From Sipunculus nudus (Eukaryota > Annelida > Sipuncula > Golfingiida > Sipunculidae): DNA of 64,000 bases. Below the pieces are notes generated by a model that was given only the letters and a program-made list of their open reading frames with translations, had not been told where the DNA came from and did no database searches. Positions 1 to 64,000 of this stretch are shown here, one piece after another; the stretch's first letter is position 1; each line of letters begins with the position of its first letter. A program made the position numbers and the translations under genes. Where the stretch lies: the NCBI GenBank assembly GCA_026874595.1, contig CM049315.1, positions 72,461,416-72,525,415 of the forward strand. The letters are read 5' to 3'.

Positions 1-60
1 ACTGATACATGTTACGTCATACACTAATATCTCGAAAGCAATTGTTCAGTTTTTGGAAAA

Positions 61-79
61 TTACCGCTAGGGGGCGCTG
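61..79 (+). promoter_or_regulatory. CTCF-consensus-like site 1 (one per monomer)
   Basis: Bases 61-79 match 18 of 19 positions of the vertebrate CTCF consensus YDRCCASYAGRKGGCRSYV. The only mismatch is G for the A in CCA. The core is CCGCTAGGGGGCGCTG at 64-79. It recurs every 1274 bp in the same orientation, 34 times in this window. CTCF and its motif are conserved across bilaterians, but binding here is only predicted. GC-rich AGGGGGCGC words also occur in invertebrate transposons for other reasons. Confidence 0.55.
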
Positions 80-280
80 CACTGCAACCCCGTACCTACT
101 ATCATTGTTTAACCATATCTCCACAACTACACATTTTAGGTACATAAACTGTACACCATATGAATTGGCCTTTCATGGCCTTTCTGCCCATGACCTCTTT
201 TGTTTAATCATACATGGTCCCCGCCAATTTTAACAACTTTGTAAAAATTAAAACCCGCATGCACAAATACATATGCCATC

Positions 281-298
281 ACGCATGCATGCACGCGT
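281..298. other. 18-nt alternating purine-pyrimidine tract in the monomer
   Basis: Bases 281-298 alternate purine and pyrimidine without exception and contain the palindrome GCATGCATGC. Tracts of this kind are prone to form Z-DNA under negative supercoiling. It sits 27 bp upstream of the E-box and 58 bp upstream of the TATA box, and is repeated in every copy. Confidence 0.6.
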
Positions 299-323
299 TT
301 TCGTATGAAAGACAGACACGCTT

Positions 324-331
324 TCACGTGA
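324..331. promoter_or_regulatory. Palindromic E-box TCACGTGA in the monomer
   Basis: The perfect palindrome TCACGTGA contains CACGTG, the canonical class-B E-box bound by bHLH factors (MYC/MAX, USF, CLOCK types). It lies 25 bp upstream of a TATA box in each copy. Function is inferred only. Confidence 0.45.
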
Positions 332-355
332 CTGCAAAAATTATAGCGTTCGCCG

Positions 356-365
356 TATAAAATAA
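356..365 (+). promoter_or_regulatory. TATA box in the monomer
   Basis: TATAAAATAA is a near-consensus TATA element in a GC-richer setting (CGCCG before it, GTGGCCAC after it). Together with the E-box upstream it forms a minimal promoter-like module that would start transcription on the plus strand near bases 385-390. The last, truncated monomer keeps this module at 42398-42407 and ends 9 bp later, so transcription from it would enter the unique DNA to the right. Confidence 0.4.
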
Positions 366-595
366 GTGGCCACAGGCACTCTTTGCGGGCCGGTTTGCCA
401 TTTCTGTCGCGTTATAGTTTATTGCTTGCCGGAATCAGAGATTTCGACAAGTATGTTGATCAGTTCCGTTTGTTTGTTTGTCTGTATGTCCCCGCTCTAC
501 AGGCCACAATTTTGCACCAATCGTCCTGAAACTTATAGATAGAGTGTATAATCGGTTCTTCTCGGAGCCTATTGTTTTTGGTCATGATCGGTCAA

Positions 596-613
596 GGGTC
601 AAGGTCAGGGTCA
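596..613 (+). promoter_or_regulatory. Three abutting nuclear-receptor half-sites in the monomer
   Basis: GGGTCA, AGGTCA and GGGTCA lie end to end without spacers (DR0, DR0). The middle one is preceded by TCA, giving TCAAGGTCA at 599-607, the extended half-site recognised by monomeric NR5A/FTZ-F1 and ERR receptors. DR0 is the arrangement favoured by NR6A1-type receptors. Present in every copy that reaches this point. Occupancy is unknown. Confidence 0.45.
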
Positions 614-878
614 CCAAAAAGCTCAAAAACGGTTTTCTCTTCATACCTTCGTCAAAAATAGCCGTAGGCACCTAATCTGTAGCCCGTTTTATTTGCCACT
701 GCATGGCCACTTCCAACACTGCAAAATTGCCTCATTTCGCTGTTACCATGGTTACGCAATTTTGGGGAGAAATCATGGAATTTCGTGATATTTTTCAAAT
801 TTGCAGCAATTTTACTGATTCTGAGATATTTTATGTAACATAAGAATATCTCGAAACGGGTTTTTCAGATTTTGGAAA

Positions 879-897
879 TGGCCGCCAGGGGGCGTTG
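879..897 (+). promoter_or_regulatory. CTCF-consensus-like site 2 (one per monomer)
   Basis: Bases 879-897 match 17 of 19 positions of the vertebrate CTCF consensus, with core CCGCCAGGGGGCG. The orientation is the same as site 1, 818 bp upstream. Present in all 33 complete copies and absent from the truncated last one. It lies in the second of two anciently related segments of the monomer, at the same relative place as site 1. Confidence 0.5.
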
Positions 898-3800
898 CAG
901 ATGAAAAAACATGAAAATTTGGTTTGGTGCTATACCTCCAGAACTATTAAACATTGGGCCATTTCCATCACAGCACCTTAAACTAGGGTCCATGGGCTTA
1001 TTTTTGCGCATAGGTGCCAAAGTGCGCTATTGCCAGATTTCTCTATTTTTGGGGTAAAACCTTTGAATTTTGAAAATATGCAGTTTTCAGCTTCTAACTC
1101 TGTCAGTTTTTATGCTAGAGAGGTCAAAAGTTTTGCATCTTGTAGCCCTTGGTGAGTTCTCGGTGATCCAACCAAAAATCTTGCAAAATCTCGCACCGTT
1201 TCTCGTCGAATGAGATTTCGCGATTTCACGGTGACATGCCCTATAGGCCACAGATATGCAGGCATCCTTTTGAAACTGATACATGTTACGTCATACACTA
1301 ATATCTCGAAAGCAATTGTTCAGTTTTTGGAAAATTACCGCTAGGGGGCGCTGCACTGCAACCCCGTACCTACTATCATTGTTTAACCATATCTCCACAA
1401 CTACACATTTTAGGTACATAAACTGTACACCATATGAATTGGCCTTTCATGGCCTTTCTGCCCATGACCTCTTTTGTTTAATCATACATGGTCCCCGCCA
1501 ATTTTAACAACTTTGTAAAAATTAAAACCCGCATGCACAAATACATATACCATCACGCATGCATGCACGCGTTTTCGTATGAAAGACAGACACGCTTTCA
1601 CGTGACTGCAAAAATTATAGCGTTCGCCGTATAAAATAAGTGGCCACAGGCACTCTTTGCGGGCCGGTTTGCCATTTCTGTCGCGTTATAGTTTATTGCT
1701 TGCCGGAATCAGAGATTTCGACAAGTATGTTGATCAGTTCCGTTTGTTTGTTTGTCTGTATGTCCCCGCTCTACAGGCCACAATTTTGCACCAATCGTCC
1801 TGAAACTTATAGATAGAGTGTATAATCGGTTCTTCTCGGAGCCTATTGTTTTTGGTCATGATCGGTCAAGGGTCAAGGTCAGGGTCACCAAAAAGCTCAA
1901 AAACGGTTTTCTCTTCATACCTTCGTCAAAAATAGCCGTAGGCACCTAATCTGTAGCCCGTTTTATTTGCCACTGCATGGCCACTTCCAACACTGCAAAA
2001 TTGCCTCATTTCGCTGTTACCATGGTTACGCAATTTTGGGGAGAAATCATGGAATTTCGTGATATTTTTCAAATTTGCAGCAATTTTACTGATTCTGAGA
2101 TATTTTATGTAACATAAGAATATCTCGAAACGGGTTTTTCAGATTTTGGAAATGGCCGCCAGGGGGCGTTGCAGATGAAAAAACATGAAAATTTGTTTTG
2201 GTGCTATACCTCCAGAACTATTAAACATTGGGCCATTTCCATCACAGCACCTTAAACTAGGGTCCATGGGCTTATTTTTGCGCATAGGTGCCAAAGTGCG
2301 CTATTGCCAGATTTCTCTATTTTTGGGGTAAAACCTTTGAATTTTGAAAATATGCAGTTTTCAGCTTCTAACTCTGTCAGTTTTTATGCTAGAGAGGTCA
2401 AAAGTTTTGCATCTTGTAGCCCTTGGTGAGTTCTCGGTGATCCAACCAAAAATCTTGCAAAATCTCGCACCGTTTCTCGTCGAATGAGATTTCGCGATTT
2501 CACGGTGACATGCCCTATAGGCCACAGATATGCAGGCATCCTTTTGAAACTGATACATGTTACGTCATACACTAATATCTCGAAAGCAATTGTTCAGTTT
2601 TTGGAAAATTACCGCTAGGGGGCGCTGCACTGCAACCCCGTACCTACTATCATTGTTTAACCATATCTCCACAACTACACATTTTAGGTACATAAACTGT
2701 ACACCATATGAATTGGCCTTTCATGGCCTTTCTGCCCATGACCTCTTTTGTTTAATCATACATGGTCCCCGCCAATTTTAACAACTTTGTAAAAATTAAA
2801 ACCCGCATGCACAAATACATATGCCATCACGCATGCATGCACGCGTTTTCGTATGAAAGACAGACACGCTTTCACGTGACTGCAAAAATTATAGCGTTCG
2901 CCGTATAAAATAAGTGGCCACAGGCACTCTTTGCGGGCCGGTTTGCCATTTCTGTCGCGTTATAGTTTATTGCTTGCCGGAATCAGAGATTTCGACAAGT
3001 ATGTTGATCAGTTCCGTTTGTTTGTTTGTCTGTATGTCCCCGCTCTACAGGCCACAATTTTGCACCAATCGTCCTGAAACTTATAGATAGAGTGTATAAT
3101 CGGTTCTTCTCGGAGCCTATTGTTTTTGGTCATGATCGGTCAAGGGTCAAGGTCAGGGTCACCAAAAAGCTCAAAAACGGTTTTCTCTTCATACCTTCGT
3201 CAAAAATAGCCGTAGGCACCTAATCTGTAGCCCGTTTTATTTGCCACTGCATGGCCACTTCCAACACTGCAAAATTGCCTCATTTCGCTGTTACCATGGT
3301 TACGCAATTTTGGGGAGAAATCATGGAATTTCGTGATATTTTTCAAATTTGCAGCAATTTTACTGATTCTGAGATATTTTATGTAACATAAGAATATCTC
3401 GAAACGGGTTTTTCAGATTTTGGAAATGGCCGCCAGGGGGCGTTGCAGATGAAAAAACATGAAAATTTGTTTTGGTGCTATACCTCCAGAACTATTAAAC
3501 ATTGGGCCATTTCCATCACAGCACCTTAAACTAGGGTCCATGGGCTTATTTTTGCGCATAGGTGCCAAAGTGCGCTATTGCCAGATTTCTCTATTTTTGG
3601 GGTAAAACCTTTGAATTTTGAAAATATGCAGTTTTCAGCTTCTAACTCTGTCAGTTTTTATGCTAGAGAGGTCAAAAGTTTTGCATCTTGTAGCCCTTGG
3701 TGAGTTCTCGGTGATCCAACCAAAAATCTTGCAAAATCTCGCACCGTTTCTCGTCGAATGAGATTTCGCGATTTCACGGTGACATGCCCTATAGGCCACA

Positions 3801-6370
3801 GATATGCAGGCATCCTTTTGAAACTGATACATGTTACGTCATACACTAATATCTCGAAAGCAATTGTTCAGTTTTTGGAAAATTACCGCTAGGGGGCGCT
3901 GCACTGCAACCCCGTACCTACTATCATTGTTTAACCATATCTCCACAACTACACATTTTAGGTACATAAACTGTACACCATATGAATTGGCCTTTCATGG
4001 CCTTTCTGCCCATGACCTCTTTTGTTTAATCATACATGGTCCCCGCCAATTTTAACAACTTTGTAAAAATTAAAACCCGCATGCACAAATACATATGCCA
4101 TCACGCATGCATGCACGCGTTTTCGTATGAAAGACAGACACGCTTTCACGTGACTGCAAAAATTATAGCGTTCGCCGTATAAAATAAGTGGCCACAGGCA
4201 CTCTTTGCGGGCCGGTTTGCCATTTCTGTCGCGTTATAGTTTATTGCTTGCCGGAATCAGAGATTTCGACAAGTATGTTGATCAGTTCCGTTTGTTTGTT
4301 TGTCTGTATGTCCCCGCTCTACAGGCCACAATTTTGCACCAATCGTCCTGAAACTTATAGATAGAGTGTATAATCGGTTCTTCTCGGAGCCTATTGTTTT
4401 TGGTCATGATCGGTCAAGGGTCAAGGTCAGGGTCACCAAAAAGCTCAAAAACGGTTTTCTCTTCATACCTTCGTCAAAAATAGCCGTAGGCACCTAATCT
4501 GTAGCCCGTTTTATTTGCCACTGCATGGCCACTTCCAACACTGCAAAATTGCCTCATTTCGCTGTTACCATGGTTACGCAATTTTGGGGAGAAATCATGG
4601 AATTTCGTGATATTTTTCAAATTTGCAGCAATTTTACTGATTCTGAGATATTTTATGTAACATAAGAATATCTCGAAACGGGTTTTTCAGATTTTGGAAA
4701 TGGCCGCCAGGGGGCGTTGCAGATGAAAAAACATGAAAATTTGGTTTGGTGCTATACCTCCAGAACTATTAAACATTGGGCCATTTCCATCACAGCACCT
4801 TAAACTAGGGTCCATGGGCTTATTTTTGCGCATAGGTGCCAAAGTGCGCTATTGCCAGATTTCTCTATTTTTGGGGTAAAACCTTTGAATTTTGAAAATA
4901 TGCAGTTTTCAGCTTCTAACTCTGTCAGTTTTTATGCTAGAGAGGTCAAAAGTTTTGCATCTTGTAGCCCTTGGTGAGTTCTCGGTGATCCAACCAAAAA
5001 TCTTGCAAAATCTCGCACCGTTTCTCGTCGAATGAGATTTCGCGATTTCACGGTGACATGCCCTATAGGCCACAGATATGCAGGCATCCTTTTGAAACTG
5101 ATACATGTTACGTCATACACTAATATCTCGAAAGCAATTGTTCAGTTTTTGGAAAATTACCGCTAGGGGGCGCTGCACTGCAACCCCGTACCTACTATCA
5201 TTGTTTAACCATATCTCCACAACTACACATTTTAGGTACATAAACTGTACACCATATGAATTGGCCTTTCATGGCCTTTCTGCCCATGACCTCTTTTGTT
5301 TAATCATACATGGTCCCCGCCAATTTTAACAACTTTGTAAAAATTAAAACCCGCATGCACAAATACATATGCCATCACGCATGCATGCACGCGTTTTCGT
5401 ATGAAAGACAGACACGCTTTCACGTGACTGCAAAAATTATAGCGTTCGCCGTATAAAATAAGTGGCCACAGGCACTCTTTGCGGGCCGGTTTGCCATTTC
5501 TGTCGCGTTATAGTTTATTGCTTGCCGGAATCAGAGATTTCGACAAGTATGTTGATCAGTTCCGTTTGTTTGTTTGTCTGTATGTCCCCGCTCTACAGGC
5601 CACAATTTTGCACCAATCGTCCTGAAACTTATAGATAGAGTGTATAATCGGTTCTTCTCGGAGCCTATTGTTTTTGGTCATGATCGGTCAAGGGTCAAGG
5701 TCAGGGTCACCAAAAAGCTCAAAAACGGTTTTCTCTTCATACCTTCGTCAAAAATAGCCGTAGGCACCTAATCTGTAGCCCGTTTTATTTGCCACTGCAT
5801 GGCCACTTCCAACACTGCAAAATTGCCTCATTTCGCTGTTACCATGGTTACGCAATTTTGGGGAGAAATCATGGAATTTCGTGATATTTTTCAAATTTGC
5901 AGCAATTTTACTGATTCTGAGATATTTTATGTAACATAAGAATATCTCGAAACGGGTTTTTCAGATTTTGGAAATGGCCGCCAGGGGGCGTTGCAGATGA
6001 AAAAACATGAAAATTTGTTTTGGTGCTATACCTCCAGAACTATTAAACATTGGGCCATTTCCATCACAGCACCTTAAACTAGGGTCCATGGGCTTATTTT
6101 TGCGCATAGGTGCCAAAGTGCGCTATTGCCAGATTTCTCTATTTTTGGGGTAAAACCTTTGAATTTTGAAAATATGCAGTTTTCAGCTTCTAACTCTGTC
6201 AGTTTTTATGCTAGAGAGGTCAAAAGTTTTGCATCTTGTAGCCCTTGGTGAGTTCTCGGTGATCCAACCAAAAATCTTGCAAAATCTCGCACCGTTTCTC
6301 GTCGAATGAGATTTCGCGATTTCACGGTGACATGCCCTATAGGCCACAGATATGCAGGCATCCTTTTGAA

Positions 6371-9300
6371 ACTGATACATGTTACGTCATACACTAATAT
6401 CTCGAAAGCAATTGTTCAGTTTTTGGAAAATTACCGCTAGGGGGCGCTGCACTGCAACCCCGTACCTACTATCATTGTTTAACCATATCTCCACAACTAC
6501 ACATTTTAGGTACATAAACTGTACACCATATGAATTGGCCTTTCATGGCCTTTCTGCCCATGACCTCTTTTGTTTAATCATACATGGTCCCCGCCAATTT
6601 TAACAACTTTGTAAAAATTAAAACCCGCATGCACAAATACATATGCCATCACGCATGCATGCACGCGTTTTCGTATGAAAGACAGACACGCTTTCACGTG
6701 ACTGCAAAAATTATAGCGTTCGCCGTATAAAATAAGTGGCCACAGGCACTCTTTGCGGGCCGGTTTGCCATTTCTGTCGCGTTATAGTTTATTGCTTGCC
6801 GGAATCAGAGATTTCGACAAGTATGTTGATCAGTTCCGTTTGTTTGTTTGTCTGTATGTCCCCGCTCTACAGGCCACAATTTTGCACCAATCGTCCTGAA
6901 ACTTATAGATAGAGTGTATAATCAGTTCTTCTCGGAGCCTATTGTTTTTGGTCATGATCGGTCAAGGGTCAAGGTCAGGGTCACCAAAAAGCTCAAAAAC
7001 GGTTTTCTCTTCATACCTTCGTCAAAAATAGCCGTAGGCACCTAATCTGTAGCCCGTTTTATTTGCCACTGCATGGCCACTTCCAACACTGCAAAATTGC
7101 CTCATTTCGCTGTTACCATGGTTACGCAATTTTGGGGAGAAATCATGGAATTTCGTGATATTTTTCAAATTTGCAGCAATTTTACTGATTCTGAGATATT
7201 TTATGTAACATAAGAATATCTCGAAACGGGTTTTTCAGATTTTGGAAATGGCCGCCAGGGGGCGTTGCAGATGAAAAAACATGAAAATTTGTTTTGGTGC
7301 TATACCTCCAGAACTATTAAACATTGGGCCATTTCCATCACAGCACCTTAAACTAGGGTCCATGGGCTTATTTTTGCGCATAGGTGCCAAAGTGCGCTAT
7401 TGCCAGATTTCTCTATTTTTGGGGTAAAACCTTTGAATTTTGAAAATATGCAGTTTTCAGCTTCTAACTCTGTCAGTTTTTATGCTAGAGAGGTCAAAAG
7501 TTTTGCATCTTGTAGCCCTTGGTGAGTTCTCGGTGATCCAACCAAAAATCTTGCAAAATCTCGCACCGTTTCTCGTCGAATGAGATTTCGCGATTTCACG
7601 GTGACATGCCCTATAGGCCACAGATATGCAGGCATCCTTTTGAAACTGATACATGTTACGTCATACACTAATATCTCGAAAGCAATTGTTCAGTTTTTGG
7701 AAAATTACCGCTAGGGGGCGCTGCACTGCAACCCCGTACCTACTATCATTGTTTAACCATATCTCCACAACTACACATTTTAGGTACATAAACTGTACAC
7801 CATATGAATTGGCCTTTCATGGCCTTTCTGCCCATGACCTCTTTTGTTTAATCATACATGGTCCCCGCCAATTTTAACAACTTTGTAAAAATTAAAACCC
7901 GCATGCACAAATACATATGCCATCACGCATGCATGCACGCGTTTTCGTATGAAAGACAGACACGCTTTCACGTGACTGCAAAAATTATAGCGTTCGCCGT
8001 ATAAAATAAGTGGCCACAGGCACTCTTTGCGGGCCGGTTTGCCATTTCTGTCGCGTTATAGTTTATTGCTTGCCGGAATCAGAGATTTCGACAAGTATGT
8101 TGATCAGTTCCGTTTGTTTGTTTGTCTGTATGTCCCCGCTCTACAGGCCACAATTTTGCACCAATCGTCCTGAAACTTATAGATAGAGTGTATAATCGGT
8201 TCTTCTCGGAGCCTATTGTTTTTGGTCATGATCGGTCTAGGGTCAAGGTCAGGGTCACCAAAAAGCTCAAAAACGGTTTTCTCTTCATACCTTCGTCAAA
8301 AATAGCCGTAGGCACCTAATCTGTAGCCCGTTTTATTTGCCACTGCATGGCCACTTCCAACACTGCAAAATTGCCTCATTTCGCTGTTACCATGGTTACG
8401 CAATTTTGGGGAGAAATCATGGAATTTCGTGATATTTTTCAAATTTGCAGCAATTTTACTGATTCTGAGATATTTTATGTAACATAAGAATATCTCGAAA
8501 CGGGTTTTTCAGATTTTGGAAATGGCCGCCAGGGGGCGTTGCAGATGAAAAAACATGAAAATTTGTTTTGGTGCTATACCTCCAGAACTATTAAACATTG
8601 GGCCATTTCCATCACAGCACCTTAAACTAGGGTCCATGGGCTTATTTTTGCGCATAGGTGCCAAAGTGCGCTATTGCCAGATTTCTCTATTTTTGGGGTA
8701 AAACCTTTGAATTTTGAAAATATGCAGTTTTCAGCTTCTAACTCTGTCAGTTTTTATGCTAGAGAGGTCAAAAGTTTTGCATCTTGTAGCCCTTGGTGAG
8801 TTCTCGGTGATCCAACCAAAAATCTTGCAAAATCTCGCACCGTTTCTCGTCGAATGAGATTTCGCGATTTCACGGTGACATGCCCTATAGGCCACAGATA
8901 TGCAGGCATCCTTTTGAAACTGATACATGTTACGTCATACACTAATATCTCGAAAGCAATTGTTCAGTTTTTGGAAAATTACCGCTAGGGGGCGCTGCAC
9001 TGCAACCCCGTACCTACTATCATTGTTTAACCATATCTCCACAACTACACATTTTAGGTACATAAACTGTACACCATATGAATTGGCCTTTCATGGCCTT
9101 TCTGCCCATGACCTCTTTTGTTTAATCATACATGGTCCCCGCCAATTTTAACAACTTTGTAAAAATTAAAACCCGCATGCACAAATACATATGCCATCAC
9201 GCATGCATGCACGCGTTTTCGTATGAAAGACAGACACGCTTTCACGTGACTGCAAAAATTATAGCGTTCGCCGTATAAAATAAGTGGCCACAGGCACTCT

Positions 9301-12300
9301 TTGCGGGCCGGTTTGCCATTTCTGTCGCGTTATAGTTTATTGCTTGCCGGAATCAGAGATTTCGACAAGTATGTTGATCAGTTCCGTTTGTTTGTTTGTC
9401 TGTATGTCCCCGCTCTACAGGCCACAATTTTGCACCAATCGTCCTGAAACTTATAGATAGAGAGTATAATCGGTTCTTCTCGGAGCCTATTGTTTTTGGT
9501 CATGATCGGTTTAGGGTCAAGGTCAGGGTCACCAAAAAGCTCAAAAACGGTTTTCTCTTCATACCTTCGTCAAAAATAGCCGTAGGCACCTAATCTGTAG
9601 CCCGTTTTATTTGCCACTGCATGGCCACTTCCAACACTGCAAAATTGCCTCATTTCGCTGTTACCATGGTTACGCAATTTTGGGGAGAAATCATGGAATT
9701 TCGTGATATTTTTCAAATTTGCAGCAATTTTACTGATTCTGAGATATTTTATGTAACATAAGAATATCTCGAAACGGGTTTTTCAGATTTTGGAAATGGC
9801 CGCCAGGGGGCGTTGCAGATGAAAAAACATGAAAATTTGTTTTGGTGCTATACCTCCAGAACTATTAAACATTGGGCCATTTCCATCACAGCACCTTAAA
9901 CAAGGGTCCATGGGCTTATTTTTGCGCATAGGTGCCAAAGTGCGCTATTGCCAGATTTCTCTATTTTTGGGGTAAAACCTTTGAATTTTGAAAATATGCA
10001 GTTTTCAGCTTCTAACTCTGTCAGTTTTTATGCTAGAGAGGTCAAAAGTTTTGCATCTTGTAGCCCTTGGTGAGTTCTCGGTGATCCAACCAAAAATCTT
10101 GCAAAATCTCGCACCGTTTCTCGTCGAATGAGATTTCGCGATTTCACGGTGACATGCCCTATAGGCCACAGATATGCAGGCATCCTTTTGAAACTGATAC
10201 ATGTTACGTCATACACTAATATCTCGAAAGCAATTGTTCAGTTTTTGGAAAATTACCGCTAGGGGGCGCTGCACTGCAACCCCGTACCTACTATCATTGT
10301 TTAACCATATCTCCACAACTACACATTTTAGGTACATAAACTGTACACCATATGAATTGGCCTTTCATGGCCTTTCTGCCCATGACCTCTTTTGTTTAAT
10401 CATACATGGTCCCCGCCAATTTTAACAACTTTGTAAAAATTAAAACCCGCATGCACAAATACATATGCCATCACGCATGCATGCACGCGTTTTCGTATGA
10501 AAGACAGACACGCTTTCACGTGACTGCAAAAATTATAGCGTTCGCCGTATAAAATAAGTGGCCACAGGCACTCTTTGCGGGCCGGTTTGCCATTTCTGTC
10601 GCGTTATAGTTTATTGCTTGCCGGAATCAGAGATTTCGACAAGTATGTTGATCAGTTCCGTTTGTTTGTTTGTCTGTATGTCCCCGCTCTACAGGCCACA
10701 ATTTTGCACCAATCGTCCTGAAACTTATAGATAGAGTGTATAATCAGTTCTTCTCGGAGCCTATTGTTTTTGGTCATGATCGGTCAAGGGTCAAGGTCAG
10801 GGTCACCAAAAAGCTCAAAAACGGTTTTCTCTTCATACCTTCGTCAAAAATAGCCGTAGGCACCTAATCTGTAGCCCGTTTTATTTGCCACTGCATGGCC
10901 ACTTCCAACACTGCAAAATTGCCTCATTTCGCTGTTACCATGGTTACGCAATTTTGGGGAGAAATCATGGAATTTCGTGATATTTTTCAAATTTGCAGCA
11001 ATTTTACTGATTCTGAGATATTTTATGTAACATAAGAATATCTCGAAACGGGTTTTTCAGATTTTGGAAATGGCCGCCAGGGGGCGTTGCAGATGAAAAA
11101 ACATGAAAATTTGTTTTGGTGCTATACCTCCAGAACTATTAAACATTGGGCCATTTCCATCACAGCACCTTAAACTAGGGTCCATGGGCTTATTTTTGCG
11201 CATAGGTGCCAAAGTGCGCTATTGCCAGATTTCTCTATTTTTGGGGTAAAACCTTTGAATTTTGAAAATATGCAGTTTTCAGCTTCTAACTCTGTCAGTT
11301 TTTATGCTAGAGAGGTCAAAAGTTTTGCATCTTGTAGCCCTTGGTGAGTTCTCGGTGATCCAACCAAAAATCTTGCAAAATCTCGCACCGTTTCTCGTCG
11401 AATGAGATTTCGCGATTTCACGGTGACATGCCCTATAGGCCACAGATATGCAGGCATCCTTTTGAAACTGATACATGTTACGTCATACACTAATATCTCG
11501 AAAGCAATTGTTCAGTTTTTGGAAAATTACCGCTAGGGGGCGCTGCACTGCAACCCCGTACCTACTATCATTGTTTAACCATATCTCCACAACTACACAT
11601 TTTAGGTACATAAACTGTACACCATATGAATTGGCCTTTCATGGCCTTTCTGCCCATGACCTCTTTTGTTTAATCATACATGGTCCCCGCCAATTTTAAC
11701 AACTTTGTAAAAATTAAAACCCGCATGCACAAATACATATGCCATCACGCATGCATGCACGCGTTTTCGTATGAAAGACAGACACGCTTTCACGTGACTG
11801 CAAAAATTATAGCGTTCGCCGTATAAAATAAGTGGCCACAGGCACTCTTTGCGGGCCGGTTTGCCATTTCTGTCGCGTTATAGTTTATTGCTTGCCGGAA
11901 TCAGAGATTTCGACAAGTATGTTGATCAGTTCCGTTTGTTTGTTTGTCTGTATGTCCCCGCTCTACAGGCCACAATTTTGCACCAATCGTCCTGAAACTT
12001 ATAGATAGAGTGTATAATCGGTTCTTCTCGGAGCCTATTGTTTTTGGTCATGATCGGTCTAGGGTCAAGGTCAGGGTCACCAAAAAGCTCAAAAACGGTT
12101 TTCTCTTCATACCTTCGTCAAAAATAGCCGTAGGCACCTAATCTGTAGCCCGTTTTATTTGCCACTGCATGGCCACTTCCAACACTGCAAAATTGCCTCA
12201 TTTCGCTGTTACCATGGTTACGCAATTTTGGGGAGAAATCATGGAATTTCGTGATATTTTTCAAATTTGCAGCAATTTTACTGATTCTGAGATATTTTAT

Positions 12301-14014
12301 GTAACATAAGAATATCTCGAAACGGGTTTTTCAGATTTTGGAAATGGCCGCCAGGGGGCGTTGCAGATGAAAAAACATGAAAATTTGTTTTGGTGCTATA
12401 CCTCCAGAACTATTAAACATTGGGCCATTTCCATCACAGCACCTTAAACTAGGGTCCATGGGCTTATTTTTGCGCATAGGTGCCAAAGTGCGCTATTGCC
12501 AGATTTCTCTATTTTTGGGGTAAAACCTTTGAATTTTGAAAATATGCAGTTTTCAGCTTCTAACTCTGTCAGTTTTTATGCTAGAGAGGTCAAAAGTTTT
12601 GCATCTTGTAGCCCTTGGTGAGTTCTCGGTGATCCAACCAAAAATCTTGCAAAATCTCGCACCGTTTCTCGTCGAATGAGATTTCGCGATTTCACGGTGA
12701 CATGCCCTATAGGCCACAGATATGCAGGCATCCTTTTGAAACTGATACATGTTACGTCATACACTAATATCTCGAAAGCAATTGTTCAGTTTTTGGAAAA
12801 TTACCGCTAGGGGGCGCTGCACTGCAACCCCGTACCTACTATCATTGTTTAACCATATCTCCACAACTACACATTTTAGGTACATAAACTGTACACCATA
12901 TGAATTGGCCTTTCATGGCCTTTCTGCCCATGACCTCTTTTGTTTAATCATACATGGTCCCCGCCAATTTTAACAACTTTGTAAAAATTAAAACCCGCAT
13001 GCACAAATACATATGCCATCACGCATGCATGCACGCGTTTTCGTATGAAAGACAGACACGCTTTCACGTGACTGCAAAAATTATAGCGTTCGCCGTATAA
13101 AATAAGTGGCCACAGGCACTCTTTGCGGGCCGGTTTGCCATTTCTGTCGCGTTATAGTTTATTGCTTGCCGGAATCAGAGATTTCGACAAGTATGTTGAT
13201 CAGTTCCGTTTGTTTGTTTGTCTGTATGTCCCCGCTCTACAGGCCACAATTTTGCACCAATCGTCCTGAAACTTATAGATAGAGAGTATAATCGGTTCTT
13301 CTCGGAGCCTATTGTTTTTGGTCATGATCGGTTTAGGGTCAAGGTCAGGGTCACCAAAAAGCTCAAAAACGGTTTTCTCTTCATACCTTCGTCAAAAATA
13401 GCCGTAGGCACCTAATCTGTAGCCCGTTTTATTTGCCACTGCATGGCCACTTCCAACACTGCAAAATTGCCTCATTTCGCTGTTACCATGGTTACGCAAT
13501 TTTGGGGAGAAATCATGGAATTTCGTGATATTTTTCAAATTTGCAGCAATTTTACTGATTCTGAGATATTTTATGTAACATAAGAATATCTCGAAACGGG
13601 TTTTTCAGATTTTGGAAATGGCCGCCAGGGGGCGTTGCAGATGAAAAAACATGAAAATTTGTTTTGGTGCTATACCTCCAGAACTATTAAACATTGGGCC
13701 ATTTCCATCACAGCACCTTAAACAAGGGTCCATGGGCTTATTTTTGCGCATAGGTGCCAAAGTGCGCTATTGCCAGATTTCTCTATTTTTGGGGTAAAAC
13801 CTTTGAATTTTGAAAATATGCAGTTTTCAGCTTCTAACTCTGTCAGTTTTTATGCTAGAGAGGTCAAAAGTTTTGCATCTTGTAGCCCTTGGTGAGTTCT
13901 CGGTGATCCAACCAAAAATCTTGCAAAATCTCGCACCGTTTCTCGTCGAATGAGATTTCGCGATTTCACGGTGACATGCCCTATAGGCCACAGATATGCA
14001 GGCATCCTTTTGAA
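6371..14014 (+). repeat. Higher-order repeat: trimer BCD duplicated
   Basis: Copies 6-11 read B C D B C D. Type B has A at monomer base 554, type C has T at 594, and type D has A at 545, T at 593 and 594 and A at 984. This is a tandem duplication of a three-monomer block of 3822 bp. Confidence 0.85.
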
Positions 14015-17000
14015 ACTGATACATGTTACGTCATACACTAATATCTCGAAAGCAATTGTTCAGTTTTTGGAAAATTACCGCTAGGGGGCGCTGCACTGCA
14101 ACCCCGTACCTACTATCATTGTTTAACCATATCTCCACAACTACACATTTTAGGTACATAAACTGTACACCATATGAATTGGCCTTTCATGGCCTTTCTG
14201 CCCATGACCTCTTTTGTTTAATCATACATGGTCCCCGCCAATTTTAACAACTTTGTAAAAATTAAAACCCGCATGCACAAATACATATGCCATCACGCAT
14301 GCATGCACGCGTTTTCGTATGAAAGACAGACACGCTTTCACGTGACTGCAAAAATTATAGCGTTCGCCGTATAAAATAAGTGGCCACAGGCACTCTTTGC
14401 GGGCCGGTTTGCCATTTCTGTCGCGTTATAGTTTATTGCTTGCCGGAATCAGAGATTTCGACAAGTATGTTGATCAGTTCCGTTTGTTTGTTTGTCTGTA
14501 TGTCCCCGCTCTACAGGCCACAATTTTGCACCAATCGTCCTGAAACTTATAGATAGAGTGTATAATCGGTTCTTCTCGGAGCCTATTGTTTTTGGTCATG
14601 ATCGGTCAAGGGTCAAGGTCAGGGTCACCAAAAAGCTCAAAAACGGTTTTCTCTTCATACCTTCGTCAAAAATAGCCGTAGGCACCTAATCTGTAGCCCG
14701 TTTTATTTGCCACTGCATGGCCACTTCCAACACTGCAAAATTGCCTCATTTCGCTGTTACCATGGTTACGCAATTTTGGGGAGAAATCATGGAATTTCGT
14801 GATATTTTTCAAATTTGCAGCAATTTTACTGATTCTGAGATATTTTATGTAACATAAGAATATCTCGAAACGGGTTTTTCAGATTTTGGAAATGGCCGCC
14901 AGGGGGCGTTGCAGATGAAAAAACATGAAAATTTGTTTTGGTGCTATACCTCCAGAACTATTAAACATTGGGCCATTTCCATCACAGCACCTTAAACTAG
15001 GGTCCATGGGCTTATTTTTGCGCATAGGTGCCAAAGTGCGCTATTGCCAGATTTCTCTATTTTTGGGGTAAAACCTTTGAATTTTGAAAATATGCAGTTT
15101 TCAGCTTCTAACTCTGTCAGTTTTTATGCTAGAGAGGTCAAAAGTTTTGCATCTTGTAGCCCTTGGTGAGTTCTCGGTGATCCAACCAAAAATCTTGCAA
15201 AATCTCGCACCGTTTCTCGTCGAATGAGATTTCGCGATTTCACGGTGACATGCCCTATAGGCCACAGATATGCAGGCATCCTTTTGAAACTGATACATGT
15301 TACGTCATACACTAATATCTCGAAAGCAATTGTTCAGTTTTTGGAAAATTACCGCTAGGGGGCGCTGCACTGCAACCCCGTACCTACTATCATTGTTTAA
15401 CCATATCTCCACAACTACACATTTTAGGTACATAAACTGTACACCATATGAATTGGCCTTTCATGGCCTTTCTGCCCATGACCTCTTTTGTTTAATCATA
15501 CATGGTCCCCGCCAATTTTAACAACTTTGTAAAAATTAAAACCCGCATGCACAAATACATATGCCATCACGCATGCATGCACGCGTTTTCGTATGAAAGA
15601 CAGACACGCTTTCACGTGACTGCAAAAATTATAGCGTTCGCCGTATAAAATAAGTGGCAACAGGCACTCTTTGCGGGCCGGTTTGCCATTTCTGTCGCGT
15701 TATAGTTTATTGCTTGCCGGAATCAGAGATTTCGACAAGTATGTTGATCAGTTCCGTTTGTTTGTTTGTCTGTATGTCCCCGCTCTACAGGCCACAATTT
15801 TGCACCAATCGTCCTGAAACTTATAGATAGAGTGTATAATCAGTTCTTCTCGGAGCCTATTGTTTTTGGTCATGATCGGTCAAGGGTCAAGGTCAGGGTC
15901 ACCAAAAAGCTCAAAAACGGTTTTCTCTTCATACCTTCGTCAAAAATAGCCGTAGGCACCTAATCTGTAGCCCGTTTTATTTGCCACTGCATGGCCACTT
16001 CCAACACTGCAAAATTGCCTCATTTCGCTGTTACCATGGTTACGCAATTTTGGGGAGAAATCATGGAATTTCGTGATATTTTTCAAATTTGCAGCAATTT
16101 TACTGATTCTGAGATATTTTATGTAACATAAGAATATCTCGAAACGGGTTTTTCAGATTTTGGAAATGGCCGCCAGGGGGCGTTGCAGATGAAAAAACAT
16201 GAAAATTTGTTTTGGTGCTATACCTCCAGAACTATTAAACATTGGGCCATTTCCATCACAGCACCTTAAACTAGGGTCCATGGGCTTATTTTTGCGCATA
16301 GGTGCCAAAGTGCGCTATTGCCAGATTTCTCTATTTTTGGGGTAAAACCTTTGAATTTTGAAAATATGCAGTTTTCAGCTTCTAACTCTGTCAGTTTTTA
16401 TGCTAGAGAGGTCAAAAGTTTTGCATCTTGTAGCCCTTGGTGAGTTCTCGGTGATCCAACCAAAAATCTTGCAAAATCTCGCACCGTTTCTCGTCGAATG
16501 AGATTTCGCGATTTCACGGTGACATGCCCTATAGGCCACAGATATGCAGGCATCCTTTTGAAACTGATACATGTTACGTCATACACTAATATCTCGAAAG
16601 CAATTGTTCAGTTTTTGGAAAATTACCGCTAGGGGGCGCTGCACTGCAACCCCGTACCTACTATCATTGTTTAACCATATCTCCACAACTACACATTTTA
16701 GGTACATAAACTGTACACCATATGAATTGGCCTTTCATGGCCTTTCTGCCCATGACCTCTTTTGTTTAATCATACATGGTCCCCGCCAATTTTAACAACT
16801 TTGTAAAAATTAAAACCCGCATGCACAAATACATATGCCATCACGCATGCATGCACGCGTTTTCGTATGAAAGACAGACACGCTTTCACGTGACTGCAAA
16901 AATTATAGCGTTCGCCGTATAAAATAAGTGGCAACAGGCACTCTTTGCGGGCCGGTTTGCCATTTCTGTCGCGTTATAGTTTATTGCTTGCCGGAATCAG

Positions 17001-20000
17001 AGATTTCGACAAGTATGTTGATCAGTTCCGTTTGTTTGTTTGTCTGTATGTCCCCGCTCTACAGGCCACAATTTTGCACCAATCGTCCTGAAACTTATAG
17101 ATAGAGTGTATAATCAGTTCTTCTCGGAGCCTATTGTTTTTGGTCATGATCGGTCAAGGGTCAAGGTCAGGGTCACCAAAAAGCTCAAAAACGGTTTTCT
17201 CTTCATACCTTCGTCAAAAATAGCCGTAGGCACCTAATCTGTAGCCCGTTTTATTTGCCACTGCATGGCCACTTCCAACACTGCAAAATTGCCTCATTTC
17301 GCTGTTACCATGGTTACGCAATTTTGGGGAGAAATCATGGAATTTCGTGATATTTTTCAAATTTGCAGCAATTTTACTGATTCTGAGATATTTTATGTAA
17401 CATAAGAATATCTCGAAACGGGTTTTTCAGATTTTGGAAATGGCCGCCAGGGGGCGTTGCAGATGAAAAAACATGAAAATTTGTTTTGGTGCTATACCTC
17501 CAGAACTATTAAACATTGGGCCATTTCCATCACAGCACCTTAAACTAGGGTCCATGGGCTTATTTTTGCGCATAGGTGCCAAAGTGCGCTATTGCCAGAT
17601 TTCTCTATTTTTGGGGTAAAACCTTTGAATTTTGAAAATATGCAGTTTTCAGCTTCTAACTCTGTCAGTTTTTATGCTAGAGAGGTCAAAAGTTTTGCAT
17701 CTTGTAGCCCTTGGTGAGTTCTCGGTGATCCAACCAAAAATCTTGCAAAATCTCGCACCGTTTCTCGTCGAATGAGATTTCGCGATTTCACGGTGACATG
17801 CCCTATAGGCCACAGATATGCAGGCATCCTTTTGAAACTGATACATGTTACGTCATACACTAATATCTCGAAAGCAATTGTTCAGTTTTTGGAAAATTAC
17901 CGCTAGGGGGCGCTGCACTGCAACCCCGTACCTACTATCATTGTTTAACCATATCTCCACAACTACACATTTTAGGTACATAAACTGTACACCATATGAA
18001 TTGGCCTTTCATGGCCTTTCTGCCCATGACCTCTTTTGTTTAATCATACATGGTCCCCGCCAATTTTAACAACTTTGTAAAAATTAAAACCCGCATGCAC
18101 AAATACATATGCCATCACGCATGCATGCACGCGTTTTCGTATGAAAGACAGACACGCTTTCACGTGACTGCAAAAATTATAGCGTTCGCCGTATAAAATA
18201 AGTGGCCACAGGCACTCTTTGCGGGCCGGTTTGCCATTTCTGTCGCGTTATAGTTTATTGCTTGCCGGAATCAGAGATTTCGACAAGTATGTTGATCAGT
18301 TCCGTTTGTTTGTTTGTCTGTATGTCCCCGCTCTACAGGCCACAATTTTGCACCAATCGTCCTGAAACTTATAGATAGAGTGTATAATCAGTTCTTCTCG
18401 GAGCCTATTGTTTTTGGTCATGATCGGTCAAGGGTCAAGGTCAGGGTCACCAAAAAGCTCAAAAACGGTTTTCTCTTCATACCTTCGTCAAAAATAGCCG
18501 TAGGCACCTAATCTGTAGCCCGTTTTATTTGCCACTGCATGGCCACTTCCAACACTGCAAAATTGCCTCATTTCGCTGTTACCATGGTTACGCAATTTTG
18601 GGGAGAAATCATGGAATTTCGTGATATTTTTCAAATTTGCAGCAATTTTACTGATTCTGAGATATTTTATGTAACATAAGAATATCTCGAAACGGGTTTT
18701 TCAGATTTTGGAAATGGCCGCCAGGGGGCGTTGCAGATGAAAAAACATGAAAATTTGTTTTGGTGCTATACCTCCAGAACTATTAAACATTGGGCCATTT
18801 CCATCACAGCACCTTAAACTAGGGTCCATGGGCTTATTTTTGCGCATAGGTGCCAAAGTGCGCTATTGCCAGATTTCTCTATTTTTGGGGTAAAACCTTT
18901 GAATTTTGAAAATATGCAGTTTTCAGCTTCTAACTCTGTCAGTTTTTATGCTAGAGAGGTCAAAAGTTTTGCATCTTGTAGCCCTTGGTGAGTTCTCGGT
19001 GATCCAACCAAAAATCTTGCAAAATCTCGCACCGTTTCTCGTCGAATGAGATTTCGCGATTTCACGGTGACATGCCCTATAGGCCACAGATATGCAGGCA
19101 TCCTTTTGAAACTGATACATGTTACGTCATACACTAATATCTCGAAAGCAATTGTTCAGTTTTTGGAAAATTACCGCTAGGGGGCGCTGCACTGCAACCC
19201 CGTACCTACTATCATTGTTTAACCATATCTCCACAACTACACATTTTAGGTACATAAACTGTACACCATATGAATTGGCCTTTCATGGCCTTTCTGCCCA
19301 TGACCTCTTTTGTTTAATCATACATGGTCCCCGCCAATTTTAACAACTTTGTAAAAATTAAAACCCGCATGCACAAATACATATGCCATCACGCATGCAT
19401 GCACGCGTTTTCGTATGAAAGACAGACACGCTTTCACGTGACTGCAAAAATTATAGCGTTCGCCGTATAAAATAAGTGGCCACAGGCACTCTTTGCGGGC
19501 CGGTTTGCCATTTCTGTCGCGTTATAGTTTATTGCTTGCCGGAATCAGAGATTTCGACAAGTATGTTGATCAGTTCCGTTTGTTTGTTTGTCTGTATGTC
19601 CCCGCTCTACAGGCCACAATTTTGCACCAATCGTCCTGAAACTTATAGATAGAGTGTATAATCGGTTCTTCTCGGAGCCTATTGTTTTTGGTCATGATCG
19701 GTCAAGGGTCAAGGTCAGGGTCACCAAAAAGCTCAAAAACGGTTTTCTCTTCATACCTTCGTCAAAAATAGCCGTAGGCACCTAATCTGTAGCCCGTTTT
19801 ATTTGCCACTGCATGGCCACTTCCAACACTGCAAAATTGCCTCATTTCGCTGTTACCATGGTTACGCAATTTTGGGGAGAAATCATGGAATTTCGTGATA
19901 TTTTTCAAATTTGCAGCAATTTTACTGATTCTGAGATATTTTATGTAACATAAGAATATCTCGAAACGGGTTTTTCAGATTTTGGAAATGGCCGCCAGGG

Positions 20001-23000
20001 GGCGTTGCAGATGAAAAAACATGAAAATTTGTTTTGGTGCTATACCTCCAGAACTATTAAACATTGGGCCATTTCCATCACAGCACCTTAAACTAGGGTC
20101 CATGGGCTTATTTTTGCGCATAGGTGCCAAAGTGCGCTATTGCCAGATTTCTCTATTTTTGGGGTAAAACCTTTGAATTTTGAAAATATGCAGTTTTCAG
20201 CTTCTAACTCTGTCAGTTTTTATGCTAGAGAGGTCAAAAGTTTTGCATCTTGTAGCCCTTGGTGAGTTCTCGGTGATCCAACCAAAAATCTTGCAAAATC
20301 TCGCACCGTTTCTCGTCGAATGAGATTTCGCGATTTCACGGTGACATGCCCTATAGGCCACAGATATGCAGGCATCCTTTTGAAACTGATACATGTTACG
20401 TCATACACTAATATCTCGAAAGCAATTGTTCAGTTTTTGGAAAATTACCGCTAGGGGGCGCTGCACTGCAACCCCGTACCTACTATCATTGTTTAACCAT
20501 ATCTCCACAACTACACATTTTAGGTACATAAACTGTACACCATATGAATTGGCCTTTCATGGCCTTTCTGCCCATGACCTCTTTTGTTTAATCATACATG
20601 GTCCCCGCCAATTTTAACAACTTTGTAAAAATTAAAACCCGCATGCACAAATACATATGCCATCACGCATGCATGCACGCGTTTTCGTATGAAAGACAGA
20701 CACGCTTTCACGTGACTGCAAAAATTATAGCGTTCGCCGTATAAAATAAGTGGCAACAGGCACTCTTTGCGGGCCGGTTTGCCATTTCTGTCGCGTTATA
20801 GTTTATTGCTTGCCGGAATCAGAGATTTCGACAAGTATGTTGATCAGTTCCGTTTGTTTGTTTGTCTGTATGTCCCCGCTCTACAGGCCACAATTTTGCA
20901 CCAATCGTCCTGAAACTTATAGATAGAGTGTATAATCAGTTCTTCTCGGAGCCTATTGTTTTTGGTCATGATCGGTCAAGGGTCAAGGTCAGGGTCACCA
21001 AAAAGCTCAAAAACGGTTTTCTCTTCATACCTTCGTCAAAAATAGCCGTAGGCACCTAATCTGTAGCCCGTTTTATTTGCCACTGCATGGCCACTTCCAA
21101 CACTGCAAAATTGCCTCATTTCGCTGTTACCATGGTTACGCAATTTTGGGGAGAAATCATGGAATTTCGTGATATTTTTCAAATTTGCAGCAATTTTACT
21201 GATTCTGAGATATTTTATGTAACATAAGAATATCTCGAAACGGGTTTTTCAGATTTTGGAAATGGCCGCCAGGGGGCGTTGCAGATGAAAAAACATGAAA
21301 ATTTGTTTTGGTGCTATACCTCCAGAACTATTAAACATTGGGCCATTTCCATCACAGCACCTTAAACTAGGGTCCATGGGCTTATTTTTGCGCATAGGTG
21401 CCAAAGTGCGCTATTGCCAGATTTCTCTATTTTTGGGGTAAAACCTTTGAATTTTGAAAATATGCAGTTTTCAGCTTCTAACTCTGTCAGTTTTTATGCT
21501 AGAGAGGTCAAAAGTTTTGCATCTTGTAGCCCTTGGTGAGTTCTCGGTGATCCAACCAAAAATCTTGCAAAATCTCGCACCGTTTCTCGTCGAATGAGAT
21601 TTCGCGATTTCACGGTGACATGCCCTATAGGCCACAGATATGCAGGCATCCTTTTGAAACTGATACATGTTACGTCATACACTAATATCTCGAAAGCAAT
21701 TGTTCAGTTTTTGGAAAATTACCGCTAGGGGGCGCTGCACTGCAACCCCGTACCTACTATCATTGTTTAACCATATCTCCACAACTACACATTTTAGGTA
21801 CATAAACTGTACACCATATGAATTGGCCTTTCATGGCCTTTCTGCCCATGACCTCTTTTGTTTAATCATACATGGTCCCCGCCAATTTTAACAACTTTGT
21901 AAAAATTAAAACCCGCATGCACAAATACATATGCCATCACGCATGCATGCACGCGTTTTCGTATGAAAGACAGACACGCTTTCACGTGACTGCAAAAATT
22001 ATAGCGTTCGCCGTATAAAATAAGTGGCCACAGGCACTCTTTGCGGGCCGGTTTGCCATTTCTGTCGCGTTATAGTTTATTGCTTGCCGGAATCAGAGAT
22101 TTCGACAAGTATGTTGATCAGTTCCGTTTGTTTGTTTGTCTGTATGTCCCCGCTCTACAGGCCACAATTTTGCACCAATCGTCCTGAAACTTATAGATAG
22201 AGTGTATAATCGGTTCTTCTCGGAGCCTATTGTTTTTGGTCATGATCGGTCTAGGGTCAAGGTCAGGGTCACCAAAAAGCTCAAAAACGGTTTTCTCTTC
22301 ATACCTTCGTCAAAAATAGCCGTAGGCACCTAATCTGTAGCCCGTTTTATTTGCCACTGCATGGCCACTTCCAACACTGCAAAATTGCCTCATTTCGCTG
22401 TTACCATGGTTACGCAATTTTGGGGAGAAATCATGGAATTTCGTGATATTTTTCAAATTTGCAGCAATTTTACTGATTCTGAGATATTTTATGTAACATA
22501 AGAATATCTCGAAACGGGTTTTTCAGATTTTGGAAATGGCCGCCAGGGGGCGTTGCAGATGAAAAAACATGAAAATTTGTTTTGGTGCTATACCTCCAGA
22601 ACTATTAAACATTGGGCCATTTCCATCACAGCACCTTAAACTAGGGTCCATGGGCTTATTTTTGCGCATAGGTGCCAAAGTGCGCTATTGCCAGATTTCT
22701 CTATTTTTGGGGTAAAACCTTTGAATTTTGAAAATATGCAGTTTTCAGCTTCTAACTCTGTCAGTTTTTATGCTAGAGAGGTCAAAAGTTTTGCATCTTG
22801 TAGCCCTTGGTGAGTTCTCGGTGATCCAACCAAAAATCTTGCAAAATCTCGCACCGTTTCTCGTCGAATGAGATTTCGCGATTTCACGGTGACATGCCCT
22901 ATAGGCCACAGATATGCAGGCATCCTTTTGAAACTGATACATGTTACGTCATACACTAATATCTCGAAAGCAATTGTTCAGTTTTTGGAAAATTACCGCT

Positions 23001-26000
23001 AGGGGGCGCTGCACTGCAACCCCGTACCTACTATCATTGTTTAACCATATCTCCACAACTACACATTTTAGGTACATAAACTGTACACCATATGAATTGG
23101 CCTTTCATGGCCTTTCTGCCCATGACCTCTTTTGTTTAATCATACATGGTCCCCGCCAATTTTAACAACTTTGTAAAAATTAAAACCCGCATGCACAAAT
23201 ACATATGCCATCACGCATGCATGCACGCGTTTTCGTATGAAAGACAGACACGCTTTCACGTGACTGCAAAAATTATAGCGTTCGCCGTATAAAATAAGTG
23301 GCCACAGGCACTCTTTGCGGGCCGGTTTGCCATTTCTGTCGCGTTATAGTTTATTGCTTGCCGGAATCAGAGATTTCGACAAGTATGTTGATCAGTTCCG
23401 TTTGTTTGTTTGTCTGTATGTCCCCGCTCTACAGGCCACAATTTTGCACCAATCGTCCTGAAACTTATAGATAGAGAGTATAATCGGTTCTTCTCGGAGC
23501 CTATTGTTTTTGGTCATGATCGGTTTAGGGTCAAGGTCAGGGTCACCAAAAAGCTCAAAAACGGTTTTCTCTTCATACCTTCGTCAAAAATAGCCGTAGG
23601 CACCTAATCTGTAGCCCGTTTTATTTGCCACTGCATGGCCACTTCCAACACTGCAAAATTGCCTCATTTCGCTGTTACCATGGTTACGCAATTTTGGGGA
23701 GAAATCATGGAATTTCGTGATATTTTTCAAATTTGCAGCAATTTTACTGATTCTGAGATATTTTATGTAACATAAGAATATCTCGAAACGGGTTTTTCAG
23801 ATTTTGGAAATGGCCGCCAGGGGGCGTTGCAGATGAAAAAACATGAAAATTTGTTTTGGTGCTATACCTCCAGAACTATTAAACATTGGGCCATTTCCAT
23901 CACAGCACCTTAAACAAGGGTCCATGGGCTTATTTTTGCGCATAGGTGCCAAAGTGCGCTATTGCCAGATTTCTCTATTTTTGGGGTAAAACCTTTGAAT
24001 TTTGAAAATATGCAGTTTTCAGCTTCTAACTCTGTCAGTTTTTATGCTAGAGAGGTCAAAAGTTTTGCATCTTGTAGCCCTTGGTGAGTTCTCGGTGATC
24101 CAACCAAAAATCTTGCAAAATCTCGCACCGTTTCTCGTCGAATGAGATTTCGCGATTTCACGGTGACATGCCCTATAGGCCACAGATATGCAGGCATCCT
24201 TTTGAAACTGATACATGTTACGTCATACACTAATATCTCGAAAGCAATTGTTCAGTTTTTGGAAAATTACCGCTAGGGGGCGCTGCACTGCAACCCCGTA
24301 CCTACTATCATTGTTTAACCATATCTCCACAACTACACATTTTAGGTACATAAACTGTACACCATATGAATTGGCCTTTCATGGCCTTTCTGCCCATGAC
24401 CTCTTTTGTTTAATCATACATGGTCCCCGCCAATTTTAACAACTTTGTAAAAATTAAAACCCGCATGCACAAATACATATGCCATCACGCATGCATGCAC
24501 GCGTTTTCGTATGAAAGACAGACACGCTTTCACGTGACTGCAAAAATTATAGCGTTCGCCGTATAAAATAAGTGGCCACAGGCACTCTTTGCGGGCCGGT
24601 TTGCCATTTCTGTCGCGTTATAGTTTATTGCTTGCCGGAATCAGAGATTTCGACAAGTATGTTGATCAGTTCCGTTTGTTTGTTTGTCTGTATGTCCCCG
24701 CTCTACAGGCCACAATTTTGCACCAATCGTCCTGAAACTTATAGATAGAGTGTATAATCGGTTCTTCTCGGAGCCTATTGTTTTTGGTCATGATCGGTCA
24801 AGGGTCAAGGTCAGGGTCACCAAAAAGCTCAAAAACGGTTTTCTCTTCATACCTTCGTCAAAAATAGCCGTAGGCACCTAATCTGTAGCCCGTTTTATTT
24901 GCCACTGCATGGCCACTTCCAACACTGCAAAATTGCCTCATTTCGCTGTTACCATGGTTACGCAATTTTGGGGAGAAATCATGGAATTTCGTGATATTTT
25001 TCAAATTTGCAGCAATTTTACTGATTCTGAGATATTTTATGTAACATAAGAATATCTCGAAACGGGTTTTTCAGATTTTGGAAATGGCCGCCAGGGGGCG
25101 TTGCAGATGAAAAAACATGAAAATTTGTTTTGGTGCTATACCTCCAGAACTATTAAACATTGGGCCATTTCCATCACAGCACCTTAAACTAGGGTCCATG
25201 GGCTTATTTTTGCGCATAGGTGCCAAAGTGCGCTATTGCCAGATTTCTCTATTTTTGGGGTAAAACCTTTGAATTTTGAAAATATGCAGTTTTCAGCTTC
25301 TAACTCTGTCAGTTTTTATGCTAGAGAGGTCAAAAGTTTTGCATCTTGTAGCCCTTGGTGAGTTCTCGGTGATCCAACCAAAAATCTTGCAAAATCTCGC
25401 ACCGTTTCTCGTCGAATGAGATTTCGCGATTTCACGGTGACATGCCCTATAGGCCACAGATATGCAGGCATCCTTTTGAAACTGATACATGTTACGTCAT
25501 ACACTAATATCTCGAAAGCAATTGTTCAGTTTTTGGAAAATTACCGCTAGGGGGCGCTGCACTGCAACCCCGTACCTACTATCATTGTTTAACCATATCT
25601 CCACAACTACACATTTTAGGTACATAAACTGTACACCATATGAATTGGCCTTTCATGGCCTTTCTGCCCATGACCTCTTTTGTTTAATCATACATGGTCC
25701 CCGCCAATTTTAACAACTTTGTAAAAATTAAAACCCGCATGCACAAATACATATGCCATCACGCATGCATGCACGCGTTTTCGTATGAAAGACAGACACG
25801 CTTTCACGTGACTGCAAAAATTATAGCGTTCGCCGTATAAAATAAGTGGCAACAGGCACTCTTTGCGGGCCGGTTTGCCATTTCTGTCGCGTTATAGTTT
25901 ATTGCTTGCCGGAATCAGAGATTTCGACAAGTATGTTGATCAGTTCCGTTTGTTTGTTTGTCTGTATGTCCCCGCTCTACAGGCCACAATTTTGCACCAA

Positions 26001-29000
26001 TCGTCCTGAAACTTATAGATAGAGTGTATAATCAGTTCTTCTCGGAGCCTATTGTTTTTGGTCATGATCGGTCAAGGGTCAAGGTCAGGGTCACCAAAAA
26101 GCTCAAAAACGGTTTTCTCTTCATACCTTCGTCAAAAATAGCCGTAGGCACCTAATCTGTAGCCCGTTTTATTTGCCACTGCATGGCCACTTCCAACACT
26201 GCAAAATTGCCTCATTTCGCTGTTACCATGGTTACGCAATTTTGGGGAGAAATCATGGAATTTCGTGATATTTTTCAAATTTGCAGCAATTTTACTGATT
26301 CTGAGATATTTTATGTAACATAAGAATATCTCGAAACGGGTTTTTCAGATTTTGGAAATGGCCGCCAGGGGGCGTTGCAGATGAAAAAACATGAAAATTT
26401 GTTTTGGTGCTATACCTCCAGAACTATTAAACATTGGGCCATTTCCATCACAGCACCTTAAACTAGGGTCCATGGGCTTATTTTTGCGCATAGGTGCCAA
26501 AGTGCGCTATTGCCAGATTTCTCTATTTTTGGGGTAAAACCTTTGAATTTTGAAAATATGCAGTTTTCAGCTTCTAACTCTGTCAGTTTTTATGCTAGAG
26601 AGGTCAAAAGTTTTGCATCTTGTAGCCCTTGGTGAGTTCTCGGTGATCCAACCAAAAATCTTGCAAAATCTCGCACCGTTTCTCGTCGAATGAGATTTCG
26701 CGATTTCACGGTGACATGCCCTATAGGCCACAGATATGCAGGCATCCTTTTGAAACTGATACATGTTACGTCATACACTAATATCTCGAAAGCAATTGTT
26801 CAGTTTTTGGAAAATTACCGCTAGGGGGCGCTGCACTGCAACCCCGTACCTACTATCATTGTTTAACCATATCTCCACAACTACACATTTTAGGTACATA
26901 AACTGTACACCATATGAATTGGCCTTTCATGGCCTTTCTGCCCATGACCTCTTTTGTTTAATCATACATGGTCCCCGCCAATTTTAACAACTTTGTAAAA
27001 ATTAAAACCCGCATGCACAAATACATATGCCATCACGCATGCATGCACGCGTTTTCGTATGAAAGACAGACACGCTTTCACGTGACTGCAAAAATTATAG
27101 CGTTCGCCGTATAAAATAAGTGGCCACAGGCACTCTTTGCGGGCCGGTTTGCCATTTCTGTCGCGTTATAGTTTATTGCTTGCCGGAATCAGAGATTTCG
27201 ACAAGTATGTTGATCAGTTCCGTTTGTTTGTTTGTCTGTATGTCCCCGCTCTACAGGCCACAATTTTGCACCAATCGTCCTGAAACTTATAGATAGAGTG
27301 TATAATCAGTTCTTCTCGGAGCCTATTGTTTTTGGTCATGATCGGTCAAGGGTCAAGGTCAGGGTCACCAAAAAGCTCAAAAACGGTTTTCTCTTCATAC
27401 CTTCGTCAAAAATAGCCGTAGGCACCTAATCTGTAGCCCGTTTTATTTGCCACTGCATGGCCACTTCCAACACTGCAAAATTGCCTCATTTCGCTGTTAC
27501 CATGGTTACGCAATTTTGGGGAGAAATCATGGAATTTCGTGATATTTTTCAAATTTGCAGCAATTTTACTGATTCTGAGATATTTTATGTAACATAAGAA
27601 TATCTCGAAACGGGTTTTTCAGATTTTGGAAATGGCCGCCAGGGGGCGTTGCAGATGAAAAAACATGAAAATTTGTTTTGGTGCTATACCTCCAGAACTA
27701 TTAAACATTGGGCCATTTCCATCACAGCACCTTAAACTAGGGTCCATGGGCTTATTTTTGCGCATAGGTGCCAAAGTGCGCTATTGCCAGATTTCTCTAT
27801 TTTTGGGGTAAAACCTTTGAATTTTGAAAATATGCAGTTTTCAGCTTCTAACTCTGTCAGTTTTTATGCTAGAGAGGTCAAAAGTTTTGCATCTTGTAGC
27901 CCTTGGTGAGTTCTCGGTGATCCAACCAAAAATCTTGCAAAATCTCGCACCGTTTCTCGTCGAATGAGATTTCGCGATTTCACGGTGACATGCCCTATAG
28001 GCCACAGATATGCAGGCATCCTTTTGAAACTGATACATGTTACGTCATACACTAATATCTCGAAAGCAATTGTTCAGTTTTTGGAAAATTACCGCTAGGG
28101 GGCGCTGCACTGCAACCCCGTACCTACTATCATTGTTTAACCATATCTCCACAACTACACATTTTAGGTACATAAACTGTACACCATATGAATTGGCCTT
28201 TCATGGCCTTTCTGCCCATGACCTCTTTTGTTTAATCATACATGGTCCCCGCCAATTTTAACAACTTTGTAAAAATTAAAACCCGCATGCACAAATACAT
28301 ATGCCATCACGCATGCATGCACGCGTTTTCGTATGAAAGACAGACACGCTTTCACGTGACTGCAAAAATTATAGCGTTCGCCGTATAAAATAAGTGGCCA
28401 CAGGCACTCTTTGCGGGCCGGTTTGCCATTTCTGTCGCGTTATAGTTTATTGCTTGCCGGAATCAGAGATTTCGACAAGTATGTTGATCAGTTCCGTTTG
28501 TTTGTTTGTCTGTATGTCCCCGCTCTACAGGCCACAATTTTGCACCAATCGTCCTGAAACTTATAGATAGAGTGTATAATCGGTTCTTCTCGGAGCCTAT
28601 TGTTTTTGGTCATGATCGGTCAAGGGTCAAGGTCAGGGTCACCAAAAAGCTCAAAAACGGTTTTCTCTTCATACCTTCGTCAAAAATAGCCGTAGGCACC
28701 TAATCTGTAGCCCGTTTTATTTGCCACTGCATGGCCACTTCCAACACTGCAAAATTGCCTCATTTCGCTGTTACCATGGTTACGCAATTTTGGGGAGAAA
28801 TCATGGAATTTCGTGATATTTTTCAAATTTGCAGCAATTTTACTGATTCTGAGATATTTTATGTAACATAAGAATATCTCGAAACGGGTTTTTCAGATTT
28901 TGGAAATGGCCGCCAGGGGGCGTTGCAGATGAAAAAACATGAAAATTTGTTTTGGTGCTATACCTCCAGAACTATTAAACATTGGGCCATTTCCATCACA

Positions 29001-29302
29001 GCACCTTAAACTAGGGTCCATGGGCTTATTTTTGCGCATAGGTGCCAAAGTGCGCTATTGCCAGATTTCTCTATTTTTGGGGTAAAACCTTTGAATTTTG
29101 AAAATATGCAGTTTTCAGCTTCTAACTCTGTCAGTTTTTATGCTAGAGAGGTCAAAAGTTTTGCATCTTGTAGCCCTTGGTGAGTTCTCGGTGATCCAAC
29201 CAAAAATCTTGCAAAATCTCGCACCGTTTCTCGTCGAATGAGATTTCGCGATTTCACGGTGACATGCCCTATAGGCCACAGATATGCAGGCATCCTTTTG
29301 AA
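11467..29302 (+). repeat. Higher-order repeat: about eight-monomer block duplicated with loss of one monomer
   Basis: Copies 10-16 read C D A b b B A and copies 18-23 read C D A b B A, where b is type B with an extra A at monomer base 371. The two series match if one b monomer was lost from the second or gained in the first. Copy 17 (b) lies between them. The block is eight monomers, or 10192 bp. Confidence 0.75.
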
Positions 29303-30576
29303 ACTGATACATGTTACGTCATACACTAATATCTCGAAAGCAATTGTTCAGTTTTTGGAAAATTACCGCTAGGGGGCGCTGCACTGCAACCCCGTACCTA
29401 CTATCATTGTTTAACCATATCTCCACAACTACACATTTTAGGTACATAAACTGTACACCATATGAATTGGCCTTTCATGGCCTTTCTGCCCATGACCTCT
29501 TTTGTTTAATCATACATGGTCCCCGCCAATTTTAACAACTTTGTAAAAATTAAAACCCGCATGCACAAATACATATGCCATCACGCATGCATGCACGCGT
29601 TTTCGTATGAAAGACAGACACGCTTTCACGTGACTGCAAAAATTATAGCGTTCGCCGTATAAAATAAGTGGCCACAGGCACTCTTTGCGGGCCGGTTTGC
29701 CATTTCTGTCGCGTTATAGTTTATTGCTTGCCGGAATCAGAGATTTCGACAAGTATGTTGATCAGTTCCGTTTGTTTGTTTGTCTGTATGTCCCCGCTCT
29801 ACAGGCCACAATTTTGCACCAATCGTCCTGAAACTTATAGATAGAGTGTATAATCAGTTCTTCTCGGAGCCTATTGTTTTTGGTCATGATCGGTCAAGGG
29901 TCAAGGTCAGGGTCACCAAAAAGCTCAAAAACGGTTTTCTCTTCATACCTTCGTCAAAAATAGCCGTAGGCACCTAATCTGTAGCCCGTTTTATTTGCCA
30001 CTGCATGGCCACTTCCAACACTGCAAAATTGCCTCATTTCGCTGTTACCATGGTTACGCAATTTTGGGGAGAAATCATGGAATTTCGTGATATTTTTCAA
30101 ATTTGCAGCAATTTTACTGATTCTGAGATATTTTATGTAACATAAGAATATCTCGAAACGGGTTTTTCAGATTTTGGAAATGGCCGCCAGGGGGCGTTGC
30201 AGATGAAAAAACATGAAAATTTGTTTTGGTGCTATACCTCCAGAACTATTAAACATTGGGCCATTTCCATCACAGCACCTTAAACTAGGGTCCATGGGCT
30301 TATTTTTGCGCATAGGTGCCAAAGTGCGCTATTGCCAGATTTCTCTATTTTTGGGGTAAAACCTTTGAATTTTGAAAATATGCAGTTTTCAGCTTCTAAC
30401 TCTGTCAGTTTTTATGCTAGAGAGGTCAAAAGTTTTGCATCTTGTAGCCCTTGGTGAGTTCTCGGTGATCCAACCAAAAATCTTGCAAAATCTCGCACCG
30501 TTTCTCGTCGAATGAGATTTCGCGATTTCACGGTGACATGCCCTATAGGCCACAGATATGCAGGCATCCTTTTGAA

Positions 30577-33500
30577 ACTGATACATGTTACGTCATACAC
30601 TAATATCTCGAAAGCAATTGTTCAGTTTTTGGAAAATTACCGCTAGGGGGCGCTGCACTGCAACCCCGTACCTACTATCATTGTTTAACCATATCTCCAC
30701 AACTACACATTTTAGGTACATAAACTGTACACCATATGAATTGGCCTTTCATGGCCTTTCTGCCCATGACCTCTTTTGTTTAATCATACATGGTCCCCGC
30801 CAATTTTAACAACTTTGTAAAAATTAAAACCCGCATGCACAAATACATATGCCATCACGCATGCATGCACGCGTTTTCGTATGAAAGACAGACACGCTTT
30901 CACGTGACTGCAAAAATTATAGCGTTCGCCGTATAAAATAAGTGGCCACAGGCACTCTTTGCGGGCCGGTTTGCCATTTCTGTCGCGTTATAGTTTATTG
31001 CTTGCCGGAATCAGAGATTTCGACAAGTATGTTGATCAGTTCCGTTTGTTTGTTTGTCTGTATGTCCCCGCTCTACAGGCCACAATTTTGCACCAATCGT
31101 CCTGAAACTTATAGATAGAGTGTATAATCGGTTCTTCTCGGAGCCTATTGTTTTTGGTCATGATCGGTCAAGGGTCAAGGTCAGGGTCACCAAAAAGCTC
31201 AAAAACGGTTTTCTCTTCATACCTTCGTCAAAAATAGCCGTAGGCACCTAATCTGTAGCCCGTTTTATTTGCCACTGCATGGCCACTTCCAACACTGCAA
31301 AATTGCCTCATTTCGCTGTTACCATGGTTACGCAATTTTGGGGAGAAATCATGGAATTTCGTGATATTTTTCAAATTTGCAGCAATTTTACTGATTCTGA
31401 GATATTTTATGTAACATAAGAATATCTCGAAACGGGTTTTTCAGATTTTGGAAATGGCCGCCAGGGGGCGTTGCAGATGAAAAAACATGAAAATTTGTTT
31501 TGGTGCTATACCTCCAGAACTATTAAACATTGGGCCATTTCCATCACAGCACCTTAAACTAGGGTCCATGGGCTTATTTTTGCGCATAGGTGCCAAAGTG
31601 CGCTATTGCCAGATTTCTCTATTTTTGGGGTAAAACCTTTGAATTTTGAAAATATGCAGTTTTCAGCTTCTAACTCTGTCAGTTTTTATGCTAGAGAGGT
31701 CAAAAGTTTTGCATCTTGTAGCCCTTGGTGAGTTCTCGGTGATCCAACCAAAAATCTTGCAAAATCTCGCACCGTTTCTCGTCGAATGAGATTTCGCGAT
31801 TTCACGGTGACATGCCCTATAGGCCACAGATATGCAGGCATCCTTTTGAAACTGATACATGTTACGTCATACACTAATATCTCGAAAGCAATTGTTCAGT
31901 TTTTGGAAAATTACCGCTAGGGGGCGCTGCACTGCAACCCCGTACCTACTATCATTGTTTAACCATATCTCCACAACTACACATTTTAGGTACATAAACT
32001 GTACACCATATGAATTGGCCTTTCATGGCCTTTCTGCCCATGACCTCTTTTGTTTAATCATACATGGTCCCCGCCAATTTTAACAACTTTGTAAAAATTA
32101 AAACCCGCATGCACAAATACATATGCCATCACGCATGCATGCACGCGTTTTCGTATGAAAGACAGACACGCTTTCACGTGACTGCAAAAATTATAGCGTT
32201 CGCCGTATAAAATAAGTGGCCACAGGCACTCTTTGCGGGCCGGTTTGCCATTTCTGTCGCGTTATAGTTTATTGCTTGCCGGAATCAGAGATTTCGACAA
32301 GTATGTTGATCAGTTCCGTTTGTTTGTTTGTCTGTATGTCCCCGCTCTACAGGCCACAATTTTGCACCAATCGTCCTGAAACTTATAGATAGAGTGTATA
32401 ATCGGTTCTTCTCGGAGCCTATTGTTTTTGGTCATGATCGGTCAAGGGTCAAGGTCAGGGTCACCAAAAAGCTCAAAAACGGTTTTCTCTTCATACCTTC
32501 GTCAAAAATAGCCGTAGGCACCTAATCTGTAGCCCGTTTTATTTGCCACTGCATGGCCACTTCCAACACTGCAAAATTGCCTCATTTCGCTGTTACCATG
32601 GTTACGCAATTTTGGGGAGAAATCATGGAATTTCGTGATATTTTTCAAATTTGCAGCAATTTTACTGATTCTGAGATATTTTATGTAACATAAGAATATC
32701 TCGAAACGGGTTTTTCAGATTTTGGAAATGGCCGCCAGGGGGCGTTGCAGATGAAAAAACATGAAAATTTGTTTTGGTGCTATACCTCCAGAACTATTAA
32801 ACATTGGGCCATTTCCATCACAGCACCTTAAACTAGGGTCCATGGGCTTATTTTTGCGCATAGGTGCCAAAGTGCGCTATTGCCAGATTTCTCTATTTTT
32901 GGGGTAAAACCTTTGAATTTTGAAAATATGCAGTTTTCAGCTTCTAACTCTGTCAGTTTTTATGCTAGAGAGGTCAAAAGTTTTGCATCTTGTAGCCCTT
33001 GGTGAGTTCTCGGTGATCCAACCAAAAATCTTGCAAAATCTCGCACCGTTTCTCGTCGAATGAGATTTCGCGATTTCACGGTGACATGCCCTATAGGCCA
33101 CAGATATGCAGGCATCCTTTTGAAACTGATACATGTTACGTCATACACTAATATCTCGAAAGCAATTGTTCAGTTTTTGGAAAATTACCGCTAGGGGGCG
33201 CTGCACTGCAACCCCGTACCTACTATCATTGTTTAACCATATCTCCACAACTACACATTTTAGGTACATAAACTGTACACCATATGAATTGGCCTTTCAT
33301 GGCCTTTCTGCCCATGACCTCTTTTGTTTAATCATACATGGTCCCCGCCAATTTTAACAACTTTGTAAAAATTAAAACCCGCATGCACAAATACATATGC
33401 CATCACGCATGCATGCACGCGTTTTCGTATGAAAGACAGACACGCTTTCACGTGACTGCAAAAATTATAGCGTTCGCCGTATAAAATAAGTGGCCACAGG

Positions 33501-36500
33501 CACTCTTTGCGGGCCGGTTTGCCATTTCTGTCGCGTTATAGTTTATTGCTTGCCGGAATCAGAGATTTCGACAAGTATGTTGATCAGTTCCGTTTGTTTG
33601 TTTGTCTGTATGTCCCCGCTCTACAGGCCACAATTTTGCACCAATCGTCCTGAAACTTATAGATAGAGTGTATAATCGGTTCTTCTCGGAGCCTATTGTT
33701 TTTGGTCATGATCGGTCAAGGGTCAAGGTCAGGGTCACCAAAAAGCTCAAAAACGGTTTTCTCTTCATACCTTCGTCAAAAATAGCCGTAGGCACCTAAT
33801 CTGTAGCCCGTTTTATTTGCCACTGCATGGCCACTTCCAACACTGCAAAATTGCCTCATTTCGCTGTTACCATGGTTACGCAATTTTGGGGAGAAATCAT
33901 GGAATTTCGTGATATTTTTCAAATTTGCAGCAATTTTACTGATTCTGAGATATTTTATGTAACATAAGAATATCTCGAAACGGGTTTTTCAGATTTTGGA
34001 AATGGCCGCCAGGGGGCGTTGCAGATGAAAAAACATGAAAATTTGTTTTGGTGCTATACCTCCAGAACTATTAAACATTGGGCCATTTCCATCACAGCAC
34101 CTTAAACTAGGGTCCATGGGCTTATTTTTGCGCATAGGTGCCAAAGTGCGCTATTGCCAGATTTCTCTATTTTTGGGGTAAAACCTTTGAATTTTGAAAA
34201 TATGCAGTTTTCAGCTTCTAACTCTGTCAGTTTTTATGCTAGAGAGGTCAAAAGTTTTGCATCTTGTAGCCCTTGGTGAGTTCTCGGTGATCCAACCAAA
34301 AATCTTGCAAAATCTCGCACCGTTTCTCGTCGAATGAGATTTCGCGATTTCACGGTGACATGCCCTATAGGCCACAGATATGCAGGCATCCTTTTGAAAC
34401 TGATACATGTTACGTCATACACTAATATCTCGAAAGCAATTGTTCAGTTTTTGGAAAATTACCGCTAGGGGGCGCTGCACTGCAACCCCGTACCTACTAT
34501 CATTGTTTAACCATATCTCCACAACTACACATTTTAGGTACATAAACTGTACACCATATGAATTGGCCTTTCATGGCCTTTCTGCCCATGACCTCTTTTG
34601 TTTAATCATACATGGTCCCCGCCAATTTTAACAACTTTGTAAAAATTAAAACCCGCATGCACAAATACATATGCCATCACGCATGCATGCACGCGTTTTC
34701 GTATGAAAGACAGACACGCTTTCACGTGACTGCAAAAATTATAGCGTTCGCCGTATAAAATAAGTGGCCACAGGCACTCTTTGCGGGCCGGTTTGCCATT
34801 TCTGTCGCGTTATAGTTTATTGCTTGCCGGAATCAGAGATTTCGACAAGTATGTTGATCAGTTCCGTTTGTTTGTTTGTCTGTATGTCCCCGCTCTACAG
34901 GCCACAATTTTGCACCAATCGTCCTGAAACTTATAGATAGAGTGTATAATCGGTTCTTCTCGGAGCCTATTGTTTTTGGTCATGATCGGTCAAGGGTCAA
35001 GGTCAGGGTCACCAAAAAGCTCAAAAACGGTTTTCTCTTCATACCTTCGTCAAAAATAGCCGTAGGCACCTAATCTGTAGCCCGTTTTATTTGCCACTGC
35101 ATGGCCACTTCCAACACTGCAAAATTGCCTCATTTCGCTGTTACCATGGTTACGCAATTTTGGGGAGAAATCATGGAATTTCGTGATATTTTTCAAATTT
35201 GCAGCAATTTTACTGATTCTGAGATATTTTATGTAACATAAGAATATCTCGAAACGGGTTTTTCAGATTTTGGAAATGGCCGCCAGGGGGCGTTGCAGAT
35301 GAAAAAACATGAAAATTTGTTTTGGTGCTATACCTCCAGAACTATTAAACATTGGGCCATTTCCATCACAGCACCTTAAACTAGGGTCCATGGGCTTATT
35401 TTTGCGCATAGGTGCCAAAGTGCGCTATTGCCAGATTTCTCTATTTTTGGGGTAAAACCTTTGAATTTTGAAAATATGCAGTTTTCAGCTTCTAACTCTG
35501 TCAGTTTTTATGCTAGAGAGGTCAAAAGTTTTGCATCTTGTAGCCCTTGGTGAGTTCTCGGTGATCCAACCAAAAATCTTGCAAAATCTCGCACCGTTTC
35601 TCGTCGAATGAGATTTCGCGATTTCACGGTGACATGCCCTATAGGCCACAGATATGCAGGCATCCTTTTGAAACTGATACATGTTACGTCATACACTAAT
35701 ATCTCGAAAGCAATTGTTCAGTTTTTGGAAAATTACCGCTAGGGGGCGCTGCACTGCAACCCCGTACCTACTATCATTGTTTAACCATATCTCCACAACT
35801 ACACATTTTAGGTACATAAACTGTACACCATATGAATTGGCCTTTCATGGCCTTTCTGCCCATGACCTCTTTTGTTTAATCATACATGGTCCCCGCCAAT
35901 TTTAACAACTTTGTAAAAATTAAAACCCGCATGCACAAATACATATGCCATCACGCATGCATGCACGCGTTTTCGTATGAAAGACAGACACGCTTTCACG
36001 TGACTGCAAAAATTATAGCGTTCGCCGTATAAAATAAGTGGCCACAGGCACTCTTTGCGGGCCGGTTTGCCATTTCTGTCGCGTTATAGTTTATTGCTTG
36101 CCGGAATCAGAGATTTCGACAAGTATGTTGATCAGTTCCGTTTGTTTGTTTGTCTGTATGTCCCCGCTCTACAGGCCACAATTTTGCACCAATCGTCCTG
36201 AAACTTATAGATAGAGTGTATAATCGGTTCTTCTCGGAGCCTATTGTTTTTGGTCATGATCGGTCAAGGGTCAAGGTCAGGGTCACCAAAAAGCTCAAAA
36301 ACGGTTTTCTCTTCATACCTTCGTCAAAAATAGCCGTAGGCACCTAATCTGTAGCCCGTTTTATTTGCCACTGCATGGCCACTTCCAACACTGCAAAATT
36401 GCCTCATTTCGCTGTTACCATGGTTACGCAATTTTGGGGAGAAATCATGGAATTTCGTGATATTTTTCAAATTTGCAGCAATTTTACTGATTCTGAGATA

Positions 36501-39500
36501 TTTTATGTAACATAAGAATATCTCGAAACGGGTTTTTCAGATTTTGGAAATGGCCGCCAGGGGGCGTTGCAGATGAAAAAACATGAAAATTTGTTTTGGT
36601 GCTATACCTCCAGAACTATTAAACATTGGGCCATTTCCATCACAGCACCTTAAACTAGGGTCCATGGGCTTATTTTTGCGCATAGGTGCCAAAGTGCGCT
36701 ATTGCCAGATTTCTCTATTTTTGGGGTAAAACCTTTGAATTTTGAAAATATGCAGTTTTCAGCTTCTAACTCTGTCAGTTTTTATGCTAGAGAGGTCAAA
36801 AGTTTTGCATCTTGTAGCCCTTGGTGAGTTCTCGGTGATCCAACCAAAAATCTTGCAAAATCTCGCACCGTTTCTCGTCGAATGAGATTTCGCGATTTCA
36901 CGGTGACATGCCCTATAGGCCACAGATATGCAGGCATCCTTTTGAAACTGATACATGTTACGTCATACACTAATATCTCGAAAGCAATTGTTCAGTTTTT
37001 GGAAAATTACCGCTAGGGGGCGCTGCACTGCAACCCCGTACCTACTATCATTGTTTAACCATATCTCCACAACTACACATTTTAGGTACATAAACTGTAC
37101 ACCATATGAATTGGCCTTTCATGGCCTTTCTGCCCATGACCTCTTTTGTTTAATCATACATGGTCCCCGCCAATTTTAACAACTTTGTAAAAATTAAAAC
37201 CCGCATGCACAAATACATATGCCATCACGCATGCATGCACGCGTTTTCGTATGAAAGACAGACACGCTTTCACGTGACTGCAAAAATTATAGCGTTCGCC
37301 GTATAAAATAAGTGGCCACAGGCACTCTTTGCGGGCCGGTTTGCCATTTCTGTCGCGTTATAGTTTATTGCTTGCCGGAATCAGAGATTTCGACAAGTAT
37401 GTTGATCAGTTCCGTTTGTTTGTTTGTCTGTATGTCCCCGCTCTACAGGCCACAATTTTGCACCAATCGTCCTGAAACTTATAGATAGAGTGTATAATCG
37501 GTTCTTCTCGGAGCCTATTGTTTTTGGTCATGATCGGTCAAGGGTCAAGGTCAGGGTCACCAAAAAGCTCAAAAACGGTTTTCTCTTCATACCTTCGTCA
37601 AAAATAGCCGTAGGCACCTAATCTGTAGCCCGTTTTATTTGCCACTGCATGGCCACTTCCAACACTGCAAAATTGCCTCATTTCGCTGTTACCATGGTTA
37701 CGCAATTTTGGGGAGAAATCATGGAATTTCGTGATATTTTTCAAATTTGCAGCAATTTTACTGATTCTGAGATATTTTATGTAACATAAGAATATCTCGA
37801 AACGGGTTTTTCAGATTTTGGAAATGGCCGCCAGGGGGCGTTGCAGATGAAAAAACATGAAAATTTGTTTTGGTGCTATACCTCCAGAACTATTAAACAT
37901 TGGGCCATTTCCATCACAGCACCTTAAACTAGGGTCCATGGGCTTATTTTTGCGCATAGGTGCCAAAGTGCGCTATTGCCAGATTTCTCTATTTTTGGGG
38001 TAAAACCTTTGAATTTTGAAAATATGCAGTTTTCAGCTTCTAACTCTGTCAGTTTTTATGCTAGAGAGGTCAAAAGTTTTGCATCTTGTAGCCCTTGGTG
38101 AGTTCTCGGTGATCCAACCAAAAATCTTGCAAAATCTCGCACCGTTTCTCGTCGAATGAGATTTCGCGATTTCACGGTGACATGCCCTATAGGCCACAGA
38201 TATGCAGGCATCCTTTTGAAACTGATACATGTTACGTCATACACTAATATCTCGAAAGCAATTGTTCAGTTTTTGGAAAATTACCGCTAGGGGGCGCTGC
38301 ACTGCAACCCCGTACCTACTATCATTGTTTAACCATATCTCCACAACTACACATTTTAGGTACATAAACTGTACACCATATGAATTGGCCTTTCATGGCC
38401 TTTCTGCCCATGACCTCTTTTGTTTAATCATACATGGTCCCCGCCAATTTTAACAACTTTGTAAAAATTAAAACCCGCATGCACAAATACATATGCCATC
38501 ACGCATGCATGCACGCGTTTTCGTATGAAAGACAGACACGCTTTCACGTGACTGCAAAAATTATAGCGTTCGCCGTATAAAATAAGTGGCCACAGGCACT
38601 CTTTGCGGGCCGGTTTGCCATTTCTGTCGCGTTATAGTTTATTGCTTGCCGGAATCAGAGATTTCGACAAGTATGTTGATCAGTTCCGTTTGTTTGTTTG
38701 TCTGTATGTCCCCGCTCTACAGGCCACAATTTTGCACCAATCGTCCTGAAACTTATAGATAGAGTGTATAATCGGTTCTTCTCGGAGCCTATTGTTTTTG
38801 GTCATGATCGGTCAAGGGTCAAGGTCAGGGTCACCAAAAAGCTCAAAAACGGTTTTCTCTTCATACCTTCGTCAAAAATAGCCGTAGGCACCTAATCTGT
38901 AGCCCGTTTTATTTGCCACTGCATGGCCACTTCCAACACTGCAAAATTGCCTCATTTCGCTGTTACCATGGTTACGCAATTTTGGGGAGAAATCATGGAA
39001 TTTCGTGATATTTTTCAAATTTGCAGCAATTTTACTGATTCTGAGATATTTTATGTAACATAAGAATATCTCGAAACGGGTTTTTCAGATTTTGGAAATG
39101 GCCGCCAGGGGGCGTTGCAGATGAAAAAACATGAAAATTTGTTTTGGTGCTATACCTCCAGAACTATTAAACATTGGGCCATTTCCATCACAGCACCTTA
39201 AACTAGGGTCCATGGGCTTATTTTTGCGCATAGGTGCCAAAGTGCGCTATTGCCAGATTTCTCTATTTTTGGGGTAAAACCTTTGAATTTTGAAAATATG
39301 CAGTTTTCAGCTTCTAACTCTGTCAGTTTTTATGCTAGAGAGGTCAAAAGTTTTGCATCTTGTAGCCCTTGGTGAGTTCTCGGTGATCCAACCAAAAATC
39401 TTGCAAAATCTCGCACCGTTTCTCGTCGAATGAGATTTCGCGATTTCACGGTGACATGCCCTATAGGCCACAGATATGCAGGCATCCTTTTGAAACTGAT

Positions 39501-42042
39501 ACATGTTACGTCATACACTAATATCTCGAAAGCAATTGTTCAGTTTTTGGAAAATTACCGCTAGGGGGCGCTGCACTGCAACCCCGTACCTACTATCATT
39601 GTTTAACCATATCTCCACAACTACACATTTTAGGTACATAAACTGTACACCATATGAATTGGCCTTTCATGGCCTTTCTGCCCATGACCTCTTTTGTTTA
39701 ATCATACATGGTCCCCGCCAATTTTAACAACTTTGTAAAAATTAAAACCCGCATGCACAAATACATATGCCATCACGCATGCATGCACGCGTTTTCGTAT
39801 GAAAGACAGACACGCTTTCACGTGACTGCAAAAATTATAGCGTTCGCCGTATAAAATAAGTGGCCACAGGCACTCTTTGCGGGCCGGTTTGCCATTTCTG
39901 TCGCGTTATAGTTTATTGCTTGCCGGAATCAGAGATTTCGACAAGTATGTTGATCAGTTCCGTTTGTTTGTTTGTCTGTATGTCCCCGCTCTACAGGCCA
40001 CAATTTTGCACCAATCGTCCTGAAACTTATAGATAGAGTGTATAATCGGTTCTTCTCGGAGCCTATTGTTTTTGGTCATGATCGGTCAAGGGTCAAGGTC
40101 AGGGTCACCAAAAAGCTCAAAAACGGTTTTCTCTTCATACCTTCGTCAAAAATAGCCGTAGGCACCTAATCTGTAGCCCGTTTTATTTGCCACTGCATGG
40201 CCACTTCCAACACTGCAAAATTGCCTCATTTCGCTGTTACCATGGTTACGCAATTTTGGGGAGAAATCATGGAATTTCGTGATATTTTTCAAATTTGCAG
40301 CAATTTTACTGATTCTGAGATATTTTATGTAACATAAGAATATCTCGAAACGGGTTTTTCAGATTTTGGAAATGGCCGCCAGGGGGCGTTGCAGATGAAA
40401 AAACATGAAAATTTGTTTTGGTGCTATACCTCCAGAACTATTAAACATTGGGCCATTTCCATCACAGCACCTTAAACTAGGGTCCATGGGCTTATTTTTG
40501 CGCATAGGTGCCAAAGTGCGCTATTGCCAGATTTCTCTATTTTTGGGGTAAAACCTTTGAATTTTGAAAATATGCAGTTTTCAGCTTCTAACTCTGTCAG
40601 TTTTTATGCTAGAGAGGTCAAAAGTTTTGCATCTTGTAGCCCTTGGTGAGTTCTCGGTGATCCAACCAAAAATCTTGCAAAATCTCGCACCGTTTCTCGT
40701 CGAATGAGATTTCGCGATTTCACGGTGACATGCCCTATAGGCCACAGATATGCAGGCATCCTTTTGAAACTGATACATGTTACGTCATACACTAATATCT
40801 CGAAAGCAATTGTTCAGTTTTTGGAAAATTACCGCTAGGGGGCGCTGCACTGCAACCCCGTACCTACTATCATTGTTTAACCATATCTCCACAACTACAC
40901 ATTTTAGGTACATAAACTGTACACCATATGAATTGGCCTTTCATGGCCTTTCTGCCCATGACCTCTTTTGTTTAATCATACATGGTCCCCGCCAATTTTA
41001 ACAACTTTGTAAAAATTAAAACCCGCATGCACAAATACATATGCCATCACGCATGCATGCACGCGTTTTCGTATGAAAGACAGACACGCTTTCACGTGAC
41101 TGCAAAAATTATAGCGTTCGCCGTATAAAATAAGTGGCCACAGGCACTCTTTGCGGGCCGGTTTGCCATTTCTGTCGCGTTATAGTTTATTGCTTGCCGG
41201 AATCAGAGATTTCGACAAGTATGTTGATCAGTTCCGTTTGTTTGTTTGTCTGTATGTCCCCGCTCTACAGGCCACAATTTTGCACCAATCGTCCTGAAAC
41301 TTATAGATAGAGTGTATAATCGGTTCTTCTCGGAGCCTATTGTTTTTGGTCATGATCGGTCAAGGGTCAAGGTCAGGGTCACCAAAAAGCTCAAAAACGG
41401 TTTTCTCTTCATACCTTCGTCAAAAATAGCCGTAGGCACCTAATCTGTAGCCCGTTTTATTTGCCACTGCATGGCCACTTCCAACACTGCAAAATTGCCT
41501 CATTTCGCTGTTACCATGGTTACGCAATTTTGGGGAGAAATCATGGAATTTCGTGATATTTTTCAAATTTGCAGCAATTTTACTGATTCTGAGATATTTT
41601 ATGTAACATAAGAATATCTCGAAACGGGTTTTTCAGATTTTGGAAATGGCCGCCAGGGGGCGTTGCAGATGAAAAAACATGAAAATTTGTTTTGGTGCTA
41701 TACCTCCAGAACTATTAAACATTGGGCCATTTCCATCACAGCACCTTAAACTAGGGTCCATGGGCTTATTTTTGCGCATAGGTGCCAAAGTGCGCTATTG
41801 CCAGATTTCTCTATTTTTGGGGTAAAACCTTTGAATTTTGAAAATATGCAGTTTTCAGCTTCTAACTCTGTCAGTTTTTATGCTAGAGAGGTCAAAAGTT
41901 TTGCATCTTGTAGCCCTTGGTGAGTTCTCGGTGATCCAACCAAAAATCTTGCAAAATCTCGCACCGTTTCTCGTCGAATGAGATTTCGCGATTTCACGGT
42001 GACATGCCCTATAGGCCACAGATATGCAGGCATCCTTTTGAA
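30577..42042 (+). repeat. Homogeneous run of nine type-A monomers at the array edge
   Basis: Copies 25-33 all carry the type-A state at each diagnostic position I checked. The edge of the array is therefore not more diverged than its interior. Confidence 0.8.
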
Positions 42043-42416
42043 ACTGATACATGTTACGTCATACACTAATATCTCGAAAGCAATTGTTCAGTTTTTGGAA
42101 AATTACCGCTAGGGGGCGCTGCACTGCAACCCCGTACCTACTATCATTGTTTAACCATATCTCCACAACTACACATTTTAGGTACATAAACTGTACACCA
42201 TATGAATTGGCCTTTCATGGCCTTTCTGCCCATGACCTCTTTTGTTTAATCATACATGGTCCCCGCCAATTTTAACAACTTTGTAAAAATTAAAACCCGC
42301 ATGCACAAATACATATGCCATCACGCATGCATGCACGCGTTTTCGTATGAAAGACAGACACGCTTTCACGTGACTGCAAAAATTATAGCGTTCGCCGTAT
42401 AAAATAAGTGGCCACA
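42043..42416 (+). repeat. Truncated terminal monomer (374 bp)
   Basis: It matches monomer bases 1-374 with no obvious decay, then stops within GTGGCCACA. It keeps CTCF-like site 1, the alternating tract, the E-box and the TATA box, and loses the half-sites and CTCF-like site 2. Confidence 0.97.
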
Positions 42417-42728
42417 AAAGCACAAAACCCATAGGAATGGAACGGTTACTTAGTTGCCTAGTTTACATAGATTTTTTGTTCAAATTATAAAGAAAATCTT
42501 TGAATATAATTTCTTACAAAACAGCTTATTGGATCATTATTTTTTGATGGTCAGCAGATTAGATTTCAAGTTGACTAAGAAATATAAGAAGAAGGCCGAG
42601 TTGGCAAATGAGAGATTTTATGTGATATAAGTATTTACTATACTTGATATAAGTATTTCATAATCGTGATACAAATACGGAAGAAAGCGCTCTGAAATAT
42701 ATGCTATTTTACACCAATTCGACAACAG
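42417..42728 (+). other. Array-gene junction and intron remnant of the decapitated gene copy
   Basis: From about 42443 to 42610 this stretch aligns well with 47566-47735, the sequence just after the leader exon of the next gene copy (shared words include AAAGAAAATCTT and ATGGTCAG). The 26 bp between the array and that alignment end in GGAACG-GTTACT, reminiscent of the leader-exon donor AAACG-GTAACA at 45502. No leader exon or promoter of this gene copy remains. Confidence 0.6.
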
Positions 42729-42973
42729 TATAGAAAGTGGCTTAAGGATCGTTGATATAAAGATGAAAGTTTCCCCTGAAATGACAGTTATGCTAACAGT
42801 CATCGAAAATAAAGTATGTGGAGTTCCTAAGGACGCTTCCTTTCTTGTCGCGCTTTACAAAAGTATTAAATTATCTTATATTATAAATCATGATATTGCC
42901 ATGGTTGCTGAAAATGATTATTTACCTGTGGCATTTTTAATGCCTCCAATTTCAGCTTTTACCAAGGCATAAG
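42729..42973 (+). pseudogene. Exon of gene copy 0 (secreted-protein family), broken at its 3' end
   Basis: The acceptor is CAACAG before 42729. Reading one leftover base and then codons (phase 2) gives an open frame of about 80 residues that ends in TAA at 42970-42972, just before a GTAAGA donor-like site. It includes EMTVMLTVIENKVCGVP, then FLVALY, and ends DYLPVAFLMPPISAF. The C-G-x-P ... L-V-A-L-Y spacing recalls the first strands of transthyretin-like (TTL) domains, a loose similarity read by eye. The second half matches exon Y4 (59177) in protein (DIAM...Y...AFL) and in the following intron (CTATCGTCA). The premature stop and the lost 5' exons make it a pseudogene. Confidence 0.5.
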
Positions 42974-43302
42974 GTAAGAGGACGTTGATCTATCGTCAAT
43001 TAACTAAATAATATCAAGGTGTGATTTCTGAATTATAATTATAAATGAACTATTTGTTAAAGATCAATGTATGTACAGTATGTGAGGCATATGTTGTAAC
43101 GAACAAAAAAAATATTCGAAGATTTATTAGAGTATTCAGATAACACAAACCGAATACATGACGAATATCCTTTTATTTAAAAATATAACCTCTTGGCATT
43201 TACACCAGTCTAAAACACATTGAGGTTGCTTTCCTAATAATGTCTAAATACAAATCGAATAATAGCTTATTAACAAAAATAAGAAAGTCTGACATTTTTG
43301 CA

Positions 43303-43395
43303 TAATGACCACGTCGATCTGTATGGGTAAGTTACCATCTAAGTACTTGATTATGAGGAAAAGATAATCAACGGATTCACTAAGGAGACTGGCAA
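43303..43395 (+). pseudogene. Exon X, copy X1, with two stop codons
   Basis: 93 bases, the same length as X2 and X3, ending ACTGGCAA before the donor GTAAGA. The frame aligns without gaps to the other two: VDLYG, stop, VTI, stop, VLDYEEK, NGFTKETG. The two TAA codons stand where the other copies have AAG and CAA or CAT. The AG acceptor is not preserved. Clearly a decayed copy of X2/X3. Confidence 0.7.
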
Positions 43396-44555
43396 GTAAG
43401 ATCTTTGGCCACTCTTGCAGAATTTTCACAAATATTGTTTACAAATATGTCAGATAGAAAAAAAAGGAATTATTATGGGTTATATTTCAGAAATTTGGGG
43501 TTATATTTGTCACTGATTCGTCAACTGGAACATTGAAAGCTGGTTACGACATATGAAACAAAATTGGTGTTAACGGTTATTCATAAATAAATGAAAATCT
43601 TGTACACCTGCGCCCCTTCTGTTTGAGTGTAAATGCATTCATACATGTGTATAGGTGAGCTGTTCATGACATTTACGATATCTTAATTCTAGACCTTATA
43701 TTATTATATGTCACGACTAAGTTGCCATGCAACAGTAGGCTATAATGTTCATGTTTTAAAACCATAATAAGCGATTGTGAAATGAAGGAGAATCTGCAAC
43801 TATTGGATCTTGAGGTGATCTTGAGGTGATCATTGTTAAAATAAATGAACACGACCCAGCTTGCACTGTGTTTTTAGACTCTGACGCCTAAGATTAAAAT
43901 GAAGCTTTCCTTGTACTGACACCTACGTTCACCGAAGTTGAAAATATATTGATATGAAAACAGGTTGAAATAAATAATAATAAACTTTCTTTCTATACAG
44001 TCCACATGTTTTCCCCATTTTACAGTTCAAGGTCCAATAATGCCTTTCTGCCTTTCTTTAAAAACCCAGTAAACACCATACAAATCGCATACCTTACTGC
44101 AGATCCCTATTACTACCACAATTATGTATTTCTTCGATTGTTATATGTGATTCACTGTTGTATTTCTACGTATGATTTGTTTGTTAGGTTTTAATTTTCA
44201 ATGCAATGAAACAAGTCTGATTATTTCAAGAAAATGGCCAACAACTAGTATAGCTTTAAGGTGAATGTCAGGGGTTCACGCTGGATATTGTTTCCATTTA
44301 TATAACTGTTTAATGTTTAAGGCACTTAGCAGCTCTGTTCAGTTGTCTTAGGTTTCTCATTTTCAGATCAATGTCACGTTTCTCGGATGGAATAATCAAT
44401 TAACTAGATGGCTAGATACTGAATCAGAGCAGAGAACCGTGCACCTAAGCATCTATTCTCTATAGTATATACACCCGTTTTCTCAATTCATTGAAAAACC
44501 TTGTACCCACGCTAGCGCAGCAACTTTTTGTTGGCCTGCATTTTCTGAACTTCAG
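43396..44555 (+). other. Intron or spacer without recognisable genes
   Basis: AT-rich sequence. A small direct duplication of CTTGAGGTGAT lies near 43808-43830. Nothing else is recognised. Confidence 0.5.
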
Positions 44556-44656
44556 ATTAGACAACAGGTGAAACTAGCCCTGATGAGGAATCAAATACTA
44601 GTTCTGGACGGGAAAGTTAGAGAAGAGACCTGCCTTCCCAGAAACATTAGAAAACT
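44556..44656 (+). other. Exon-like segment, possible terminal exon of gene copy 0
   Basis: A pyrimidine-rich acceptor (TTTTCTGAACTTCAG) precedes an open frame that starts IRQQVKLALMRNQILVLDGK and reaches a TAA inside a perfect donor-like CTGTAAGT. It lies about where the terminal exon should be, since X3 to T3 is also 1.2 kb. Its phase does not fit exon X, and its last 20 bases overlap the start of intergenic repeat R. It may be a relic or chance. Confidence 0.25.
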
Positions 44657-45215
44657 GTAAGTACATGACAGTTAAAAGGGAACTTATAATCTTCCCGATT
44701 AAAAGTAAATATAAGGGGATGCGGTTGTGAGTGACAAGGATTAAAAAATAAAATGGAGAAAATATTGCCAAATAGTACAGTATGTGAGATTAACGATAAA
44801 GGGAATCTAGGGTTTAACCATAAATGTTTGTAATTATCCACATAATAATCACAGAACTTTTAATTAAAAAATGATACACAATGAAGCGTTTTGTTAAGAT
44901 GTATCGGGTATCGCTTTTTGTGTAAGTAATACATATTTTACCTTAATAGTCTTACCAATAACCTACTTTTTATCATGGATATTATAAAGAAAACACAAAT
45001 CGTCATATGCGATAATGACATTGTTTATATCAATCTACGGGGTATTCGTAAGGAACAAGTCATAACTGGTGTAAATGAACATAGTAAGCAGGCTTAAATG
45101 AAATTAATGCAGCCCCTATACGTAGTTGCAATTTCATTAAACCGAAAGCATTAATTATTTGGAATGTTTTACCAACGCACCTGTTCTAATGCTAATTTCA
45201 TCTCAACACATATGA
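44636..45215 (+). repeat. Intergenic repeat R, copy R1
   Basis: Starts TTCCCAGAAACATTAG and aligns along its length with R5 (51213-51600) and more loosely with R2-R4. Shared landmarks are ACAGTATGTGA, ATGATACACA, GAAGCGTTTTGTTAA, AATGCAGC and TTTCATTAAACCG. It lies between the end of one gene copy and the leader of the next. Confidence 0.75.
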
Positions 45216-45369
45216 TGATATATGATGATTTATATTTCAATTTCAGGAGTGAAAAATAAGAATTATGTCAAACGGGTTGTGGTCAAACGTCATGCTTTCC
45301 ATCTCACGATGATTATAGGAAGCTATTGACCTGCTACTTGAAAGATGTTTAGAATTATTTTAATTTCCG

Positions 45370-45414
45370 GCAAATGATACAGGATTTGGTATTGTTGAGA
45401 TCGGCCTGTTCATA
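45370..45414 (+). promoter_or_regulatory. Conserved block upstream of leader exon E1a
   Basis: A block starting GATACAGGATTTGGTATTG and running into TGAGATCGG, CTGTTCATA and the start codon is nearly the same at 47419-47457 and recognisable at 53551-53586. Conservation just ahead of three leader exons suggests a 5' UTR or core promoter. I see no clear TATA box. Confidence 0.5.
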
Positions 45415-45502
45415 ATGAGTAAACTTGTTTGGGTCGTATTTGTGGTTGTCTTGGTGCCAAAAAGATCTCAGTCCTTCGTAAACGATAAGGGAAAATTAAA
45501 CG
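45415..45502 (+). CDS. Leader exon E1a: signal peptide of a secreted-protein family member
   Basis: ATG opens MSKLVWVVFVVVLVPKRSQS, a short basic start followed by a strongly hydrophobic core and a polar turn, typical of a secretory signal peptide. The exon then runs to a GTAACA donor with one base of the next codon (phase 1). Exon 1 of the gene at the right edge has the same exit phase. Homologous leaders are E1b (47455) and E1c (53587), which share M-S/R-K-V/L-V, a hydrophobic core, a proline and C/S-Q-S. The start is supported by alignment of all three. I could not find a second exon that continues the frame cleanly, so the gene may still be dead. Confidence 0.55.
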
Positions 45503-46070
45503 GTAACAATTCGAACAAATTAATATCGATATTATATGGCCTCTGAATCTTTATATGATTGATTTATATGATTTCACGTATAAGGTACCATGCAATAATA
45601 GATTGCGACAGTTTATGTAAACAGCCAGTGGGTATATAACAAAGAAAATTTCCTAGAGTGAATGCCATGGTAAGGGGTTTCCCCATGTGTTATAAATTCA
45701 TATTTTGGGCAAATCAAAAGTAGAAATTCTTAAAAATTAAGATACAGTTTGTGTGTATAAATGTACTCATGATGAAATTTTGAATGTTTCAAATAGGATA
45801 AAATGGAAGTCATGTAACTAATTCATTGGAAAATACAATGGTAAAATATTTAGCTTATGCATGGGCGGATCACGATTTTTTTCCCGAGGATATTGGAAAG
45901 AGCAAAAAATTTTGCACACATAGATTTATATACGCAGTCAAACTGGAAAGATATAACTGTTAGGTGATGAATTTATATGTGATAGTGTTAGCAACAGGGG
46001 AATGTGTTTAACAGTTTGATAGCAAGTCAGACTAACGGGCTAGATTTGTGAAAGTGTTTGTGTTTGCAGA
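45503..46070 (+). other. Intron or spacer after E1a
   Basis: AT-rich. It includes GGCGGATCACGATTTTTTTCCC near 45865, a word reminiscent of the ends of some DNA transposons, but no second end is visible. No exon recognised. Confidence 0.4.
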
Positions 46071-46252
46071 TTGTCCATGTCAATCGAACAACATTGGTTT
46101 ATGAGAAATCAACTGGACGAGGTGAAGAAAGAACGCTTAGAACTGTAAAAGAAGTGACTCGTCGATATGGTTACCGATATGCTTCGCATAATGTATGGTC
46201 GTATCGAGGAATCACAATGACTACCGACAAATATAGATACAACCTCACCTAA
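46071..46252 (+). CDS. Candidate terminal exon after E1a, frame uncertain
   Basis: A good acceptor (TGTGTTTGCAG) precedes an open frame of 60 codons ending TAA at 46250-46252. It is rich in basic and aromatic residues, with STGRGEERTLRTVKEVTRRY in the first half. It is a loose match in place and length to exon T3 (58583) but not a proven homologue. This frame needs a phase-0 junction. The phase-2 frame used by the rest of the family gives a shorter helical tail that ends at 46146, and the phase-1 frame of E1a stops within a dozen codons. I do not recognise a domain. Confidence 0.3.
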
Positions 46253-46749
46253 ACCATAATCTGAACTTTTTGTTTATGCTTGAGCTTTTTTATATGTGTC
46301 ATGTTGGCCTGTTAATGCTTAAATAAGATTGAAAAGCATTGTCTTATGATCGACTAAATGAGGATTGGATGAAGACGTATGTGTGCTTCCATGAGAAGGG
46401 AACGATGGTAGAGAAATATTACTTATGACCCTCCTTAATGTTGAAACCGATGCTCACATTGTATATAATATTTTATTTTTTTTCTTCTTTAAATTGTTAT
46501 CTCAGCATAGTATGAATTTGAATTTATAATCCATTATATTACCTTTGATTGTTCAAAACGTAAGCTCAGTCATTTCTTGATATCCCTTTAAACCTGTTTT
46601 TTTCTGATCTTACTTCTGGTTCAACAACAGCTGACCTAGTGGACAAAGCCTTGGGAGTAGATAAAATACCTGTTAAAGAGGAGAAATATAAACCCAGACC
46701 CACCCTTCAAATAACAAAAGAACTTAAATCTTCCACATGAAACATAAGA

Positions 46750-47265
46750 GGATTGGGGTGTGATGGTGACAAGGAATGTTAACAGAATTTTAATACCAAA
46801 TAGTATATACATTATATGAGGTATACGAGATTAAATGTTTAACTTAATTAGACGTGTATTCTATATTATTGTCCAAAGATCTTATAATAAAACTGGTGCA
46901 CAATGAAGCGTTTCGTTAAGATTGTATCGGTTTACGGGTAATGCAATGCGTATTCTATCTAAATAGTCTGACCGATATGCAGCCCTATATAACCAGTAGT
47001 GTACGGTTAGTCACCCCTTCCAAAAAGCTTTGAATATTAAAAAGGAATGACGCACAGAGCTTAGTGTACGATGAAGAGTAATATTTATTACAGAGTTATA
47101 TTAATATAGGGGGAATTCATGAGGGGTATCTCATAATCAGTATTGTTGAACAGAATAAGCAATATGAAGGCAACTAATGCAGCCGGCATCATAAGTTAAA
47201 CCAGCATCATTATTTTTGGCGATGTTTTCCCTACACACCTGTTTCAATGCTTATCTCCTCATATG
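46750..47265 (+). repeat. Intergenic repeat R, copy R2
   Basis: Nearly identical over about 400 bp to R4 (50772-51200), including TTATAATAAAACTGGTGCAC, GCAATGCGTATTCTATC, GTGTACGGTTAGTCACCCC and GCAATATGAAGGCAA. It lies just upstream of leader exon E1b. Confidence 0.85.
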
Positions 47266-47454
47266 AAAACAAGAACTTGCTATCTAATGAGTTGTGGTCC
47301 AACGTCATGGTTTTCCTATCGCGATGGTGATTAAAGGGCTACATCTGTTACTTAAAAGCAATGGAGAATTGTTTAAAAAATATGTTGTCTCTGATATAAG
47401 ATATCATTTTTAACAACTGATACAGGATTTGGTATTGATGAGACCGGACTGTGC

Positions 47455-47542
47455 ATGATGAGTAAAGTGGTTCCTCTCAAACTTTTGGCTATCTTGATGC
47501 CCATAAGATGCCAGTCCATTCGGAAGAAGGGGACAGCATGCG
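47455..47542 (+). pseudogene. Leader exon E1b, splice donor mutated
   Basis: Two in-frame ATGs (47455 and 47458) open MSKVVPLKLLAILMPIRCQS, a signal-peptide-like leader homologous to E1a and E1c. By alignment the exon should end after 47542, but the donor reads ATAACG instead of GTAACA, so the GT has become AT. The frame runs on to 47640 without a stop, so a read-through product is conceivable. Upstream sequence is shared with E1a. Confidence 0.55.
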
Positions 47543-47565
47543 ATAACGATCTGAAGCAATTTTAT

Positions 47566-48081
47566 CGAAATATAAGCTCTACCTGTAAGCCACGTTTACA
47601 GAGACTTGTATTAAATGAAAAAGAAAATCTTCGCATATAATCTTTACAAAATATCTTTTCGGTTCACTATTTTTAGAATGGTCAGAAGATTTGTTTTCCG
47701 GTTGTAGAAAAGACCATAACATGGAGCAGTTTGACAAATGAGGGCGGACATTGTGTGGAATCGTCTTAGGGTGTCTCATTTAGTTTTAAGGTACAATTAT
47801 GATAAAATACAAGCTAATTGTAAAATTGTGCATTCAATCAGACATATTTTCTGGACTTGTGTTAATATTGGCTATGAACCAGGTCTTTTCAAATGGGAGA
47901 TAGAAACTGTAAATTGTCAAAATAAGAAAAAGCTTATGAGAAAAAAGTATTTCACGATTTCGTCAGTTTATGAAAGGTTAATTTCCATGTATTTACCTAT
48001 TCTATTCATAAATCATAAACTTGTTCCTGTTTTAAATATAAATGTAAGATCATACACATGTTTTGATTTTTTATGACGCAG
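47566..48081 (+). other. Intron between E1b and exon Y2
   Basis: The first part (to about 47735) is homologous to 42443-42610, and a segment near 47695-47770 matches 55660-55740 (CTTCCGGTTG, GTCTTAGG). The last 80 bp before the acceptor match the sequence before Y3 (ATACACATGTTTTGAT). A 112-codon frame at 47738-48076 lies here but shows no similarity to the family exons. No convincing exon. Confidence 0.45.
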
Positions 48082-48213
48082 TTCAAGTACTGAGATAAAA
48101 CATCAAGTCGAGGACTTGGAAGAGAGATTAAAGAAAGGTGATACTGCCTCGATTGCTAAACACACTTACAAGGCTCACGCATTTCTGCTGGCTCCAATGT
48201 CACCTATAATCAG
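48082..48213 (+). CDS. Exon Y, copy Y2 (intact frame)
   Basis: 132 bases between acceptor TTATGACGCAG and donor GTGAAT. One leftover base, 43 codons, then two bases: a symmetric phase-2 exon. It encodes 43 full residues beginning SSTEIKHQVEDLEERLKKGD and ending in AFLLAPMSP. The first half is charged and probably helical; the end is hydrophobic. Homologues are Y3 (56738) and Y4 (59177), and the second half of the exon at 42729 resembles Y4. Joining to X2 completes an arginine codon and keeps the frame. Function unknown; it may form the middle of a TTL-like beta sandwich. Confidence 0.6.
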
Positions 48214-48613
48214 GTGAATAGGTAATAACAGGTTTATATGAATAAATTATATAAATATTCATAATATGATATTGTGGAACATGATACGTTTGACGAAGCA
48301 AAATAATGACTTACAACATATGCCACAAAGTTTATCCATGATTAGAGATTTTGATTTTTACTACCAACAAAACTACGAATAATAAAAAAATCATTACAAA
48401 AAAGTAGAACATCAGAATATGCGCCGATGGTGATTGTGACCTAAACATGCTGTCTCTGTGCTTTAGATGTACCAACGGTGTTGACTTAGCCATACATTAG
48501 TCTTCATCACTCAAACTAATGCGAAGGTTACTGGGTTATTTCACATTGATATGATTTGGTAACAGCCTATTTTATCGGAATAAGGCAGTCTTGGGTAGAA
48601 ACCTGGCCAATAG

Positions 48614-48706
48614 AACCTCTGTCGTCGTTTCTTGTTCCAAGGTAACCATTCAGGTTGCTCATTACAAGAAAAAAGCAGCAAATGGAAACATTAAGGAGAC
48701 AGGCAG
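48614..48706 (+). CDS. Exon X, copy X2 (intact frame)
   Basis: 93 bases from acceptor CCAATAG to donor GTAAGG, again phase 2 at both ends, so Y2 and X2 can be joined in frame. It encodes TSVVVSCSKVTIQVAHYKKK and ends AANGNIKETG. Three copies (X1, X2, X3) have exactly this length. KVT.xV..Y and NGxIKETG are the shared words; the two other copies also have VDxY ahead of KVT, which recalls the IDPYLKI strand of TTL proteins (inference). No partner exon follows before the inverted-repeat element at 49144. Confidence 0.6.
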
Positions 48707-49009
48707 GTAAGGTCTATACCTGTTTTCAATGCATTTCGACAAACGTAATTTGTAAACTGCGTAAAATCTAAATGCTTATCCCTCTGTGTATTTTCAGAGC
48801 TCTTGTTATCTTTACGAAGAAATGTTTATCTGGAGTACTGAAGGTTGCTTACGACATTTCGAGTATTCAGTGATGTTTTATATTCTGATTACAATCAAAT
48901 AAAAAAGGTGCTGCATATTCAAACTTTGACATAATATTCACATTAATAGTTAACAAATGACTAGCATTCGTGACAAATTGAATACTAGTTTACAAGGAGA
49001 ATTTAAAGG
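48707..49009 (+). other. Sequence after X2
   Basis: AT-rich intron or spacer. The first 40 bp resemble the sequence after X1 (GTAAG, TTTTCAnnnATnnT). Nothing else recognised. Confidence 0.4.
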
Positions 49010-49143
49010 AGTCACATTCCCAAAAACATACAAAAATGTAATTACACATCTTAGTATGCATTTCATTAAACCGAGAGCGTAAATTATTCATGCTGTTTTC
49101 CCAAAGCACCTGCTTCAATGTTAATTTAATCTCTACCCACATA
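49010..49143 (+). repeat. Intergenic repeat R, internally deleted fragment
   Basis: Contains the start (ATTCCCAAAAACATACAAAA) and the end (CATTTCATTAAACCG ... CACCTG) of repeat R with the middle missing. It abuts the left inverted arm. Confidence 0.65.
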
Positions 49144-49875
49144 CAGTCGTCCACTGGGGGAGGGATCCTCCTTGCCCCCTCCCCCCCCCCCCCCCTAATT
49201 AGCCAAACCTATTTTTTCTTATTGCTATATGGCTATACTTTGATTTTAAGGATGTTATAATTGAATATAATATGACTCATTCATGGTTTCGGGCTTTTTT
49301 TGTACTAAAGTTTTTTTCTGTACTTTTTGGAAGAAGTTGTAGTGGTTATTAAAATGACAACAACTCCATTAATTTTTAACCAAGAATAACAAAATACCCA
49401 TCAAGCCATGTCACTTATCGTGCCCCGTTCAGATAATAAGCTCAGCAAATAAGGTCAGTATTGAGGTCAGCTCCGTTCAAAAGGTTATGCAATTACCGCC
49501 TTGGCCAAAAATAGAAAGTGTCGACTCATTATTCCTATAGCTAGAGGAAATGGATCAAATGATCAATGTTTGGCCTGATTTAGGTTTTTACCACACACCA
49601 AAAGATTAGGCTCACATATGTTTACGGATTACACAAAGTAAAAGTACCTGAACAAATAACGATGCAATGTTAAATTAGGGATAGTGGATATTGAAGTGAC
49701 CATAACTACATCAGTTTTTCATCAAGAACAATTAAGTGCCCATCTAATTATTGCATTTAACAAGCCTGTTTAGATGATGTTTTATTTATTTTTATTAAAT
49801 TTGGCGCTTCAATGGCGGTAAAGGCACGTCAATTATTATTTTCATTATTTTTAGTCAATTGCCATCACAGCTTTT
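49144..49875 (+). mobile_element. Left arm of a foldback-like inverted-repeat element
   Basis: This arm is the imperfect reverse complement of 51895-53345. The outer tip (GTCCACTGGGGGAGGGATCC) leads into a 15-base C run at 49181-49195, then AT-rich sequence. Inside it a ~350-bp subunit starts to repeat: AATGACAACAACTCCATTAA at about 49351 and TGACCATAACTACATCAG at about 49698. Words matched in the right arm include TTATTGCTATAT, ACCAAGAATAACA, TCAGTATTGAGGTCAG, GACTCATTATTCCT and TTTTTACCACACAC. Long inverted arms made of subrepeats are typical of foldback (FB/TU) transposons. No open reading frame. Confidence 0.65.
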
Positions 49876-50454
49876 TATGGTTTGTATCGGGTATTCGGCA
49901 ATAGTCACTGACTAACTTTCTTCTAGATCTTACTTTACAAGTCCAGTTTGTATTGATATTGTACAGTTCACATTTTAATCCTTAAAAGAGTAAAACATAT
50001 AAGTAAGGATATGTCATATGTTAACACAATACAGACAGAACAAGGGGTAACAGGAATCACAATTAAAACCATTTTATATAGCCCTTGATAGATTACAAAT
50101 CATCGTTTAACAAAAACGATCAGGAAATGAGCACTATTACCTCCAAATACCCAATGGTCATAGTTAATGCTAAATAGAATACAAGAATTCGCTTTTCTCT
50201 ATTGTGTTAGTCATATTGCAGCTATCTGAATGATTTATGTTCGCCATTTTACTTTTTCTAATCTATGAATACTATAAAATGTAATAAAGTACACTTTTAA
50301 GAACAAAAAATAAGAAACTATGTGCCCTTGAGTAAAGCATCATTTTAACAAATCACTGAAATGCAATGACACATAATTAAATGAATAGTCACCTTTTCTG
50401 CAATTGTGGTGGTCAGGTTAACAGCCATTTCTTAATTTCCGGCAAATTATTATC
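49876..50454 (+). other. Inter-arm sequence, nothing recognised
   Basis: AT-rich sequence between the left arm and the R cluster. No exon, motif or known repeat recognised. Confidence 0.4.
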
Positions 50455-51600
50455 AAAATTATTATCCAAAGATCTTGCAAAGAATGAACGTTACGTTAAT
50501 ATTTTATTGGTTATGGGGTAATGCAATGCGTATTCTATCTAAATAGTCTGACCGATATCAAGTCTTATATAATCAGTAGGGTACGGTTAGTCACCCCTTT
50601 CGAAACAGCCTTGGATATTCAAAAGGAATGAAGCACATGTCGTAGTGTGCGATGAAGAGTTATATTTATAACCGAGTTATATTAATCAAGGGGAATTCAT
50701 AAGGGCCATCTCATGATCCGTATTATTGACCAGAATAAGCAATATGAAGGCAATTAATGCAGCCGGTATCCTAAGTTATATGTGAGATTAAATGTTTAAC
50801 TTAACTATGACGTATATTCTATATTATTGTCCAAAGATCTTATAATAAAACTGGTGCACAATGAAGCGTTTCGTTAATATTGTATCGGTTTACGGGTAAT
50901 GCAATGCGTATTCTATCTAAATAGTCTGACCGATATGCAGCCCTATATAACCAGTAGTGTACGGTTAGTCACCCCTTCCAAAAAGCCTTGGATATTAAAA
51001 AGGAATGAAGCACAGAGCTTAGTGTAGATGAAGAGTAATATTTATTACAGAGTTATATTAATCAAGGGGAATTCATGAGAGCCATCTCATGATCCGTATT
51101 ATTGACCAGAATCAGCAATATGAAGGCAATTAATGCAGCCGGTATCCTAAGTTATAATTTCGTTAAACCAGCAACAATAATTATTTGCGATGTTTCCCTA
51201 CACACCTGTTCCATTCCCAAAAACATACAAAATGTAATTACATGACACATGGAATGTTACGTATAAGCTTCCCCATAAAATGCAAACATAACGGGATGCT
51301 GATGTGGGAAACAAAGTCTAAAAACAAGGTCGAGATATAAATGTCAAATAGTCTATACAGTATGTGAACTTAAGGAATAAAATACGAATTAGGGCTTAAA
51401 TCTAAACATTACGTATTATTCACATGTTATCAACCGATCTTTTAATCAGAAGTTGATACACTGTGCAGCTTTTTGTTAATATGTATCAGGTGTCGCTTTA
51501 TGTTTGATGCAATACGTATTCTACCTGAATAGGCTGACCGACACCGGGACTTATATAAATGATATTATAAAAAAAAATGAAAAACGATGATGGCATAGTT
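50455..51600 (+). repeat. Three tandem copies of intergenic repeat R (R3, R4, R5)
   Basis: R3 about 50455-50775, R4 about 50776-51205, R5 about 51213-51600. The core GCAATGCGTATTCTATC is at 50523 and 50900, and a diverged version at 51501. R3 and R4 both end in TTAATGCAGCCGGTATCCTA. R4 is closest to R2 (46750), R5 to R1 (44636). They lie between the two inverted arms. Confidence 0.8.
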
Positions 51601-51894
51601 ATAATAATCCAGGACTTAATTTAATTCTTTAAGGTAATTCTTTGCCGCTACCTGGGTTATTATTTTGAATTTTATATAATGTGGCCAGTTTCCTTTTCTG
51701 TTAAAATCCAAAATGTGTTAAAAAGCAATGTGTTAAAAAGCAATTTGGTCATACAAGTAAATTAGTAGAGTAGTTCATCAATGATTCAGATACAATTCTT
51801 ATTCCTGCACCTTCTCAGCAATTGTTATACGGTAAATGCTCCAGAAAGACTTTATTTGCACTGAAAAAGACACTAGTCCATTATATATAGTAGC
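51601..51894 (+). other. Inter-arm sequence, right side
   Basis: Nothing recognised apart from a small duplication of TGTTAAAAAGCAAT near 51715-51745. Confidence 0.4.
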
Positions 51895-53345
51895 ATCTAT
51901 ATAAATAGTTTATATGTGATGACTAAAATATAATGAAAAGATGTGCCTTTACCGCAAGGTAAGCATCATAACGGCAGCCATGTTTATAATTTTGTGACTT
52001 AATTTTTTAAAAAGAAATATAAACATCATTCATAGGCCTCCTTATACTGTCGACACTTAGATTGCTATAACAACCTTATCATAAGCAATTACCTGACATG
52101 TATGGACCTTAGACTTCGTGTCTAATTCGCATTTCACAAAGTATGATCTCTTTTTGTCTCAATATTTAAAATTTGCTAAAACACTCTAAAGGCTACAGAA
52201 AAGACATAATTTCGTTTAGTCCAGGAGGGGAGAGCAGAAGCTCCCCGATAAGTTTATTCTCTAATATATTGATAATCATTACTTTCTAGATATGGTCAAG
52301 GCGATCATTCCGTGGCCGTTTGAGACCTGCTGATCCCAATACTGACATATATATCAGGTTGATAAACTGGCATGATAAAAAATTATTTTTCTATGTTATA
52401 CACTTAGGATCATTTAAATTTGCCATACAACTAACATGATGCTTCTAAAATAAACTTACCACTGCAAAACACCAAAATCGATTGATTACTTTCTTTTATC
52501 CTAAGGCTGACGTGAACCAGAACAGTCTCAATGTATGTTACAAACTTATCCGAGGCCATAATTTAATCATTTCACCTATATCCACCATACAGAATGATTA
52601 GGAGTCGCTAGTTTCTATGCTTTCGCCGAAGCTAAAATGTCATGATATTTTGACACCTGTTGACCTCTCTACAGACTAAATTTGCACATGATATATCAGC
52701 TTTATATCATCTTAACCGGTATGACCAAACCAAAGCTATTTGATTGATACTTTATTGTTCTAAATAAAACATTAATGTAGTTATGGTCATTTTATTTCCC
52801 CCTACCTCCAACATAGGGTTTCTCACAAAATATTAAATACTACACCAATTTCGTTTGTTCAGGTGCTTTTATTTTCAGAAATCCTTGAACATGCGTAACC
52901 CAGAACTTTTCCAGTGTGTGGTAAAAACCCGAATCAGGCCATAAATTGAACATCTGACCTATTTCGTCCATACAGAGGAATAATGAGTCGTCACTTTCTA
53001 GATTTCGACAAAGGGGGCTATTTCATGACCTTTGACCCCTGCTGATCTCAATACTGATCTTATTTGCATATTTTATATATTATCTGTAGGGGCTTGGTAA
53101 ATGCAACAGTTTGATTGGTACTGTGTTATTCTTGGTAAAACGTGATTAAGTTATGATCATTTTAGTTTCCCCTCAAATTGGTGATAGAATCATCAGTTTT
53201 TTATGTTCAAAATAAACAGCCTGGAACCACTACTGAGACCCAGTTTAATCAATGTTAACATCCTTTAAATCAAAATTTAGGGATATAGCAATAACATCAA
53301 AATATAAATTGGCGGGGGGGGGCAACGTTTGTCACTCCAGCCCAT
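51895..53345 (-). mobile_element. Right arm of the foldback-like element (three subrepeats)
   Basis: Reverse complement of the left arm but longer. On the minus strand it reads from the tip near 53345 through a nine-base G/C run (53314-53322) into about three diverged copies of a ~350-370-bp subunit, each with a TGACCATAACT-like word, a CAGTATTGxGATCAGCAGG-like word and a CTAGAAAGT-like word. The inner end shares GCGGTAAAGGCAC with the left arm near 49813. One subunit carries TGACCTTTGACCC (53038-53050), a DR1 nuclear-receptor site. No coding capacity seen. Confidence 0.6.
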
Positions 53346-53586
53346 GGACTAATACGATAAGTCCTTAATATATTACTCGGGTGAAAATACGAATGATGTC
53401 AGATAAATGTATTTTAAATTTATGTTTTTCCTCTTATGATTATACTAATGCTTATAGGAATCTATCAAAGGCTGCATCCAGAAGTAAAAAGCTGAAGTAA
53501 ATTATTTTAAGTCTTTCTCGGGTATCAGTTAACACTTTCTAGAAACTTATACAGGATAGGATCCCAATGAGATCGGACTGTTAATA
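53346..53586 (+). promoter_or_regulatory. Upstream region of leader exon E1c
   Basis: After the arm ends, the gene-family spacer resumes: ATAGGAATCTATCAAAGG at 53455 corresponds to 45315-45332, and ATACAGGATAGGATCCCAATG at 53551 corresponds to the block before E1a and E1b. This shows the element interrupts a repeated intergenic region. Confidence 0.5.
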
Positions 53587-53675
53587 ATGCGTAAAGTTGT
53601 TCCACTCACATCTATATTTGTATTTTTACCTTTAAGGTGCCAGTCTACTGGGAACGAGAAGAGAAAAAAAAAACG
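53587..53675 (+). pseudogene. Leader exon E1c, probably frameshifted
   Basis: ATG opens MRKVVPLTSIFVFLPLRCQS, homologous to E1b. A run of ten A precedes the donor CG-GTAATA, and the exon is 89 instead of 88 bases, so it exits in phase 2 where E1a exits in phase 1. The A run is the likely site of a slippage indel; a sequencing error cannot be ruled out. Reading straight on gives a stop at once. Confidence 0.5.
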
Positions 53676-54648
53676 GTAATAATTTGCACCAATATTGATT
53701 TGTATATCGCCTCATGAAATACCCAGAACAATAATAATTCATATAAATGTCACGCGCCATCAATCATTCTTCCCATCTGCCGATGTGTACGCTTCTTCTA
53801 TAAAGGAACAGAGCTGTGTCAGCTGCGATATTATAATTACTCTTTTCGATATTTTTGTCATTTTTATTATGAGGGCAAAAATAATGGTTAATCTTTAATT
53901 AATCCTTCATAAAAGAACGGTTCCTTTAAATTAAAGCAGGTCAGGGAGATGCCCTAGGTCAAACACCACCTGACACACCTGGACACCTTCAACTATTGTA
54001 CAAAATCAATACGCGCTTTTGAACCCTAACCCATGGACCGTGCCTTTCCTGACCGCAGCATTGTCTTCGGGACCTCGTGCGTTTCACCTAACGGTTGAAC
54101 GCACGTTATACTTTGTCTTTAAGTAAAAATAAGCAGCAAACGTACTGGGTAACCTATAACCGGTACGTAACCAAGGATTGCCCACACAACATAAAACTTC
54201 TCATATATGCACCGTTATAAACCATATAATTTCAATAAGACAGTCTAACCTGATGAGTGCAGCATGTTGCACGAAACTACGTAGTAGTTCACCACAAGAA
54301 CCAATTCAGTAAAGGTAAATGAAACTACTACAAACTTCATCATACGCCCCCCACTCGAGTTTTGTTTATTCTTCATAGTTACACATAATCACTCTAAACT
54401 AATGAACGGCCACAAAGAGACCTATGCCAGTGACATTTATTCCTGGTGGTTTGTAGAAAATAGCTTTTAGCAAATTTATTTTCAGAGCCAAAATAATATT
54501 TGCCGATGCATATATTAGATTCTAAATGCTCACTACAGTCGAAAAGAGCCATTACTTTTCATGTTAAAATGGTGCAATTTATTAGCCATTTTATACCTTA
54601 TTTTTTTATTCAATAGCAGTGTTATGAATATAATTCTATTGTTCAATT

Positions 54649-54702
<54 letters not shown>

Positions 54703-56737
54703 AAATGTATTTTGAATTTCTAGCCTTTCGGCTTCGTAGATTTATATCCTTTTCAGATGTATTGTATTTATTTTGCTACAACAGATGAAGTTAGCATACG
54801 AAAGATTCAAGAAATGGAGAGTAAGTTACGCTTCACTTGATCAAGAGTGGGTATCGCTTATCAGAGATAAAGTTAAACATTGATAGACAGTTGGTGAACA
54901 AATAAAAATTTGTATAATCGGTGAGAAGTTAGCTTACCCGGTTTCTGTCTCGTGTGAGTGATATTAAGGACAAAGATTCATTATATATGCCATTTGTTTC
55001 CTACTTTTTATTAGCCCAGGAATACGAGTTAACCTAAGAAACAATGAAAAGATCAGTATAAAGGAGATGGTAGTGTACGAAGGCAATATAGGTGTTTCCA
55101 GAGACAATGCTGTGAAGAACAGCCATTATCGAGCAGAAAAAGCGTCACTATTCAGTCGGGCAAGTTCGTAAAGGTTACCTAAAAATAATGATAAAACGTT
55201 TTATTTATCAAGAGCTTTGAATATTGTAAACAAAATTTTACTACATTTTTTTTAACCATCATCATTTTCTACTGTTATATTCTAACTAACAATATAGGTT
55301 TATAGCACTAGAGCTATGTTTTGCATTGATAATAGAGATGAAAATAGACTTAGTTATGCTCTCTCTGTTTAAGAGTCCTGTATGTCTGGGGGAAGGATCC
55401 AAAAGAGGGGCAGTGGTAAATAGGATATAAGATCTGGAGCATCTCATGAAGGCAATAATAATAAGTCCTGAAATTCAAGAACTCTAAATAGGATTCTGAA
55501 TAATGTGAAAACTAATTTCAAAGTGAATAGTGTTTCATGTATTAGCTCCTGGAGTTTGTAAGAAGATGTGTGCACTGCCAGGCTTGTTATATTTGACTTT
55601 GTATGGGCATTGCTATAACAGGCATGAACAGAACTTCTGTGTTCATTTTGTTTAATATTAGACTTCCGGTTGCGTAAAAGAGACACAATAGTGATCACCA
55701 GTTATCAAAGGAAGGGGCATTTTGTGGACTCGTCTTAGGACGCCTGTTTTCTTATCGCCGCTTGATTTATATATTTCAAAATAGTGACAAAAAGAAGGAA
55801 GTCAACCCTCTTAAATATTAGGTTTATTATCATATCACTGGAAAATGGTGGGGAACATCGACATAACGCACTCATTCAATGAATTTAAAGTCAACTGAAT
55901 TACGAAAACTTAAATGCATAATCTCATATATGACTCACCATCACTGAAATGGTTATGACTATGCATAACACAATGCAAACCCTCTCATTCGCTGTGTCAA
56001 GGTAATCCTTAAAGGAGGCGGTATTCTATGGTGTCTCCACTTAAACGCCCCTCCAGGAGAGCAGATGCTAATATATATAACATTCTGGGAACATTGCATC
56101 TACCTCGATTGTGGATACATTTTTAATTTTCTGTGTTTTTAAAACATTTCTGCATCTTTTCGCTTTTTTTAAAAAAAGGAGGATTACTTAAACATAGAAA
56201 ACATTGAGATTGACACTTAATAAAATTATTAAAATTATTATACAATATATTTTTACTTTAAAATGTGTATTTAGTGATTCATTGTTCTGGGACATCTGTT
56301 TGTTTCCAACTGGAGGCAGAACACCTTAGCTTATTAAATGTCTATCTGTTACCACACACCCTCATATGGAAAAACACCCATCAAGCTTTATCATTAGATC
56401 AAATAATTAAATAAATAGGAATAACAGTGATTTTTTGGGCCAACAGTGATTCCAACGATCAACACTATTATAACAGTGCTTTCTCCAGTCCTTGGTCATA
56501 CTCACTTTCACGGAAATCTCCGCAATGGGATATAAGTTGCAGCCTATCATTATATCTTTATTGTTTGCACTTCATTCTTCACTGATTCATGTTAGTCTGG
56601 GAGAATGAGGATCAGGTGACAATTTTATAATACAATTACCTCTTCTATTTATAAATCATAAACATTAAAAGTTCCTGTATTGAACAAAAGCAATATAAAT
56701 GTGAATTTATACACATGTTTTGATGTTTATAACGCAG
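53676..56737 (+). other. Long intron or spacer before Y3
   Basis: AT-rich. An exon-like ACAACAG ... GAAATGGAGA-GTAAGT lies at about 54781-54831 (one frame reads DEVSIRKIQEMES) with no homologue in the window. The part around 55660-55740 is homologous to 47695-47770. A 67-codon frame at 53695-53898 shows no family similarity. Otherwise nothing is recognised. Confidence 0.35.
54652..54699. repeat. (AT)24 microsatellite
   Basis: Uninterrupted AT dinucleotide run of 48 bases. Confidence 0.97.
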
Positions 56738-56868
56738 TTCAATATACTGAGATAAAACAACAAGAGAAAGACTGAAGAGAGTTTCAAGAAAAATGATACA
56801 GCATGGATTGCTAAACACACTTACGAGGCTAGCGCATTTCTACTGGCTCCAAGGTCACCTATAGTCAG
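56738..56868 (+). pseudogene. Exon Y, copy Y3, frameshifted and without donor
   Basis: Close homologue of Y2 including the upstream intron and acceptor ATAACGCAG. Relative to Y2 there is one extra base near its start and two lost bases at GACTGAAGAG, leaving 131 bases and a broken frame. The second half still reads ATTGCTAAACACACTTAC and encodes AFLLAPRSPIV. The donor GTGAAT of Y2 has become GGGGAA. Confidence 0.75.
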
Positions 56869-57279
56869 GGGGAAAGGTAATGAAGGGGTTTGTATGGACA
56901 TAATTCGACACATAACATAATGTTGTATGAACTCGATATCTAGGACTGTCTCTGTTTGAGGAAGCCAAATAATCATCTTATACATACAGAAATCAGAATG
57001 AGGTAAAATCATTGATAAATATTAAAAGATTAGAGTTTCTTTTATATCTGCTACTGGTAAAGCTAAAAATAGTAATCAAAACAGTGATCACAAGTTTGTA
57101 TTTCACCAGAAGATGCGCGATGCCAAATGTCCCTTTACCATGATGCCCCTGTGCTTTTGTGTGTACCGAAGATTTTGCCATACGTCTTTTTCACTCTAAC
57201 ACAAAGGCCTTCCATTATTTCAAAGATTGCATAACAGATTATTTCGCCAAAATACGACAGTCTGGGGTAGATAGATGAA

Positions 57280-57372
57280 TATCACTTTCGTCGATTCCTA
57301 TCCCAAGGTCACCGTTCATGTTGTTCAATATGCGGAAAAAGCACCAAATGGACACATCAAGGAGACCGGCAA
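57280..57372 (+). CDS. Exon X, copy X3
   Basis: 93 bases ending GACCGGCAA before a perfect GTAAGT donor. The frame is open: ITFVDSYPKVTVHVVQYAEK, then APNGHIKETG. The base-for-base equivalent of the X2 acceptor AG has become AA, and the upstream frame is closed by TAG, so use of this exon is doubtful although its reading frame is clean. Its phase-2 exit fits exon T3 downstream. Confidence 0.5.
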
Positions 57373-58582
57373 GTAAGTAGTTGTACTTGTTATCGTTGCT
57401 TGTCCAGAAACCTAATTCGAAAAATACGTCATGTTTCAATAGTTAATCTCCTGATTTTTTAGAAGTGTGGTCGTCTTCACAGTGGATCTTGAACACTGAA
57501 AGCTGCCGACGATATATGGAGCACTCTATGATTGTGCCTGACTACAAACTAATAAATAAACGTGATTCATCCAGTTAATGCAAAAAAATTAAATCACTTG
57601 AGAATGCCCCATTTTGACATAATGATCCCTGTAATGGTGGCGGGTGTTTTGTTAAAAGTAAGAACATCCAACATTTACTCTTTTTTTTCAAAGCAGTCTA
57701 AACCTGTTTTTTTATGCATATTGCTATACCCTCTTAAAAACTGAAGAAAAGCATAAGTGCCAAACGCAGCTCAGAAGGAGGGTTGTCCTAAGTAATATAA
57801 ACTATCTTCAAATACATATAATTATATGTTTGTGTTTACTAAATATGAATGGTCCACATGTAGCGGAGTTGATATAACAATAAACTTACGTATTCAGTAT
57901 CGCAGACTTAAATGCAGACGATACTTACTGGAATAGCAAACTCCTGATTTTCCCATATCAATAATTAAGGTAATAAAAATAGTTTTTACATCAAGGACAA
58001 ATTTATAATGAAAGAGCACATTTGTTTTTCTGGTAAATTCTTAAAAGGGGACCACTGTACATACCTTGGAATGTAGTTTCTAATTATATGATCTCGGGAC
58101 TGTTAATAATAATAATAATAATGATAATAATATATTAAGATATGGGCTACCAAGGGAGCTTTTACAAGCCAAACTAGACTGATTGATCATCATTATCGGA
58201 AGCTAAATTCTCTTTCCCAAAAAGGCATATAATTCCTTTTAATATCACCTTTAACATTTGACTTTTTACGTTCATAAAAAAGTATGAATTATCAAACGCT
58301 CTGTTTGAAGAAACAGAATTATGGTGCAGTAAACTCTTGAATGTTGCCTGTAACGGTACGAGCTCTGTATTCCTTCAGGTAAGTCTTTTATCAGAAATAA
58401 TTACACGTAATGATAACTTTCAGTGACGTGTAGCAATCCAGGGTAAAGGTTGGGAAATGGGTTTTAAGGTCGTATATTTTCTGCCGACTAATGATTTAAA
58501 CATAAAGGTCAGCATTTCTCAAGTGAATGTTAACAAAAGAAATTCGGAATTTGTATGTAGGTGGGGTTAACATGGTGCGTAG
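57373..58582 (+). other. Intron between X3 and T3
   Basis: About 1.2 kb, AT-rich. It includes an (AAT)n microsatellite at 58103-58131. No other feature recognised. Confidence 0.45.
58103..58131. repeat. (AAT)n microsatellite
   Basis: About nine imperfect AAT units with one ATG interruption. Confidence 0.85.
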
Positions 58583-58742
58583 AGGACATACGGAAAGAAT
58601 GGGAAGGAAACGTGCAAATGCCGGGACAGATATTATCGTCTACATGCCATTAACTCTGAATGAGGATAAAAGCTGGGTATTTAAGGATAGCCATATTGAT
58701 TTAATAAGAAAAGGATATGATTGTAAAATAAATGAAAAGTGA
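58583..58742 (+). CDS. Candidate terminal exon T3 of gene copy c
   Basis: One leftover base after GTGCGTAG, then 52 codons and TGA at 58740-58742, which fits the phase-2 exit of X3. The exon opens GHTERMGRKRANAG, continues TDIIVYMPLTLNEDKSWVF and ends DSHIDLIRKGYDCKINEK. Base composition is less AT-rich than its surroundings. The tail F-x-D/G-x-x-I-x-L ... G-x-D-C resembles the last strand of transthyretin-like domains (inference only). The acceptor has a weak pyrimidine tract; an alternative AG at 58560 would give another frame. The frame is open upstream to 58527. Confidence 0.45.
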
Positions 58743-58866
58743 TAATTAGCAATCGAGACATAAAGGGTATCAGTGAGAGCTGTCTGAGGTTCCCTCATTT
58801 CAAGTCGTTGCCAATATTTGATTCAACAATTCAAAAGCGACCAGTTGACAACTCGTTTGGTAACAG

Positions 58867-59016
58867 GGTTAGCTGTCAGCTACAATCAACGGTGCATTTC
58901 CAATGTATTCGACGTTCCACTGTAACGCTATTTTTGTACGATGCAATTGATATTACTCTGTATGACACTGGGGATTTTTTGCATGCTCTCTCATTCCAAA
59001 GCTGCTCTCATATCAG
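58867..59016 (+). CDS. Candidate exon W4, 50 codons, phase 2 at both ends
   Basis: From acceptor GGTAACAG to donor GTGACC, in frame with the family's phase-2 junctions. It encodes VSCQLQSTVHFQCIRRSTVT, then LFLYDAIDITLYDTGD and a Cys-containing end. The alternating strands and V-T-L-F-L-Y-D are compatible with the first strands of a TTL-like sandwich. The frame is also open upstream to 58739, so an earlier acceptor is possible. It lies only 124 bp after the T3 stop, so this gene copy lacks its leader here. No close second copy was found in the window. Confidence 0.35.
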
Positions 59017-59176
59017 GTGACCTAGAATTATTATTTTTAAGATTCTGATTTAACTAATGATTTACTATAAATATAAGGATAAACAATCAGGTTTTCCTTT
59101 GAAATCTTTAATTATTCAATTTAAATATGATTATTGGAATAACCTTGTGGTGAAAATCTTGTATTCTTTAATGCAG

Positions 59177-59294
59177 AGATGCATTAAGAAATTAGACATC
59201 AAGATGATGACTTTGAAGAGAGGTTTAAGGAAATTGATATTGCCATGATTGATGACAGGTATTATATGCCTGAGGCATTTTTATGTCCCCAAGG
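59177..59294 (+). pseudogene. Exon Y, copy Y4, with early stop
   Basis: Acceptor TATTCTTTAATGCAG, donor GTAAAG. The protein frame RHQDDDFEERFKEIDIAMID is clearly homologous to Y2, then reads AFLCPQ, but the first codons include TAA and one extra base shifts the entry phase. The 3' half and following intron are closest to the exon at 42729. Follows W4 by 160 bp. Confidence 0.6.
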
Positions 59295-59424
59295 GTAAAG
59301 ATAAGAAGTTATTCATCTATCGTCATTTGACTATATTAACAGCACAGGCCAATTACTCTGAGGTGTGGTTTCAACGTTTCAGGTTGCTTTTAATTGAATA
59401 GGTTTATAAAAGAAAATATATGTG

Positions 59425-59517
59425 GCCTGTTGTTCGCGTTAAGGACCGACCTCGGCTGAGATTCGAACTCACGATCTCCCGGCTTGAGTCCTTTGCTCTA
59501 ACTCTGAGCCGGTTAAT
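59425..59517 (-). mobile_element. tRNA-like SINE fragment
   Basis: On the minus strand an A-box-like GGCTCAGAGTTAGAGC (59495-59511) is followed about 25 bp later by a B-box-like GAGTTCGAATCTC (59458-59470), the internal RNA polymerase III promoter of tRNA-derived SINEs. The anticodon stem does not pair and there is no acceptor stem, so it is not a functional tRNA. No poly-A tail or target-site duplication was identified. Confidence 0.6.
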
Positions 59518-60570
59518 ACTGATACTAAATTTCCTAGGTGAATACTACCTTTGTTCAAGTAAACAGCATTACAAAAAAAAAATCACGGATGGAAAAGAGT
59601 TAGCTTCGCATTAATATTCTAACTAACCACTAACTTCTATCACACGATCAAAATAGCATACATGAAAAATATCTATTCATATACCTGAATTTCTATTTAT
59701 ATATATCTGACATTTATTTTCAGCCGTGATCATTTCATATTTGAAATATTTAAAAAATAAAAAAAAAGATCACTGAAATTATTTGACGAAAAGTTAAAGT
59801 GACTAAAATATGATGTATTAAGGTGTGTGATTAAGGTAGAACTATCATCAAACTACCTTGTTTCAGGTTTTAAGTCCCAAGGGAACACATGTATTGCATC
59901 CTCAGCATATACTCTATCAGATCTTTAGTAGCAATATAATTTACTTTGTCCGGAAATAAAAAAAAAAATGACCAACTGTGTATTAGTTTTTACAAAACAC
60001 GCAATACATCTCACACCTGTCAGCATGCTTTTAACAGTAGCATCATCTTGAAATATACATAAATATATCCTACTTTTTACTGCATATCTTTGATATTTTC
60101 TTCTATTTAATTATAATTTTAAAATTCTAGCAAATTAACAATTGATTCTTCGTTTATGATGGTCGGTGACTGCCTTCCAAAGTAAAATAATAATTAGAAA
60201 AAACCTGTTTCAGGACATATGTCTTCAAACAAATGTGCAAAATTTGATAGTGTTATGCCTATCAATAATTAAAACCAACTGTGATCAGTGGCGGATCCAG
60301 GATTTTGATATAGAGGTAGAACAACTGTCATAAAAGTGTGATTTATATGTACTTAACTTAGCATTTTCATTGAAAAGGAAGCGTCCAATATTTAATAAAA
60401 AATTACAAGGCCATATGATTAGTCTCCTTTGAGACCTTAAATAGAGGGATTTGTGAAGGAACTTTGCGATGATTGGATATTTAAATCTTTTTAAATTAGA
60501 CTCAGCAGCATAGTGAGCATTTGATACATGGCACGTATTAATTTTGAGACCCTTCATATAGAATTGCTTT
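59518..60570 (+). other. Unassigned spacer
   Basis: AT-rich. CAGTGGCGGATCCAGG at 60286-60301 resembles the ends of several animal DNA transposons but has no visible partner. Nothing else recognised. Confidence 0.35.
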
Positions 60571-62463
60571 AAAATAACTAACGTTGCAGTCCATCGTGAC
60601 ATGTTCATTGAACAGAGATCGAAGGTCAATCGCCAAATTAAACTGTCAAAGACTAGTTACTATAGTAACAAGATTGCAGAGTGTCAAGACAACTCGAAGG
60701 AGTTGTTCAGAGTGGTAAACACCTTGCTGGGTAAGGATAAGACGGTACCTCTTCAAAGGAAGCCAGTTACTGACCTAGTTGAAGTTTTCAGTTACTTCTT
60801 TGTCTCCAAGATACAGGATATCAGGGAGTCCATTCGAGCAGACATTTCTTACTCTGGACCTACATTTTCGAGCACTCGCGTACTTACTCCCATGAGAAAT
60901 TTGGCTCCTGCCACCGTGGACGAAATCGGGCGTATTATCTCAGCATCTGCCTCCAAGCAATGCGACCTTGACCACCTACCGACCAGACTGCTGAAGGCAT
61001 GTTCCAAGGAATTAACTCCTGTCATTACACACATGGTTAACCTGTCACTTTCAACCGGTGTATTTCCGCAGGACTACAAAACCGCTCTCGTCAGCCCGCT
61101 TATTAAGAAATCTACACTTGATCCTGAAGTTTTAAAAAACTTTAGACCTGTCTCTAATTTGGCGTTTGTTTCCAAAGTGATGGAGAAGGTCGTGTGTTCA
61201 CGACTCCGCAAACATCTTGTAGATAATAATTTAGAGGAGCCGTATCAATAAGCTTATCGGGCTCGACACTCCACAGAGATTGCTACTTTGAGAGTACATA
61301 ATGACATCCAGTGTGCTCTTGGAGAGAATAATTGTGTACTTCTAGTCATGATTGACTTGTCAGCTGCCTTTGATACGGTCAGTCATGAGATCTTGCTTGA
61401 TACACTTCGGTCAATGGGAGTTACTGGCACTGCCCTAGAATGGTTTGAATCATATCTTTGTAAACGTAGCCAGTCAGTCCAGATTAAAGAGATTAAGTCT
61501 AAGTTACGAATATTGGACTGTGGTGTGCCCCAGGGCTCTGTCTTAGGACCTGTCCTCTTTACTCTTTACACTGCTCCCTTAGGTACTTTACTGCATGAGC
61601 GTGGTTTTTATAATATGTATGCTGATGATTCTATTTTTTATTTGATTTTCAGGCCTGAGCACCTCAGCAATAACATCACATATATGGAGGCTACTGCTGG
61701 TTTAGTACGTAAGTGGATGGCCAACAACAGCTTGAAAATGAATGATGATAAAACAGAGGTGATGCTGATTACACCTAAACATTTGGCGACAAAGATTAAA
61801 TGTCCAAATCTTCTAATCGGCGAACATAAAGTTCAACCATCTCAGTGGATTCGAAGCCTTGGTGTTTACTTTGATTCTCATTCCACCATGGAGCTGCATG
61901 TGAACACCATATGCCGTGTGGCCTACATGCATCTCCACAACATCTATAAAATAAAAGCGTATTCGGATCAACGCTCTCTTGAGCGCCTGATCCACGCTTT
62001 TGTCACCACCAAGTTAGATTATGGAAATGCTTTACTTCTTGGATATCCGGCTTCATTAATTCAGAGGCTTCAGTGAGTTCAAAACAGCGCAGCCCGTATA
62101 CTAAGTGGATGTGACAAGTATGATCATATTACACCTGTATTGCGGGAGCTGCACTGGCTCCCTGTAAGTCAGCGTATTAAATTTAAGGTGGCCATAATAC
62201 TTTTCAAGACCAAACATCCCATGGCCCCGGTCTACTTACAGCATATAATTCATTTGTACACACCATTTAGATGCCTCAGATCGGCCGATCATGACTTACT
62301 TTTGTTCCACATATAAAGTCTTCCATGGTTGCTCAAAGAGCATTTTGTGTGGCAGGTCCCACTTTGTGGAATTCATTTCCTTTAGAATTAAGAAAAGCTG
62401 AGAGCCTAACTGCTTTTAAAAAAAATGCTTAAGACATACTTATTTGTGCAATATTTCGATTAG
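60571..62463 (+). pseudogene. 5'-truncated CR1/L2-like (Jockey superfamily) LINE, reverse transcriptase part
   Basis: Relic of ORF2 of a non-LTR retrotransposon. The linker before the RT (about 60571-60900, SKVNRQIKLSKTSYYSNKIA) is followed by RT motifs: PVSNLAFVSKVMEKVV (61144-61194), IDLSAAFDTVSH (catalytic Asp, about 61351-61386), VPQGSVLGPVLF (about 61525-61560) and YADD (61618-61629). The carboxyl region VQNSAARILSG ... ELHWLPV ... LWNSFP is typical of CR1/L2-type elements. The endonuclease domain is missing. Lesions: TAA at 61249-61251, TGA at 62074-62076 (CGA to TGA, a CpG-type change), a frameshift near 62312-62335, and one extra A in an A8 run at about 62418-62425, after which the frame ends KTYLF ... 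TAG at 62461-62463. Dead element. Confidence 0.9.
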
Positions 62464-63450
62464 CTGTGATTTTGCATATGTGCAGATTGATATATTTCCA
62501 GAACACTATAAACTACATGGTAGATAAAAGTAAACAGACCATAACTGATGCCTTATTTCTCAACTACTTCATTTCGGCACTGTGATGTTTTACTATACAT
62601 GCGTAGATATTTACGTACACGCAATATTTATCAATACTATGAGGGAAGAAGCATTTCCATTTGAAAAGGTATGGGGTAATCCTGCCTGAAATCTTACCGT
62701 CCTTTGACCAAGAAGCGTTTCCAGTCGTTTGCATTGTTCGAGTCCTCTTGAAGTATGCGGGTTATCGTAGGAGAAGAAGGAGGTGGGTCAGCAGGAGATA
62801 AAAATTATCTCTGGTTACATCCATAGTGCAATTAAGATGAAAGGCCTTATGAAGTATGCAAGACAGCAACAAAAATTAAAGTAAACAAATTAATGACATA
62901 ATGAACGTTAAAGGGGAAACGTGCCGTCTTTGTCCCCAACCGGATCTGAAGGGTTTTCTGAAAAATTATCATTTCATTATTTTTGACGATATTAAGCACT
63001 TTACCTTGTACTTAAACAGTTTTCATTTCAAGTTTCTGATAAAAACAAGTGTCAACTGGATGTGTTGTTAATGAAAAGTGTCTGTGCTGTGTAAAAGCTT
63101 TATGCGATAACATGCAAATGTCTTTATATAGAACTTCTCTTAAATTTTCTATAATTCAAACTGAAATTATTCTTATAGCATTGAAAGCTGTGTCCAGTGG
63201 TCATAAACTTAATATTTAAACCTCGGACCGTGGCACTCAAACAAAGATGAGTTATGAGACATCGCAATAATGGTAGTTACAGTTCATGTACATTTTAATG
63301 CACTGCACAACATCTCAACTTGAAAGTCCTTACAAATAAAAATGACTTCCCTTATGTTATTGAGCATCCAGTCGGGATTAACATTAGTTAGAATTTAATC
63401 ACTGTTCAAGTGATTGACTTCTTTATTTTATTTACAAACTATTCAATTAG
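62464..63450 (+). other. Unassigned spacer upstream of the last gene
   Basis: May include the 3' UTR of the LINE; no 3' microsatellite or poly-A tail is evident. No exon recognised. Confidence 0.4.
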
Positions 63451-63460
63451 CATATATATT
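63451..63460 (+). promoter_or_regulatory. Possible TATA box
   Basis: CATATATATT lies 75 bp before the first ATG of the gene at 63535. In AT-rich DNA this may be chance. Confidence 0.2.
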
Positions 63461-63534
63461 CGAATACTTTATCGTATTTATCATATAATTACAAACATAT
63501 TACCCTCATCCGTATACTTCATACACTCAACGTG

Positions 63535-64000
63535 ATGACATTGATTTTGTTCAGACGATTCATCGGCGAGAACACTACGATTTTCATTATCATGGCAGGT
63601 ATTTTGGTCATCTCTGGATGTTTCCCCGCAAGTCTGTATTGCGGAAGCATTGCAAACGAGGAAGGTAAATTTAAATGATTTCTAAATATCCTTCTGTGTA
63701 CATGGTATTTTAAATGCCGTAATCGAAATTCAAGTTTTCTTCGCTATATGTTGTTCAACAATCAGACATTTGTAACTGAAATAATCATGGGCGAATGTAG
63801 ACAAACTTAATCATGAAACTTTTATTTTCATACTGCCCAGTCGATGGCTGCGATTTCACCGACCTTGATTCGTCTACCTTACCTGTAGTCTATTTCATGA
63901 ATAATGAACAAACCTGCAAATGTTTTGGCAAAAACACTATCGCCACTAAAAATCCAACGAGCAAAATGTAAGCAAAATGTAATCCATAGACCTCAGAGCC
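63535..64000 (+). CDS. Secreted-protein gene, exons 1-2, continues beyond the window
   Basis: Exon 1 runs 63535-63664 from ATG (or 63592-63664 from the inner ATG) to donor GTAAAT, exit phase 1. It encodes a hydrophobic leader with MAGILVISGCFPASLYCGS, a good signal peptide from either start. Exon 2 runs 63841-63967, from acceptor TACTGCCCAG to donor GTAAGC, and continues the frame: VDGCDFTDLDSSTLPVVYFM, then NNEQTCKCFGKNTIATKNPT, exit phase 2. Three cysteines (one early, then C-K-C) suggest a disulfide-linked extracellular protein. The phase 1 then phase 2 pattern is the same as in the gene cluster to the left, but I see no direct sequence match to the other leaders, so membership of that family is uncertain. 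Confidence 0.6.

Follow-up and report, generated by a model that had tools for sequence, protein, structure and literature searches.

Structure and homogeneity of the array

The window analysed here is a stretch of 64,000 nucleotides, and positions 1-42416 of it are taken up by a head-to-tail array of 33 complete monomers of 1274 bp and a partial monomer of 374 bp, all on the plus strand. The first monomer (1..1274, plus strand) was used as the coordinate frame for the features described below. The extent of the array was determined from its self-identity at a lag of 1274 (0.9989 across 1-42416), from an anchor word which is present 33 times in the array, with 32 of 32 spacings being 1274, and from the match to the consensus. 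The lag identity and the spacings agree with an earlier note on this DNA, which had described a 42-kb array of 33 complete monomers plus a partial one. Tandem Repeats Finder was run with a period limit of 500, and the 1274-bp array is absent from its output. As the array reaches past the left edge of the window, which falls inside it and leaves that side open, 42.4 kb is a lower bound on its length.

Monomer length does not vary at all across the 33 copies. Eight columns are variable among the complete monomers, giving seven distinct sequences, and 15 of the 33 copies are identical; the mean difference is 1.6 bases per 1274 bp (0.13%, all pairs of 33 monomers). The nine rightmost full monomers are all equal to the consensus, and a run of this kind had a P of 0.003 in 5000 shuffles of copy order, in a test that was picked post hoc, once the run had been spotted. 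The copies most alike are those adjoining the right edge (copies 25-33, window 30577-42042), which is the opposite of the decay usually observed at the edges of satellites. A higher-order repeat structure was rejected, as the longest repeated mixed block covers four copies and blocks as long are found in shuffled order (P 0.46).

On the right the array ends abruptly at 42416..42417. The match to the consensus stops at 42416, corresponding to monomer position 374, and similarity is at background within the next 50-bp bins. No blastn match of the monomer to the flank was detected at E 0.1, and the best nhmmer match of the internal module described below to the flank had an E value of only 8.3; with these two null results in the flank, the possibility that the array extends in decayed form beyond 42416 was rejected.

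The GC content of the array is 41-42%, and the observed/expected ratio of CpG is 0.90 in the monomer and 0.72 in the flank. Little depletion of CpG fits a non-vertebrate host, and we infer that the array belongs to a non-vertebrate animal genome; an invertebrate origin had been proposed for this DNA, and the small depletion in both parts of the window is in keeping with it.

CTCF-like sites in the monomer

Each monomer carries two sites of the CTCF motif type on the plus strand, giving 34 + 33 = 67 in the window. Site 1 is located at 61..79 (plus strand, motif match) and is the first of 34 that recur every 1274 bp, the last being at 42103-42121. Site 2 is located at 879..897 (plus strand, motif match), the first of 33 with the same period, the last being at 41647-41665. 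As judged by motif only, site 1 is present at 34/34 and site 2 at 33/33 of their places in the window. The core of site 1 (64-77, CCGCTAGGGGGCGC) matches the 14-base core consensus of CTCF, CCNNNAGGGGGCGC (PMC10287918), at 14/14 bases, and the core of site 2 (882-895, CCGCCAGGGGGCGT) matches it at 13/14.

Word counts gave the same picture. AGGGGGCG was counted 67 times in the window, and each of these copies is a plus-strand one inside the array, and AGGGGGCGC was counted 34 times, with a count of zero in the flank; the two minus-strand words that were counted have zero occurrences within the array. When up to one mismatch to CCNNNAGGGGGCGC was allowed, 67 matches were found in the window, all of them plus, compared to a mean of 0.23 and a largest count of 2 in 100 dinucleotide shuffles, and none was found in the 21.6-kb flank. 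The claim of 67 CTCF-like sites, all on the plus strand, is therefore upheld by word counts and core matches alike.

The 19-mers were scored using a vertebrate CTCF matrix after JASPAR MA0139.1. On this matrix sites 1 and 2 score 22.3 and 22.1 bits, where the maximum is 29.5, and the best score in the 21.6-kb flank is 10.6 bits. When the consensus monomer was shuffled 1000 times with its dinucleotides preserved, 18 of the shuffles gave at least 14 bits, the best gave 20.0 and none gave 22; from base composition alone, approximately 6e-5 sites of such strength are expected per monomer, counting both strands. The sites had been said to match the consensus at 18/19 and 17/19 positions, and this stands if degenerate positions are allowed; by best base the figures are lower, at 14/19 and 16/19, as counted by hand on the matrix.

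Counting the 67 sites as 67 independent hits was rejected, since all of them derive by copying from a pair of paralogous sites. Going by the motif, the independent sites are one or two ancestral ones which were amplified along with the repeat, and all 67 share one orientation because the monomers repeat head-to-tail.

Internal modules and the origin of the two sites

The two sites lie in two related modules within the monomer. Module copy A (651..1011, plus strand) holds site 2, and module copy B (1123..1465, plus strand), which wraps around the monomer start to position 191 of the next copy, holds site 1 of the next monomer; the two are 60.5% identical over 390 alignment columns. The best block between them aligns 796-899 with 1251-1355 at 71% identity (E 1.3e-13), and a local alignment overlapping A and B scored 64.5, compared to 30 or less in 200 shuffles. 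Sites 1 and 2 occupy the equivalent place in modules B and A. A third, degenerate copy of the module was detected at 494..647 (plus strand, nhmmer E 1.1e-4). It has no CTCF match, the best of 170 plus-strand start positions scoring 0.3 bits, and the stretch equivalent to the site is a run of GGTCA words.

This run was also noted in its own right. In the window it spans 580-613, again in each 1274 bp, with five GGTCA words at 580, 590, 597, 603 and 609, among them TCAAGGTCA at 599. Words of the TCAAGGTCA type are targets of the nuclear receptors ERR or FTZ-F1.

Because both sites occupy the same place in duplicated modules, their putative origin is one ancestral site, kept in two of the three module copies and then amplified. 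Sites 1 and 2 differ at four of 19 bases (positions 2, 3, 8 and 17), yet they score 22.3 and 22.1 bits. In simulations of decay, the score of the other site was kept in 0.58-0.67% of trials with four uniform changes, in 2.6-3.1% with four transition-biased changes, and in 1.8-4.1% when changes were drawn at 25-30% divergence. This retention (simulated P 0.006-0.04), from a simulation run after the motif had been chosen by eye, weakly favours the idea that CTCF specificity has been kept. In the A/B alignment, 15-16 of 19 columns agree in the windows immediately upstream of the site, whose starts lie at monomer 42-48, and 15/19 agree in the site itself. The conserved block thus exceeds the width of the CTCF site, and therefore what has been retained need not concern CTCF. 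None of the eight variable columns falls inside the sites, where only 0.24 would be expected by our own arithmetic, and with an expectation this small the invariance of the sites among copies says nothing on constraint.

Coding capacity, promoter words and relatives

A coding gene in the monomer was ruled out, as the longest stop-to-stop frame is 75 codons and the longest frame of each strand had no Pfam match at E 1. An RNA gene was ruled out likewise, the whole window having no Rfam match at gathering scores; three matches below gathering in 41000-64000 (E 0.48-4.8) were taken as chance. No tRNA was found in the window by ARAGORN. A TATAAAA word at 356..362 (plus strand, one per monomer in the consensus) is a weak candidate for a core promoter, and ends 12 bp short of monomer position 374, the break point of the array. 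The monomer lacks the stricter form TATAAA[AT][AG], of which the 21.6-kb flank has 19. With copies that are head-to-tail, non-coding and homogenised, the array is satellite DNA by structure.

Relatives of the monomer were searched for in several collections. Four exact monomer patterns had no match in viral contigs, and the first monomer had none against plasmids and phages. Two exact patterns gave 0 and 3 matches in genome contigs, the three being in bacterial MAGs (L001-L003); these have stretches of 20-52 bp in common with the monomer at the pattern and were taken as chance. None of the viral, prokaryotic, plasmid and phage collections covers animal genomes; that they yielded no relative is what an animal repeat would give, and carries little weight. 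A GTTTG run in the monomer and the GGTCAAGGTCA words after it may resemble dispersed repeats of molluscs.

The flanking sequence

The flank (42417-64000) contains a reverse transcriptase domain (RVT_1, 61252-62073, Pfam E 6.7e-23), and a further RVT_1 match at 60562-61248 (E 0.014) is under the Pfam cut-off. The plus strand of 60562-62313 reads as a series of fragments resembling reverse transcriptase, in consecutive open frames split by stops, and by eye these were taken for a non-LTR element. Of the 223 flank frames of at least 38 codons, nine were scanned with Pfam; the seven besides the reverse transcriptase frames were without a match, and no host gene was named from the nine.

The flank also holds several diverged duplications. 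The segments 46851-47200, 50489-50780 and 50809-51156 are related, being 65-98% alike in parts without gaps, and are spaced by approximately 3.6 kb and 0.38 kb. A long diverged inverted repeat is formed by 49212-49748 and 52738-53301, with four blocks that are 73-80% complementary and approximately 3-4 kb between the arms; the arms may mark the termini of an old mobile element. Short, similar stretches with a coding appearance (for example ...AFLLAPMSPI or ...AFLMPPIS) are located at 42891-42939, 48119-48235, 56774-56890 and 59235-59283. They may be exons from a family of tandem genes; Pfam matched none of the frames scanned here, which cover two of the four places. On the minus strand, 59420-59520 is tRNA-like by eye with a box B of the type TTCGAATC, in which ARAGORN finds no tRNA, and is perhaps a SINE. 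Near the edge of the window, at 63451-63968, a frame resembling a signal peptide by eye is followed by a second frame, with no Pfam match, and the two are perhaps exons of a secreted protein.

Comparison with DXZ4 and other CTCF-bearing repeats

The array had been likened to the mammalian macrosatellite DXZ4, and the likeness holds for the kilobase-scale unit, the lack of a long ORF, the near-identical copies and, with respect to mouse Dxz4, the one-way motifs; it fails for the high GC content and the consensus YY1 sites. DXZ4 and Dxz4 are described as tandem arrays of a kilobase-scale non-coding unit with a CTCF motif, as is the case here (PMC3218863, PMC3491370, PMC5899087, PMC6985041). Neighbouring units of human DXZ4 are reported to be less than 1% divergent, and those of mouse more than 5%, compared to a mean of 0.13% in the array. 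The motif bank of mouse Dxz4 is described as one-way, and 67/67 sites are plus here, whereas human DXZ4 is described as having two opposed motif sets (PMC5899087). The human unit is given as 3 kb, compared to 1274 bp with two sites, and the density is 1.6 sites per kb here against approximately 0.3 in human DXZ4, by our own arithmetic and assuming one site per unit.

GC content is given as 62.2% for human DXZ4 and 53.4% for mouse (PMC3491370), compared to 41-42% for the array, and high GC and CpG content is described as a feature of primate DXZ4 that was lost in mouse. CTCF sites in DXZ4 are reported to be paired with YY1 sites, whereas the monomer has no consensus YY1 site. The words searched for were the consensus forms AANATGGCG and GCCATNTT, with no match on either strand of the monomer; the 5-base YY1 core ATGGC is present three times per strand, and one copy (878) overlaps site 2. 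Human DXZ4 is described as having a promoter in each unit, and mouse Dxz4 as having none. The array was compared by described features, and it may work like DXZ4; it was not classed as a member of DXZ4 because it is not GC-rich and has no consensus YY1 sites.

FIRRE and ICCE, X-linked tandem repeats with CTCF sites, are reported to engage in superloops on the inactive X of mammals (PMC6985041); they are described as lying in transcribed genes and as having paired CTCF-YY1 sites, unlike the array, which is without the YY1 consensus. CTCF is also reported to bind the macrosatellite units of D4Z4 and the 1q23.3 tRNA repeat, which are credited with insulator activity or suggested to act as boundaries (PMC2639723, PMC4041453). 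However, D4Z4 encodes DUX4 (PMC3218863) and the monomer has no frame above 75 codons, and the 1q23.3 unit carries tRNA genes whereas the present window is tRNA-free by ARAGORN.

Ordinary invertebrate satellites are likewise tandem and non-coding and undergo concerted evolution, but the array differs from them in having high-scoring CTCF-type sites twice per unit. We know of no described satellite with two such sites per unit. Among the matches listed in a search of the open-access literature, none was, by title or start of abstract, a CTCF-bearing invertebrate satellite, tandem repeat or macrosatellite.

Possible CTCF binding and a one-way boundary

The features above suggest a scheme in which an older module, duplicated inside the 1274-bp monomer, would have given rise to it, with two of the copies retaining a CTCF-type site of full predicted strength. 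Repeated unequal exchange or amplification would then have multiplied these into 67 or more sites facing one way, which the CTCF of the host may be able to bind where the array is unmethylated. An oligo of the Prss50 promoter contains CTAGGGGGCGC and is listed for band shifts, where CTCF is reported to have bound this fragment of the promoter (PMC3418201). The final 11 bp of the site 1 core are CTAGGGGGCGC, and the Prss50 oligo has further G-rich words.

Both sites begin their core with CCG, which places a CpG at core positions 2-3, and a methylated CpG at these positions is described as the only one that significantly alters the binding energy of CTCF (PMC10287918). As the CpG lies at methylation-sensitive core position 2 in both sites, methylation could gate binding, if they are bound. 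A precedent is described on the inactive X, where the DXZ4 copy is hypomethylated and carries CTCF (PMC3218863).

The orientation of the sites bears on what a bound array would do. A CTCF motif that is forward on the plus strand has the N terminus of the protein facing right. Cohesin is reported to be blocked more often when it meets the N-terminal side of CTCF (PMC10132984). If bound, the bank would by this vertebrate rule of orientation halt cohesin that extrudes loops from the right (the side of 42417-64000), and would form a boundary or loop anchor that works on one side. What a one-way bank is capable of is exemplified by mouse Dxz4, the inversion of which is reported to reverse long-range contacts (PMC5899087).

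Reports from outside the vertebrates are mixed. In two echinoderms, boundaries are described as somewhat enriched for the motif with no orientation pattern, and loop anchors as not enriched (PMC13317027); the authors compare the missing pattern to flies and call for more lineages (PMC13317027). A CCCTC-like motif is reported at boundaries in squid (PMC9023564), the direction of which is unsettled according to a review (PMC10658182), and CTCF-like motifs are reported at loop anchors of coleoids (PMC12407938). In open chromatin of an annelid the CTCF motif is described as mostly located at promoters, and the authors favour gene regulation over architecture (PMC7854359). Some lineages are without CTCF, apparently including flatworms (PMC10658182).

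Since the vertebrate orientation rule is doubtful elsewhere, our estimates are cautious. The reading we prefer, with a probability of roughly 45%, is that of a young homogenised satellite with predicted sites that are open to CTCF in the unmethylated state. That the array serves as a boundary in vivo, which is argued from analogy with vertebrates, appears unlikely. It is more doubtful still that the array could be an independently arisen invertebrate counterpart of DXZ4, that is, a bank of 67 or more co-oriented, methylation-switchable sites at a single locus, which would work as a polar boundary and anchor long-range loops, and which would be maintained by selection acting on the site in both diverged modules.

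Alternatively, the array may be a passive satellite, which we regard as a serious possibility with somewhat less than an even chance. Unequal exchange would keep the copies alike, the array would be heterochromatic or methylated, the CTCF-like sites would be unoccupied hitch-hikers, and both the spread and any function of the array would be independent of CTCF. Near-identity, an abrupt edge, no long ORF and moderate GC are all typical of a young satellite, copying explains the number and the co-orientation of the sites, and the CpGs in the sites are of the methylation-sensitive kind. However, drift alone is unlikely to have kept both paralogous sites at full strength after four changes (P 0.006-0.04), a weak and post hoc argument, and the CpG ratio of 0.90 in the monomer gives no hint of heavy long-term methylation in the germline, although the youth of the array could mask it.

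There is a small chance that the conserved block of approximately 60-80 bp around each site, only part of which is spanned by the likeness to CTCF, belongs to an older dispersed repeat as a functional or structural element, or that another zinc-finger protein targets it. Conservation between A and B does reach upstream to TATCTCGAAA and across the TTTTGGAAAAT stretch, and the third copy is module-like without a site; the differences at matrix positions 2, 3, 8 and 17, on the other hand, leave 22 bits, which fits the specificity of CTCF. That an assembler produced the copy number or the homogeneity out of a shorter array is very improbable, for although there is zero length variation over 33 copies, 15/33 are identical and the window cuts the array, non-adjacent copies share variants in several combinations and not as one repeated block, the longest repeated mixed haplotype string is four copies, as in shuffled order (P 0.46), and there is a clean junction with different sequence at 42416.

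Significance

As the effects of CTCF orientation outside vertebrates are disputed, this locus would be an unusually clean test of them. The 67 same-facing sites would magnify any directional effect, and in Hi-C this would appear at 42416 as a stripe to one side. Without CTCF binding, the array is an ordinary satellite. If the reading of the array as DXZ4-like were true, directional function of CTCF and cohesin would be demonstrated beyond the vertebrates, and a tandem bank of CTCF sites would have originated a second time, independently.
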